Assembly (NCBI GenBank): GCA_017506865.1
Contig: JAFCMP010000152.1
Location: 1 to 64,000, forward strand
Direction of reading: 5' to 3'
Source: Tribonema minus
Taxonomy: Eukaryota > Sar > Xanthophyceae > Tribonematales > Tribonemataceae
Length of the DNA: 64,000 nucleotides
Made by a program: the position numbers and the translations under genes. How positions within the stretch are numbered: the first letter of the stretch is position 1; each line of letters starts with the position of its first letter. Shown here piece by piece: positions 1 through 64,000 of the stretch. Under the pieces are notes generated by a model that had not been told where the DNA came from, ran no database searches, and saw only the letters and a list, made by a program, of their open reading frames with translations.

Positions 1-34
1 TCCTACCAAGGCAGCAGACAACTGCAAGTGTGAT

Positions 35-2721
35 TCACCTTGGCGTGCTTTTCTGCCATCCTCTTTCGTGCGCAATGCACTGAGGGCAGGTAGTCTTGTG
101 CCGCATAAGTGTGTCCCAGTCTCCCTGGTTCACTCTGCAGCCAAGACACTTGAAGTTGCTCTGGGGCTTGGCTCCGCCGCCGCCATTATCGCCTGCAGAG
201 CTAGCCTTGCCCTGCGGCGCGCGGTCGCTGACTCCAAGCTGGCGACGCTCGTTAGCGCTCAGCCCCGCCAACACAGCGCGAACAGCCGAAAGCTTATTCT
301 TCTTTTTATAGCGATGGTCGTTACTGACCACGCTCCACCCATCCTTGGCAGGGCGCTTGCCTGTGTCAGAGTAGGGGGGGTTGAGATGTGTGCCGCGGCC
401 ATTGCAGACACAACATTTCGAGTCTCGCGCTCGTCAAAAGGCGCTGCCTGCCACTTCTGCTGGGCAGTTGCCACGACCTTGGAAAAGCGGTGTTCTTTAG
501 ATCCCAGGTCTCATACATGCCGTTTACTTCTTGACGGCAGCATAATGGCAGTTCATGAACGAACTTCATACAAACAATTTGCTGTTGTCCGCGCAGCCGG
601 CGTCGTGCGCGGCTGCAACTACCTCCCTGCCCCACACTTCGGGGCTGGTACCGGAGGTACGCGTGAGTTCATGATACTTTTGAAGTGCTATTTGCCTGGC
701 AGATGTGCTATCGTACGCTGCCGTAAGGCATTGCACCATCTGCTCATAAGACAAATCACTAAACGCACGAGTTTCTAGCATTCCCGTGCGCTCATTGGTG
801 ACTGCGCTGGTCAGATCAGCGTACTGACTCTTGGTCAGACTCTGCAACAGCGCTTCTGAGTAGGCCGACTTGGGCACGCCACGCGTGTCGCAGCTACGCT
901 CAAAAGCTCTAATGGAAGCTTCAAGCCTGCCTACTTGCGTTACAATGACGACGCCAGTGCCGCCGAAACCCCTCAAGTCAACTTTGGGTTTCCGCGCCGT
1001 CATGGCAACTGAGGAGTACGAGGGTTCTACTGCCCCCGCAGTCCTAATGCTCTCACCTAGAGCCGATGCGCTGGTGGCTACGCCGGCCACTGCGCCATCT
1101 TCACGCGGACTCGCAGCTGCGCCGGCTGCGTCGTCGTCCGACGTGTCGGAGTGCCCGTCAGTGTTGAGGAACGGGTGCGTCACCAGGCTGCGCGGGTAAG
1201 TGTCCGCAGCTAGGCGCGCCTCCTCGGTGACCAGAGGCGTGTTCTCGAACTCCCTTAGCATTCGCCAGAGTTCCGCCTCCTCACCGTCGCCTGTGCGAAG
1301 GCGAAGCGATGCCAACTATTGGACCGCTTACGGTGTTTACCTATGGTCAGCAGCTCGCCGAACTGGCTAGCTTTGAAGTCATGACCACGTTTTTCCAGAA
1401 GTGCAACATTATGCTTGCGCACCTCTTCGGCCTGCTCCGCAGCGAACGTCCGCGCCATCGGCAGCAGTGAGTTCTTCACCATGTTCTTGCTCTCACTAGG
1501 AGCTCTGGTGACGCGAAGCTGGAGCTCGCCAAGGCGTTCGTAAAGGGCACGCTCGTGAATTTCGGCGAACGTTGCAGCCGTTTTGGCGGCCTTGGCAGCT
1601 CGCTGATGTGCCTCGACGCGAGCTTCGATGCCCTCACGCCACTGGTCATAAGCCTCATCTGTGCCCTCAGGATCAAAGGGCACACCACCCTCATCACCAG
1701 ATGACTCAGAAGACTCGAGCAGTTGCCTAACTGCCCTCCGTCGCTCTGCCGCTTGTTGCTCAACTGGCTTTCGCGGTATGACGGGCGCGCTACGTGGCAC
1801 AACTGGCGCACTTTGCACGACTGGCACGCTACGTGGCACAACTGGCACACGCCGCGCCTTACCACTTGCACCCCGACGCGGCTGCGTCACAGGCGATTTA
1901 TCTGAGGCTTCAGGGGCCCTCGCTGGTGCAGTATAGTATGTGGGAGCCACTAGCCTAGCTGATGGCTTGGAGCTCTGAGGCGTCGGAGCCGCCGGTGCTA
2001 CTTCAGGCGCCGCAACTGGGACCCGTGCACCGCGCGTAACCGACGTCTTGGCCGGCTGACTGCGCGCGACCTTAGGTGGGGCCACCGCGGGCGCAACCAG
2101 TGCTGCAACTGGCACTGTGGACTTTGCAGGTGCTGGCGCCGCAGACTTCGCGGGCGCTGCCGGCACAGCTGGCGCGGCTACCGGCACAACTGGCGCGGTT
2201 GTTGCAGCTGCACGCGGTGTCTTGCGTGGGCTTTTCGTTGGTGCGAGTTTTTTCTCAACAGCTGCACGTGCAAAAGCTTCTTCGCCTTCTGCTACCTGGG
2301 CTTCGCTAAGCATAATGCCCATTGCTGCAAGCTGTTCTCTTTTCTGCCTCAAACGTAACTGCCTTGCCACTATGGCTTCGGCTTCTGAGCCGCCACCGCC
2401 GGGCTCGTCGCTGGACTCAGCGAAATTACGTATAAAAGGAGGTGCGGCACCAGTGACTACTGATTCTGTGGACCGTACCGAGGCAGACGTGTCGGGCGCG
2501 CTGGCACCGACCTGGCTGGGTTGTGCGGACGCTGCCGCGGGCCGGGGAGGGGGGCGTGACGGCTTGTCACCCGAGCTTGGTGCGGGGCGCGTAGCGGAGC
2601 GCTGACCGCCCTTGTTGCTCTTAGCAGCAGTGCTGCCAGCAGGCCTAGCACCGCCACTAACACCTCCGCTGCGGCTTGACCCACTCGTTGGCTTCTTGGA
2701 GCCATGGTCAGTCTTGACCAT
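35..2721 (-). mobile_element. Gag-like region of a probable LTR-type retroelement (fossil, partial)
   Basis: Read on the minus strand, this block starts near 2721 with a long Pro/Ala/Ser-rich, basic segment. A charged helical segment with an acidic patch (about 1300-1750) follows, then a capsid-like helical region (about 570-1250). A Cys/His finger of form C-x2-C-x12-H-x3-C-x2-C lies near 75-150. That order resembles the Gag part of Ty3- or Ty1-like elements. No reverse transcriptase, integrase or protease lies in the window, because the element would continue past its left edge, so the family is not resolved. The coding is not in one frame and looks broken, with roughly two interruptions, so it is an old copy. 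Terminal repeats cannot be identified because only one side is visible. It could instead be a low-complexity host gene with a zinc finger. Confidence 0.4.
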
Positions 2722-4485
2722 TTATGGTGTATCCTGCACACGATTCACGCGCATGAAGCTGAGTGCGACGACAAAACCATGATTTTAAATTGTCAGCGCA
2801 CGAGCCGTCTATGCCCCGCACGCCTCTGCACGAGGTCTGATGCTACTAGGGCACTCTGAACTGCAAGCCAGCCAGTTTGACATAGCAGTTGTACAGATCG
2901 ACCGCGTTGTCAATTCTGCAACACAATTGCGGCCGTACAATCATGAAGCAAAATTGCATCGCTTTGCTCTCAAGCTAGACTCCTCTCCCCCTTCTTTGCA
3001 AAAAGCTAGTCATATCAGCTTTAGAGCAAATTACTAAGGAAGAGCATGCGGTAGGGTTTTTATTCTAGTCATAGGCAACCGTTACAGCCAGAAAAGTGGC
3101 AGCGCATGCCCCTTTGTGCGTTTATTCTCGAGACTTCTCGAGTGCAACCACTTAACACTGTCTATGACAAGTCACTACCGTTTCTGTGACTTCTGATACA
3201 CAAGCTATCACGTGTCCCCCCTAAAGGATCTCCGCGCGTTCTCCCGGGAGACTCTGGTGCGTTCGTGACGTGATAGTGTACGGCGCGCAAGCTGGTGTAC
3301 ACAGCGCGCTACCGCACGGGTCTACCCTCGATGTCCTATATGGGTCCACGTGACCACGTTCATCAACCACAGATGAGCCGCAGAATAAGGCCAGCTAAAT
3401 GAAGTTGCATGTTCATTGCTGCTCAGACCCGTGCAGCACGCACTGCGTCGTTGACATTAAGGGGGCGGGTCACGACGTAGCGGTGCACCACTACGCCGCC
3501 CCGTCATAAGCGTTCTAGTGCAGGAACCTAGCGTGATTAACGTTTAACTCGCTTCCCACGGCTGTTCTTTACGTATTGCTTTACGTAATCTGGGTCCTCG
3601 AAAGGCTTTGACACGATTCGAGCAGTGATACATTGAACAGCGATCACCACGCTGCTGCCCTTGCGGGCGGGGTTAGCACGAGGTAAGGACTGTCTTCGGG
3701 TGCCAAATTGAAGCGGCTTACCTTGTGATGCTGTCATGAATGCAAACAAGCAAGCTGGAAGAGCAAAACAAGTAGACACGCTTCAGAGAACTCAAATGAA
3801 ATGTTATGCGAAAGGAAACGCGATGCGCTTACCGGATATTTTATTCTGCTGCTGAGAGACGGAAGGCTTGGGGCTGGACGATGGCTGGCACAGCAAGGTT
3901 CGGGCTTGCTGTTTGCAGGGGAGGTTCTGATGCTGTGCATACTACTTTGATGTGCCCTTTGGCATGTGACCCAACTAGTTGCACCTGCCTTCAACTAAGG
4001 TCAGGCCAGCTCTCAATCACATGTCAAGGTCTACACCGACTACACAGGTCTACTGAGACCTGTGCCAACCTGTGAGGTGTAACTGCCTGTAACTGTCTGA
4101 ATACACCCCCAAGCCGTATCATTGCGAGCGTCACGAATGCTCCAATCAAAGATAGCCATGCTGCTGTTGGGGATGCGGATGGACGCAAAATGGCAAGCAC
4201 TACGATTGGTCTGACAGTCAGTCAGCCTGGACTCTGGACGAAGCGCTCGAAGGGCGCACCGTTGCAGCTACATACACCAGAGACGTCGACACATTCAGCT
4301 GAGGAGAGTGTTGGAGATTAGGGTTAGGGTTATTTACATTTTCTAAAAGTGAGTGAACTCTCAAAGTTCGCCCGACGAATTCAGCGTGATTTTGAGCGAC
4401 CCTCCAGAGACCACAACGTATATCCTTTTGCATGAGGTGAGACCAGAGGCACTGTTAGCCTGCTGCCGTAGAGTCCTATTGCGTC
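2722..4485. other. Intergenic stretch without a recognised gene
   Basis: No convincing coding exon is seen. If the leftward element is an LTR element, its terminal repeat would lie at the left of this stretch, but the partner copy is outside the window. A small open frame at 3537-3779 (-) matches nothing I recognise. A short TTAGGG-type tract sits at about 4318-4333, about 150 bp upstream of the phosphatase start. The phosphatase promoter and 5' UTR should be in the last few hundred bases. Confidence 0.5.
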
Positions 4486-7400
4486 ATGCCTCCCGTGGAG
4501 CAGCCGGAGGGGCCCATGGAGACAGCTGCAGCAGCGCCGAAGGAAGCTACTGCCCAAAGTGCCTCGACCGCAGCAGCGCCTGCAGGCCCGACGCTCAGCG
4601 ACTACGAGGCCCTGAAGAGGGAGAATGCGGCGCTGCGCAGCGAGCTAACTCGCCTGCAGGAGGGCACCAAGCGCAAGCACAAGGTGGTTAAGACCACACT
4701 GGGCTCGAAGATGTCCCACCACGTCGTAAGCCATCAGGGCAAAATCAGCCGTCGACACATGCGAGGGACGGCGAGCAGCATGGCGTCCGCGGAGATACTG
4801 GCGGGCCTGTTCACTCCCCGAGAAACAGTACCCGAGAGGCTGCTGGAGCGGCTAGATGACCCCTCCTCTCATGTGGCGTACTTCAGGGGCAAGCAATTTG
4901 CCCTCGACCTGATGTCTCTATGCGAGCAAGGCCAGGAGCTCTTCGAGAAGGAGTCGCGGTGCCTGCACATCCAGTCCCCCTGTCACGTCTTCGGCGACAT
5001 CCACGGCAATCTCGACGACCTCCACTTCTTCGGGGAGAACGTCTGGTCCAAGGGCATACGCCTCACCCCAGGGCGCCTCCTCTTCCTAGGTGACTATGTC
5101 GACAGAGGCATGTTCTCACTGGAGTGCGTGGCGTACCTGCTCGCCATGAAAGTGCTGGCGCCGGCAAAGGTGTTTCTGCTGCGCGGTAATCACGAGCTCA
5201 GGGACGTCAACTCGTGGGAGGACTATTACGGGGAGGGCTCGTTCCTCACGCAATGCAAGGACCGATTCGGAGCGGAGAGGGGAGCCTATTTGTGGGAGGT
5301 GGTGAACCAGCTTTTTGACCGCCTGCCGCTTGCGGCGGTGATCGATCACGACATCTTCTGCATCCACGGTAAGCAGTCATCCTGAGACAACATTGTTGCA
5401 TTGTACATGCTTTTGAAACAAGGGATGTTTTCGTATAAAGTCTTAGGAGTGCCGATGTCGCAGCTGTAAGCCTCAGCTGACAGCTGGTGCACCTTGCCTG
5501 CACTGCGCGATGGTGCAACCGGCTTATCGTACCGCGGCACCGCATTTCACATGTCACCGTTTGGTGGCAGGCTGCGTTTTGAATGCTTTGAACAGTGCCT
5601 TGAAGAGCGTGCCATATTTCCGTGTCGCACACCTGTTCACTGCACCAACAAGCACCGCAGCGAATGGAGGCCGTGCTGTTCTTTGTCTCGTGACGCCTTT
5701 GCTAGTTGGCGCGTGTTGGCGCATCAGATCAAGCACCAGACACGGCCCTTCCAGCGCCAAAAAAAAAACAGGCAACTAAACCAAGCCATGCTGTCTCCAT
5801 TGCCATCCCATCCTGGAAACCCTAAATACCAGCTGACGACACATGTTCGAAGTGCACAAGCCTGTGTTCATCGCTACGTGCTGTGGAGTGCCTTGTGGTA
5901 AGTTCAAATCCCGACCACATCCCTCTGTTGAAGTTAGGTGCTACCGCGTGATGCGGCTCTCCTGGGCCACTGGCTCTCCTCTCGCTGCAACTCACGTTGC
6001 AACTCACTATAAAGCAACTTGCTATGAATTCATGCACGAAATGGCACATGCACACACAGCCTTCCCCGCCACACGAATCACTGCGCCTCCTCCCCCCCCA
6101 CCGCCGCTGCCGCCATCGCAGGGGGCATACCGCGGCCGCGCCCGGGCCTCGGCCAGATTGAGAGCATTCAGCGCGTGCCTGTCGCGGCAGCGGTGTCGCC
6201 GCCGTACCCGTGCGAAGACCCAGACTTGACTCGCGTCGCGTACGAGTGCCTGTGGTCGGACCCTGCGAAGGCGGCGGACGAGGCGCACATGGACGCACGC
6301 GGGTGAGTTCTGTGTATTCTTGAACTTGAAGTTTGTGTGTAGTCCTGAACGCTCAGCTCAGCCGGGGCAGTTGAGACGGGTCAGAGTGCATTCTTCAACA
6401 TGAGGTTCGTGTGCGTGAACCTGAACGCTCGGCCGCTGCAGTGGAGCTTGAGTGCCTTGAGTCTTGACCTGGAGAAGGGGGCAGCGACCTCCTGTGTCTT
6501 GCACCTCTACTTCAAGTGTGCGGATGTCACTACTTGAAGTTTACGACGGGGCGGCTCGCTGCAAGCACTTTTTTTTTTTGTAGACTCGCGACAACAAGTC
6601 CTTCTGTGCCTCGCAATGACGTCCCTGCTGCATGCAGCCTCACACTCATGTGTGTCAGGCAGCAGCGATCAGCAATGGCCGCGCAAGCGGCGCACATTTG
6701 GGAAGGCGCAAGGCTGGTAGGCAGTCAGTCGCTCTCGGCGCAATGCCCCATTCGCGCTGCGCCGTTGCTGAGGACTGCTGCTGAGTACGGCATGACACGC
6801 CGCTGCTGTAGCGATGCCAGCTTCCCCCGCTCGCACCGAAGCCGATTCGCTCGGTAGCCTTTGCTCAGCGCTTTGACTGCATGGGAAGGGCAGACTTCAT
6901 CAACTGCATACCCTCAGGCCCCCCTCCCCCTTGCCCGCCCCGCGCGCCACATACAGCGCTTACCGGTTCGGCAGCTATCCCCAGTAACTCGCCTGGATGA
7001 TAGCAGACGTGCTGCCTGCATACCCCCCCCCTCCCCCCCCTCACCACCACCACCACCACACACACGCACACACAGCTACGGCGCGAACCTGCCTTGCTGA
7101 CTAAATCCCCCCCCTCCCCCCCCCCCCCCACACACACACACACACACGCAGCTACGGTGCGAACCCCAGTGAATTACCCAAATGACAGCAGACTTGCTGA
7201 CTGCACCCCCTCCCCCCTTTCCCCCCCCACAAAGCTACGGCGCGAACCCGCGCGGCAGCACGGCTCAGTGCTTCGGCCGCGCCGCCGTCGAGGACTTCCT
7301 CGCGGAGCACGACATGTCCTACATCATCCGCGCGCACGAGAAGACGGCAGAGGGCATCACCGTGTCCAAGGGGGGGCGCGTGCTCACGGTGTTCTCCACG

Positions 7401-10092
7401 AGCAAGGACCACCACCTCGGGGATGGTGCCATGTCAGCGTGCCTGTTGGTGGACGACGCGCGCATCGAGGTCATCACCAAGGTGAGCGCTGCTGCTGGTG
7501 CTGAGCGTTGCTGTTGAAGTGTGTCAGTTGGCGCGTGCCTGCTGGTGGACGACGCGCGCATTGCGGTCAGGTGTTAGTTTGCGCATGTGTGCTGGTGGAC
7601 GACGTGCGTGTCGAGGTCATCACCAAGGTGAGCGCTGCTGCTGCTGCTGCTGCTGCTGTTACTGCACACTTGCACGAAGTGTAGTCATGTCAGGGCGAAC
7701 GGGCTGCTGCCGCCAGTGCTGCAATACTTCATGCACTAATACAGTGTTATACGTTGTTTATTGGGGTTCTTCACAGGACTCGCCCGCCGCGTCCATTTAG
7801 TGTTATTAAGTGATTTCTGTCTTCCACACTTTGCCGCACTGCGTCGCTTGCCCTCATTGCCACCGCACTGACATGCCTGCGTGCCGGCTCACGTGACGGC
7901 ATGTTGATCATCACCATGGGCTGAGCGCTGCTGCCTGCATCTTCTCAACAAAACAAGCTGTCAGTTGTGCAGTGACGCGCCTCTCGCTTTTCTGCGCTAA
8001 ATTGACGCTCTGGCGCGCCCACGCATCTAGAGCACGGACTTCAACAAAGCAGCGTCACTCTGCCTGCGCTTGTAACTGCCTGCGGCGCTTGGACTTCTTA
8101 TGACCCCTTTCCCCGCTGCGTACGTGTGCTATACACAGGGCCCACAAAAGTCTCTCTTCGTGTGCATACTCGCACACATCGCATACTTCAAGTATGAGAT
8201 CATAGACAGTTACCTGTTCGCTTAAGTCATTTCTGTATTTCACGAGCTCCAACTTTGCAGGACCCGGCGTACGTCTCGCGCACGGAGCGGCGGCGCCGCG
8301 AGCGCGCGGCGCTGGCAGCAGGCGGCAGCAGCGCCGCCGCCGCCGCTGCTGCAGGCCCCCCCGCCCCCATCTCCGGCAAGCTCTTCAGCTTCTCTGACGA
8401 CCACGTTTTCGTCGGCGGCGTCGCGCCTACGACCGTCGAGGAAGAGGTCGTATACTTCTCCGCGCCGCTGGCGGGCAGCGGCGGCGGCGGCGCGGCGGCG
8501 GACGACGGCGCTGCGGCGGCGGCAGCGCTCAACGGCAGCGGCGCCGCCGGCGCGACGCCCGCGATGGTCGTCGACAGCGACGACGATGACGACGAGGATG
8601 TAGTCGTCATAGGGGCGGCGGGGACGGGGGCGGGGGCGGGCGGCGCGCGCGCGCGCTGACGCTGGATTTGGACGACGCGCAGGCGCAGGCGGCGCCGCAG
8701 CGCGCGCACGGCGAGGGCGCGGTGCCGTCGCTGGACTCGCCGGCGAGCGCGATGGCGGCAGCAGCGGTGGCGGTGGCGGACAGCGGCGGCGGTGGCGGGG
8801 GGCTGAGCCGCCGCGACTCGCTGGATGTGGGGCTGTTCCGGCAGCTGCGCGCGCGGGCGCCGCAGGTGAGGGCGCGGCGCCTGTTGTTGTGGCAGTGCTC
8901 AGCCGTCGCTTTGTTGTTGATGTTGGGTTTCGGCTGCGTCCGGTGTGCGCCGTCTGTGAGCTTCAGCTGCGGAGATCGCAAACTTAAACTTTAAATAGAA
9001 TTTGAAGTTGTCTGTTGCGTCCGGGCCTTTGCGGTCCGGGGTGTGTACGGGGGGGGGGGGGGGGGCTCGGAGTCTTGAAGTTATGCGTGAGCGACAACAT
9101 CCCCTTGACATTGTGGACAGCCTCGGCAGCCCTCAGCTCGAGAGCATGTCATTGAGCATCACTGCCATGAACGTAACTGTAAATTTGGAAAAATTGAGTT
9201 GAAGAGCCAATAGTGATGGTCCAGGTTTGACACGCGATGCTCCAGAGTTGCACCTTGGCACTAGAAACTTTATTGCCACGTGTGGGTTGAAGTTCAATGA
9301 AGTCAACTGCCAGGCGGTGTTAGCCGCTGCAGCTCTGCATGGGGCAGATGAGAGCTTGCAGCGGATGCCCGTGCTGCATCTATTCAGAACACACTTGGCG
9401 TGGATTAGGGCTAGAGCGTCGGGGATAGGGTCAAGCTAATTTATTACAAGTGGCAAGAACGGCATGCGGTGTGCTACATGCTGGAGCAGCTGCGCCTCAC
9501 GCCATCACACCCCTAAAGCCCCCCCCTCCCCCCCCCCCTGCCCCCTCATACACACACCACGCCTCAGGTGGTGCTGCAGCCGAGCGCGGAGCAGCGCCGC
9601 GAGTTCCGCGAGGGCGGCGCGCTGCTGCCGCGCTCGCGCGCGTCGTCCGCCGCCGCGAGCGACAGCTACTCGAGCGACTCGGACTCCGACTCGGACGAGT
9701 CAGTCGGCGACGCCGACCTCCACGCCGACGACACCTTTGGCGACGATGCCGTGGACCTTATGGTCAGCGAGCGTTGGGGCGCCGCCGCCGCCGCGCACGC
9801 CCTCAGCGGCGGCGGCGGCGGCGGCGCGGCAGCGGCGGCGACGCCACTCGAGGGTGGCGGCGATGCGCACGCGGGCGGCGGCGGCCGCCACCGCGCGGCG
9901 TCGTCCGACAGCGAGGAGGAGGAGAAGAGCTGCGGCGGCGGCGGCGCGGCCAGCCACAGCGGCAGCGACAACGATGACGGCAGCGACGGCGACGGCGGCG
10001 TCAGCAAGCCGGCGGTGCGGCTCGGCGGCGGCGGCGGCGGCGGCGGCGCGGTGCGCGGCCGCGGACGCGAGCGCCCCGCTGTCGCGTTCTAG
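4486..10092 (+). CDS. PPP-family serine/threonine protein phosphatase with acidic/Gly-rich C-terminal tail
   Basis: Exons: 4486-5368, 6122-6302, 7235-7481, 8261-8599, 8683-8865 and 9568-10092, giving about 785 aa. The metallophosphoesterase fold has all metal and catalytic motifs: GDIHGN (170-175), GDYVDRG (202-208), RGNHE (233-237), HGGIPR (294-299, split by intron 1), LWSDP, and IIRAHE with His389. It should dephosphorylate Ser/Thr residues with a two-metal centre. Residues 37-60 form a short predicted coiled coil. The N-terminus is Ala-rich. The tail after about residue 440 is low complexity (Ala, Gly, and Asp/Ser runs) and ends in an Arg/Gly-rich segment. The wording around GDIHGN fits a protist PPP clade near PP1 rather than PP2A or calcineurin. 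The reading frame changes inside the fourth coding block. An 83-bp GT-AG intron (8600-8682) restores it exactly, but this would be far shorter than the other introns, so an indel or assembly error is an alternative. Confidence 0.85.
6955..7250 (+). repeat. Junction array at the phosphatase exon 3 acceptor
   Basis: Four direct copies, about 80 bp apart, of the intron 2 tail plus the start of exon 3. The acceptor and exon start (AGCTACGGCGCGAACC or close variants) occur at 7074, 7150 and 7233, with a decayed copy near 6970. Each copy carries its own C-rich or CA-rich tract. Only the last (exon start 7235) leads into open coding sequence. The CA repeats at 7040-7075 and 7129-7150 belong to the units. 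Confidence 0.8.
7420..7640 (+). repeat. Junction array at the phosphatase exon 3 donor
   Basis: The true exon end, coding [13 protein letters not shown] then GTGAGC, lies at 7441-7487. Two degraded copies of the same edge follow at about 7530-7577 and 7588-7637. The second keeps the whole exon edge and an intact GTGAGC donor, followed by a CTG microsatellite. Confidence 0.8.
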
Positions 10093-11692
10093 TGTAGCGG
10101 TTTGTCCCCCGGTAGTTCTGGTTTTGTGCGGCGATACAGATATGTGGATCGGGCGTCCCTGCTGCGCTCCCTCCGCTGAGCGCAGCGGATGAAAGCGGGA
10201 GAGGGGGGGGAGCGGTGTGGCAGCGGCAGCGGCAGCAGCGGCGGCGGCGGCGACGGCAGCGGCTGCGGCTGCGTGGGAAGTCCCGCCGCCGCCTCTGCCG
10301 CGCCCGTGTCGCACATGCACATTGGCGATTTAGACAGGAGCAGTGCAGCAGCAGCAGCAGCGGCAGCGCGCTCCGCCGTGCCGTGCGCAGAGCACCGAGC
10401 ACAGGGTGCCGCCGCCGCGCGCATGCGCAGCACCGGCGGCGGCAGCGGCCGCCGCTGCTCTCTCCGAGAGAGCGATTGGGAGAGCGTCATGCAGCGGTGT
10501 CGCAGCGCTGTCGCGCGAATGCCGCTGCGGGGCGGACGGCTCTCGTCTTGATAAGCCGCGCTCCGGGAATCTGTTTGCTACTGCGCGCGCGGGCGTTCGC
10601 CTCTCGGTAAGGGGGCGAGACCCGCGTGTGTGAGTTGGGGAGGGGGGGGGGGGGGGGGGGGAGGTGGCGGTTATGGGGTGAAGCACCACGCGTGCGCCAT
10701 GTGTAGATGTTCCCTTCATGGCGGTTCTGCCAGAGCGGTGATGACGCCGCCGCTGCGGCTGTTGCTGTCAGAGGGGCGGCGGCAGCGGTGCGGCTCCATG
10801 TGCGCGCCACTGAGTGCCGCTGTCGTTTGAGCGCTGCTATTAGTGTTACGAAAAATGCGCGGGGACGGTGTGACGTCCCAACCGCAGACAGTTTAGGTGC
10901 CCCCGGAGAGAAGAGAGAGAGAGAGAAGTTGAAGTTCCTGAGTGGAGTGGTCCTCGGTAGTTGAAGTTCTGCCGCCTTGTGTATATGTTGTCTTGGGGGG
11001 GGGCGTGTTGCGCGTAACTGGTGTTGGCATGGCAAGGCCACACACACAAAACACACACTTCCTAACTTTTTAACTGCCAATGATAATGCTGCTTCTGCCG
11101 TGCGCGGCAGCACTGGCCACACTCTCGCGCCCTTGCGCCTTCAGACTTGCGCTGCGCTCTAGGTGGAAAGGCTGAACGGTATGCTAACAGCAGACCAACA
11201 GTGAATTCGCCACAGCAGGGTAAAAGTGTGCGCATTTCAAGGCCCTCAAGATGACTCAGGGGCGCATCTGCACGTTTTGATGCTCGTATGTGATTCACCA
11301 CATCTGCAACATCGTGCCAGTACTGCATGTGCATTTCATTGTTTGACCTTCAGTACGATGGCGCGGAAAAGCCCAAATGGTGTCATGCGTTATGTACCTA
11401 AATCTACATGTGTCTTGCGGAAACATCAAAGTGTTTCCATGCGCATCTATGATCACTTCTAATTGACTCGCGGCAATGCCCTTGCATTTGTCCCCGGGCC
11501 CCTCCCCTTTGCCTTTTAGCCCCAGGACTAGGATGGGTATGCTGAGGAGTATTATCTCCTAGCACAATCGCCAATCAGTCGGCTGTGTTGTGCTTCAGAT
11601 CACTGGACCTATGCTACCAGCAGGCTTCCTGTCCCTGGCTCCTACGCTCCTGACAGCGCCGTCACACACACCAGGCTACCTCAAAGAGGGCT

Positions 11693-11755
11693 AGGCTTAG
11701 GGTTAGGGTTATCCTAACCCTATAGCCTAAGGGTTGCCTAACCCTAACCCTAAGC
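11693..11755. repeat. Interstitial telomere-like fold-back (TTAGGG)n then (CCCTAA)n
   Basis: About three TTAGGG-type units run into CCCTAA-type units around an AT-rich centre, then a second CCCTAA run. The orientation TTAGGG to CCCTAA is that of a head-to-head telomere fusion, but the tract is very short. Confidence 0.85.
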
Positions 11756-12145
11756 CTGCGCACGCCCGGCTGCCCAGGCCGCCGCAGGTGCAGGCGCAGC
11801 TCCTCGGGCCGTCCACCACGAGACAGCAAAAAGTGCGCCAGGCATGCCTTGACAACATCGATCTCAAGGCGTCGAGCTGCGCAACCGTGATCCCCAGTGT
11901 CAGCTGGCTCGGACCTGCGTGTACAACATCAACATCAACATGAATTTTTCAAATTCCGAATCAACTGTTGGAGGTTAAGCCGTACACCAGCTTGAACGAC
12001 CACGGCAGCATGGCGAGCGTCACAACGACGTTCTGCTGCGCGGGGGTGGTCGCCGTGCCGGTTGACACAAGCTCCAGCACCTCAGTAGGCGCCTCCAAAT
12101 GCTGGTGCGCCAGCTGCGGCCGCTGATGAAGCTGGCGGTTCGGCG

Positions 12146-12790
12146 CAAAACGTGACTCGCGCCGCCAATAGGGCCAAGACTATGACGGACGTTCACGAAA
12201 GCGGTGTTGTTGCGGAGGCCGATCCCGGCAGGGCCATCGCAGATGTCACGAGGGCAGCTGTGCGTGTTGTTCCAGGAGGCATTTCAGAGGCGACCCTCCG
12301 TGCCGCGATTGCCTACGCGCTCGCACCGTTGCATGTTACCATCAGCAACATGAAAAATGCGGCCGAAGACTATGGAGTCTAGACATAGATAGCAGGCACG
12401 AACACACAGTTCAACAAGCGCTTCGACGCCAGGGGCGCGCGGTTTGACGCTTGGACGAGCGGCTGCAGAACGTCAAAGCGATGCTTGATGGCATCAGTGA
12501 CTGCATAGCCGGTCTGGAGCGGCAGCAGGTAATATCGAAGGGTTAGGATTAGTTTTAGGGCTAATTCCTAACCCTAAACCTAAAAAAAGTGGCTATTTCT
12601 AATCTATTTGAACCCTAATCCTGAAATGCCTCCTCGAACAACGTGCACTGCTGCGCGCGTGACATCTGCAACAGCCCTGCCAGCATCGGCCTCCGCATCA
12701 ACACCGCTGTCGTGAAGGTCTGGCATGGTCTTGGCAATTTTTGGGGCGGCTCGAGTCACGATTTGCGCCGAATTGCCAGCTTCATCGATG
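12146..12790. repeat. Diverged inverted-repeat pair with conserved open frame
   Basis: About 145 bp at 12146-12292 (+) recurs inverted at about 12640-12785 (-). The two copies translate to closely related peptides, for example TDVHESGVVAEADPGRAIAD and PDLHDSGVDAEADAGRAVAD. Both frames stay open through the repeat, so the copies may derive from a coding sequence. In the plus copy the frame continues with a helical stretch. A TTAGGG/CCCTAA fold-back sits between them at about 12541-12592. No family recognised. Confidence 0.7.
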
Positions 12791-13129
12791 GCCGCCACGT
12801 GAACATCTGCAGCTCCGTCACAAGATGGTGCAAGGTGACACTCTCGGCGGCTTTTGCCTCCCTAACATTACCTGAGCGGGCACGGAGTAGCAGCAAAACA
12901 CATTGAGATTAGTATCAGCAGCAGCGGCAGCAGAGGTGCCGGTATTCTGCCGCGAGCAGAGAGGCACCATTCACTGCCAATATGATACGCACAAAGACAC
13001 GAGCTTGCCGACAGCGTTGACAACCGCACAACAAGCAAGCAAGCGAGGGGCAGGTTCTGGATTCGCAGGCACACATGATGCCGCAGTGCCAGGCTCACTG
13101 TGGTACCTGAATCCTGATGTTGAGGTAAA

Positions 13130-13420
13130 TCGCCTGCCAGCAACTTTCCAACCACCATGGCCCAGCAGCAGCCACAGCACCACTACTATGTGAACAACGG
13201 CGTTCTGACGCTCAGGATGAGTGGCGCTCGCGTGTTAGTGTCTTGTTTCACCGTCGAGCCTGCAGCAGAGCAGCTCGCAGTGCTTTCACACCCTGGTTCT
13301 GTTTGGTCGCACAGGTGAAACAACGCGCGATCCCGCTACTACTCCTCCTCAGCGTCACGACGCCGTTGTTGACGTAGTAGTGTTGCTTGGGATGCTGCTG
13401 GGCCATGGCGGCAAATTGTG
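13130..13420. repeat. Inverted pair of a repeated N-terminal exon-like unit (MAQQ unit)
   Basis: A unit beginning MAQQQPQHHYYVNNGVLTLR lies at 13157 (+). An inverted copy beginning MAQQHPKQHYYVNNGVVTLR starts at 13406 (-). The copies face each other, and their similarity extends past the peptide into a stretch around TTGTTTCACC. A third copy is at 56886 (+). The units look like a first exon plus 5' flank of a dispersed repeat or gene family. I do not recognise the family. Confidence 0.7.
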
Positions 13421-14598
13421 GGGTGTGTGGTCGGCATCGGCGGTGTCTCGTGGGGCGAATGGAGGCGGCACTCGTGACACGCCGTTCCGACTGGTGACAC
13501 GCCTGCCCAAGGGAATCTGGAGTGTCGACCTCACTGGCGGCTGCAACCTTCGTGAAATGAGAACATCCAACAGGCGTGGCCTGGCGTGCCATGGTCAGCC
13601 AGCCTGTGAAACTTTCGTCCCGCATTGCAATTACCCTGCAGGCCGCGCCTCGAATGCACTTGAAGGTTTGGCAAGGGGCATGATGATGTGCATACCATCC
13701 CATTGGATTGGATTGGTAGACACACCGCGCTCCGTCGCTGCTTCGTGCGCTGCTTCATTAATCCCCTTGTCGACAGGTACAGCTCAACAGGTGCTCGACA
13801 TGCAGCAACTTGTTTGCCTGCCTGCATATCACTCTGGTGGCCAGCTTCAAGCTAGGTCACGATGGAGCGATGGACAGTTATGCCCTGCTGGGCTGCACGT
13901 GAAGGCAGTTCAAGAAGAACCAGCAGCGTAGTCATGTTTGTACTTAGCATTCAACTTGCTGAATGCCAGAAGGCTTCAACGACGACACTGGTGCACGCAC
14001 AGCAGGTGCCTTCGAGCCCAACACATCAGCCAGCGCTGGTTCTCACGTGCTTTGCGTGCGCGCACAAACAGAGCATCACAAGACGCGCACTGTCACTGAG
14101 TTGTACTTCAAGTACTTGAAGTGTTTGATTTGCAGGGAGCTCTTGTGTCTGTACAGCCGCTCCGGACGTGCCACTAGACACCACAACACATAGACGACAC
14201 CAAGACTGAGACGGCGCGCATTCCGCGGAACGGTAGGGGGACCCGTGTGCAGCACCACATCCCCCATCGCCCCCCCCCGCCCCCCCCCTGCCCCCCTTGA
14301 CCTACGCCCCCCCAACTGCAGGAAGCTGGCACAGAACCTCTGCCCGCTGCATGACCCGGAGATGATACCGCGCGTTGCCTTGAGAGAGGCGCGGCGCTCC
14401 GCGTTAGGCCAGCCGCAGTTGCCGCTGCAGCGGCTGCAGTCGCCACCGCCGAGCTTGCCGCTGCTGCTGCCGCTGCTGCTGCCGCTGCAGCGGCAGCAGC
14501 ACACCGCCCCCCCATGGAGCCCCTGTGGGCGCGCCTGCCGATGCATGCGTGTGCGTATTGCAAGCGCGTTTGCGTCGGCACGCGGTGCTGCCCACGCG

Positions 14599-17500
14599 CT
14601 ACTTGGCCCTTGACGCCTCGTAGTCGGCCGTGTGCGCGCCGAGCTTGCGCAGCGCCTCGCGCACCTGCGGCCGCAGCGGCAGCAGTGCTCAGTTTGATGA
14701 AGGCAGCAGTCATCGGCCGTTTACGACATCTCTCGCGCGTCGAGATGGGGGGGGGGGGGGGGGGATGCGGCAAGGACTGGAAGTAGCCTGGTGCGAGGGA
14801 CAGGTGCAACGTCAGTACTGTTGCGCAACTTCAGGAAGATCGATGACCTGGTTGTACTGAGGATTGGTTATGGGGGGAGGGGGGGGGGGGGGGGGGGGGC
14901 AGAATGTATGGGGCTCCTACTAGGGCACCTGCACGATGCGCCGAGATGTAGAGGGTGTTGCGGTAAAAAACTGGCGCCAAAAGAGGACTGCGCACCGCAA
15001 TTAGCCGGGATCGTCATTGACCTTTGATTGCAGCCATGACCCGAGAAGAACGACAAACCCCACTGTCGAGAGGAGCGGAGTGTCGTGTGTCTATAGCGCG
15101 AGGACTTAATGCTTCTTCCCTTGCATTGCGGCACAGACAACGCACTCCACGGAAGTAGCAGGGGCGTAGAGAGTACCCTGAGAGCGATGCCAGATAGGCC
15201 CTAGCGCACATGCCATTGTACAACGTGCGCAATCGCTTCTTCGGTAGTTTCGCGCAAAGGCACAGGCAGCGGCCCCAACGTTGTCTGTGCCGTGCGACTT
15301 GTTCGCACATGCGCAGGCTACAGTGCATAGACAAAACTGATATGACTGCAGCAGCGGCGACCACGGTTATTGGTGGAAGGCACTTGCGGCTTACCACTCC
15401 TTGTCATCTAGAGCTCTGCGATCTGTTGACTCGTTTTCATGTGCTTAGCGCCCAGGAACAAGAAGGGGCTGCTGCTGGTCAACGCCAGCATTGCTGGTAC
15501 GCCTTCCGGTCACATCGCTGAGATGGCCGTCATTGCGATTGCGGCGCGCGCCCATGATACACACCCCGTTCAGGGTACCAGAACATTCGTGGGGTACATC
15601 ATGTACACCTGAAGTACCAGCGGTGGTCAGGTTGTTTGCGGTTCAAAAGTTGATGTACTTTAGCGTCATACTGCAGACTTCCTGTCGCTGAAAACCTCAT
15701 GCGGTTGGTAGGCCATACTGTAGAGCATACTGGAAGCGTTGAAGCAGGTGTTTGAGCATTGTACTTCAAAGTTGACGTACTTGACCGGCATGAAGTGACG
15801 CAAGCCATTCCGCATAGCATACTGGATGTATTGGAACAGGCATTAAGCGCCGTGCTTCAAAGTTGAAGTACTCGACCGGCATGCAGTGACGCAAGCCAAA
15901 CTGTACAGCCTACTGCAAGTTTTGAAACAGGTGTTGAGCGTCGTAGTTCGAAGTTGAAGTACTTGCGCGGCGCGCAGCGACGCACCTGCTTTGTGCTTGC
16001 GGGCGTGTCCGAGGGGCGCACACCGAGGAACGCCGTCGACAGCAGCGTGATGATGAGCAGCGCAAAGACAAACACGTCGTTCACGTAGAAGTAGCGGAAG
16101 AATCGCAGGTACTTGACCTGCGGTTGGGAGGGGGGTTACGGGGGGGAGAGTCACAGTTTGAGGACGTGAGATGGCGTCAGAGCTTGCGGGCATTGCCGGT
16201 GGCAGCGGCGCAGCGATGAGCAGCACGGAACCTTCAACTTCAACAGCAACTGCCCTGCAAAAACAGCCGTGCCAGGAAGAGCCAGTGGATTTGTGGTATG
16301 ACTACGCAGTCTGGCGATGAAGACTGGGATTCAAGAGGGAGCTTTGCCTGAAGTACAGTTTGATCAATGCATCGAAGCTGAACCACAGTTTGAGCAATGC
16401 GTCGAGTTTTTCATGCATGCACCTTCATGACACTGAACAATGACATGCTCAGTGCATCAGTCGGTGACCGACAGGGCTTGAGAGCACATGACGAGCACCT
16501 GCAGTAAACATGGAAGCAATGCGTGCAGCAGACTGAGAGGAGCCCAAAACCTTCAGGCACCGTACCTTGTCATGACGGTTCGCAGCCACCGGTGTGTGTT
16601 GTGAATAATTTGACAGCAGTGCAATGAATGCCATGCATGATGTGATGCAGGTGCTACAGCTCCCTTTTTTCCGGAATGCTTGAAAGACTAGAAAAGCCAA
16701 CAGAGACCACTCGAACAACTCCATGGACGCGCGCGCGCATAGCAGCCGTTGAGCAGACTCACAAACAGAAGGACCGTCGCCGTACCTGGACGTTGAAGAA
16801 GCTGTTGATGTCGGCGCTCACGAGATACGCGCTGAACGCCTGCACGCTGAACTGGATCACCGCCGGCACACACATCAGGATAATCCTGCGCCGGGGGGGT
16901 GTGGGGGGGGGGGGGGACGAGTCAAGCGCGGTCAGGCCTGCTGCAGCGGCGGCAGCGTTCGCACGTCACATGATGCGCGCACCTCTGTACAACAGATCTG
17001 ATGACACTGTGAGGCTACCGCATTCTAACCTCGCCCTTCCCCTGAACGTGCCCTAGCCCTCACCCCGGGGCGCGACGGGGCCAGCAGCGGGGCGCGGTGC
17101 TGTGGCGGCGTTGCGATTCACGTGCGGTCGTTTTGCGCGCGGCGCGGAGGTGCGGCAGTGGACGCGAAAGCGCGCCCGCGGCGCAGCGGGCAGAAATACG
17201 ATGCGCCGCCAACTGCCTCAAAGCAGTGCTCAGGCGAGCACGTTCAACCAAACGGTAACCCTAACCCTAACCCTGAAAGGCGGGCAAGGCGGTGCCGCCA
17301 CAGGCAGCAAGGCTGGTGAGATGCGCCGTAGGCCGTTTGACCACTGCACGATGGCAGTGGCGGACTGTGTCAAATGACTGATGAAAGCGCAGGGTTCCCG
17401 GCTAAACGATACGGGTGGTGGCGCATGGTGTTTAGCCCTTGCCCTCAGGCTAAACCTAGTTTAGCCCTGAGGCGCAACGGCGCAACCCTTTGACGCTGTA

Positions 17501-20500
17501 GCAAGAAAATACGGGGCTTGAAAGCGCCAATTGGTCACATTTGCATCATTGGGTGCTTGCTAGGTGCTTACCATGCGATGGTCATGCCAGGAAAGCACTC
17601 CAATTACGTGCACTACCCTAACCCTAACTGTTACTCTAGCTCTGACCCTAGCCCTAACCCTAACCCTAACCCCAAAATCGCGGCGAAAGGGGTTCCCAGG
17701 CCGTCATTGGGCCCAACAGGTCCCCTGCATGATGCATGTGTGTTGCCTGAGCGATGATTTGCTGTAGATATGGCTATATATGGCTATATACGGCAGGGAG
17801 TTTAGCCTCATGCGCCTCACCCATATAGCACCCCCTTGGGGCGCAAGGGGGCGCAAGGGCGGGGCTAAACCATCGAGGCGCAAGGGCGGAGGTTTAGCCG
17901 GGAACCCTGTGAAAGCGGCGTGGCGGTTACTGAATTGGCGTTGGACGTGTGCCCGTTAACCTTCATGTTGTGCGGCATAACAACAGGCGGCAAGCGTGCA
18001 TGAGGGTTCCGCGGCCACTTCCCATCAATCTTCAAGGCAGGTGTGCTAGGGCTCTGTGCACTGAGCTGGTAGTAGAGCATGTGCATGATCAACTGTATTG
18101 TTCTGCGCACAAGTGGTAGTTTTCAATTCCACGGTGTAGTGTGTGGGGTGGTACCGAGGACTTGAAGCAGCGCAGCGCTCTGTGTACAGATTCGCCGAGC
18201 TGCACCAGCTGCGATGTCATGTACACAAGTGCAAAGACACATGATTGTAGACACGCGATCCCACATGCACGTGCAGCACTAATTATTCCCTTTGCGTGTA
18301 AGCAGTCACAAGAGCAGCGCTGGCACAACAGCAATACACCCTAAAATACCCCCCCGAAAAGAAACTCACCCGACGTTGAAGAGGAAGGAGTTCATGTACG
18401 TCTCGTTGAGCTTCATCGGGTGCAGCGTGAACCACATGAGGCGCAGTCCGAACTTGAAGCAGCCCTTCACGGCGGCGACGAGCAGGTACATGGCGAAGAG
18501 GCCGATGCTGATGGCGCCAAAGAGCGGGAACCACTTGTCGAACCAGTTGAAGTACGCGTTGAGGAAGAGCGCGTAGGGCGGCGTCGCCAGCATGTACACG
18601 ACCATCTGCGATGCGGCGGGGCGGCAGAGACGATAGGTCGGCGGCAGCAGCAGCGCTGAGTGCCGGAGCGGTCAACTCTCACGAGAGACAACTATAACGC
18701 GCCGTGGCGCATCAACACATACAAGTACTTCTACCTTGTTCAAATAGGAGCAAGACTTTTGAGTCGAGCAATTGCGCAGCAGTCGCAGCGGTGCATGCGC
18801 GAGCTCATGCCTGAAGGAGCGGCGAGCGACAAGAGGCAGCAGCGCTCAGTGCCGTGGCGGCGAGTCAACGATATACTTGAAGTATGAGCAACAGGATAGT
18901 TGAGGTTGGAGCGGAGGTCAGCGTTCCAGCGCCGCAGCCCCAAAAGCGGCCCAGATTATTATCATGATTGGCAAAAAACGAGAGGGAAAGTTGAACGGCA
19001 AAGATGAACCAGCGGAGAGCAAAAGCTGCTCAAAGTGGCGAACCACAAGGCAGCCACCCATCGGCACGATTCCCTTATGGCAGGTTCGTACACCGCCGCG
19101 GGCTATATGCCCATGTGCACCTCAGCACTTGCAAGTGTGTGATGCACTTCAAGTGGGTGAATGAGGGCTCCATCTGTAATGTAACAGCCAGAGCACGCAG
19201 ATGAAGTTGGAGGCTACGCAGCTACGCCGACGCACTCAGTACTTCAACGTGGTGAAGTGCATGTCAGAGCATGTGATTATGTGATGCCAGTCGCACTCAC
19301 GTGTGCCAATTTGACCACGCATGAAGCCAGAGACAACTAGCAATGCCCATTCACTCCAGAACTACAGTTTTGTTGTAAAGTGTATGCTGATGTATGCAGT
19401 TGCAAGATACGCTTATAAATATGTATCAGGCAGAGCACAACGTTGCCCAGGCAGAGCAACAGGTACATCAAGTACATGTTGAAGTCTGTGGTTGCAGGCG
19501 CACTCACGTGTATCAGCCAGAGGACGCAGATGCAGCCGGAGACGATGCCCACGAGCATCCAGAAGAGGGGCTTGAGGGGGTTATACTTGGTGCTGTACTC
19601 CTTGCACAGCACCATCTGCTGGTAGTCCTCCTCCAGGATGTACACCATCTGCAGCGACACGGGTGAGTGAGTGAGTGAGTACTTGAGTCAAGAACAGCTC
19701 TGAAGTCTCCTCCAGAATGTACACCATCTGCGGCGACGCGGGTGAGTGAGTGAATGAGTGACTGAGTACTTGAGTCGAGTGGCTCTGGCAACCCATCGTC
19801 TGCTGAGGATGCAGGATGTGTGCACTGTCTGCGACGACTGGCCTGGAATCTGCCAGAGTGCCATGAGGTTAAGGGTTAGAGGTTAGGGCGTGTTGTCGTA
19901 TACTTCAACCGAACACCTCGCAAGCACTTCAACCTGGGACACTCCGCCCCAACGTGCGACGACATGGCTGCTGCAATGCATGCGCGCGTGCAGCAGGCAC
20001 CAGTCACCCCATCATAATTGCCAGCATGTTGACATGTAATGCTGACTAACACAGGTCCTGAGTTTCCTCAGGGCAGACTGGCCTACCAGTGGAGTGGCAA
20101 TGTGAATACATCACGTTTCGGACTGCCAATGGTGCAAATCACCTGATTGAAGCGCTTGAACTCCGTCGCCTCCGCGCACAATGGAAGCATTCGCGCCTGC
20201 AGCTGGTCCCATTGGTCCCGCGTTGTTGTTGTTGGGCGAAGTCCCAGCACTGGTTCTTTACAGGGCTAGACTGGCCTGCTGCTGTAAGTATGGGAAAGTA
20301 CATGCGGTATACGGACGACCGGGCTAGACTGGCCTGCTACTGTGAGTAGGGGAAGTACATACAGCATACGGACGACAGGGCTAGACTTGCCTGCTTCTGT
20401 AAGCCTGGTGAAATGCGTTATAGCATACGGTCGGCAGGGCTAGACTTACTGTAAGCATGGGGAAATACATACAGTATACAAACAGCGGCAGCGCGCGCGT

Positions 20501-23500
20501 CACCTGCTTGAAGCGCTTGAACTCCGTAGACTCCGCGCGCATGGCCTGGCGCTTGGCAATGTAGTTGCCGCGCGTGAGCTTGCGGTCGGAGCGCGTCGAC
20601 TTGAGCATGGTGCCGATCTCGACGAGCTCCTTGGTGCGTCTCTGTTGCGGTTTGCATGAGTTGAAGATGCAAGCATTGAAGTTGCATGAGTTGATGCGGG
20701 ACATGACGCAAACAAAGCGTGTCAACAAATCTTATGCCACTGCTGCTGCTGCACCGGTGACACCGTCCTGCTGCGCCTGGTGCACCTAACCCTAACCCTC
20801 ACCCTAATCCTAACCCTGACACTAAAGTAACCCTAAGAGCGCAGTCAGGGCGCATTGCGGCACTGCAACAGGGGGATGGCCCCCAGATTGGCCCATTTGT
20901 ATAACGGAGGGATGGCCCACACATTGGCCCATGTGAATAACGGAGGGATGGCCCACGCATTGGCCCACTTGTATCAGGGCGCTACGAGCATGGTGCGGCG
21001 TCACCATTTGGACAGCAACGCCTTCTTGCGCTGTCGCGACGATGGCGCTGCTGCTCTGCGACGACGCAATTGCAATGTAAATATTTCCAGCATGGCAAGC
21101 ACCCGAGGCACCGCTAGCGGTGGCACATCATTCGGGTCTGGGTTAAGAATGGGGTTAGCTTAAGTCAGCGTTGCCCCGGCATTTCTGACGACGTATTTGA
21201 GCACCGGCAGCACGTGTGCGCTTAAGTGTATGAGCAGACAAGCATGGCCGAGGCGCCGCGGGCGGTGCTGTAGGGTTGCATAGCATTAGGGTTAGGGTTA
21301 GCGAGGCATCGCACGACTACTGTACGTGCTGCATTCGGGTATCGTCTGCAACGCATTTCTGCGGCGCATGCAGGCGCAGCACTGCGGCAGCAAGCGTGAG
21401 CTTGCCCGTGTTGACAGCTCGAGCGCAGCGGTCTGGACGCGGTCGAGGCGCTGCCTTAGGTTAGGGTTAGGTTTAGAATTGCGGTTAGCATCAGGGGGAG
21501 GGGGTCAGCGCATGCATGTCGAAGTACCCTTCAAGATGAATGCTCAGCGCGATGAATACCCAGCGCGATGGAGACTGCTCAGCAGCGTGCGTGCGCTCGC
21601 CTGTACGGACAGCTCGAGCGCAACGACCTGCGCGCGGTCGAGGCGCCGCGGGCAATGTTCCAAGTTGGTGCTAGGTTCAGTTGCGTTTAGCGTCAGGGTC
21701 AGCGCCTGGCCTTGCACGAATACAGTTTAAAGTACCCTTTGCGATGATGGCACTTAGCAGCGCATGCTCGCCTGTATGGACCGCTCGAGCGCGGCGATCT
21801 GCACGCGGTCGAGGCGCTGCGGGCGGTGGTATAGGGTCGGCATGAGGGTTAGGGGTACCCTCACATTGCACGACAACATAATGGATTCGAGTATCACTAA
21901 CACTGAGTTTCGGCGGCACACGCGGGCGCGGCACTGCGGCACTCGCCTGTATGGACGGCTCAAGCGCGGCGATCTGCGCGCGGTAGAGGCGCTGCGGGCG
22001 ATGTTCTTAGTTTGTGCTAGGTTCATAGTTGCAGTTGGCGTCAGGGTCAGCGCCTGGACTTCTGTTAAAGTACCCAAGGTACACCCTTTGCAGTGATATT
22101 ATTCAGCAGTGCGCGTGAACTTGCCTGTATGGACAGCTCGAGGGCGGCGATCTGCGCGCGGTCGAGGCGCTGCGGGCGGTGCTGGTAGCCGCGCACGAGG
22201 TCGATGGAGATGCCGGGCATGCCGAGCCCCGCAAAGACCGCAAAGAGGAACCAGCCGACGAACGACATGATGGCCATGAGGTACAGGCCGAAGGTGACGT
22301 TGAGCGTCACCTCCTGGCCCGTGCTGGCGACATCAGGTGCGAGCGCGAGTTGCGCGGTTGTCAGCGGAGTCGAGAGGCCTAGCAGCGCGGGGTCGATGGG
22401 CGCCGTGTGGTTCGCCAGCAGCGCGGTCACGTTCATCTGCGCGGGGGTGGGCGGGGGGGGGGGGCGGAGAATGCAAATTAGCATAGAATTTTGGCGGTGT
22501 CATAGTGGGTGGGGGGGGGAGAGGTAACGTAGGGGTTTGGTTTGGTATTGTCTAAACATCGGCATGCGCGCGTACGCCGCAGCGCGTTGCTGAGCGCTGC
22601 TGTGACTGCAGGGGCCGGGGGGGGGGGGAGAGGGGGGAGGGTTAGCGTAGGGTTTTGGTAGTTTCCACACAGCACCATGTGCGTGTACGCTGCAGCACGT
22701 TGCTGCTGTGAATGCGGGGGCGGCGGGGGGGGGGGGGTGAGGGTTAGCGTAAGGTTTTGGTAGTGGTTAAGCATCGGCATGCGCGCCTACGCTGCAGTGC
22801 GTTGCTGAGCGGCGCTGCTGTGAATGGGGGGGGGGGGGGGGGGGCACGATAGCCGTGCACGCGAACGACGACAGGAGTGCGTGCGTGCGTCTGCGAGCGC
22901 AAGCAGCGACGCGCCGTCGGGGCCGAGGAGCATCACCCTTACCCTCATCCTATACCCTGAATCTTCAACTCTAACTCCAGCTTTCAGGAGCCGCCTACGT
23001 ACATCGCGGACGAGGGAAGCCCCGCCCTCACCTCACCCTGACCCTAAGTCTGAGTCAAACCCTAACCCTACATCTAAGTACATCTCCGGAGCCACGTATG
23101 ACACCGTCGCCGACAGGGGTCGCGCCGTTCGCCGGGCGGGCGAGTGAGCAGCGATGCCGCGTTCCTCTGCGGCGAGCCGCGTGCGCGACGGCAAGACAGC
23201 AAACGCGCATGTCGTGCACGCGCTGCGCAGGAGGGCAGCCGCGAGGCGTCGTCGACTGCAAGCACGGGCGGTGCGGGCGCGGCGCAAGCGCACGCGCACG
23301 GGAGCCGCGGCAATCGCTAACGGATGCTGCGCTGTGCGGCTGGCGAGCGGCTGAGCAGCGCTACCGCGTGCGCTCAGGGCTAACGTGGTCTCGACCGCAT
23401 GCGGGGAGGAACACGCCTCGCACACAGCTAGCGATAGGGTTAGGATCAGGGTTAGCGGTAGAGTTAGGGAGTGACGCGTGCGCCTTACACACGGCTACGG

Positions 23501-26500
23501 CCACATCGTATGCATAATGATGGCGCAGGCGGTCAAGCAACCCTACCCCTTGGGGCTAACGTAGCGGCGGCGCGACAGAGGCATTCAAACGTAGGGGGTA
23601 CGGTCGGCAACCCTACCCCTTAGGGTTAACGTAGCGGCAGTTACGCGCCCCATCGCATCCACGCCAAGAGTGCAGAGCGCGAGCGTCGGCTGGCGCTGGC
23701 GTGAGCAGTGCGAAGAAGTCGTGGGAAGTTGCGGCTACGGGCTGAGCCATTCGCGCGCATGCGATAGATGCTTTTAAGGACGCGTGTGCTTGCCGCGGTT
23801 CATGTGCGTGCTGTTGTAAAAATGCTGCGCTGTATGGATACGTGTCGGTTGCTACTTGATTTACTCCCGCTTGCGGGGCGAGACCTGATCGCGTGTGTGC
23901 ATAGGGTTAGGGTTAGGGTTAGGGTTGCGGATCTGCTCATGAGCGCTGTGTCACAGAGCTTCAGGTGAGCTTAGTGCCTGACCAACCACTATGCACTTTC
24001 ATTTATTTCGCGCTTCGCTAGGGGCGCGAAAGCCCTCTCTTTGGATGTGCACTCAACGCAACATTCCTCCCTTATGTACTTCATTATTGGGGCGTGAGGG
24101 GCGAATCCCCCTGTGGAACACAAGTGCAGAATACAGGAGTTACACCAAGAGTCACTGGAGCGAACTACCATGTACTTGTTGTGTACTGCTGTACAGACAG
24201 GTAGGTGTCTTTTGTACTTGCATGTACTACTGTACGGTTAGGTAGTGTGTTTTGTACTTGTCGTGCGTTTTGCGCACTTCAAGCGAAAATAAATAAGAGT
24301 ACTTGTTGTGTACTGCTGTCAGACAGGTAGGTATGTTTTGTACTTGCCGCGTACTGCTGCACGGATAGGTAGGTGTGTTTGTGTGCTTGTGGGTTTTGCG
24401 CACTTCAAGCGACAATACATAAAAGAACTTGTTGTGTACTGCTGTACATAAAGGTAGGCATGTATTGTACTTGCCGCGTACTGCTGCACGGGTATGTCGC
24501 TGATGCCGAGGAAGTAGAAGGAGATGCCCACCACCAGTGCCACCAGAAATGCTACCACGAGCATGTACTTGGTGGCGATGATGAACGTCTTGGCAAAGTT
24601 GAACTTGCCCTCTAGAACTTCCGTGTCGTCCTCCTCTGCGCACAGACAAGAGGAGAGTTCACTCATGAGTGCAGGCATAGCGCTAGTGTTGTAACAATGC
24701 GAAGCATATGGACTGTCGTCGTGCCGGTGCAGTGCAGAACTTCAATATTGTGACACTTAGGAGGCAGTGCTCTACTCTGTTGATAGAAGTTGAACTTGCC
24801 CTCCAGAACTTCCGTGTCGTCCTCCTCTGCGCACGGCCAAAGGGACAGTCCACTCATGAGTGCAGGCATAGTGAAGCGCTAGTATCGTAACAGTGCAAAG
24901 CATATGGGTTTCCATTGTGCCAGTGCAGTGCAGAACTTCAACATCATGACACATGAGGCAGCGCTCCACACTCTGTTGGTAAAAGGTTGAACTTGCCCTC
25001 CAGAACCTCCGTATCGTCCTCCTCTGCGCAAGGCGAAAGGGAGAGTCCACTCATGAGAGCAGGCACAGTAGAGTGCGCTCGCACTGTACAACAGTGCATA
25101 GCATCATGGGACGCGATCGCGCCCGAGCAGTGCAGAAACTACAAATCTTGACAGAAGTGGCAGCGCTCCACACGCTCTGGAAAAAATGAAGTTGAACCTC
25201 CGTGTCGTTCTCCTCTGCGCACAGCCAGGCGAGAGTTCACCAGTAGAGTCCACTTGTAAAACAGTGTACTCCCGTTCCACCGCGAGAGAGAGTGACTCAA
25301 ACAAGAGATGAACTTTGTGCTGGGACGCGTAAGACTTATTGTAGCGTTACAACAAGGCAAGGTATCAACGGCATCTGTGCGACGTGCAGTGCAGCGCGAT
25401 GAGGCATGTCTCAATGGATGCGCAGCAGCGCTCCACGCTACTTCCTTGCGTCGGCCCCCCGTGCCCAAACAACACCTGGCCACTGAGCTAGTGCATGTCA
25501 GTCAAGTTCAACCTCACTATCTCCCACCTGTGTCCGCACAAAGTTTGGCCACTAAGCTAGTGCATGTCCTTCGCGTTCAACCTCGCTTTGCCAGCCCATC
25601 TTGCCAGCACCGCGTACAGAGCACCTCTCTGCCCTTAGGTTAGGGTTGGTCATTGCCCTAACCCTGACCCTACCGAACTCGCTTTGCATGCATGTGCAGT
25701 GCGCAAGGGCCCGCACCATGACTGTAGCAAAACTGAAGGGTACAGTCAAGCCGGGCGTCAGGCGGAAGCGGCTCACACGAAGCTTTTGCACTCTTGAAGC
25801 TTGAAAGATCAGGGGGCTATAGTGCAGATCACGATTGAAGTAAGGAATCTCCGCCACCGTGAGCGCGGGCGCACTTCAACCGGTGCATTTGAAGTGGCGC
25901 AAGCGCCACCAGCTTGCACCGGCACCACAGCAGTAGTGCGCTGCTGTTGGCGCCGCAAGTGGCGCAAATCACGTCACGGCCGGCACCACGGTGCCCTTGA
26001 CCGCCGTTGAGAACGCAGAGCGCCGAGCCGACAACAAGAGAGCACGGTCGGCAGTGGAACGCACTAATTCAACGTCACTGGCCGCTACTGTACCGCGCAC
26101 TGCTCCGCCGGCGTGTCCGGCGCGCACTGCTATGACCTGACAGGTAGGTATGTACGTGCGCGGGCTCGTATACATACCCCAAGGTGCGAACTTCACAGCA
26201 GCGCTGCAGTGCACAGTCTGGCGCGTCATGCGTGCCGCGTGCATCACCGCGAACAGACGAGTACCAGACTCTACTGTTACCGCCCTCAATAAACCGAGCA
26301 CTGCCACGGAGGTACAGCCGAGCATCACCAGGGAGAGTGTGCACTGGTCTGCGGGTGATGGTGTTTGATCAGACAGCGCTCTGCCTCTGCATACCCACTT
26401 CTCCTGCTGCAGGAGCCGCTTGGCGCACTGAATGATCAGCTGCCTTCATGCACCCCAATGTATTGCATAATCCGTCCATGGTCTGCTTTCGAATAGCCCG

Positions 26501-27079
26501 CAAGTAGCGTTTGCCGCGAGCTGGGCTTCGAGTACTGCCATCTCAAAGTCACGCTTATCGCAGTGGAGCAAAGTGGGCCACACTCACCGTAGAAGAAGAT
26601 CGTGTAGGGTATCAAAAAGAAGGCAAAGATGAAGATCAGGTAGAACAGCGCGCTCCACGCCGCAGTCATGTCGATGCTCCCGCAGAACACGTCGCTCCAG
26701 GACTGATTGCAATCCACGTTCCCCCCATTGTTTGCCACGTCCAGTGGCAGAAATAGCACCGTCCCCTCCGCTAGTGTCAGCCCTAGCAACTGCAAGGCAC
26801 CAGAAGAGCGAAATCGTGTAATTTGAGCAGCTCATCCTGGCAGAAGCGCCACAATTGCAAAGATAGTGTGTGCGAAGGCTCGCGAATGCAGCCACTGGAC
26901 ACATTAGTGCAGGGACATCAGTGCAGGCTACTCACCACTAGCGCTTTCGGCCAATACGCCTGGTTCTTGTCATCGGGATGCTGCCATAGCACCAGTATGT
27001 AGAGATTGACTGCCATTAGGATGGCGATGCCTATGCCTATCATCGCATATATCCACCAGTCCTCATCGATGATCGCCAT
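14599..27079 (-). CDS. LMBR1/LIMR-type multispan membrane protein
   Basis: Exons (minus, in order): 27079-26936, 26789-26588, 24635-24490, 22436-22125, 20641-20504, 19648-19508, 18605-18370, 16885-16786, 16117-15986 and 14664-14599. All phases close, giving 538 aa, a usual length for this family. The start has a strong context (GCCACCATGG). LMBR1-family hallmarks include a first helix (about 11-32), the lumenal stretch FLPLDVAN in exon 2, helices at about 91-115, 134-158 and 215-238, and the basic cytosolic loop after the 215-238 helix with HRPQRLDRAQ. Exons 7-9 give the C-terminal helices (NVGIILMCVPAVIQF; YLRFFRYFYVNDVFVF). Relatives include lipocalin-receptor-like LIMR and the lysosomal LMBD1, so a role at the plasma membrane or endolysosomal membrane is likely, but the substrate is unknown. 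NVT and NHT sequons lie near residue 166. Exon 4 ends CAG|GCAAGT, a GC-AG intron. It shares a 405-bp head-to-head upstream region with EIPR1. Confidence 0.9.
15600..15990 (-). repeat. Junction array at the LIMR exon 9 donor
   Basis: Downstream (minus sense) of the exon 9 donor, the first roughly 90 bp of intron 9 recur about four times. Landmarks on the plus strand are the motif CGACCGGCATGCAGTGACGC and variants near 15780, 15870 and 15962, each next to a TTCAAAGTTGAAGTAC block. The copies decay away from the exon. Confidence 0.7.
17255..17673. repeat. Interstitial CCCTAA tracts in LIMR intron 7
   Basis: Short CCCTAA runs lie at 17255-17274, 17615-17629 and 17644-17673, all in the same orientation on the plus strand. 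A low-copy GGGCGCAAGGG-type repeat follows near 17830-17890. Confidence 0.8.
19632..19785 (-). repeat. Junction array at the LIMR exon 6 acceptor
   Basis: The start of exon 6 (MVYILEE) and about 60 bp of upstream intron occur twice, 79 bp apart (19632-19691 and 19711-19777). Both copies keep CAG|ATGGTGTACAT and the GTGAGTGAGTGA-like intron tail (plus-strand view). Confidence 0.8.
20148..20520 (-). repeat. Junction array at the LIMR exon 5 donor
   Basis: Four direct copies of about 60 bp (GGGCTAGACTGGCCTGCT plus a TACATRCRGTATACGGACGA block) run from 20260 to 20480, directly beyond the exon 5 donor. A displaced fragment of the exon 5 end (GAAGCGCTTGAACTCCGT) recurs at about 20152, on the far side of the array. 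Confidence 0.8.
20785..20820. repeat. Interstitial CCCTAA tract in LIMR intron 4
   Basis: About five CCCTAA-type units with single-base variants. They are followed at 20868-20985 by three short direct repeats of a GGATGGCCC...TTGGCCCA unit, about 42 bp each. Confidence 0.8.
21240..22190 (-). repeat. Junction array at the LIMR exon 4 GC donor
   Basis: The last roughly 60 bp of exon 4 (coding QRLDRAQIAALELSIQ) recur in intron 4 at about 21947-22005, 21771-21830, 21601-21660 and 21408-21455, with a remnant near 21246. The period is about 170-190 bp. The copies at 21947, 21771 and 21601 keep CAG followed by GC rather than GT, like the real donor CAG|GCAAGT at 22125. Several units also contain TTAGGG-type tracts. 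Confidence 0.85.
22927..23072. repeat. Diverged CCCTAA-type tracts in LIMR intron 3
   Basis: Degenerate CCCTNA-type runs at about 22935-22960 and 23035-23072 flank a GC-rich spacer. Nearby, 22455-22850 holds four direct repeats of about 100 bp, each with a poly-G run and a CATCGGCATGCGCG-like segment. Confidence 0.7.
23902..23926. repeat. Interstitial (TTAGGG)4 tract
   Basis: Four perfect TTAGGG units in LIMR intron 3. This is the cleanest telomere-type run in the window and supports TTAGGG as the organism's telomere repeat. Confidence 0.85.
24160..24500 (-). repeat. Junction array at the LIMR exon 3 donor
   Basis: Alternating copies of about 65-135 bp contain TACTTGTTGTGTACTGCTGT, CGTACTGCTGCACGG and GTAGGTGTGTTTTGTACTTG blocks. 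The one nearest the exon (24480-24500) is the true exon 3 end and donor. Confidence 0.75.
24600..25250 (-). repeat. Junction array at the LIMR exon 3 acceptor
   Basis: The first roughly 45 bp of exon 3 (coding EEDDTEVLEGKFNF) plus about 150 bp of intron recur four times with a period near 200 bp. The true copy is at 24595-24650, with copies at about 24787-24835, 24985-25035 and 25188-25225. Each is followed by the same intron block containing CACTCATGAGTGCAGGCA or a variant. Confidence 0.85.
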
Positions 27080-27484
27080 GGTGGCAAGCGCCCGCCCAGG
27101 AGGTGTGCCGCTGCTTCAAACCTCTTTCGAGTGTTGTCAGCCGCAAGGCAATTTGCTTCGCACTCCTGCAGGCTGCGTTGAGCAAGAAAAACTGTAACTG
27201 TTGGCTTCACCAAAATCGTTACTCTGCGCTTGAAGTTTGCCATTTGGAGAACACAGTTATCGTAGTAGCAGAGCCTCGAGCACCGGGAGGTGGTAAAGGT
27301 CCATCATTCGATTGCAGCTTCGTATTGCACTCATGTTAGCCTAGCGATGTGCGGACAGCACGCAGGAGGCACTGCGGCTCCCCAGCACTCCAGTCAAGAA
27401 GCAACAGATCCTTCAAGGCCTGGCCCACTGCAGGAACCAGGCATACCACAGCAGGTTCCATAGCCTGAGGCCTCCTGGGAAGCC
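27080..27484. promoter_or_regulatory. Shared head-to-head upstream region of LIMR and EIPR1
   Basis: Only 405 bp separate the two start codons, which point away from each other. Both promoters and both 5' UTRs must lie here, unless a non-coding first exon exists. I see no clear TATA box. Confidence 0.6.
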
Positions 27485-29359
27485 ATGTACAGCAATGCCT
27501 CCGCTGCCTACGACGGCCTCAAGCTGCCCAGCAGGGCTCTGGCAGCAGTCACAGGCGACAAGGATCACCACGCCTTCCTGGCAGGCACCTGTTGCCTCAA
27601 GGAGGCCAATGAGCTGCAGCTGCTGCACTTCTCGGACGACACCAACGAGCTGACGTGCGCCGCCGTCTACTCCCACCCCGACGAGATCTGGGACCTGGCG
27701 CCCTGCCCCTCCGATCGCAACCTGGTCCTGTCCTGCCATAACAACAATGCGACAGGGCGAGGCGGAGCCCCCCCGCGATCCTCCGATGCAGCCTTTGGCG
27801 TCATGCTGTGGAGACTTCCCGCCGCGATCCCCCAATCGCCAAGCAGCAGCGGCAACAGCAGCGAACCGGCGTCGCAGCCGATAGACAAGGTGGCGAGCCT
27901 GGGCAGCGCCGCCAAGCCGGCGTGCGCGCTGCTCTGGGAGCCGGGCGGGCAGGGCAACAGGGCGGTGACGGTGGCGGGCGGCGATCTGGTACGGTGGGAG
28001 CTGAGCGGCGCCGCGGCGCGCGAGGCGACGACGGTGAGGGTCACCGAGGGCGGCGCTGCCGCCGCTGCGGCGGCGTGGGACCCGCACACGCGCACGAGCG
28101 TCGCCGTCGCGGCGGGCTGCGGCTTGCGCATCGCAGACACGCGCAGCGGCGGCGCGTTCACGGCCGTCGCGAACGCGCACCGCTACGCGTGCCGCGACGT
28201 CGACTACTCGCCGTACAAGCCGTCGTGCGTCGTCACGTGCGGCGAGGACAGGTGAGGGGGGTGGGGGGGGGGTCGCTGGGGGTGGCAGCGCTCCACGCGA
28301 TATGAGGTGCTGTTGCAGCGTAGGCCAGTTTGTGAAACAGAAGCGTGCGTGAGGGTAACCCTCTCATATGCTGGTCCTGGCTCCGCGGGAGTACCGCCAG
28401 GTGCAAACACGCATTCCATGTGCCAACAGGCCAGGGTGTTCCAATTTCACAAGCGCCGGTGCGCTTTGCGCTGTGTTGTCACCGCGTGCCAAATGGCTTC
28501 TGGACGCCAGCAGCACGCGTGCGGGCATCTCTGGTCAGCGCGGAGTGCAGACGCGCTCTGTGCTGCCGTGACATGATGTTCTCTGCTGCACGTGCCAACG
28601 CAGCTGATCGCAGCACCAGCAGCATGGCTCTTCGCACCTGAGCATCACCATCTGTGACTGTATGGCATGGCACCAGCGGATCCTGCAGGCGCAGGTTTTG
28701 GGCTGTGCTGTGCTGGCACGGTGTACCGCAAGCAGGCTGGCTTTTCAATTTTGATGACCTCGCCGCTCTCTGAGCGATCCGCATTGTGCTGTGGTGCTCC
28801 TTGTTCATCAAAGGACATGGAGCATGATGCCTCTCAGACAGTTCCGCGTGCTGCAACCCTGGGAGTGCACGCTGATCGCCCAGCCATACCCGTACCGTCG
28901 CCCCCCCCCCCCCCCCTTAGTCTGCAACCTGACGACTTTTCGCGCGCGCGCAGGCTCCTGCGCTTCTGGGACCTGCGCGCCCCCGGGCAGCCCCTCAAGA
29001 GCGTCCTCGCGCACCGCAACCACTGGGCGACGCGCGTCGCGTACAACCGCTTCCACGACCAGCTGCTGGCGACGGCGGGCAGCGATGCGGCCGTGTGCCT
29101 GTGGCGCGTCTCGAGCCTGTGCGCGGCGCCGGGGCCGCTGCTGCTGGACGGCGAGGGGGACGGGGGGGGGGGCGGGGGGGGGGAAGGGGGGGATGGGGCT
29201 GCGGACGTGCTCGCGCGCACGTACGGCGGGCACGAGGACAGCGTGTGCGCAGTGGCGTGGAGCGCGCGCGACGCGTGGGTGCTCACGTCGCTGGGGCACG
29301 ACGGGCGCGTGTTTGCGCACCACGTGCCGTCCGCGGAGAAGTACAAGATTTTGCTGTGA
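27485..29359 (+). CDS. EIPR1: EARP/GARP-interacting WD40 protein EIPR1 (TSSC1)
   Basis: Two exons, 27485-28251 and 28954-29359, encode 390 aa, close to the human protein (about 387). The match to EIPR1 runs end to end. The N-terminus has YDGLKLPSRAL and FLAGTCCLKEANELQLL. The middle has EIWDLAPCPSDRNLVLSC and CALLWEPGGQGNRAV. The WD repeats include RFWDLRAPG and HDQLLATAGSDAAVCLW. The C-terminus has GGHEDSVCAVAWSARDAWVL and ends KYKILL, as in animals. The family folds as a WD40 propeller that binds the EARP and GARP tethering complexes and acts in endosome recycling and dense-core vesicle sorting. An Ala/Gly-rich insertion lies before the fifth blade, and a Gly run (29160-29200) replaces the acidic loop seen in animals. 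The intron has a poly-C tract just upstream of the acceptor region, and unlike its neighbours it shows no junction copies. Confidence 0.93.
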
Positions 29360-30064
29360 TAAGTAGCGGGGGGGGGAGCTCCGTGGAGAGCGCTCTGCCG
29401 GTTAATAGAGTTTTGGCAGTTAGATGAGATGGGCGGCTCATTGTGGACGGTGCGTTGCAAGGGTGTATCATGATGCGGTAGAAGCGTGGATTCTTCATCA
29501 TTCCACTCCGCCACCGTCGACTCGTCGGCCATCTTTGGCGTTGGCCTGTGCTTGCTTGTCCTTCAAGAGCGGCACCCACAGGCACACCAAATGGCAGGGA
29601 TCACCTCACGCGTCTACAGTGACTTCAACTCCGTCAAGTTTCAGGCAAACCATGCGGTGCACAATATATTGTTGTCCGGCTTTGCAGCGCTTGCCTTGAT
29701 AAATCCGTCATGCCTGGGCAGGGGTTGTCCCCTGGGACTCCTCCCTACATACTCCCCTCAAAGGGTCAAATAGGGGGAAGGGGAGGGGCCCAGGAGACAA
29801 GGGCAGGGGGGGGGGGGGGCTGAAGGCATGATCAACTTTGTTTTTCATCGAGCCCGAGCACGGCTCACGATAGAAGCTCAGAGCGTGAGGTATCCCAAAC
29901 TACTAGATATGATGAGGGTCGCGTCGTGACCAGTGGAACACTTTACCTGTTGGATTGCCAAAGGAGGTAACTTCAACTACGAACTTCAAAGCTGAACTTC
30001 ACGGAGTTGAACTTTCGATTGTGGAAACACGCAACACAGCACCACCACCGCGCAGCCTTTGATC
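29360..30064. other. Intergenic region between EIPR1 and mS35
   Basis: It contains the EIPR1 3' end and the mS35 upstream region. A poly-G run lies at 29808-29820. A short open frame at 29486-29773 has no recognisable product. Several TTGAAGTT/AACTTCAA words occur at 29970-30015. Confidence 0.5.
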
Positions 30065-31855
30065 ATGAACAGCTTGCGCGGCATAGCGTGGCGAGCGACT
30101 GGCAATGTTAGAGCCCTGGCTCTCAGCCATGGCCGAGCAGCAGCAGTAGTACAGCGATCAATATCGATAAACCATCAAGCAGGTGAGAGATGCAGCAAGC
30201 GCGCCCTTCTTCTTGCCATGGGCACCCTCTCAACCACACACGCAACTTTCCACCCTACTCATCTGCATTTGCTTCGAAGCGCAAGCTGATGACATGGTCA
30301 AACATGTGAATGCCAAACAAGGCGTCGAAAGTGGCAGCGCCTTGCTGCGTAGAGCTGTTTCAGACAGCTCGGGCTGAATGTCATGCGCCCGGCACTGGAC
30401 TCTCTGGCGGAGCAGCCTTATGCCCGCATACGCTGGCAAATGCGTCACGTATGAGCAGCTATGCCTCACTTCATGCAGCCGACAGACAGACATGCGCCGT
30501 GCACATTGGCAGCCAAGGAAGGAAGGAAGTGCTATAAATGAAGGAAGGAAGTGCCAGAACAGACACGCAGCTGATGCGCATGCGGTGCGCGTCTGTACCC
30601 GCTGTAGCTTCACTCAAGCGCCGTCATCACAAAACCCTGAAATGTGACCTTCGGCCCTCGCTCCGCCTCGCTCGCGACCCTTGCATACCGTACTTACCTA
30701 CCTTACCCTTACCCTACCTGCCCTCAGCCGTGCCGCCGGATCTCTCGCGCGTGCGCCTGCCGCCGCGTACGATCCCGGAGGAGCTGCTCACGTTCAAGGC
30801 GCGCACGTACTTTGCCTCCGACACGGGCAACCCGTACCCCAACGTGCACGGCGTGCACCTGGCGGAGTTCAAGGTAGTGCTCAGCGTGCGCATGGAGGAC
30901 CTGGGGCTGGACCGCACGCAGCAGGAAAAGCTCAGGAAGCTGGCGGGGCTCAGGTGGGCGCGCCAGCATGCGTGTGTCTTGTTGAAATCTGCGCTCGTTC
31001 GAGGCTGACAACTGGCAGGGCTCGTCGGAGTGTGCGCTTGGTGGAGGCTGCGAAGCTCAGCAAACTGGCGGGGCTTGTTGAAGTGTGTGGCTGATAGAGG
31101 CTGTGAAGCTCAGGAAATTGGCCGGGCTCAGGTACGCGCGCGTGCGCGCTCGCGCGCTCGTGTTTTGTTGAAGTGTGTCACGGCTCAGGTGCTGCAGCAT
31201 GCCTGCATGGTGTAATGGCAGCGGGCACCTGCATTCAAGACACGCGCCGCCCCCCTGTGCCATGATGAGCTGTTTGTGCGCATATGGAGCTGCGTGCGAT
31301 GATGCTCAGCTGTTGGACGAGCACTGCCATGCGGAGCGGTGTTGAACCATCTTCCAACGCTGGTGCGACCGTGCTTTCTCGGAGGTTGGGGCTAGAGTTG
31401 ATGCCTGTCATCAGCGCTCGATACATCCGCAAGCCCCGCAAGCCGTTGCGCACAAGGCGTCGCTGCCGCAGACGCGTGCCCAGCTCACCCGTGCTCTGCG
31501 GTGCCCATCGATGGCCAGCAGAAACTGCCTTGTACAATCAAAAGTGTCATACGTAAGACATTGGTCGCAACGCCTGTCCAGCGCGCGTGCCGCCCTTCTC
31601 AACACCACTGATCAAATAGCCTGCCGCTGCCCCGCTCGGTCCGTTTTCGAACACACGCGCAGATTCAACAAGAAGGAGCAGATACTGCGGCTGCCGTGCG
31701 AGCTGTTTCCGTCGCGCGTGGAGAACAAGAAGTACCTCGTGTACCTCCTCGAAACCCTGCTCGAGGAGGCGCGCAAGCCGGACGCGCCGGAGCCCGCTGC
31801 GCCGCCGCTCACAGAGCATCCCCACGAGCAGGACACCATTCACATCAAGTTCTAA
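30065..31855 (+). CDS. MRPS35: Mitochondrial small-subunit ribosomal protein mS35
   Basis: Three exons, 30065-30182, 30728-30953 and 31663-31855, splice in phase to 178 aa. The first about 39 residues are basic, rich in Ala, Arg and Ser and lack acids, as expected for a mitochondrial presequence. The core matches the mS35 (MRPS35/Rsm24) family: HLAEFKVVLSVRMEDLGL, then QQEKLRKLAGLRFNKKEQ across intron 2, then ENKKYLVYLLETLLEEAR. mS35 is a mitochondria-specific protein of the 28S/37S subunit. The protein is shorter than in animals and yeast (about 320), keeping only the conserved domain. The chosen start is ATG 30065. The first two codons of the longer open frame are not an ATG start. Copies of the exon 2 end follow in intron 2. 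Confidence 0.88.
30930..31150 (+). repeat. Junction array at the mS35 exon 2 donor
   Basis: The exon 2 end, AAGCTCAGGAAGCTGGCGGG then CTCAG|GTGGGCGCG, is followed by three copies of 50-90 bp at about 31000-31030, 31045-31090 and 31100-31140. The last keeps CTCAG|GTACGCGCG. Each copy carries the TTGTTGAARTSTG intron word. Confidence 0.8.
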
Positions 31856-32370
31856 ATATCACTTGCGGGCATGCGTCTCAGAGTGGCTGATGGGGCTTTT
31901 CAGAGGTGCTTGTTGCGGTTGTGATTGTGCGTGAGGCATGTCGCGACGTGTCGTGCTGTGTGGGATGTTGAAGTTGCAGTCTGTGAAACGTGCTAGTAAC
32001 TTCTGCTGTGACTCCCCTCGGGAGTGGGCTGGGTGCCTACTTTCTCTATGTGACACATGAGAAACTTCTCGTGCATGTGAACAGACAAAAAGGACTTGTT
32101 GCAAAGTTACTCCTGTGTTCTTGACACCTTTTGTGTTCGGCATGCCTGAATCTCAAATGAACTACTTCAAGTTCCGAGACTTCAACATGAGGTGCCGCAA
32201 CTGAAGGAGTTCTTCTTGCAGCAGCAGCAGACAGCTGCGTGCTGCCACGAAAGCCGCTTTGCTGAGCGGCATCAACCACTTTTCAACAGGTATCAGGCGG
32301 CAGCCTGAGGGGGGCACCTATGTGGACCTGAACCTCATCCTCGAAGCAGTGGAGTGAGTGAGGAGCATAC
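31856..32370. other. Intergenic region with possible small terminal exon
   Basis: No full gene is seen. A possible coding exon with an acceptor (TTTCAACAG) at 32290-32357 would encode IRRQPEGGTYVDLNLILEAV and one more residue, then a stop, ending 13 bp before the CRT start. I cannot connect it to an upstream exon, so it may be chance or a 5' UTR piece. Confidence 0.35.
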
Positions 32371-35300
32371 ATGGCCTCAGCGGCGAGGCAGTCTGAGGGC
32401 AGCGCCTCGCCGCTAGTGCGCACCGCCGTGAACAATGCCGCCGCTCAAAGCAGCCCCGCCTCAGAGAGGGAGGCGCTGCTGGCTAGGAAGGAGAAGCTGC
32501 AGTTGCAGCAGCAGTCTGCTGCCGGACAGCAGAAGGGAGTACCGAGGTCCCCGTATGGCAGCCTAGCAAAGGCAAAGGCGAAGGAGCTGGAGGACGATGC
32601 AAAGGACGACAGTGGGCGCATGCTGGTCCTGGCCTTCGTGACCATGCTCTTCGTCGGCACCGGGAATCGCATCTTCATGAAGCTGCAGACCATCCCCATG
32701 TACAACTACCCCTTCACCATGAACCTGCTCACCACCTTCATCTACATCCCCGTGTGCTTCGCCTACATACTGCCGATGCAGTGGTTCGGCTCCGCCATCA
32801 CTGCGGAGCAGAGGGCCATACCGCGGCACAAGTTCGCCGTCATGGGTCTGCTCGACGCCGTCGCCGGCATCATGGGCACCTTCGCGGTGAACTACATAAC
32901 CAATGCGAGCATGATCGTGCTGCTGCAGCAGGCGGCCATACCTATAAGCATGGTGATTTCGCGGATGTTTTTGGGCGCGCGCTACTCCGTGTACCAGTAC
33001 ATCGGCGCCACCGTCGTCATAGCGGGGATCATCGTGACCATGATACCGACATTCCTGGGGGGGGGGGACGCCGCCGGCGGCGCAGACTCCGGGACGCAGA
33101 TTGTCTGGAGCATTGTGCAGGTGAGTCGGCACTTCATCAGCGCCACCACATGTTGCGCTTTCAAATACGCAATGCAGCTGATATTAGCGGCTGGTGTGCG
33201 CAGCGGCGCAGCAGCGCTGCTGCAGATTCGTTGTGCGCACATAAGACCGTACGCCAGGCGGTGCTTGCTGAAAGTGGCATCAGACGCTGTGCGCATGGGC
33301 GCCCGACTAGCATGCGCAACGCTTGGGAGTTCCCCTATCGTGCCCCTTGCAATGGCCCCGCTGGCTCCATGTGCGAATATACCTACCCACGTGATGAGTC
33401 TCACGCTTGCGCGACTCGTGCAGTCTCAGGAGGTGTCATCATGCACTATAGCAGTATGTCTTGCGTATGTCGCCTGCTTGGTGCGTGCCTGCAGCAGCGC
33501 CCAGCAACCCGCGTTGAGAGCGTCCGGCGGTATGCACCAGTAGTCTCACTGCCGCTAGCGTACCAGTAGTATCACTGCCACTGGCGAGTATGAATACTCG
33601 TATTCTAGCCACTGCAGCAGCGCCTGCGCTGCCACGACGGTGCCTCGAGGCATTTGTGTGGATGCCATGTGGCGCCACGTATTGGGCAGCAGGCTGGTAT
33701 GGGCGCTGACCGAGTTGCACGCATTCGTTCGCGATTGCGGCATGCGCGCAGCTACGGAGATGCACACTTACTCAGCGGTTGATGGCGCCGAATGTGGCGT
33801 TCAACGCTCAGCGAGCTGACGGAGAAGAGAAACGAAAAGGAAAAGCTTAACATCCATAAGCAGCAACGTGGTGCATCGCTTTGTGGCGCACCGGCAGCGC
33901 CCAGCGCGATCAGGTCGCGGCGGATTTTGCATCGCTTCTGAGCGCTGTCTCAATGCTGTCGCAACTTCAAGTTCAACATTAAGCGTCGCAAGGTCCTCCG
34001 ATGCATGCCGCTGCCATGCACAGCGAAGGCGTGGATGTGCCCGCTAGCGGCGTGTTTGCTGTCGCAACTTCAAGTTCAACTTCCCGGGGCCTCAGTGCTC
34101 TGCTTCGCGGTGGTGGCTCCGCATGAGTGCTTCCTTGTAAATGGTGTTTCACGAGTCTGCGGGGTGGGTGGGTGGGGGGGGGGGTTCGACGAGCTTAAAG
34201 CAGTGCACAGCAGCAGACAGTGCGTGCATTGGCTTATTCCATTCATTAATTCAGCCGTGAACTGATTTCATGCACGGGCATTTATTCACCCGCGCCGCTC
34301 CGCTCCGCTGATCAGGGGTGCAGCTGCGCACTCTCGTGCATAGTTGCTTGTACAAGGCGCTCGACCAGCCGCAGTCAATCATTCGCTCATTCATTCATTC
34401 ATTCATGCATCCATGCGTACACTGCGATCATCAATCCTTCCGCGCGCGCCGCATCAGGTGCTCAGCTGCATCCCCATGTGCCTGAGCTCCGTGAACAAGG
34501 AGAAGGCGCTCGGCGAACTCGACGTTCATTCATCCATTCATTCATGAATGAAGTGCTCATTCGTCCATCCACCGAACCCCTCTCCCGCTCCGCTCATCAG
34601 GTCCTCAGCTGCATCCCCATGTGCCTGAGCTCCGTGTACAAGGAGAAGGCGCTCGGCGAACTCGACATTCATTCATCCATTCATTCATGAATTAAGTGCT
34701 CATTCGTCCATCCACCGGACCCCGCTCCCGCTCCGCTCATCAGGTCCTCAGCTGCATCCCCATGTGCCTGAGCTCCGTGTACAAGGAGAAGGCGCTCGGC
34801 GAACTCGACATTGATGTCGTTTTTCTTAACGGCTGGGTAGCCGTGTACCAGTTTCTGGCGTCGGTCGTGTTTGCCGCGCCTAGTGCGTACGCAATGGGGC
34901 TGCCGCTGGCGGAGCTGCCGGAGAACACGTACAGCGGCTGGCTGTGCTTTCTGGGGCAGAACACGGCGCTGCCGTCCATGGCGGAGGGGTGAGTCACGCG
35001 ATGAGGTTCAAGTTGAAGTTTGATTGTGTATTGTGTTTGCCGCGCCGAGCGCATACGCCATGGGACTGCCGCTGGCGGAGCTGCCGGAGAACACGTACAG
35101 CGGGTGGCTGTGTTTTCTGGGGCAGAACACGGCGCTGCCGTCCATGGCGGAGGGGTGAGTCACGCGCGGAAGTAAAAGTTGAAGTTTCCACAACTAATGC
35201 TACATCTGGGGCTGCCGCTCGCGGAGCTGCCGGAGAACACGCATAGCGGCTGGCTGTGTTTTCTGGGGCAGAACAAGGCGCTGCCATCCATGGCGGAGGG

Positions 35301-38300
35301 GTGAGTCACTGGGGGAAGCTCAAGTTGAAGTTTGATGTTGCATTGTGTCTTTCTGCACACGGTCTGCGGAGGTCTCAGCGGGGGGCGGCGACGTCAGAGC
35401 TGCCGGATAACATGTACAGCTGGTGGGTGTGCTTCCTCGGGCAGAACGCGGCGCTGCCGTCCATGGCGGAGGGGGTGAGTCACACGGTGCAGTACAAGTT
35501 GAAGTCCACTGTGGCGTTGCCTGTGTCGATCTACACACAGCCTGCAAAGGCGTCGGCCGGGGGCGGTGATGTCAGAGCTGGCGAAGAAGGTATTCTGGCC
35601 ATGTTTCCTGGGGCAGAACACGGCGCTGCCGTCCATGGCGGGGGGTGAGTCGCGCGGGGTAGTTAACATTGAAGTTGCCATCATGGCCTGACACCCCAAA
35701 TAAGTCTTCTGTGCAGGCCTAACTAGAAGTTGCAGTTGCCATGTCATGGCTGAAACCCTACATCTGGTCTGTGGAAGCCTCAGCAGAGAGAGCTCGGCCG
35801 TCTATGGCGAAGGGGTGAGTTTCACAGTGAAGTACAAGTTGAAGTCTGCTGTAGCGTTGCCTGTGTGTCATTCTACACACGGGTGTGAAGGCCTCAGCTG
35901 GGGGCGGCGACGTAAGAGCTGGCGGAGCACATATTCTGGCCATGCTTCCTGGGGCAGAACACAGCGCTGCTGTCTGTGGCAGAGGTGCAAGCCACCCGGG
36001 AAAGCACTAAGATGAACTTGGTGTAGTGGTGGACTGAAACCTAGACATGGTATGTGAAGGCCCCAGCCAGGGTTGGAGCGGGGTGCCGGCAGAGCTGCTG
36101 GTGAAATGTGCGGGGGTTGAGTCACGCGTGGTTGTAGACGTTGAGGTATGCTTCCTTGCAGACTTGGCCCTAGGCACGGTCTGTGAAGGCCTCGGCCGGG
36201 GGCAGTTTGGGGATGGTGCTGGCTGGCAGAGCTGCCGGTGAACCGCGCGGAGGTGTGAGTCACATGGTGAAGTCAGATTTGAAGTTTACTGCCATTTGAT
36301 TGGTTCTGACTTACCCAGACGTGGTCTGCGACGGCCTTAGGGGGGCGGCAGCGGTGGGCTCTGTGTCCTAGGGGCTAGCACACGCTGCCGCCGTCCAGAC
36401 CGGAGGAGCGAGTCACCCTGGGAAGACTGGTTCGATGTACTGTAGCGTTGGCCAACGCCCCGCACATGATATGTGGGTGCTCAGCCAAAGGGTGTTTGGG
36501 CGTGCCGCTGGCAGAGCTGATGGCCAACGCACACTGCACGTCACTGGGGCGAAAAGTGTTGCGCTGCAGTCCAAGGCGGAGGCGCGAGTCGCACGAGCAA
36601 GCAGAGGTTGAAGTTGCTGTAGCATTGGCCTGAGGGGGCGGAGTCGCACGTGACGAACGCGCACACTCGCAGCGCTCCGCACGATGCGCCGCAGCGCATG
36701 ACATCTTGTGGGGGGTAATCACCGCCAGCGTGCGATGTGCCTTCCCTAGGGTTAGGGTCAAGGTTATGGCTAAAGCCAGGGTTAGGCCAACTCTAACCCG
36801 TAACCCTAACTCGAAGCAGGTGCTCGGCATTGCATCAGCGGCTCCGCGGCGCATTATTTATGCCAGCTGTCGAGGGCAGGAGCGTCCGCCCACGGCCCCC
36901 ATCGCATATCTCAGCGGTCGTTGGAACTTGCACGGATCGCTGCAGACAAGTTGGGGTCTTCTGACGTGCGAGCAGCGCTTGATTTGTGCGCGTTGCATGC
37001 CCACGTCCATCAGCCGCAGCAAGCCGCCCTACTGCCAGCAGAGAGCGGTTGATGGGGGCGCGTCATCCTCCTTTCCTTGCTCCTCATCAGAGCGAAATTG
37101 TTTCCTTACTTCACAGACCGCCAGTACTGTAGCTGCTACTCCACTGCACCGTATCGCATGCCTCAGGCAGTATTTGAGCATCCGGGCCAGAGCGCAGCTG
37201 AACAGTGTGCTCAACAAGCCGCCTCTGCCTCTGTCGCTGGTGACTCTCCCTTCCCCCGTGCGCAGGGAGACCATGAGCATGCCGCACATGGACCACTGCG
37301 AGCTCGCGCCGCTGTTTGTGACGACGTATCTCGTCTTCAACATCGCCTACAACGTCGTGCTCATCGTCATCCTCAAGTACGGCAGGTAAGCCCGGGGTCA
37401 CACTCAACTGTTTGTCATTGCGAACCTTGTCTGTAACATCGCCCACACCGTCGTGCTCATTGTCATTCTCAAGTACGGCAGGTGAGCCTGGGGTCGCTCA
37501 ACTGTTTGTCATGGCGCACCTTGTCTGTAACATCGCCCACACCGTCGTGCTTATCGTCATTCTCAAGTACGGCAAGCGAGCCTGGGGTCACGCTTAACTG
37601 ATTGTGACGACGTATCTCGTGTTGAACATTGCCTACAATGTCGTGCTCATTGTCATTTCTCAAGTACGGCAGGCGAGCCTGGCGGTCGCTTTGTACAGCA
37701 GCACTCAATGGTGGGTAACGACTGTGAACGATGTCGTACTTTACTCACGTTCATTGTCGCCTCAAACGCCATCACACTGTGGGTGTGGTCCTGTATAGCT
37801 TTGCAGTGTGTTCGGCTTGCTTCCTGGCAGTTTCATTTCAAGCGAAGGCTTGTAATTGTACTTCAGATCAGCTTCATGTGTGGTGATCGTCGTTCGCAAC
37901 CATTCGTGGCCACCGCAGTGGTACTGCCGATGGCACAATGATTACTGCGCGCGCTTGCCTTGCACCTGATGGCGGTACGCAACTTCATCGTGTACTTCAA
38001 CTTGTGCGCCACGAGCTTCAACCTCGCGTTGTCAGCCCCCGTGTGCAATAACAAGTGGCCGTCGGTTCAAACGTCTGGCAGAAGCGAGCAGAGCTCCCGC
38101 AAACAAGGCAAGACGGGGTTCATTACAACCTTCAAAGTGTGACTTTCCCACAGGACAGGCATATCGCTAGTCGATGCTCTCAAGCTCAGCGGCAGGCCCC
38201 CCCCTGCGGCGGCGGCAGGATGTTATCACCTTCATCTTGTGCTTTCTCTGCGGCCGCCGCATGTCGCTTTTGCGGTGCCAACGTTGTGGTGGCGGCGGAC

Positions 38301-41300
38301 GGATGTTCTGACCCCCATCGTTTTCTTGCTCCGCTGCATCCGCTTCCGCAGCGCCAACGTGCTGTGGCTGGCGAGCACTGTCATGGTGCCCATTGGCAAC
38401 GTCGCCTTCAGCCTGCACTTTGTGCCCGGGCACCAGGTACGATGTCCACCGCCGCATGCTAATGTACGGTTTTTAACATACCCTGCTCGACAGCTGTACC
38501 CTGGCACCCCCCTGTACGATACCCTTCCTCATGGGGGGCTGAAAGGGGGGGGCGTGCATGTGTACAAAGTCCAGCAGCCCGCTTGGTGGCGCACGCAGGT
38601 CTTCGTCTTTGGTGCCACGTGCATGTGCGGACAATGCGTGGTACTGGTGGCACATACATAGGGGGGGGGGGGGGGGCAAAAGGGGGGGAAGGGGCCCGGA
38701 GGACAAACTCAACACTTGTGCGTGCTCAGGAGTGATCGGCACAGGCGTGTGTGAACGGTGCTCGGTGGCAATGCGGGTAATGCGGGCGGGACGCACTGTA
38801 GGCGCACAGCGCTGGCCTACCATTCGTGTTTTACACGGAATTATGGCAGCGGAGGCGTGTATGCATCCGATGCGCTTCGCACGCAGCAGTCGTCGCGCTG
38901 AGCGCTGCTTTGAACAGTGTTGTGCTTTGTTGTCAGGGGGCGTCCGTGTGACGCATTATCACTTCGAGGCAGCAGCAATGGCCCCTGTCTTGTCTGTGTG
39001 CCCTTGGAAGACATGCCCTATCCACACCACTGACCCTACCCCCACAGACTCCTCGGACAGTGTTGCACTTCGCAGCACAACTGTACAGTTTGCACGGGTC
39101 TGTGTGCATTACTCAGGTAGATGCAGCCTACGCAGGAGAAGTGTACCTGACAGCACACTGTCCCCCCTCCTTCCCTGGCCCTTCTACTTGGTGAATTGCA
39201 CCCCACGAGAGAAATAATTCCGCCGTCGTATCGGTGCTTACCTAGTGTGTGCAGTGGTGCGACCCCATCATTATCCCCCTCCCCAACCCCCCTTCATCGA
39301 TTTGTCAAAGTCTTGGTGTACAAACCACAAGATCACCTACTGTACGGCTTCTTCGTTCAAACCATCCCCCCTGACCCCCCCCCATCCCCACCCTCAAAAC
39401 CCCCCCTCAACACCCCCCTCCCCCCCCCCTCCCCCCCCTCAGGACCTGCGCCCCGCAGACATGGGGGGCCTCGCCCTCATCCTCGGCGGCCTCCTCGTCT
39501 ACCGCTTCACGGCGCCGCTGCTGGCATGGCTGCAGCGCGTGAGCGGCGGCGCGGCGGCGCTGCCGGCGGCGGACGAGGTCGAGGCGGGGCGGCGCGTGGC
39601 GCTCGTGGCGCGTGGCGTGACGCGCTCCAACGCCAAGTACGTCGGCCTGAACCAGGCCGAGTACCTCGAGCCGGTCATCGAGACGCGCGTGTGGCGCGCG
39701 CAGCGCGCGCGCCTGGCGCGGTCGCCGGAGCAGGTGCGTCTGTGTGCTGCTGTGAAGTTGAAGTTGAAGTTGGTGCCCAAAGTACGTCGGCCTCACCCAG
39801 GCCAAGCACCTCGAGCCGGTCATCGAGACGCGCGTGCTGCTGCTGCTGCTGTGCCTGTGCGCAGTCTTGATGTTGTGAAGTTAGAGTTGAAGTTGACACC
39901 AAGTACGTCGGTCGCGACGAAGCCGAGTACCTCGAGCCGGTCATCGAGACGCGCGGTCGCCGGAGCAGGTTTGTGCGCATTCTTGATTCTGTGGAGTTGC
40001 AGTTGAAATTGACGCAGCGCGCGCGCCTCGCGCGGTCGCCGGGGCAGGTGCGTTGGTTTTATGTAGTTGAAGTTAACGTTGACGCCCAGTAGGCCGGCCG
40101 CAACCAGGCAGAGAGTGGCCTCGAGTCCGCCATCCTGCCCCCCGCGTGCTGCTGCTGCTGCTGTGCCTGTGCGCAGTCTTGATGTTAAGTAAAAGTTGAA
40201 GTTGACACCAAGTACGTCGGTCGCGACGAAGCCGAGCACCTCGAGCCGGCCATCGAGACGCGTGTGTGGCGCGCGCAGAGCGCTCGTCACTGATTTATTG
40301 GCTTGTCCGCTCATTGTCACCTAACCCTAACCCTAACCCTAAGAGCGGTGGCGGTGCTACAGGACGCTTCACAGTGGCGTCATGGGCTCCAATGAAACTC
40401 ATCAGTAGCAAGCGGGTACCTACATACCTGGAGCATCAGCGCTCGACATATTATTGCAGCGCGTAGTGCAGAGGAGGCCGCATTCGGCGCGCCGCCTGCC
40501 GTGCTCGTGAAACGAAATGTTGCAGTTGTTGACGCTGATGTGTGTAGAATGGGGACGGTGCAGCGTGAGTAGAGTACGGCTTGGTGGCTGCGTTTGGCGC
40601 ATGCTGAGGGCGTACGTCGCGAAGTTGGAGTTGACGCAGCGCGCTTGCCTCGCGCGGTCGCCGGAGCAGGTGCGCCCGTCTGCCCGCGTGCTGTGCCTGC
40701 GCGTTGAGATTTTGAAGTTGAAGTGGACGCCCAAGTAGGTCGGCCTCAGCCAGGCAGAGTGCGTCAAGCCGGTCATCGAGACGAGTGTGTGCGGTGGCCG
40801 GAGCAGGTGCGCCCGCCGCCGCGCGTGTGTGCTGTGTGCTTCTTGAGTTTTTGATGTTGAAGTTGCGCGTGGTGCGTGCCGAGGACTATCGCCGCGTCGC
40901 TCGCGACTTGCGCCTGCTGACTGCAATGGCCGTTGTCTCGCGCCCTGCTCCGTGTCTGCAGTTGCGCGCGAGCTTGTTGCTACGGCTCGGCATACCTCCA
41001 AGCCCCAACATCAGGTGAGCACTGCCATAACCCTCACTTTCAACCCTACATTGCTACATTGCTACGGCCCGGCAAACCCTAATCCTAACCCTACATAGCT
41101 ACATACCTTTGGGTAGGCCAGCACTGCCATAACCCTAACCCTAATTACTCTAAGTTCTTCAAAGTATAGAAGTTACCTGAGAAGTGGGGGGGCATGCTGC
41201 CTAACCTAACCCTAACTCTAACCCTATATTGCCCTAGACGGAGTGTGTTCTGCTAGTGAGGATCGACACAGCTATAACGGGCGGAGAACGCGGCTGCGCG

Positions 41301-42484
41301 CTCTGTGCACACGCGTTAATGGCTCCCGGTGAAGAAGAAAGAAAAAGTATACTTTAAAGTAGAAAAAAATAGATGGTGTCTGATGAACTGCTTTGCCATA
41401 TTGCACATGCGCTTGACGGAGTTTGTTGTGCTAACGAGGGTCAGACTGCAATAGGCGGTGAACTCGAGCTGCGTGCTCTGTGCACACACGTGTGATGGCT
41501 CCCGGCGAAGAAGAAAGCGAGATCATACAAAAAAGAAAGATAATATTTGATAAGCTGCTCTGCCGTACTGCACATGCGCTGGCGCAATAGTCTCGAAGTG
41601 GCGGCGCAAACACCCGTTTGCTGATCTGCCTCGCTTCTGAGCATATGATTAGGGAAGCTGTCCTCGCGTGCTTTGTGTAACTTGAAGGAGGGCGAATCAC
41701 ACGTCTTTGTACACATTCTTCACAGTTCACTTGAAGCCCACACCTTCTAGTCTGAATACCTCCATGTTGATGGTCGCAATCAGCCGCATGTGATTACCCA
41801 GGGGTCACTGGCGCCACCGTGCGCATGGCACTGCGTTGAGTGATACAGCTCGCAGATAAGACGATGCACCCTATGGCATAACCCCGGCGCTTTTGTCGCG
41901 CAGTCCTCTTGTGAGAATTACAGCGCCAACGCGTCGTCACAGTGACCCCCGCATGAGTACGGTGTGCTTCACGCTACATTGAGTGTACAGCTCGCACGTG
42001 AGACACTGCACCCTACGGCATAGCCTTGGCGCTGTTGTCGCGCAGCCCGCAGCGCCAACAGCACTCTAATTGCCGAGCGCTGCTGCCACACGCCCGCCTC
42101 TCGCCGTTCCCGCAAAAGGGCCGGGCGCTCGCCCCCCACGCGCAAGCACCCTGTGCACCTGTCCCCGCAATACAAAACACGGCGCTGCCCCCCTCCCCCC
42201 CCCCCCCCCAGTGAGAAAAACAGCTCTTAATCGCTGAGCGCTGCTGCCACACGCTCGCCTCTCGCCGCTCCCGCAGAATGGCTGGGCGCTCGCCGCCAAC
42301 GCGCAAGCAACCGGTGCACCTCTCCCCGCACACGTTCAGCCTGGGTGGCGGAACAGGGGCGGCGGGGGGGTTCAAGCGGCCCGGCGAGTACCGCAAGCTG
42401 GGCTCGCATGTACATCCCGTCGCGGGAGGGGGGAATGGGGGGGGGGGCGGGGGGGGCAACGGGCAGCAGTTCTCGCAAGCGTAG
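32371..42484 (+). CDS. CRT-like (chloroquine-resistance-transporter-like) membrane transporter
   Basis: Exons: 32371-33120, 34744-34988, 37266-37385, 38352-38436, 39443-39733, 40962-41014 and 42277-42484. Phases close to give 583 aa. The first about 85 residues are a cytosolic Ala/Ser/Lys-rich tail. The drug/metabolite-transporter core follows with about ten helices. Landmarks shared with PfCRT and plant CLT proteins are GTGNRIFMKL, YNYPFTMNLLTTFIYIP, ASMIVLLQQAAIPISMVIS, SCIPMCLSSVYKEKAL, CFLGQNT and VFNIAYNVVLIVILKYG. PfCRT sits in the digestive vacuole, and plant CLTs sit in the plastid envelope, where they move thiols such as glutathione. Location and substrate here are open, since no signal peptide is seen. 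The last two exons (NIRMAGRSPPTRK and a Gly-rich end) lie beyond the family domain and are less certain. Five of the seven exons have junction copies. Confidence 0.88.
34450..34815 (+). repeat. Junction array at the CRT exon 2 acceptor
   Basis: Three copies of about 143 bp carry the intron tail with (ATTC)n, the acceptor, and the first about 65 bp of exon 2 (coding VLSCIPMCLSSVYKEKALGE). The acceptors are at 34457, 34600 and 34743. The first copy has a single amino-acid change (SVNKE). The three are nearly identical, so the duplication is recent. Confidence 0.9.
34890..36270 (+). repeat. Junction array at the CRT exon 2 donor
   Basis: The exon 2 end (coding GLPLAELPENTYSGWLCFLG and QNTALPSMAEG, then GTGAGTCAC) is real at 34895-34988. 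It recurs at about 35060-35160, 35205-35310, 35395-35480 and 35570-35650, and in weaker form near 35770-35825, 35900-36000 and 36200-36260. The period is about 150-190 bp. Most copies keep GTGAGTCAC and a following GTTGAAGTTT block. Copies decay with distance from the exon. Confidence 0.9.
36743..36812. repeat. Interstitial telomere-like fold-back in CRT intron 2
   Basis: TTAGGG-type units (CCTAGGGTTAGGGTCAAGGT) run into CCCTAA-type units (CTCTAACCCGTAACCCTAAC). The arrangement matches 11693-11755. Confidence 0.75.
37310..37690 (+). repeat. Junction array at the CRT exon 3 donor
   Basis: The exon 3 end (VFNIAYNVVLIVILKYG, donor GTAAGC) at 37333-37391 is followed by three copies of about 90 bp at about 37420-37485, 37510-37580 and 37600-37675. 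Their donors read GTGAGC, GCGAGC and GCGAGC. The third copy is the closest to the exon in sequence, still coding TTYLVLNIAYNVVLIVI. Confidence 0.88.
39640..40830 (+). repeat. Junction array at the CRT exon 5 donor
   Basis: The exon 5 end (SNAKYVGLNQAEYLEPVIET, then RARLARSPEQ and the donor) recurs in pieces at about 39775-39835, 39895-39970, 40010-40050, 40085-40140, 40205-40275, 40615-40675 and 40735-40810. Units carry a GTTGAAGTTGA word and CTG repeats. A (CCCTAA)3 tract at 40321-40342 interrupts the array. Confidence 0.8.
40321..40342. repeat. Interstitial CCCTAA tract
   Basis: Three to four perfect CCCTAA units lie inside the CRT exon 5 donor array. Confidence 0.85.
40975..41590 (+). repeat. 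CRT exon 6 donor copy and tandem units in intron 6
   Basis: The exon 6 end plus intron start (TTGCTACGGCTCGGCATACC ... GAGCACTGCCATAACCCT) recurs at about 41055-41145, where CCCTAA units have entered the copy. Next, an approximately 180-bp unit containing ATGGCTCCCGGTGAAGAAGA is present twice (about 41235-41410 and 41415-41590). Confidence 0.75.
41820..42330 (+). repeat. Junction array at the CRT exon 7 acceptor
   Basis: The intron tail plus exon 7 start (CTCCCGCAG, then coding NIRMAGRSPPTRKQPVHLSP across the junction) at 42240-42330 has an upstream copy at 42065-42180. That copy has CTCGCCCCCCACGCGCAAGC and its own following poly-C run. A separate approximately 165-bp tandem pair lies at 41825-42060. 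Confidence 0.8.
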
Positions 42485-43968
42485 GACGCGGTCACTCGTC
42501 ATTTTGTACAGCCTTTTCGGACGATAGCGCGCTCAGGAAGTGGGTGCGCGTGCGTGCGTGCGCGCGCCGCCCTGCTTTTGGCCATCCGCCCGCGGTGTAA
42601 GTTTGTCCCTCCTTAGACAAGGGGATGCGGTATGAAAAGGGGGGGGGGGGCTGTCGTTCTCATCAGCCTCGAGAGACGGCCGCAGCAATAATGTGGCCGC
42701 TGACACGGGCAAGACTGCTGTGAGCGTGCGCGCTGAAGCGCCGCTGCGGCGGCGGCGCAGCGTTACACATTAAGCGTGTGCGCGGGCGGGCGCGTCGCAT
42801 TGTGTCGCCGCCGCGCTCTTGTGGGGGCGTCACCTCTTGCGCTTGCGCGACAGCTGCGCGCGCCGGGGCCACGCCCGCGCTCTTGCCAATCACAACATCT
42901 TCGTTACATCTTCGTTACACACGGCGCAGGCAACGATGCCTCGGTTCCGTGCTGCGTCCGCTTGCCATGTGCGCATGGGCTGCCGCTCGCGCGCTGCTGC
43001 TGCTGCTGCTGCTGCGCTGCTGCTGCTGGCGGTGGTGCTGCTGCTGCTGTGGTGCCGCGTGGTCGTGATGGGCATCAATTTTCAAACATACTTCAAGTAC
43101 TTCAAAGTTTGCGAAATCATGACGTGAAGTTAATCAAGGCGCCAGTGCCGCCGCTGCCGCGCAACGCTGATGCTGCGGCTGTCGCGCATGCAGCAGTGCT
43201 CCAATGGGCCGCGCGCGCCAGGCACAGGCTGCCAATAATTTGTGAGGCCGCGGGCACAGTGACAGTAGTTCTATTTTCGTACGGTGCATGTAGCAGTGGT
43301 TACAGAAGAAAGCAACAGGCGGCGCTCGTGCCACTTTGCATCTTGCCACCAGGCGCACTCTATAGCAAGTCAAATCTAGGGGTGAAAAACAGGGGTGTCA
43401 TCAAGCGGCATAATAGTGTGCGACAAGATATTAGTTGCAAATATTGGTGGTACATTGCACGCCTTAGGTGCCCAGGGCTCAATGTTCGTGGCGTGGCATG
43501 CTCTAGGTGGCCAGTGCTCACTCGCAGAGTTGAGCTCGCAAACTGCTTCAGTCATACGTCAAGGTGATGACAGCGCAGGCGGCGTGCGTGCGCTGCATCT
43601 TGCCACCAGGCATTGTATAGCGAGGCGACTTGGAATGAGCACGTTTCCTGGTGGTACAGAATGTTGTGCGGCGTCAGCTTTGTGCCATGGCCACAGCGGG
43701 TGCCGTACAAGCATTAAGATGCATGTCTTGCATCACAGTAACCACGCGCGCAGCAAAGGCACGCATTCGCTTGCAAATGACGCGCGCATGCACAGCAGAT
43801 ACACTTCTGTTGAAAGTTACACTGAAGAATTTCGCGCAGCACTGCCGAGCGACGTCAGGCAGGCTCCGTCCAGAGCGCTGCTGTGAAGTCACACATAAAG
43901 TTACGGCACAAACACTTCATTCACGAGTATAAAAGATCAACATAATTTACAGGAGCGGCCGCAGCGCC
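42485..43968. other. Intergenic region between convergent CRT and RSP7-like genes
   Basis: It holds a poly-G run (42641-42650) and CTG repeats (42990-43050), plus an ACTTCAAGTACTTCAA word at 43092. Long open frames here (such as 42776-43567 +) are composition-driven and match nothing. 3' UTRs of both genes are expected. Confidence 0.5.
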
Positions 43969-46900
43969 TCATTCGTCATTCTCTTCCAGCGACAGCGACT
44001 TGTCTTGGCTGCCGGGCACACTGCCAGAGTCGCTCTCGCCGCCGCCGCCGCCGCCGCGCGCCGCCGCCTGCCGCTTGAGGTACGACGTGCGTGCGAGCCC
44101 TTGCATGGTCTTGAAGCCCCACGTGACCACCTTGTCGCAGCTCCAGCCGCCGCCCTTGGCGGGCTCCGTGAGGAGAACGAGGGCCTGGAGGGGGGGAGGG
44201 GGGGGGGGGGGGGGGCGGTCAGGCGTAAGGACTATTAAGGTTGTGCCCATGGGCCGGGGGGGGGAAGGAGGGGAGGGGTGTTCAGGCTCTTGAAAGGCCT
44301 AATTTTTTTGGATATGTCTTTCGCGGGGGCCGGCGTGATGAGCTGCGTGAGAGAACGAGTCGTGATGACCTTGGTTGCTAACGCTGACCTTACTGCTTGG
44401 AGTAGCCGTGTAGCCGCCGCTTTGGTGTGTGCGCACGAGGGCCAACATGACACGCTGCATAATTACGAGATCTCCACGAGAGCTGCAATGCGGGCAGGGC
44501 GTACAGAAGCTGCTGACGCTCCGCTTCTTGAATGGCAGCGCGTGCGTATAGTGCTGCGTGAGATCCCGCATGATGTGCTGTATGTGCGGCGCGCACAGTG
44601 CCACAGGGTGCGCCCGCTCGAACCACCACTGGACTCCATTTTGCGAGTTCCTGCCGGCTCTGTCAGACTTGCAACAATCTGGCGTGACGCGCTGCATGAT
44701 GATGAGGCTCTTGCGGGACGATCTTGTGGCTCAACAGTTCTAGTCTTAGCTGCAGCTACCGCTCGCGCAGCATCAGCGCCGCGAGCTGCTGCGCGCGGGT
44801 GTGAGCAACAGCTGCTGCTGCGGCGCGTGTTGAATGTTGAGTGTTGTTGAATGGCAGCGCGTGTGTGAAGCGCTGCGTGCGGTCCGGCGCTACATGTCTA
44901 TGTGCGGCGCGCACAGGGTGCGCCAGCGTAGACGTGGTCCCACTTGGACCACCACTTGCGTCCTGTTTGCGAGTCTCGTGCGGGCTCCGCCAGCGACACA
45001 AGAATCTGGCCAGCGCCACTGTTTATGCATATGCACAGGTGTAGCTGTGTCGGCAGCGCTCCACATGGCGTACCCTTTGCGCGTGATGACACCCATGGCG
45101 TGGCACAGAGGCGGCGTGCAGAGTGAACAAGGATGCAGTGGCGGCGGAAATGCCATCTGTCATTCCCAAGCGATCGTTGATGCGCATGGAGGCAGTCTGT
45201 CAGGAGGTGCATGCGTAGCAACCTTCACATTGGACCATCTGGGTTTGTTCCCACCCTGAGCAGGAAGCACCAAGGAATTACACTCCCGCACCCCAAGTGA
45301 AATATAGCAAGTAACAAGTACATGCATGCATGCCCACCTGCAGCTGCTGGGCGTTGAGGCCCGGGAACCCCGCGCGTATCGCGTCGCGCACGCCGTCCTA
45401 TGCGCATCGCTGATCACTTCTAAACGACAGTACCTCAAAATACATGCATACAAACCCCACCTGCAGCTGCTGAGCGTTGAGGCCAGGGAAACCCGCGCGT
45501 ATCGCGTCGCGCACGTCGTCCTTGCTCGCTGCGACGAGCGCCACGGACAGGCGGCCGCCGTTGGCGCTGGCGCCGCCGCCCGCGACGCCCTGTATGACGG
45601 TTCGTAGCTTCTCCGTGAAGGCGCCGCTGTCCATGCCCTCGATCTCCTGCAGGGGCATGTAGGTATGTGCGAAGTGAGATGGGAAATGAGCTGAGGGCAC
45701 GATGACGTCATGCATCCCCCGCTTCAGGCAGCAGCGCTGCTTGATGCGCGCAATCTTTGTGACTGGCGTGGACGACGGTTCGTAGCTTCTCCGTGAAGGC
45801 GCTGCTGTCCATGCCCTCAATCTCCTGCGGCGCGCGCGGGGGGTATGTTGGTATGTGTATGGTTGAGGTGGGGGGGGGGTGCGCTTACAGGGGGGTGCAG
45901 GGGGGAGAGCAGCGCGCGCGTGTTGCCGGTGTTGCCTTCCCCCCACTTTAGTTGGAGCGTCTCGGTGCGGGTGACTGAGGTGACTGGCACGGATGTCACT
46001 TAGGCTTTTCTGAAGGTCGCCCTAGCTAGATGTCAATGGTTTCCAGCCACTTTCCACTTGATTGAGATGATGGGTTTGACGCAATCAGATGGAGTAGCAC
46101 TACCTCCACGTCCCAACATCAATTATATAATTTAACTGCTCGTCATCTACCCTTTCTTGATGAAATGGTCTACTTGCTGAACAGGTGTTCTACAACACAG
46201 CATCAGCCGGCTCCAAAAACGGTGAGCGTCATCAGACAAGAGACGCAGCCTCAGGTGCCCCTGATAGGTGACAGCGCAGCTGCCGGCTAAGGGTTAGGTT
46301 TAGGGTCACAGCAGCGGTGACGCACCTGTGTGACGACGTACGCTTTCTTGTAGCCCTCGTCGTTGCCGCGAAGCTCGCTGCGGACGCGCGGGAGAAGCAA
46401 GAGAGGCAGGTGCGGCACGAGCGGCAGACGCTGCACGCTGTGAGTCTCGCGATGCGTACACGCGCATGTGCTTGTGGCAGCGTTGAGGGAGCGGTGCGAT
46501 GGGTGCTAATCCTAACCCTGACACTAACCCTAACCCTGACCCTAACCCTAACCGTAACCCTAAGCCCGACCGGCGGGAGGACAGCGACTGGTGCAGCAGA
46601 TGCTGCGCACTGTGAGCTTGCGACACGCAACCCTCATCCTAACCCTAACCCTACGTGCTTTTGACAGCATTGAGGGAGTGGTGCTATGGGGGGATGCCAG
46701 CGTGGCCGAGCAGCGTTTGTGTCATCATGGCTGTGAATGCCGTCCCAAGGGCGGATAGTTGCTGATTTGGGGTTAGGGTGAGGGATAGAGCTAAGTTTCA
46801 CCAGAGACTGCAATGCTGCCGATAGCTCGTTCCAGTACCGAATGGTGTGGTAGCAACAAGGGTGCTCTCATCGCGTTGCCCAATGGATGTGGCGGTGTAG

Positions 46901-49900
46901 GATTTTAATGCGGCGGCAACATATTGCATGTTGAGAGCATGCAACATGCGTTGGGTTCACAATGGCACCACTATCAGGTACCATTTTGCCTCCTTCCCAC
47001 TGCATGATTGTCACCAGCCCATCTTCATCACTTCATCAAACTGCCTTAACCAGCTTCTTACAATTACGTGGAGTGAACGTGCATGATGAAGTAAAGGCAA
47101 ATCGCATGTGAACTTCAACAGTGGAGCGTCACCTGATGGCCATCACCATGCCTGCCACCGCCTCGGCCAGCTCCTCGCAGTTGAATGTGCCCTCGGAGGG
47201 GTCTTCCTTGCACTCGCTCATGGCGGCATGCACCTGTTGAGCAATGCAGAGGGGGGGGGGGGGGGGTGAGCGCTGTTGTCACTTACTGTAGTTTCCGTGT
47301 CTGATTTGTGTCTGATTTAAAAGTCAACACTCATGGCAGCGTGTACCTGTTGAGCAATGCGGGGGGGGGGGGGGGGGTTGAGCAATGTCATCACTGTCAG
47401 TACGCATAGTTCGTGTACTGAGCAATACATACCGTTGTGGTTGAAATCAACATTGGGATGGATGCTCAGCGGGATATGCTGAGCCCATGCCAAGGAGGGG
47501 GGGCGGGTGACCGCTATCATTGCCGTTGGCACAAACTTTTCGAATCAGGTTTTGTGCACTTCACGTTCAGCGCAGGCACCATGTGCACCTTTGGAGCAAT
47601 ATATATGAGGGGTGGCGGAGCACTGACATCACTGTGAACGCTCCGTCGGCGCACGCGTGCCATCGTTGCTGTCACTCGCAGATCTACCTGTAGCAAAGGC
47701 GCACATGCAGATACTTGCCGCCTGAACTGCCGCGACAGCAGCCGTAGCGACTGCCCCAGCCACAAACCTCATCTGTTCGCTTCAGCATGGCAACACTCCT
47801 GTCAGCGCACGCGCCACCGGTCACGTGCCACAACGGCAGCACCAGCTGCGTGGGTCGCCTGGGAGTGGCCTTGACTACATTCATAGGTCACTCTTTGAAG
47901 TACTCGACAAATTCAACCCTTAAGTCCCGAACCCTGCTGCAAGCACACTTTTACACAGCGGCGTTGTGCCCTCCGTGTGCACTCCGCAACCCTGACGCTG
48001 ACGTAGCCTGACCCAGCTGGGCGAACTTCACCATGGCAAACTTCAACATATGAGCAGACGTCAATATGGTAAACTACAACACTTCAGGGGCCCGTCACCT
48101 GCACGAGCGGCAGCCCGAGATTGGCGCCCATGATGCACTGGATCGCGTCCGTGTGGCTGATGCGCTGCTGCTCGTCCGCGCGCAGCACGGCGCGCACGTG
48201 GTCGCAGAGCGCTGCCTCCTCGCGCGGCACGTCCTGCAAAGCGAAACGGCAGCAGCGGTGGCGATGGTGAGTGTGAGGTGCGGCAGTTGGGTGATGATGC
48301 TCAGCACGGCGCGCACGTGGTCGCAGAGCGCTGTCTCCTCGCGCAGCTCGTCGTGCAAGGCAAGATGGCGGCGGCGGCAGCGGTGCAGTGCGCGTGAAGG
48401 TGCGTGAACGAAAGTGCTGCAGCTGGATGGTGATGCTCAGCGTGTGACCGCAGAGCGCTGCCTCCCCCTGGCGCGGCACGCCCTGCGAGGCAAAGCGGCA
48501 GCAGCGGCGGTGATGGTAAGTGTGAGGTGCGGCTGTTGGATGATGATGCTAAGCATGTGGTCACAGAGCGCCGCCTCCTAGCGCGGCACGTCCTGCAAAG
48601 CAAAGTGGCAGCAGCGGCGACGATGCGCAGCACGGCGGCTCTCAGAAGCGTCACCGACTCAGCGTTGGAATGCAGCCACCAGTTGTGTTTACACACTGCA
48701 GGCGATCTCAAGGGCATTGCTTCTAGCGTGCAGACGGCGCTCCTCAATCAGGCTAGCATGATTCTGATAACAGTGCTCAGTAGATGAACGCAGAGCGCTG
48801 CCTCCTCGCGCAGCACGCAGCGCAGTGGCACGGCAGCAGCGTCAGCGATGCGCAGCGGTGCAGTGCATGTAAAGTTGCAGCGCAGTGGCACGGCAGCAGC
48901 GGCAGCCATGCGCAGCGGTGCAGTGCGCGTAAAGTTGCGTCAACTAAAGTGCTGCAGCTGGATTGTGATGCTCAGCATGTGACCGCAGAGTCGCGCAGCA
49001 CATCCTGCGAGCAGCGGCAGCGCCACCATGTCCAGCAGCATGTTGATGCGACAGGCACAAACTCCTCATAGTCGATGACACCGTCGTTTTTCCTGTTCCA
49101 GACTTGAACTTCATGATAAATACAGAAACCGTGAGAATATGTACCTGTAACTGCCGCGCCACCATGTCCAGCAGCATGTTGAACGCGACGGGGACGAACT
49201 CCTCATAGTCGATAACGCCGTCGTTGTTCCTGTCCACGACAGTCATCATGAGGTTGAGCTCGCGCCTTGTGAAGCCCAGGCCGGAGTCGCGCAGGCACTT
49301 GAGGAACTCGGCGCGGTCAAGGGTGCCGTTGCCGTCGACATCCACGCCGCGGAACACCTGCAGTGATATACCATGGTGTGTTCTTAAATACGCATGCTAG
49401 TGATCGCACCATGCATTCACGCGTGCTATCGTACGAGTACAACAATCACATGATACACTTGCGTATAAATCTTTTTACTAATTACTGTACCACAGGTATG
49501 TTGTGGAGCAGGGTACAAGAAAAGGCATGTGGTCTAGGATGCTATTGCCATCTACATCCATGCCGCAGAAGACCTGCAATGATATATATTGTGCATTTGC
49601 GTGTTCTCTGTTTTGTCGCAATGAAACTGATGCAAGTGGCTGATGCGTGCATCAAGGTGTGCGTGGTCAATACGTGTCCTCAGTGTCGTGGCAAAGACAA
49701 CGAGAATTACCAGATTAACGCGTCAAAATGTGCGCGGTCAAGTATGGTGTTGCCGTTGCCGTCGACATCCACGCCGCGGAAGACCTGCAGTGATGTGATG
49801 ACGTGCTGTAGATCGCACCACGCACCATATGTATACGTCTACTTTCACAGAAGCACGGCAATCACATTGTACGCTTGCGTGTTGATCATGCAAATTACCG

Positions 49901-52896
49901 CACCATATGCATGTTTACTTCAGTATACAAGAAGAGGCATGTGCTCAAGCATGCCGTTGCCATCGATGTCAACGCCTTGGAGGACCTGCGGGCATGAGGA
50001 GTTGCCTATTCTCGACAACAGATTATAACAATGATGACAATGATAGCCAATGAAGCCAATGTCCCCCCATGACACTGGAGCGCCAAAAGCATCAGTGCTC
50101 AAACGAACGTGCCTATATACCCTACCGATAAAAGCCTTACCTCACATACTACTGCACATACCTATTGTTAAAAGCGGTGCCTTGCGTATGCTCGCCTCCA
50201 GCTGCCCCTTTGGCTGACCCTTCAGCACCAAGTCCTTGCCCCTCCATCCCCATGACGCTGGAGCGCCAAATGTGTCAGTGCTCGTGCAAAACGTGCCTAC
50301 ATGCCCTACAGTTGAAGGGTTGCCTCTAAAGCCTTATGTCAATCACACATTGTTGTTATGATTATGGTCATTACCTCGCGTATGCTCGCCTCCAGCTCCT
50401 CCTTCGGCAGGCCCTTGAGCATCAAGTCCTCGCCCCCCCCCCCTCATGACACTGGAGCGCCAGATGCATCAGTGCTCATGCAAACGTGCCTATATACCCT
50501 ACATTCAAAGGGCTGCCTCTAAAACCTTACTATCATAATTATCATCATTAATATTGTCATCAATTACCTCGCGTATGCTCGCTTCCAGCTCCCTTTTTGG
50601 CACCCCCTTGAGCAAAAAGTCTTTGCCCCCCCCCCCCCCCCCCCATGAGCGCCAGATGCGTCAGTGCTCATGCAAAACGTGCCTGCCTACTACCCTGCAG
50701 TGGAAGAGTTGCCTCTAGGAAACCTCACCTCGCGTATGCTCGCCTCCAGCTCCCCCTTCGGCAGGCCCTTGAGCAAGAAGTCCTTAGCCTCCTCCTTGGC
50801 GCTAGATCGACGCGTGCGCGCGGTCGACGCGTACGACTCCTTCGCCAGCAGCGCCATCACCAGATCCACCGCGACCGGCACAAACTCTTTGTACTCCACT
50901 ACGCCGTTGTCATTCTCATCCGCCTCCGCCAGAATGTGCAGGACGTCCGAGTCCGAAAGTTCAAGTTCCTCCGCCAGCAAGTTGAAGATCTCCTGAAACT
51001 CGCGCCGCGACAGCGAGCCGTTGCCGTCCGTGTCGGCCTCCGTGAAGAGCAGCGAGATGCGGTCCACGAGCGCCTCGTTGGTGAGGCCCTCGGCCTGCAG
51101 CGGCATCGCTCCGCTGACATTTGCCTCGCGCGTCGTCACGCGCATGCCGAGAGGCGTCGCCAGGCTGTCGGCTGCGCGGCAACGCGGAGCCATCATGCAT
51201 CAGACGGTTAATAAGGCAGCCTAATGGGGGATGTGGGTTTTCGATTGGTCGCAACATTAATGAGGCGCATGGCGCCGCTCACGTTCGCCTCGCGCGTCGT
51301 CACGCGCATGCCGAGCGGCGTCGCCAGGCTGTCGGCTGCGTGGCGACCACAGTTACAAGGCGCCATCATGCATCAGACGGTTGATGGGGGGTTGGGTTTG
51401 TCAGTGCTGTTTGCATCGCTGGTGAGGCCCTCCGCCTGCAGCAGCATGGTGCCGCTCACATTTGCTTCGCGCGCATGCTGAGCGGCGTCGCTGTCGGCAG
51501 CGCGGCGACCGCGGCAACGATAAGGCGCCATCATTCATCAGACACTCACTGTCAAGGCAGCAGAGTGAGATGAAATTGGATTTGCATTTTGGCGCGTTTC
51601 AGGCAAGGTCCTTAACCGGCTGCCGCGCGGTGCCGCTCACGTTTTGCATCGTGCGTCATCATGCGTATCCCCTGCCGAATGCGCGGCGTCCGTCGACGAT
51701 GTCTGCCAGCCAGCAACGGCAGTGCTCTGCAGGCGTGCTGATGATGAGCGTCATTGTGCTTATGGCGGTGACCATAGGCTGATGTCGATGATTGGATGGT
51801 CGGACGCGTCACGCGCAGCGCAGCCACAGCAGCGAGATGCGGCACCCGCACATATGGGGTAGGTAAGTATTGGAAGGTATACATCAGCGCGGGCGCGCCG
51901 CTGATGACAGCTTCCAAGGATGAAAGCTGTGCGTATATGTCGGTGCTTCGCGAAGAAGCAGGGTGCGTGTGTGTTACTGGTGTTAACAAATCAACCCTGT
52001 TCCCGAGCTGCACTCTGTTGGCGAGCATGTCCTACGGAGACGCGGAACAATTGAGTCGTGCATGCATGAACATACCTGTCAGGTGCAGCCGATCGTGGAC
52101 ACGCAGATTGCAAACATTAGGTTATGGGTGCCACACTTCAGTGGCAGTGCTCGTAGCACGTGCCAAGGCGGTAGCAAGTCTGCGGCTCTGTGACAGAGAA
52201 GCGAGTGCTTCGTGAGCAGCTTGTGCACCTGCAGCAGCAGGGCAGCTCCAAGAATTCTGCGAAAATGCAGCACCAGACCACTGCCGCCCTAGTCTGATGT
52301 ACTGACACAGAGCTGTCGTAGATTGCTGACTTCTTGAATCACCACCCACGATCTGGTGTGGTGGATTATTGCATGTTTGTTTCACCGACACCCCAGGGTT
52401 TAAAATGGTATAATGTCGCCGTCTGCTCGCAGCTGCCCACTGGCAGTGCATGCCACGTATCAACAAGTCTCTCGCCTGATGCAGACTTTGTCAACTTCAA
52501 CGATGAACGCGCACGCCATCTTAGTCATGGTTTTGTCGCGCCTGCTAAACCGTTTCAGTGCCGCAGTGCAGAAATCAGGGAGATCGGCCGTGGCACAGGC
52601 TCGTAGTCTACACAGACCAGTGTGCAGCCCATGCGAGGTTCACCTGCAGATTCAGCGCCCGTGCTCTCGCCAGCTCCTGCGCCATGCACATCGCCTGTCG
52701 CTATGCTGGCATCCTCTCCTGCATCGTGAAGATCCCTGAAATATGCATAAGCCCAACTGTTGATGTCCTCTGGTTGCTCCTTGATGGCGGCCTTGGCGAA
52801 GGCCCGCAGTATGCCGGGGAGCGCAGCGGGCACATCGAACTGTCGAGTGAAATCTTCTGTGTCCTGAAGGGGGTGAGGCTGCGTCAGCGACTCCAT
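43969..52896 (-). CDS. RSP7: RSP7-like flagellar radial spoke protein (RIIa domain plus EF-hands)
   Basis: Exons (minus): 52896-52644, 51171-50729, 49357-49145, 48233-48099, 47233-47133, 46377-46326, 45646-45461 and 44184-43969. All phases close, giving 532 aa (about 58 kDa expected). Residues 22-55 form an RIIa/R2D2 dimerisation-docking helix pair (VPAALPGILRAFAKAAI, then QPEDINSWAYAYFRDL). Four canonical EF-hand loops follow: DTDGNGSLSRRE (131-142), DENDNGVVEYKE (169-180), DVDGNGTLDRAE (238-249) and DRNNDGVIDYEE (274-285). The later exons look like degenerate EF-hands. RIIa followed by EF-hands at this size matches Chlamydomonas RSP7, which sits in the radial spoke stalk and may link Ca2+ to dynein control. 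A CABYR/EFCAB-type protein is the alternative. The C-terminus is Gly/Ser-rich and acidic. It shares a 194-bp upstream region with PI synthase. Confidence 0.85.
44330..45030 (-). repeat. Tandem units in RSP7 intron 7
   Basis: An approximately 320-bp unit containing AATGGCAGCGCGTGYGT, GTGCGGCGCGCACAG and CCACCACTKG blocks occurs at about 44530-44720 and 44850-45020. Partial copies lie near 44340-44480. It is intronic, and I could not align it with an exon edge. Confidence 0.7.
45330..45835 (-). repeat. Junction arrays on both sides of RSP7 exon 7
   Basis: The exon 7 end (AGFPGLNAQQLQ plus donor), real at 45461-45510, has a copy at about 45333-45402. The exon 7 start (EIEGMDSGAFTEKLRTV), real at 45595-45646, has a copy at about 45773-45830. 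Both ends of one exon are thus echoed in the flanking introns. Confidence 0.85.
46425..46690. repeat. Tandem pair with CCCTAA insertions in RSP7 intron 5
   Basis: A unit (GACGCTGCACGCTGTGAG ... CAGCGTTGAGGGAGCGGTGC) at 46428-46500 recurs at 46598-46690. The second copy has about 25 bp of CCCTAA repeat (46629-46654) where the first has none. The first copy is followed by a long CCCTAA tract (46506-46563). Confidence 0.8.
48150..48930 (-). repeat. Junction array at the RSP7 exon 4 acceptor
   Basis: The exon 4 start (DVPREEAALCDHVRAVL) and intron tail, real at about 48185-48245, recur at about 48300-48365, 48445-48500, 48555-48605 and 48783-48830. Weaker copies lie near 48880-49010. The period is about 110-130 bp. 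Copies keep CAGAGCGCTGCCTCCTCGCG and a GGCAGCAGCGG intron block. Confidence 0.85.
49015..49990 (-). repeat. Junction arrays on both sides of RSP7 exon 3 (EF-hand edges)
   Basis: The exon 3 end (coding NNDGVIDYEEFVPVAFNMLL, real at 49145-49222) has a copy at about 49018-49105. The exon 3 start (coding FRGVDVDGNGTLDRAEF, real at 49305-49357) has copies at about 49530-49580, 49728-49790 and 49930-49990, with a period near 200 bp. The Ca2+-loop codons for DVDGNG are still readable in the copies. Confidence 0.87.
50080..50795 (-). repeat. Junction array at the RSP7 exon 2 donor
   Basis: The exon 2 end (coding DFLLKGLPKGELEASIRE, real at 50729-50790) recurs at about 50568-50625, 50375-50432 and 50172-50235. 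The period is about 190 bp. Each copy is followed by the same intron head, containing poly-C and the block ATGACACTGGAGCGCCA with GTGCCTATATACCCTACA or variants. Confidence 0.9.
51100..51700 (-). repeat. Junction array at the RSP7 exon 2 acceptor
   Basis: The exon 2 start (coding ADSLATPLGMRVTTREANVS, real at 51110-51171) and adjoining intron recur at about 51280-51350, 51455-51515 and, more weakly, 51630-51710. Each is followed by CATCATGCATCAGACGGTT or a variant. Confidence 0.85.
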
Positions 52897-53090
52897 CCCG
52901 CTTCAGTGGTGTGGCGTGCTTCCTGCTTTGCCTCTATTTTCCGTTACGATTTGAAGTTCACAAGTTGAAGTGCAATAGATTTGGATCCAAAGTAAGCTGA
53001 GTGCTGCAGCAGCAGTCACTCTGATACTTTTGCAGGGAGCTGAATACGCCAAGTCGCTACAGGAGGGCCGAGGGCAGAGACTCGCACACT
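52897..53090. promoter_or_regulatory. Shared head-to-head upstream region of RSP7-like gene and PI synthase
   Basis: Only 194 bp separate the two divergent start codons. A TTTGCAG acceptor-like site at about 53030 could mark a spliced 5' UTR of the PI synthase transcript. No obvious TATA box is seen. Confidence 0.55.
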
Positions 53091-55870
53091 ATGACATACA
53101 GCTACGTGAGGATGGGTGTCTTGGGGCAACTGCGCGTCGTCGTGTTGGTATTGGCTTGCGCTGTCACGCTCGCTGCTGCTGAATCAGCAAGCAGCATCGC
53201 CGCGCCGCTGGTGCGCACAGCACAGGCGGATGCTGATGCTCGCATAGCCGCGCAACGTCACAGGATCCCAGCGTTCAGCAGGAGAAGGGGCGTGGCTAAC
53301 GCTGCCTTGAGGGGGGGGGGAGGCTATAGGTTGAGGAGAGGCACCCCTGGAGACACCCCATTGCAGGTGAGTCGCAGCATTTGCTGACTTACATGCACAG
53401 CCTGAGGAACCACGGGAGAGCATCGCGCTCCTCTGCATGGGACACTTCAGGTCACACATCAAAATCAGGTCGTGGAGGGGATATTGCCTACGCAAAGCAT
53501 GTTTGCCGGGAAACATTATGCAAGCCCGCTAACAGTGAGCACTGATGTAGACAATTCACGTTGCAGGCTGCTTGGCGTAATGCCTCCCCCCCCCCCATTG
53601 CAGGTGTTTCTGTACTGGCCGAACATGATCGGCTACTCGAGGATCGTGCTCATGGTGGTCAGTGTGCGTACCGCGCTCTGGCGCTGGCAGCTGTCCATCG
53701 GCTGCTACCTGCTCTCATTCGCACTTGACGGGGTGGACGGCATGGCCGCACGAAAGCTCAACCAAACTTCCAGGCTGGGCTCCGTGCTGGACATGGTCAC
53801 TGACAGGTGCGGAAGTGTAACTGCTGCGGATGTAACTGCTGCAACTGCCTTGACTGTGGAATTCCATGATGCCCGGCGCGAACCTCGCATACAAGGATGC
53901 TGACGCTATGCTGCCAGGTGCGTGTGCTGCACGCCGTTGCCGATATGCAATGCCGCACTCAAATCGTTATTACTGGTGCTTGAAATGCACCACCTGCACT
54001 CAGCCATGGCACTCCACACCGGTGCACACCCTCAAACCCCAGTTGTCACCGCCCTCCGCGTGGGCGACGCGCGACAGCCACGCTCCTCGTGATAGCAGCA
54101 GCGCTCGTGCACACTCTGACGAGCAGCCACTGCCCGTGTGCTGTGAGGCAGCTACCATGACATCGTGCATAGGAAATTGCTGCACATGTCATTTCGTGAC
54201 GCCTTCCATCCTCTGCCCTCCCGCGAAAGGTGTGCAGCGGCGACGCTCCTCAATGCTGGCAGCGCTCAGAATTCATACATACTTCAAGTATGAAGTAAAT
54301 CACAGCAGAATTCAACTCGTTGGCCCTGAACGCCCCCTCTGTACGCCAGGTGCGCAACGGCGACGCTCCTCGTGGTGCTGTCAGCGCTCAGATTGTTTTG
54401 ACGTTTTATACAAACTTCACAAAGTATTTATAAAATTAATCATCGCTCACTTCAAACCATCTTCTATTCTCCGCACTCCACATGGAAGGTGCGCGACGGC
54501 GACGCTCCTCATGGTACTGTCAACGCTCAGATTTCATACATACTTCAATTTCAACTATTTGACCCTGAATGCCCCCTGTATGCGAGGTGTGCGACGGTGA
54601 CGCTCCTCATGGTGCTGTCAGCACTTAGATTTGCTCATATATACTTCAAGTATGAAGTGATTACTGCAAACTTCAACTGTTTGGCCGCTCTGCACGCCAG
54701 GTGCGCAACAGCGACACTCCTCATGGTGCTGTCAGCGCTCAACCCGGCGTACATGCCCGGCGCCGCGGCCATGATGGCACTGGACATGTCCTCGCACTGG
54801 ACGCACATGTACCGCTCGCGCGCGCATCACAAGGCGGTGGCTGCGGATACCAACATCCTGCTGCGCGCCTAGTGAGTGGCGCGTGCAGCGCTTTCACACC
54901 GACGCAGCGTGCATGCATGCTGCGATGTCATGTAGTGTTCGTGTTTGTAGCCTCCAGGTGTCATGTCATGTGCGTGTGTGCAGCCTCCAGGCGCCTGTAC
55001 GTTGCAGGCGGTCGTGCCGGACACCAGCGCGCTGCTGCATACCATGTGTGCGTGTGTGTACCCTTCAGGCGTATGCTATCGTCGCAGATGCTGCAGTTCG
55101 CGCCTGATGCCAACGCAGCTCTGTGCGCGCGCAGTGCTCAGTGCCGTTTCACGCCAACACAGCGGCGCGCTTGCGCATGTTGCAATGTCGCGTGTATGTG
55201 TACATGTTATTCAAATGTGTGCTGCCGTTGCGGCTACTCGGGCAGGATACTCATGCGGTTCTGCAAGCCTAGTGGTCGCGCGTATAGGGCCGGGCGCTGA
55301 TTGCATCGGCACGGCGTGTTACGAACGAGGCGCCAGCAATGAAATACACTTTGAAGTGTGTATGGGCTCTACATAACGATCATTGCGTGCTCGCAATAGG
55401 CCGCAACAGCCGCTACAAGCTCGACCTTTGGGCTACGCGCGCTTCGGAAGCCTCAATACATACAGTACAAATCACCGTGAATTGACGCAGCTGAATAAGA
55501 CTGGCGCCCCGCCGGTTCGCACACGCATGCAGTCGTATCGCGTTCAAGGTTCACGTCTCTCGTGCTACGCACTATACTACACGCTCTTCTGACCACCACC
55601 ACCACCCCCTAATTCCCCCCCCCCTCCCCCCCCCCTCCCCTCCCCCGTAGCTACGGCTGCAAGCCGCTCTTTATGGGCGCCATCGTCTCTGCGGAGGCTT
55701 TCTACGTGCTGCTGTACGTAAGGCACTGGGTGGGGGCGGGGGAGGGGGCGCGGGCCCTGCGCTGGGCGCTGCGCGCGGCGACCCCGGGGTGGCTGCTCAA
55801 GCAGGTCGTCAACACGGCTCAGCTGTGCTCTGCGCTCGCCGACATTGCCACCAATGACGCTGCGCCGTAG
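53091..55870 (+). CDS. PIS1: Phosphatidylinositol synthase (CDP-diacylglycerol-inositol 3-phosphatidyltransferase)
   Basis: Exons: 53091-53366, 53604-53806, 54701-54871 and 55651-55870, phases closed, 289 aa. The full CDP-alcohol phosphotransferase motif D-x2-DG-x2-AR-x8-G-x3-D-x3-D is present across residues 134-159 (DGVDGMAARKLNQ ... VLDMVTD). The enzyme joins CDP-diacylglycerol and myo-inositol in the ER membrane. PIS-specific landmarks are FLYWPNMIGYSRIV, MALDMSSHWTHMY, SHK-like AHHKAV, and NILLRAYYGCKPLF across intron 3. The catalytic domain starts at residue 93. Before it, exon 1 adds a hydrophobic helix (about 8-30, LGQLRVVVLVLACAVTLAAA) and an Arg/Ala-rich stretch, absent from the 213-aa human enzyme. 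This may be a signal anchor, or a signal plus transit peptide. Met8 is an alternative start. The C-terminus is helical and Ala-rich. Confidence 0.9.
54220..54745 (+). repeat. Junction array at the PI synthase exon 3 acceptor
   Basis: The exon 3 start (coding CATATLLMVLSALN, real from 54701) has four upstream copies at about 54232-54275, 54350-54392, 54490-54532 and 54588-54632. Each has AGGTGYGC at its head, then GACGCTCCTCATGGTGCTGT or close variants. Each is followed by an ACATACTTCAAGTATGAAGT block and a GGCCCTGAACGCCCCC block. Period about 100-140 bp. Confidence 0.88.
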
Positions 55871-56839
55871 CCGCGGTCGGGTGCTGAGCGGTGATGGACG
55901 TCAATTGCCGACGATGCGAGTGGGAGGGGGGGGGGGGGGGCACTTGCCCATGACATAGGACTTGCGGTGGTAGGACTGGCGGTGGTATGGCGGCTATGTT
56001 CATGTGAAAGTAACATGCATTAGCAGGTCGCTGCTGTGCGCATGGAGGGAGGGGGTGGCTCCTGCTGGGGAGGAGGAAATTCTTGCGGCGGTAGCAGGTG
56101 TCAGATTGTGAGCAGGCGGGAGCGGTGCACTACTGTAGGTGGCTGCAAGCTGCTGTCACACACACAGTGACAGCGCTTCGCGTGATACTCTGACATTCTA
56201 AACTGGTGGTGGTGTGCCATTGCCCAGGTGCAGTAGCGCTGCTGTACTGCGATGACCGGCGCCAGTACCGGGCAATGCATGTGCCCCAGAGCATTGTAGC
56301 ACGCATTTGTGCTGGTGTCACAATGCCCGCAGGCGACAGACATTACGCTCATCCTCATTGAACTTGAAGTGTTCGTTGTGTTGCACGCCTTCCGCTGGGT
56401 GGTACGTGGCCTACCATAGTCTAGAAGTGCGTTTCACTGCGCACGCTGGCGTGGCTTGGTGCGTCCAGTCCAGTGTCCCATTTAAATTGATAACGCACAT
56501 GCCACTGCATTGCGGCGAGTGTATTCTTTCTTGTCGTTTCTAAAATGCCAGCATGTGACAGCAAAACATGCATCATCACCATGAGCAAATGCTGACTGAC
56601 TGACATGAGTAAGAAAATAACTTCACAGAACAGCTCATAGCAGAAATCAGCGCTGTATATGGCGGCAGCTGCCTTTGTTGTGCAATCCGGTGGCAATAAA
56701 TGTAAGCGTCTACTTGCAACCTGCTTGGGCGGGCTGCTTCTATCACCCTGCGTGCCGCGAGGTTGAAGTTGAAGGCACGGGAGCGAGTCACACACCCGGC
56801 GTGTCACCAGTGTGCAGCTAATCACAAATTCCTCGCCCA

Positions 56840-57010
56840 CGACATACCAGGGACTACCGTCAGCAACCACCACTTTCCAACCAACATGGCCCAGCAGCAC
56901 CCACAGGCCCACTACTACGTCAACAACGGCGTCGTGACGATGAGGGTGGGATGCTCGCTCGCGCGTGAGTGTCTTGTTTCACCGTCGAGTGTGGACGAGG
57001 CTGGTATCGC
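56840..57010 (+). repeat. Third copy of the MAQQ unit
   Basis: From ATG 56886 the unit reads MAQQHPQAHYYVNNGVVTMR, then diverges. It shares the upstream ACTTTCCAACCAMCATGGCC and downstream GTGTCTTGTTTCACCGTCGAG blocks with the copy at 13157. The two lie 43.7 kb apart, so this is a dispersed repeat. It precedes the zinc-finger/ankyrin remnant. Confidence 0.75.
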
Positions 57011-57339
57011 AGATCGCACACAGCTGCTGGTCACGCGGCACGGCTCGCGCAACAGCAAAAGCCTGCATGCACGAATCACAATGACTAGGTTTCGGCATCT
57101 CCAGCATTAGTCAGCGTCGCACCTGCCAGATTTTTGGTGCACCTAGGCAGCAGTCGTCAACCGAATGAGTGTTCAGACTGTGTACAGGACCGCGCTGCGT
57201 CGTTCCTTTGTCCCGCAACCTTTGAAGTCTTGTCTGGTCGCGCTTTCCAGCCGTGCTCCGGTTTCATTGATTTGCTGCCCCCCCTTGATTGCGTTGCCCT
57301 CTTGCTTCAGTTTCTGTAGTGATACTGTACTGTAGTTTG

Positions 57340-57900
57340 TTTCCGTGATGGGAGCTGTGCACTTCACAGGCTGCTCTTCGCCATTGTCGCCCTGGCAGTT
57401 CACATCTCTCATCTCGTCCACCCCTCCAACGCCTCCGCGGTGCAGGAGCACGGCTACGTACTGCGGCAGTACCCACACACCAGTGGCTAAGTCAAGAGTG
57501 CCGTGGCAGCATTTCAGGCTGGGATCAACGCGACGGAGGAACAGCGTGCCATTGGGGCACCTATACCGTTGTATATGGTCCTCCATCGCATTGACACCAG
57601 GGCCTGAAATGTCTAGACGGCACTTTCGATTTGGGCACTTGATGTGCGGGTACTGCTTCAGTACGTAATCGTGCTCCTGCACCGCTGTTTATGTTCCTCC
57701 ATCGCGTTGACCCCAGGGCCGGCAATGTCGACACAGCACTCTTGGTTCAGGCACCTGGTGTGTGGGTACTGCTCGTCACCGGCCTGTAGGGACAGCCATG
57801 AATGGTCGTAAGGCGCACCTTCAGCGATGGCCCATGCAATCATCTCTACGTCTCCTCTGCAAGCCGCGTTTTGGACACGCTCGCGTCCCACTCACAATCA
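57340..57900 (-). pseudogene. Ankyrin/zinc-finger protein remnant with duplicated finger
   Basis: On the minus strand, 57891-57790 encodes an ankyrin-like helix pair (VQNAACRGDVEMIAWAIAEG). A finger-like segment follows (CLNQECCVDIAGPGVNAMEE, then HKQRC). A second version of the finger (CPNRKCRLDISGPGVNAMED, then HIQRYRC) follows at about 57640-57560 in another frame. So this is a broken or mis-framed tandem duplicate. A stretch coding QEHGYVLRQYPHT also occurs on the plus strand at 57444-57482, inverted relative to the minus copy at 57682. No intact reading frame spans the region. Confidence 0.5.
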
Positions 57901-59396
57901 GATGCCCACTGCAAGCTATAGCTATGGACCCCCCCCCCCTCTGGCAGTGCTGCCAGACGTAGCACGTCCCATCACGCATGGACACCCCTGCTCTCTGGCA
58001 TGGCGCAACGTCTCTAGACAGGTGATTTCTCTACAAAATCTCGTTGGGCAGGCGGGACTGCGCCCTGCAAAGCCCAACATTCATGCAAGACGTCAGCACC
58101 AGCGGAACTCACCACTGCCCGGATTGGGCCATGATGAGCTACACTACCAAATTCAATGCGAGTCACCATATGTAATAACAAGCAGGTGGCCATCTTTGCG
58201 GAATTTTAAAGCTGCAGCAGCTCAGCAACTGTGTGGCGAATGGTCGCTGACGAGCGAATTCAGCATTTTCTGGTTGCCGAGGCCTCCTAGAGAAGATGTT
58301 GACCGCATGCACGTGTGTGCACGTTGCTGCTGCAGCAGCTGCTATGTGACATGCTCGTTGCTAGGGTTTGAAAGGGGTTCCCCTGCCGCATGAGAAATCG
58401 CAACAAGGTGACAACCCCCCCCACAAAAGTCAAAACGTTCTTCGCAGCATACCACACGGAAAAGTATGCGCAGCATTGCACGGTTCATCACTGTGACATT
58501 GTACATGGGGTACACGATGAGCGGCATGGTCGACAAATCTATGATGACTGCACACCATCGCTGCATCAATTTCGTATTGCATACAAAGCCACCGCGCCAA
58601 TGTACAGATGCTGCGCAGGCGGGCCGCCAGAAATGAAATTTCCGGTGTGATGTTATTGAACAGCGCATCCAGAAATGGCAATGTGACAATCGAAACCTGA
58701 ATCTGGATGTTACATTCATGTGAACATGGTGCGTCGCGCAATCAACATGATCCTGGGAAATGCGCGCGCGCTGAGTGGATGCCGTAACACCATTCCACAA
58801 CGGTGCACGACCGCGCTGCCTTGACCGCGCGCAGCACTCATTACTGGAGAGTCCGTCGGGTACATGGCGCCTGTGCATCGTATCAGCCCGGAGCGTGCCC
58901 GAATTCCTAATGTTATGTGCCCTTAGGTCGTGTGCCCTTAGGTCACAAATTGCCCCGCAAGCTGGCAACAAACATCGTATGCCGCTGCACTACTCTGCTT
59001 GTGTACAAGCACACGCCGTGCACCCTACAGCCGATTTCACTAACTGCAGCGCAGCACGCGCTAATGAAAACTTCAAGTTGAAGCGCTCTTGTCTGAACCT
59101 CTTTCCCTACAGTACACATGTCCAACAGCAACGACAACAACTTCTCATTTCGGCTTCTCCAACCCTCGTCCCCTACCCGTTACGGCGCCTGCCCCGACTT
59201 GACGTCCCGCCACACAGCTTGCCATAGCATGCCCGGCAGCTGTATCAGACCCCGCACTGCCGCAGCGACTGCTCACCCCCACAGCTGAACCAGCCATTAC
59301 TACTCACGTGATCGCTCGGCCAGAGTCAGCTGTTCTGACGCACCCCAACCGCGCACCGCGAAAACCACACCAGCCGCCGCAACTGAAACCGGTCGC

Positions 59397-60165
59397 TCAG
59401 GCGGAGCCTGCGCTGCCCGCGGCGGCAGCGGCGGCGGCGGCGGCGCGCTCTCGCAGCAGCAGCGCCGCGGCCCTGTCGCCTACCATCATGGCCATGGCCT
59501 GCGTGTTGGCGGACGGGAGCGCCGGCGCCGCGGAGGCGTCGGCGACGCGCAGCGCGCGCGCGCCGCGCACGCGCAGCTCCGCGTCCAGCGCCGCGCCCAT
59601 TGCGCACGACGCCGCCGCATGCCACTGCGTCACGCTCCACTCCACAATGTACCTGTCAAGGTCGGCGTCGCTCGCCGCCGCGTCGCCGTACGCCGGGCCC
59701 GGCAGGATCTCGGCGCCGAAGATGTCATCGGCGGCGCCGGCGGCAGCGGCGGTCTTGGCGGCGGCGGCGGCGGCGGTGGCGCGCACGGCGCGCAGCGCGC
59801 CGCGCAGCGCCGCGCGGTCCTCCTCGGCGCTGAGGTACCGTGGGTCGAAGACGGGGAGGTCGGCGGGGTCCGCGCTGCGGAGCCTCACCGCGCCGCGGCT
59901 GCGCGGCGTCTCGAGCGTCAGGTACATGCTCGCGACGGGCATCGCGGCGTCGCGCAGCGACGGCACCAGCGCCAGCACGGCGCGCATCTTGAGGCGCTCC
60001 AGCGCGACGCGCGCCGCCGCCGCGCGCCCCGCGCCCGCGCGGCTGTTCGGCCCCACCAGCGGCACCAGGAAGGCCTGCGCGGACGCCGCGCCGCGCCCGT
60101 TGGCCAGCGTCAGCTGGAAGCAGATCGGCGGGTTGCCGTCGCCGCTGCTCTCGGCGCCGTCGCTG

Positions 60166-60208
<43 letters not shown>

Positions 60209-61134
60209 TGCCATCGCCGCTGCTGCCATCGCCGCCGCTATCGCCGATGTCCTTGACGAGCTCGCCTGTCGCCGGCGCCACCCTGAAGTCCACCATGCCC
60301 TCGAATATGTGCCCGCCGGGGGCAAGCTCGTGCGGCGCGAGCGCACGCGTCAGCTCGCGCGCCACCGGCACCATGGGGTGATCCTGCAGTCCCGCGCCGA
60401 CGCCGGGGGCGTCAACTTCAACGTTGATGTCGTGGGTCTCGAGGTGCGCGCGCGGGCCGATGCCGCTGAGCATCAGCAGCTGCGGCGTGTACAGCGCGCC
60501 GCAGCACAGGATCACCTGAGGACCGCGAGCAGATCGAGCAGTACATTGGGTTTAGTCGAGTGTGGAGTGGCAGCAGCGCAGGAGCAGATCGAGGGGTACA
60601 TTGGGGTTTCGTCAAGTGTGTGGCAGCAGCTGCTCGAGCATCAGCCATTGCAGCGCGCCAAGTCGCAAGCAGATCGAGCTATACATTGGGTTTTGTCAAG
60701 TGCCTTGCAGCAGCGGAGGAGCACATCAAGCAATATTATGTAGTACACTGGGTTTTGTCAAGTGTGTAGCAGCAGCACAAGGAGCACAAGCCTTTCGTAG
60801 AATCGCAGCAGCAGCCACGACTTAGCGAACAACTTGTGCATATCCACTTTTGTCGCAGCACAGGGAATGCGGCATCAAGGCGTGTACGGCATACGACGCT
60901 GTGCAGCATCATGGCATGCATGGCATATGAAAAACCACATCACTGGCATGCACGGCATGCGAGCAACAAACGGGCACAAACTTCGAGCATACGTATAGCT
61001 TTTTATGCTCACCTCCGCCGCCGGGTTCGACAGCCGCAGGCGGACGCGGCGTCCGCTCCTGAGCGCTGCTGCACGTGTCGCCGCCGCGTCATCCGCGACG
61101 ACCGCCTCCACGCCGACAGCACGCGGCGCGCTGC

Positions 61135-61165
<31 letters not shown>

Positions 61166-61183
61166 GCCGCCACTGCCGCCGTC

Positions 61184-61228
<45 letters not shown>

Positions 61229-63303
61229 GCCGTCGAGCAGCACGCGCGTCGCGATGTGGCGGTCGAGGATGGTGAGGTTGCTGCGGCCGACGAGCGGCGC
61301 CATGAAGGCCTGCCACGCGGAGACGCGGCGGCCGGCGTGGATGGAGAAGTGCATGTCGGCGCGCACGCCGTCGCGCACCCAGCCGACGGCATCCTCGCGC
61401 TGCGGCGCGGGGGCAAGGTCGAGCCCTGCGCTCATGGCGGACGCGAGCGCTTTGCCGGTGACGCCCGCCTGCGCGGAGAGTCACCACAGGCAGTGAGTTC
61501 AACTGTGACTTCGACGTGGTGTTGGTGATGATGGCGGTGAATATACGGAGAGCGATCTTAGGAGAAGCGTTGAAGCATGGCGGCGGCGAGGGCCTTGCCG
61601 GTGACGCCCGCCGGCGCGGAGAGTCACAGCGGGTGATCGGCAGTGACTTCAACTGGGACTTCAACGTGGTATGAGTGATGATTACGGTGATGACTTATGC
61701 AGCCTAGAGGGTGCCTTTGGAGATGTGTCGAAGCAGGAAGATCAAGCGCAGGCGCGACAGCGCTCACTCAGATGAGTTGACATCAAAAACGAGAACACGT
61801 GGGGACGCGTTGAAGCCCTAGTCCAAGCACAGGCACTCAAGCAAGTGTTGAAGTTAGAAGTGAGCGATGTCGAGACGCGCTGCAGCTTCAACTTCAAGTG
61901 CGTCGATACCAGCGCCCGCAGCTCGTCAGAGGCGAGCAACCCACTGGAGCAGAAGACAACGCGCTGCTGATACTTCAAGTTGAAGTGCACAGGGCAGCAG
62001 CAGCGCGCTAGCGCTAGCGCTCACCGGTATAAGCGCTGGCTGCAGCACCGCCTCCACCGCCGCGAACCCCTCCTCGACAAAGTCGAGGCTCCAGGGCCAC
62101 GCGGCGTAGTCGCTGCGGCGGCCGCGGATGTAGATGCACGCGTTGATGAGCGTGCTGCCGCCGCCGCCGCGCCCCACGAATGTGAGCGAGCGACGCCCCG
62201 CAAGTTGAGGTTGCGGCGCCGAGAAGTGGGGGTCGCAGAGGGGCCACCCCCTCTGCAGGTTGCTGAGAAAGCTGGCGGGGGCCTGGATGCCGGGGTCCCT
62301 GCATGCGGTGGCAGTTGAGGATGAAGGAGCGTCATCATGTGGAGTTGAAGTTGAAGCTGCGGCTGAGGCGGCGCGCGCAATGCGTTGTGCGTCGCCGGCG
62401 CCGGAAGAGACTGGAGTCGCGTGCACGGCAGCTTGTGAGTGCAGCACCTCAACAAGCGGTAGGCGCTGATTGTGGTGTTAAACCAACGCATCGCGGTAAC
62501 GAAGCCTGCGTCACCAGCAGATGCGTCTTCGTCTTCAACATTGTTAAAGAAGACTCGTACTTGCACTCCGTCTCCCCCTCCCTCTTTCTGAACAGGCAAG
62601 TGGAGTGCATTTGCGCCCTCTCTCTTCATGACCAGAATCACCGGAGGTAGGCAGTCTATTGCACTAAGCTGACTCAAGCCTTTGCTTACTTGCCGTCCTT
62701 GCGCATATTTACTGATCCATAGCTTCAAGTTGGCCAACCACTGTAGTTGATGGTGCTCAGGCAGCTGCATGATGGCCAACTCACTACTTCAACAAAGTCC
62801 TTGGAGTTTGACAAAGGTGAGCGCAAAGGGGGTACACTTCCGCCCTGTTGATACCTGACACATTCACTGATGCTTGCGGGTCTTGCAGCTTGAGTGTCAG
62901 ATGATAGACGTGGCGGTGCGAAACATGAACTCGCAATCCTGCGATAGCTTTACAAGGGTGACATTAGCGCAACCTCACGCACTGAAGCTTGGCTGAAGAC
63001 ATGCGGCAAATGGCCGAGCTGTGGCGGATGATAGAGGCCCCGCAAGCATAGCAAAATGTACAGACAGTTGATCGCAGACCCACACTAGCGCAGGTACTCT
63101 TGGCAGTATTTTGAGACACTGCAAGGAAACCAGGAGCACCTGAATGCATCGATGCTGCCATCGGTGAGCAGGACGACTTTCGCCCCCTGCCGCACCAGGC
63201 GAGAAACGAATGCGCAGCCAGCGGCCCCAGAGCCGACGACAAGATACTCGCAGTCCAGCACGATGTCCTCAATGTCAGGCGCGGATGCTTCGGTGGCCGG
63301 CAT
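59397..63303 (-). CDS. GMC-family FAD-dependent oxidoreductase
   Basis: Exons (minus): 63303-63140, 62298-62025, 61468-61013 and 60515-59397, phases closed, 670 aa. The N-terminal FAD-binding fold reads EYLVVGSGAAGCAFVSRL (GxGxxG at 24-29). GMC signatures follow: PGIQAPASFLSNLQ, then GGGGSTLINACIYIRGRRSDY (first signature), and GALYTPQLLMLSGIGPRAHL (second). The C-terminal catalytic part has WHAAASCAMG with His597 and PSANTQAMAMMVGDRAA with Asn635, the usual His/Asn pair. Members oxidise alcohols or, in algae, decarboxylate fatty acids in light (FAP). I cannot choose between these. Two long Gly runs (61170-61225 and 60170-60215, plus strand) insert into the substrate-side domain. The frame is open upstream to ATG 63447, so a longer N-terminus is possible; 63303 places the Rossmann fold at the usual distance. 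Confidence 0.88.
60515..60790 (-). repeat. Tandem units beside GMC exon 4 acceptor
   Basis: About four copies of a 60-75 bp unit (GCAGATCGAG ... TACATTGGGTTT ... TCAAGTGTGT, plus-strand view) lie directly upstream of the exon 4 acceptor in intron 3. The unit is mostly intronic, without clear exon sequence. Confidence 0.75.
61440..61680 (-). repeat. Junction array at the GMC exon 3 acceptor
   Basis: The exon 3 start (coding AGVTGKALA) plus about 90 bp of intron, real at 61440-61545, recurs at about 61570-61680. The copy has GCCTTGCCGGTGACGCCCGC and the same GTGACTTCAACTGKGACTTC intron block. Two copies. Confidence 0.82.
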
Positions 63304-64000
63304 CTCTGATAGCTTGGCTGTTGTCAAAGGTGTTCTTGTATGCTGCAAAACAGCAAGAGAAAGACAACACAGTGCATAATGGCGAGTCAGTAAATGGCCA
63401 CTGTGACCTGTTTCACGTTCATGCAGACTGTGAGGCCGGGCAAGCATCTACTGCACGGCGGAGTCACCTCACCTGCGCGTTAGAGGCTTCACTTGCTTGC
63501 TGTGAGCTGATCAAACTGCGATGCGCAGACATGCGGACTATTTCTTTGGCCGGGGGGGAAGCCGGCCTTAGTCTAGTTTAGTCCATTTATTCTTGATGAA
63601 AATATCCTCCCTCCCACTTGTAAAGCTGGCTAGGACGGCGGGCGTTCGCTTGCGTGTGCTAGTGAACCAGGCTGATAACCTCCGGTCAACTCAAGCGCGC
63701 CTGCACAATTTATCACAGTGCATTTGTCAAAGTTATGGTATACTGTGCCGTGTGGGGTATGTTGTTTTGTGTGTGGTGTGCCAGTGAAGTAGGCACCCAT
63801 GCGTGTATGGCATGTAGGTGTGCAGCGAATCAGGCACAGATAACCTCCGGTCAAGTCAAGCGTGTGTACGGTTGGTATATGTGGCAGGTCATGTATGCAG
63901 GTTGAGTGGAACTATCCTGTGCGATCTGTGCGACAGCCGCTGACAAATGCGCCATCCGGCATCTGCTGCTCGACCGAATGGTGCTCATTTTCAAGGCAGA
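63304..64000. other. Upstream region of the GMC gene
   Basis: This contains the GMC 5' region. The open frame extends to 63447. A segment containing GATAACCTCCGGTCAACTCA occurs at about 63673 and again at 63840, a tandem pair about 167 bp apart. No other gene seen. Confidence 0.5.

Follow-up and report, generated by a model that had tools for sequence, protein, structure and literature searches.

Introns in a 64,000-nt stretch of nuclear DNA, assigned by protein match to the yellow-green alga Tribonema minus (the window, meaning the whole stretch that was analysed) often contain copies of their own boundaries. A copy of the junction was found within the same intron at 24 of 58 splice ends (29 introns, 8 genes), with ~0.6 expected by chance. 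Both boundary types are affected, with copies at 13/29 donors and 11/29 acceptors; at least one copy is present in 21/29 introns and in seven of the eight genes, GMC having one and EIPR1 none. These counts bear out an earlier note on this DNA, which had described about twenty such junctions, in six genes plainly and in GMC besides. We consider it probable that the junction arrays are the edge of general local tandem duplication, combined with neutral decay of the copies and splicing at exon-proximal sites. Here, we describe the arrays, the evidence for this reading, and the alternatives.

Gene models came from a self-trained exon chainer and were checked with Pfam and homologues; in the EF-hand gene, a transcript-derived protein was also mapped exactly. 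Seven of the 29 introns have transcript support, 13 have homology support, and nine come from the gene finder only. Exons that were corrected or added are LMBD exons 4 and 5, CRT exon 6 and EF-hand exon 1; CRT-like exon 40962-41014, the next after 39443-39733, was identified by eye against a brown-algal protein. In the junction test, each junction, taken as 20 intron nt and at most 50 exon nt, was compared with the remainder of the same intron; the null consisted of 200 stretches from introns of other genes, and p<0.01 was a pass. The arrays are as follows.

7543..7660, + strand: phosphatase, donor-side copies of the end of exon 7235-7481; score 49
7045..7092, + strand: phosphatase, acceptor-side copy, exon 7235-7481; 17 exon nt, score 20, weak
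31053..31177, + strand: mitochondrial ribosomal protein, donor-side copies, exon 30728-30953; junction test
34263..34669, + strand: CRT-like transporter, acceptor-side array before exon 34744-34988; 3 copies, ~143 bp
35033..36615, + strand: CRT-like, donor-side array after exon 34744-34988; ten copies listed, six of them with intact GTGAGT; copy 35051-35155 is included in a public protein model
37437..37687, + strand: CRT-like, donor-side array after exon 37266-37385; 3 copies, ~96 bp
39801..40865, + strand: CRT-like, donor-side array after exon 39443-39733; junction test; copy 39801-39875 forms the end of a public protein model
51262..51543, - strand: EF-hand, acceptor-side copies before exon 50729-51175; junction test, transcript-mapped gene
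50180..50633, - strand: EF-hand, donor-side copies after exon 50729-51175; copy 50378-50413 in a public model
49531..49989, - strand: EF-hand, acceptor-side copies before exon 49145-49357; junction test
49017..49096, - strand: EF-hand, donor-side copy after exon 49145-49357; junction test
48299..48866, - strand: EF-hand, acceptor-side copies before exon 48099-48233; copy 48317-48346 in a public model
47330..47402, - strand: EF-hand, acceptor-side copy before exon 47133-47233; junction test
45761..45872, - strand: EF-hand, acceptor-side copy before exon 45461-45646; part (45774-45824) in a public model
45316..45399, - strand: EF-hand, donor-side copy after exon 45461-45646; part (45338-45397) in a public model
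54069..54625, + strand: CDP-alcohol phosphatidyltransferase, acceptor-side array before exon 54701-54871; junction test
55106..55189, + strand: CDP-alcohol phosphatidyltransferase, donor-side copy after exon 54701-54871; score 16, weak
24755..25252, - strand: LMBR1-like, acceptor-side array before exon 24475-24635; single place in the genome
24174..24375, - strand: LMBR1-like, donor-side copies after exon 24475-24635; apparent GC donor
21387..22003, - strand: LMBR1-like, donor-side copies after exon 22125-22436; junction test
20139..20446, - strand: LMBR1-like, donor-side copies after exon 20504-20641; junction test
19704..19767, - strand: LMBR1-like, acceptor-side copy before exon 19508-19648; junction test
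19148..19334, - strand: LMBR1-like, donor-side copies after exon 19508-19648; 71-75% identity
61576..61678, - strand: GMC oxidoreductase, acceptor-side copy before exon 61013-61468; junction test

The copied stretches are ~60 to 200 bases long, lie side by side within introns, and often include the adjoining exon edge, so that the repeat unit spans the exon-intron boundary. In the 18 of 24 arrays listed for depth, copies reach 18-122 nt into the exon, and none of these 18 contains a copy of the whole exon. Tandem exon duplication, in which exon sequence is copied nearby, differs in that the whole exon is duplicated. When exon sequence alone was compared, edge segments matched the intron on their own side in 22/42 cases and the intron on the opposite side in 0/42 (Fisher 1e-8), and exon interiors had an intron match in 5/77. 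Of the 24 junction matches, those of PPase A2 (score 20) and PIS D2 (score 16) are weak.

Strong direct matches occur in 0.12-0.33 of tiles, depending on class, and strong inverted matches in 0-0.017. As in minisatellites, the copies are direct and head to tail (Tandem Repeats Finder rows). Across 14 hand-picked pairs, spacers range over 0-104 bp, and the two pairs with the highest similarity have a spacer of 0 bp. Periods peak at 100-220 bp (61/103 clusters; by runs, 52/89 in the window and 125/261 elsewhere). Because copies continue through the junction into intron sequence, they derive from unspliced DNA. Copies of spliced mRNA were considered and rejected: matches extending 10 nt or more over the join between exons were present in 3/29 introns; the two that were inspected resembled chance or a donor copy, and the third (LMBD intron 5) extends only 10 nt. 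A gene-strand splicing motif, GTTGAAGT/ACTTCAAC, was also rejected; it is enriched in the window and in 20 other loci, but on both strands.

The arrays are not peculiar to the window. We sampled every 15th contig, starting at C5 and ending at C290, at positions 20,001-30,000 (20 loci, 195,335 bases), a fixed grid rather than a random draw, in which small contigs are over-represented. For 11 predicted genes at ten of these loci, edge segments matched their own-side intron in 35/116 cases, compared with 4/116 for the opposite side and 4/94 for exon interiors. Profile rows from the whole genome, read by eye, yielded six clear partial copies for chaperonin (56 rows) and kinesin (132 rows), each including the exon edge on the side of its host intron; none was clear among the HSP70 (80) or PF00702 (11) rows. 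These are counts of clear cases, some further rows showing overlaps of 30 profile positions or fewer, and the three chaperonin loci examined were chosen for visible copies, as illustrations that give no estimate of rate. The pattern recurs in unrelated genes, on both strands and on other contigs, as the earlier note had expected of a genome-wide process. Related loci with LMBR1-like proteins were found neither in viral contigs nor in phage records.

One reading of copies at 24/58 splice ends is that AG|GT junctions are hot spots of duplication, for example through breaks coupled to splicing; the earlier note had placed the duplication at such junctions. A cruder tile count at the other loci leans the same way (0.33 of junction tiles vs 0.21 of intron tiles, with exon tiles reaching 0.16). 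However, intron interiors are equally full of repeats. When interior tiles were put through the same test, with low-complexity tiles removed, as in the other tile counts, and one window intron too short to give any, 166/359 had a match (interior CI 0.36-0.56), no different from the junctions (p=0.57); with 150 nulls rather than 200, the count was 164/359. At the other loci, where 2/13 models were removed for low score, 30/158 splice ends were removed for a short or weak exon, and tiles came from 70/79 introns, the counts were 43/128 for junctions and 201/706 for interiors (interior CI 0.21-0.36), so that the higher junction rate (0.336 vs 0.285) is not significant (p=0.25). A junction excess is thus not confirmed by the matched test, with which a modest excess remains compatible. 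Runs that touch a junction also have the same period as other runs (median 164, n=13, vs 171.5, n=76; p=0.61). We regard junction targeting as unlikely. The lack of a difference points instead to general local tandem duplication, in which a duplication at a junction would persist by bringing a copy of the splice site with it. Separately, repeat-bearing tiles are rarer in window DNA outside assigned genes (88/794) than in introns (267/833), which a uniform duplication process does not predict; this count rests on earlier exon boundaries, and the junction, depth, decay and intron-end tests on later ones.

The exon parts of the copies are 67-99% alike, and many copies hold both exon and intron sequence. 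The suggestion that copies decay away from the exon holds only in part: among 15 arrays with at least two copies, similarity is higher for the nearest copy in 10 and lower in 5, and the rank correlation is negative in 8/12. Differences at first, second and third codon positions (146/1190, 147/1191 and 223/1187) are consistent with neutral copying from an exon under constraint. With drift in copies and introns alike, a copy is expected to have more differences in its intron part than in its exon part; this is the case just inside the donor (0.247 vs 0.129 differing) and not overall (0.136 vs 0.145), in a comparison in which local alignment trims diverged ends.

Genes with arrays do carry decoy splice sites, as proposed: of the copies aligned over the splice site, the true dinucleotide is kept in 26/37 at donors and 21/27 at acceptors. 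Such intact sites would be expected if copies served as alternative exons or as decoys under selection, and of the three public protein models that were examined, two indeed include array copies, six in total (two in P0001, four in P0122). An extra segment in P0176 is not such a copy: its location, 24424-24471, directly follows the exon and marks it as read-through past the donor. A functional role nevertheless seems very unlikely. In the copies, splice dinucleotide bases are retained to the same degree as the exon part and no more (donor bases 64/75, 0.853, vs 0.871; acceptor bases 49/55, 0.891, vs 0.876), and the changes at first and second codon positions are those to be expected without selection. 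Moreover, the transcript-derived protein P0121 lacks all four extra segments of P0122. In this one gene and one protein, exon-proximal sites are used at all seven EF-hand introns, despite eight arrays at the intron ends in which the dinucleotide is kept in 4/4 donor and 9/13 acceptor copies. The name of P0121, isoform i5 of its component, leaves room for use of the decoys in other isoforms.

Exon sequence within introns, often with splice dinucleotides, also recalls the Rogers model, in which introns arise from duplicated AGGT-bearing exon pieces. The earlier note had raised such a birth from AG|GT duplication. Under that model, intron ends should resemble the flanking exons, but against the null the intron head resembled the next exon's head in 0/29 introns and the tail the previous exon's tail in 0/29, and the copies carry intron sequence. 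Intron birth is disfavored for these 29 introns, and we give it very little credence; the companion proposal, that introns lengthen by tandem duplication, is supported. It is just as improbable that the arrays are mobile or introner-like elements, or artifacts of assembly. Repeats are abundant and there is a single assembly, but the pattern recurs on other contigs and copies range from 67 to 99% alike over the exon part, many with exon and intron sequence together. Introner elements place similar sequence at many loci, whereas all three arrays searched occur only at their own place, in a search that skips very common words.

Comparable structures have been named before, although the earlier note knew of no description. 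In lancelets (amphioxus), the published accounts describe "mirages" in the globin, Adh3, troponin C and PGBD5 genes, with units of 150-160, 157, 60, 108 and 10-72 bp; AG/GT is often kept, and normal splicing is reported as undisturbed (PMC3087553, PMC3902484). As described there, mirages are tandem repeats over exon-intron boundaries on the donor or acceptor side, and the T. minus arrays are the same kind of structure. The accounts mention a few genes and, for one of them, variation between haplotypes, whereas the T. minus arrays occupy 21/29 window introns, are degenerate, belong to a stramenopile, and show no measured junction targeting. What is new is the lineage, the density (seen in one genome) and the measured lack of targeting. 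Tandem duplication touching splice sites is also described for potato RdRp, as a case of intron gain (PMC4974935); in that case the copy gave rise to the intron itself, a signature that T. minus intron ends lack (0/29). Human internal tandem repeats in segmental duplications likewise lie at exon-intron boundaries and are reported to change transcripts (PMC2812944), whereas T. minus copies are ignored in the one available transcript-derived protein.

Throughout the sampled stretches, tandem duplication has acted on local DNA, in units most often of 100-220 bp. We propose that it would produce the arrays in the following way. First, a unit wholly within a coding exon would disrupt the protein and be removed, as the rarity of such units suggests, and a unit within an intron would be harmless. 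Second, a unit over an exon edge would bring its splice site along, so that the original mRNA could still be made and the duplication could survive. Third, the exon copies would decay roughly neutrally, as the codon pattern suggests. Fourth, the spliceosome would take the exon-proximal site, i.e., the 5'-most donor and the 3'-most acceptor, as seen for P0121, probably because acceptor and donor lie an exon's length apart only at the true exon (exon definition). Together, these steps would make junction arrays the edge of a general process of intron growth, structurally like lancelet mirages.

Brown-algal relatives of T. minus have long introns. A broader possibility, which we hold only tentatively, is that repeated tandem duplication is the main route of intron lengthening in T. 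minus, with a preferred unit size (100-220 bp) resembling that of nucleosomes or Okazaki fragments, exon-definition splicing hiding edge-crossing duplications from selection. This could explain the brown-algal introns, and lancelet mirages would then be a separate instance of a single general process. For T. minus itself, public protein models may contain duplicated segments, as do two of the three examined, with six array copies. Intron growth is visible in this genome in many half-decayed steps, which makes two questions directly testable here: how introns grow longer, and how the spliceosome passes over near-perfect decoys beside real sites.

Eight genes were modelled in the window, encoding a calcineurin-like phosphatase, an LMBR1-like membrane protein, EIPR1, a mitochondrial ribosomal protein, a CRT-like transporter, an EF-hand protein, a CDP-alcohol phosphatidyltransferase, and a GMC oxidoreductase, with a median intron length of 902 nt (29 introns). 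The 497-aa product spliced from five exons matches the public CRT-like transporter model P0001 of T. minus at 93% over its full length, and two more window genes match the T. minus proteins P0122 (EF-hand) and P0176 (LMBR1-like). Because of these three matches, we take the window, part of contig C152 in a 158 Mb assembly of 554 contigs, to be nuclear DNA of this yellow-green alga. The LMBR1-like gene has two apparent GC-AG introns, with GCAAGT donors at 24475 and 22125 (minus strand).

The earlier note held that introns carry copies of their own splice junctions, and they do: an own-junction copy lies within the adjacent intron at 24 of 58 splice ends, and 21 of the 29 introns contain one or more. 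The sharpest control is limited to exon sequence and compares an exon's own side with the opposite side. The first or last 50 nt of an exon recurred in the own-side intron in 22/42 cases and in the other-side intron in 0/42; exon interiors recurred in 5/77 cases. The best example is the CRT-like exon 34744-34988, whose acceptor edge has three upstream copies (two near-identical, one older) and whose donor edge has ten listed downstream copies, with GTGAGT intact in six.

The pattern extends beyond any one gene, as had been proposed. In twenty further stretches of ≤10 kb each, taken from a fixed grid of contigs, copies were found at 43/128 splice ends and in 10 of the 11 predicted genes. Exon edges recurred on their own side in 35/116 cases versus 4/116 on the opposite side, and interiors in 4/94. 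Nine exons of these genes were compared with Pfam; one had no family match, and eight matched families (Y-family polymerase, glycosidase, Argonaute, M3 peptidase, AAA ATPase [twice], NifU, and ADP-ribosylglycohydrolase). Whole-genome HMM searches, read by eye, gave six clear partial extra exon matches for the chaperonin and kinesin profiles, all sharing the exon edge that faces their own intron, and no clear one for HSP70. At the DNA level, exon-bearing copies number at least four, five, and four in three chaperonin loci, chosen because of their copies. Two sampled loci have longer, more similar repeats, perhaps another class of array: L010 at ~6343-9472 (periods 330, 1077, and 1416 bp) and L021 at ~932-6710 (period 568 bp). 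Two HSP70 loci with equal first-exon scores, C179:221650-223642 and C90:846742-848762, perhaps reflect recent duplication or allelic contigs.

The proposal that junctions are a special site of duplication is not supported. When 70-nt intron tiles were put through the same kind of test, with the same null count, interior tiles scored about as often as junctions, both in the window (166/359 vs 24/58; p=0.57) and in the other loci (201/706 vs 43/128; p=0.25). Repeats are direct, hardly ever inverted, and have a similar period whether or not they touch a junction; the period peaks at 100-220 bp (61/103 clusters, window and loci pooled; by runs, 52/89 in the window and 125/261 elsewhere). Duplication does not appear to be a junction-specific process. 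Two results run the other way. In a cruder count, junction tiles exceeded intron tiles (0.33 vs 0.21), which leaves room for a junction preference, albeit a modest one. Repeats are also fewer in window DNA without a gene assignment (88/794 tiles) than in introns (267/833).

Other repeats were also seen. Inverted repeats, together with an element that occurs at both ~13.2 kb and ~56.9 kb and is possibly a small transposon, lie at 12116-12795, 13143-13411, 56872-56989, and 57437-57773. Short interstitial telomere-like CCCTAA runs, which might mark break repair, occur in the sampled loci and in the window (46506-46563, 20785-20836, 17615-17672, 11705-11754, and others). This telomere-like sequence, as TAACCCTA/TAGGGTTA, occurs 39 times in the window, never in modelled exons; it is strongly enriched across the 20 loci pooled, yet absent from nine. 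The word GTTGAAGT/ACTTCAAC, with its variants, shows strong enrichment on either strand in 91 clusters across the window, most of it within introns, and is enriched in the other loci too.

Contrary to the earlier note, such arrays have a name. The lancelet counterparts are called “mirages” (PMC3087553), and are also reported in the lancelet PGBD5, Adh, and troponin C genes (PMC3902484). In the open-licence literature we found no report of such arrays in Tribonema or brown algae; what is new is the lineage, the density, the preferred unit length, and a measured comparison of junctions with intron interiors.

Copies extend 18-122 nt into the exon; none of the 18 arrays listed holds a whole-exon copy. 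At the first, second, and third codon positions, copies differ from the true exon by 0.123, 0.123, and 0.188; equal values at the first two and a higher third would be expected of neutral copies of a constrained exon. Splice dinucleotides and the exon part are retained to a similar degree. Just inside the donor, the intron part differs more than the exon part; overall, the intron part differs by 0.136 and the exon part by 0.145, contrary to the neutral expectation of a higher intron value, and local-alignment trimming may be the reason.

The copies carry decoy splice sites, as claimed. P0121, a protein from a EukProt de novo transcriptome (TRINITY name) and 99% identical to the EF-hand gene model, uses the exon-proximal site at 7/7 introns; 8/14 ends of these introns bear arrays. 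Coming from one isoform of one gene, this is slender support for decoys never being used. Two of the three public models examined include array copies, six altogether, by mapping to the window:

50378-50413, minus strand, extra segment of P0122 exactly inside an array copy
48317-48346, minus strand, extra segment of P0122 exactly inside an array copy
45774-45824, minus strand, extra segment of P0122 exactly inside an array copy
45338-45397, minus strand, extra segment of P0122 exactly inside an array copy
35051-35155, plus strand, second copy of an exon end in P0001
39801-39875, plus strand, copy of a later exon end in which P0001 terminates

P0001 also lacks exon 40962-41014, whose product, judged by eye, resembles the brown-algal protein P0002. 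P0176 has no array copy; it runs on beyond the third exon into 24424-24471, past the apparent GC donor at 24475, and lacks residues common to its relatives.

The copies support the idea that introns grow by duplication. That introns are born in this way is not borne out: intron ends resembled the flanking exons, as birth would predict, in 0/29 introns. A match reached at least 10 nt over the exon-exon join in three of the 29; on inspection two resembled chance matches or a donor copy, and the third, in intron 5 of the LMBR1-like gene, reaches the minimum 10 nt in the match search. Staggered-break fill-in, flap misprocessing, and template switching could each produce such units. Spacers in 14 hand-picked copy pairs span 0-104 bp, with none in the two pairs of highest similarity (99% and 93%). 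Exon definition would be a natural candidate for the choice of outer sites, because both sites are present only at the true exon. Tandem duplication would be a general process, with selection sorting which duplications stay: those inside an exon would be purged, and those across an exon edge would be tolerated, since they bring along a copy of the splice site.
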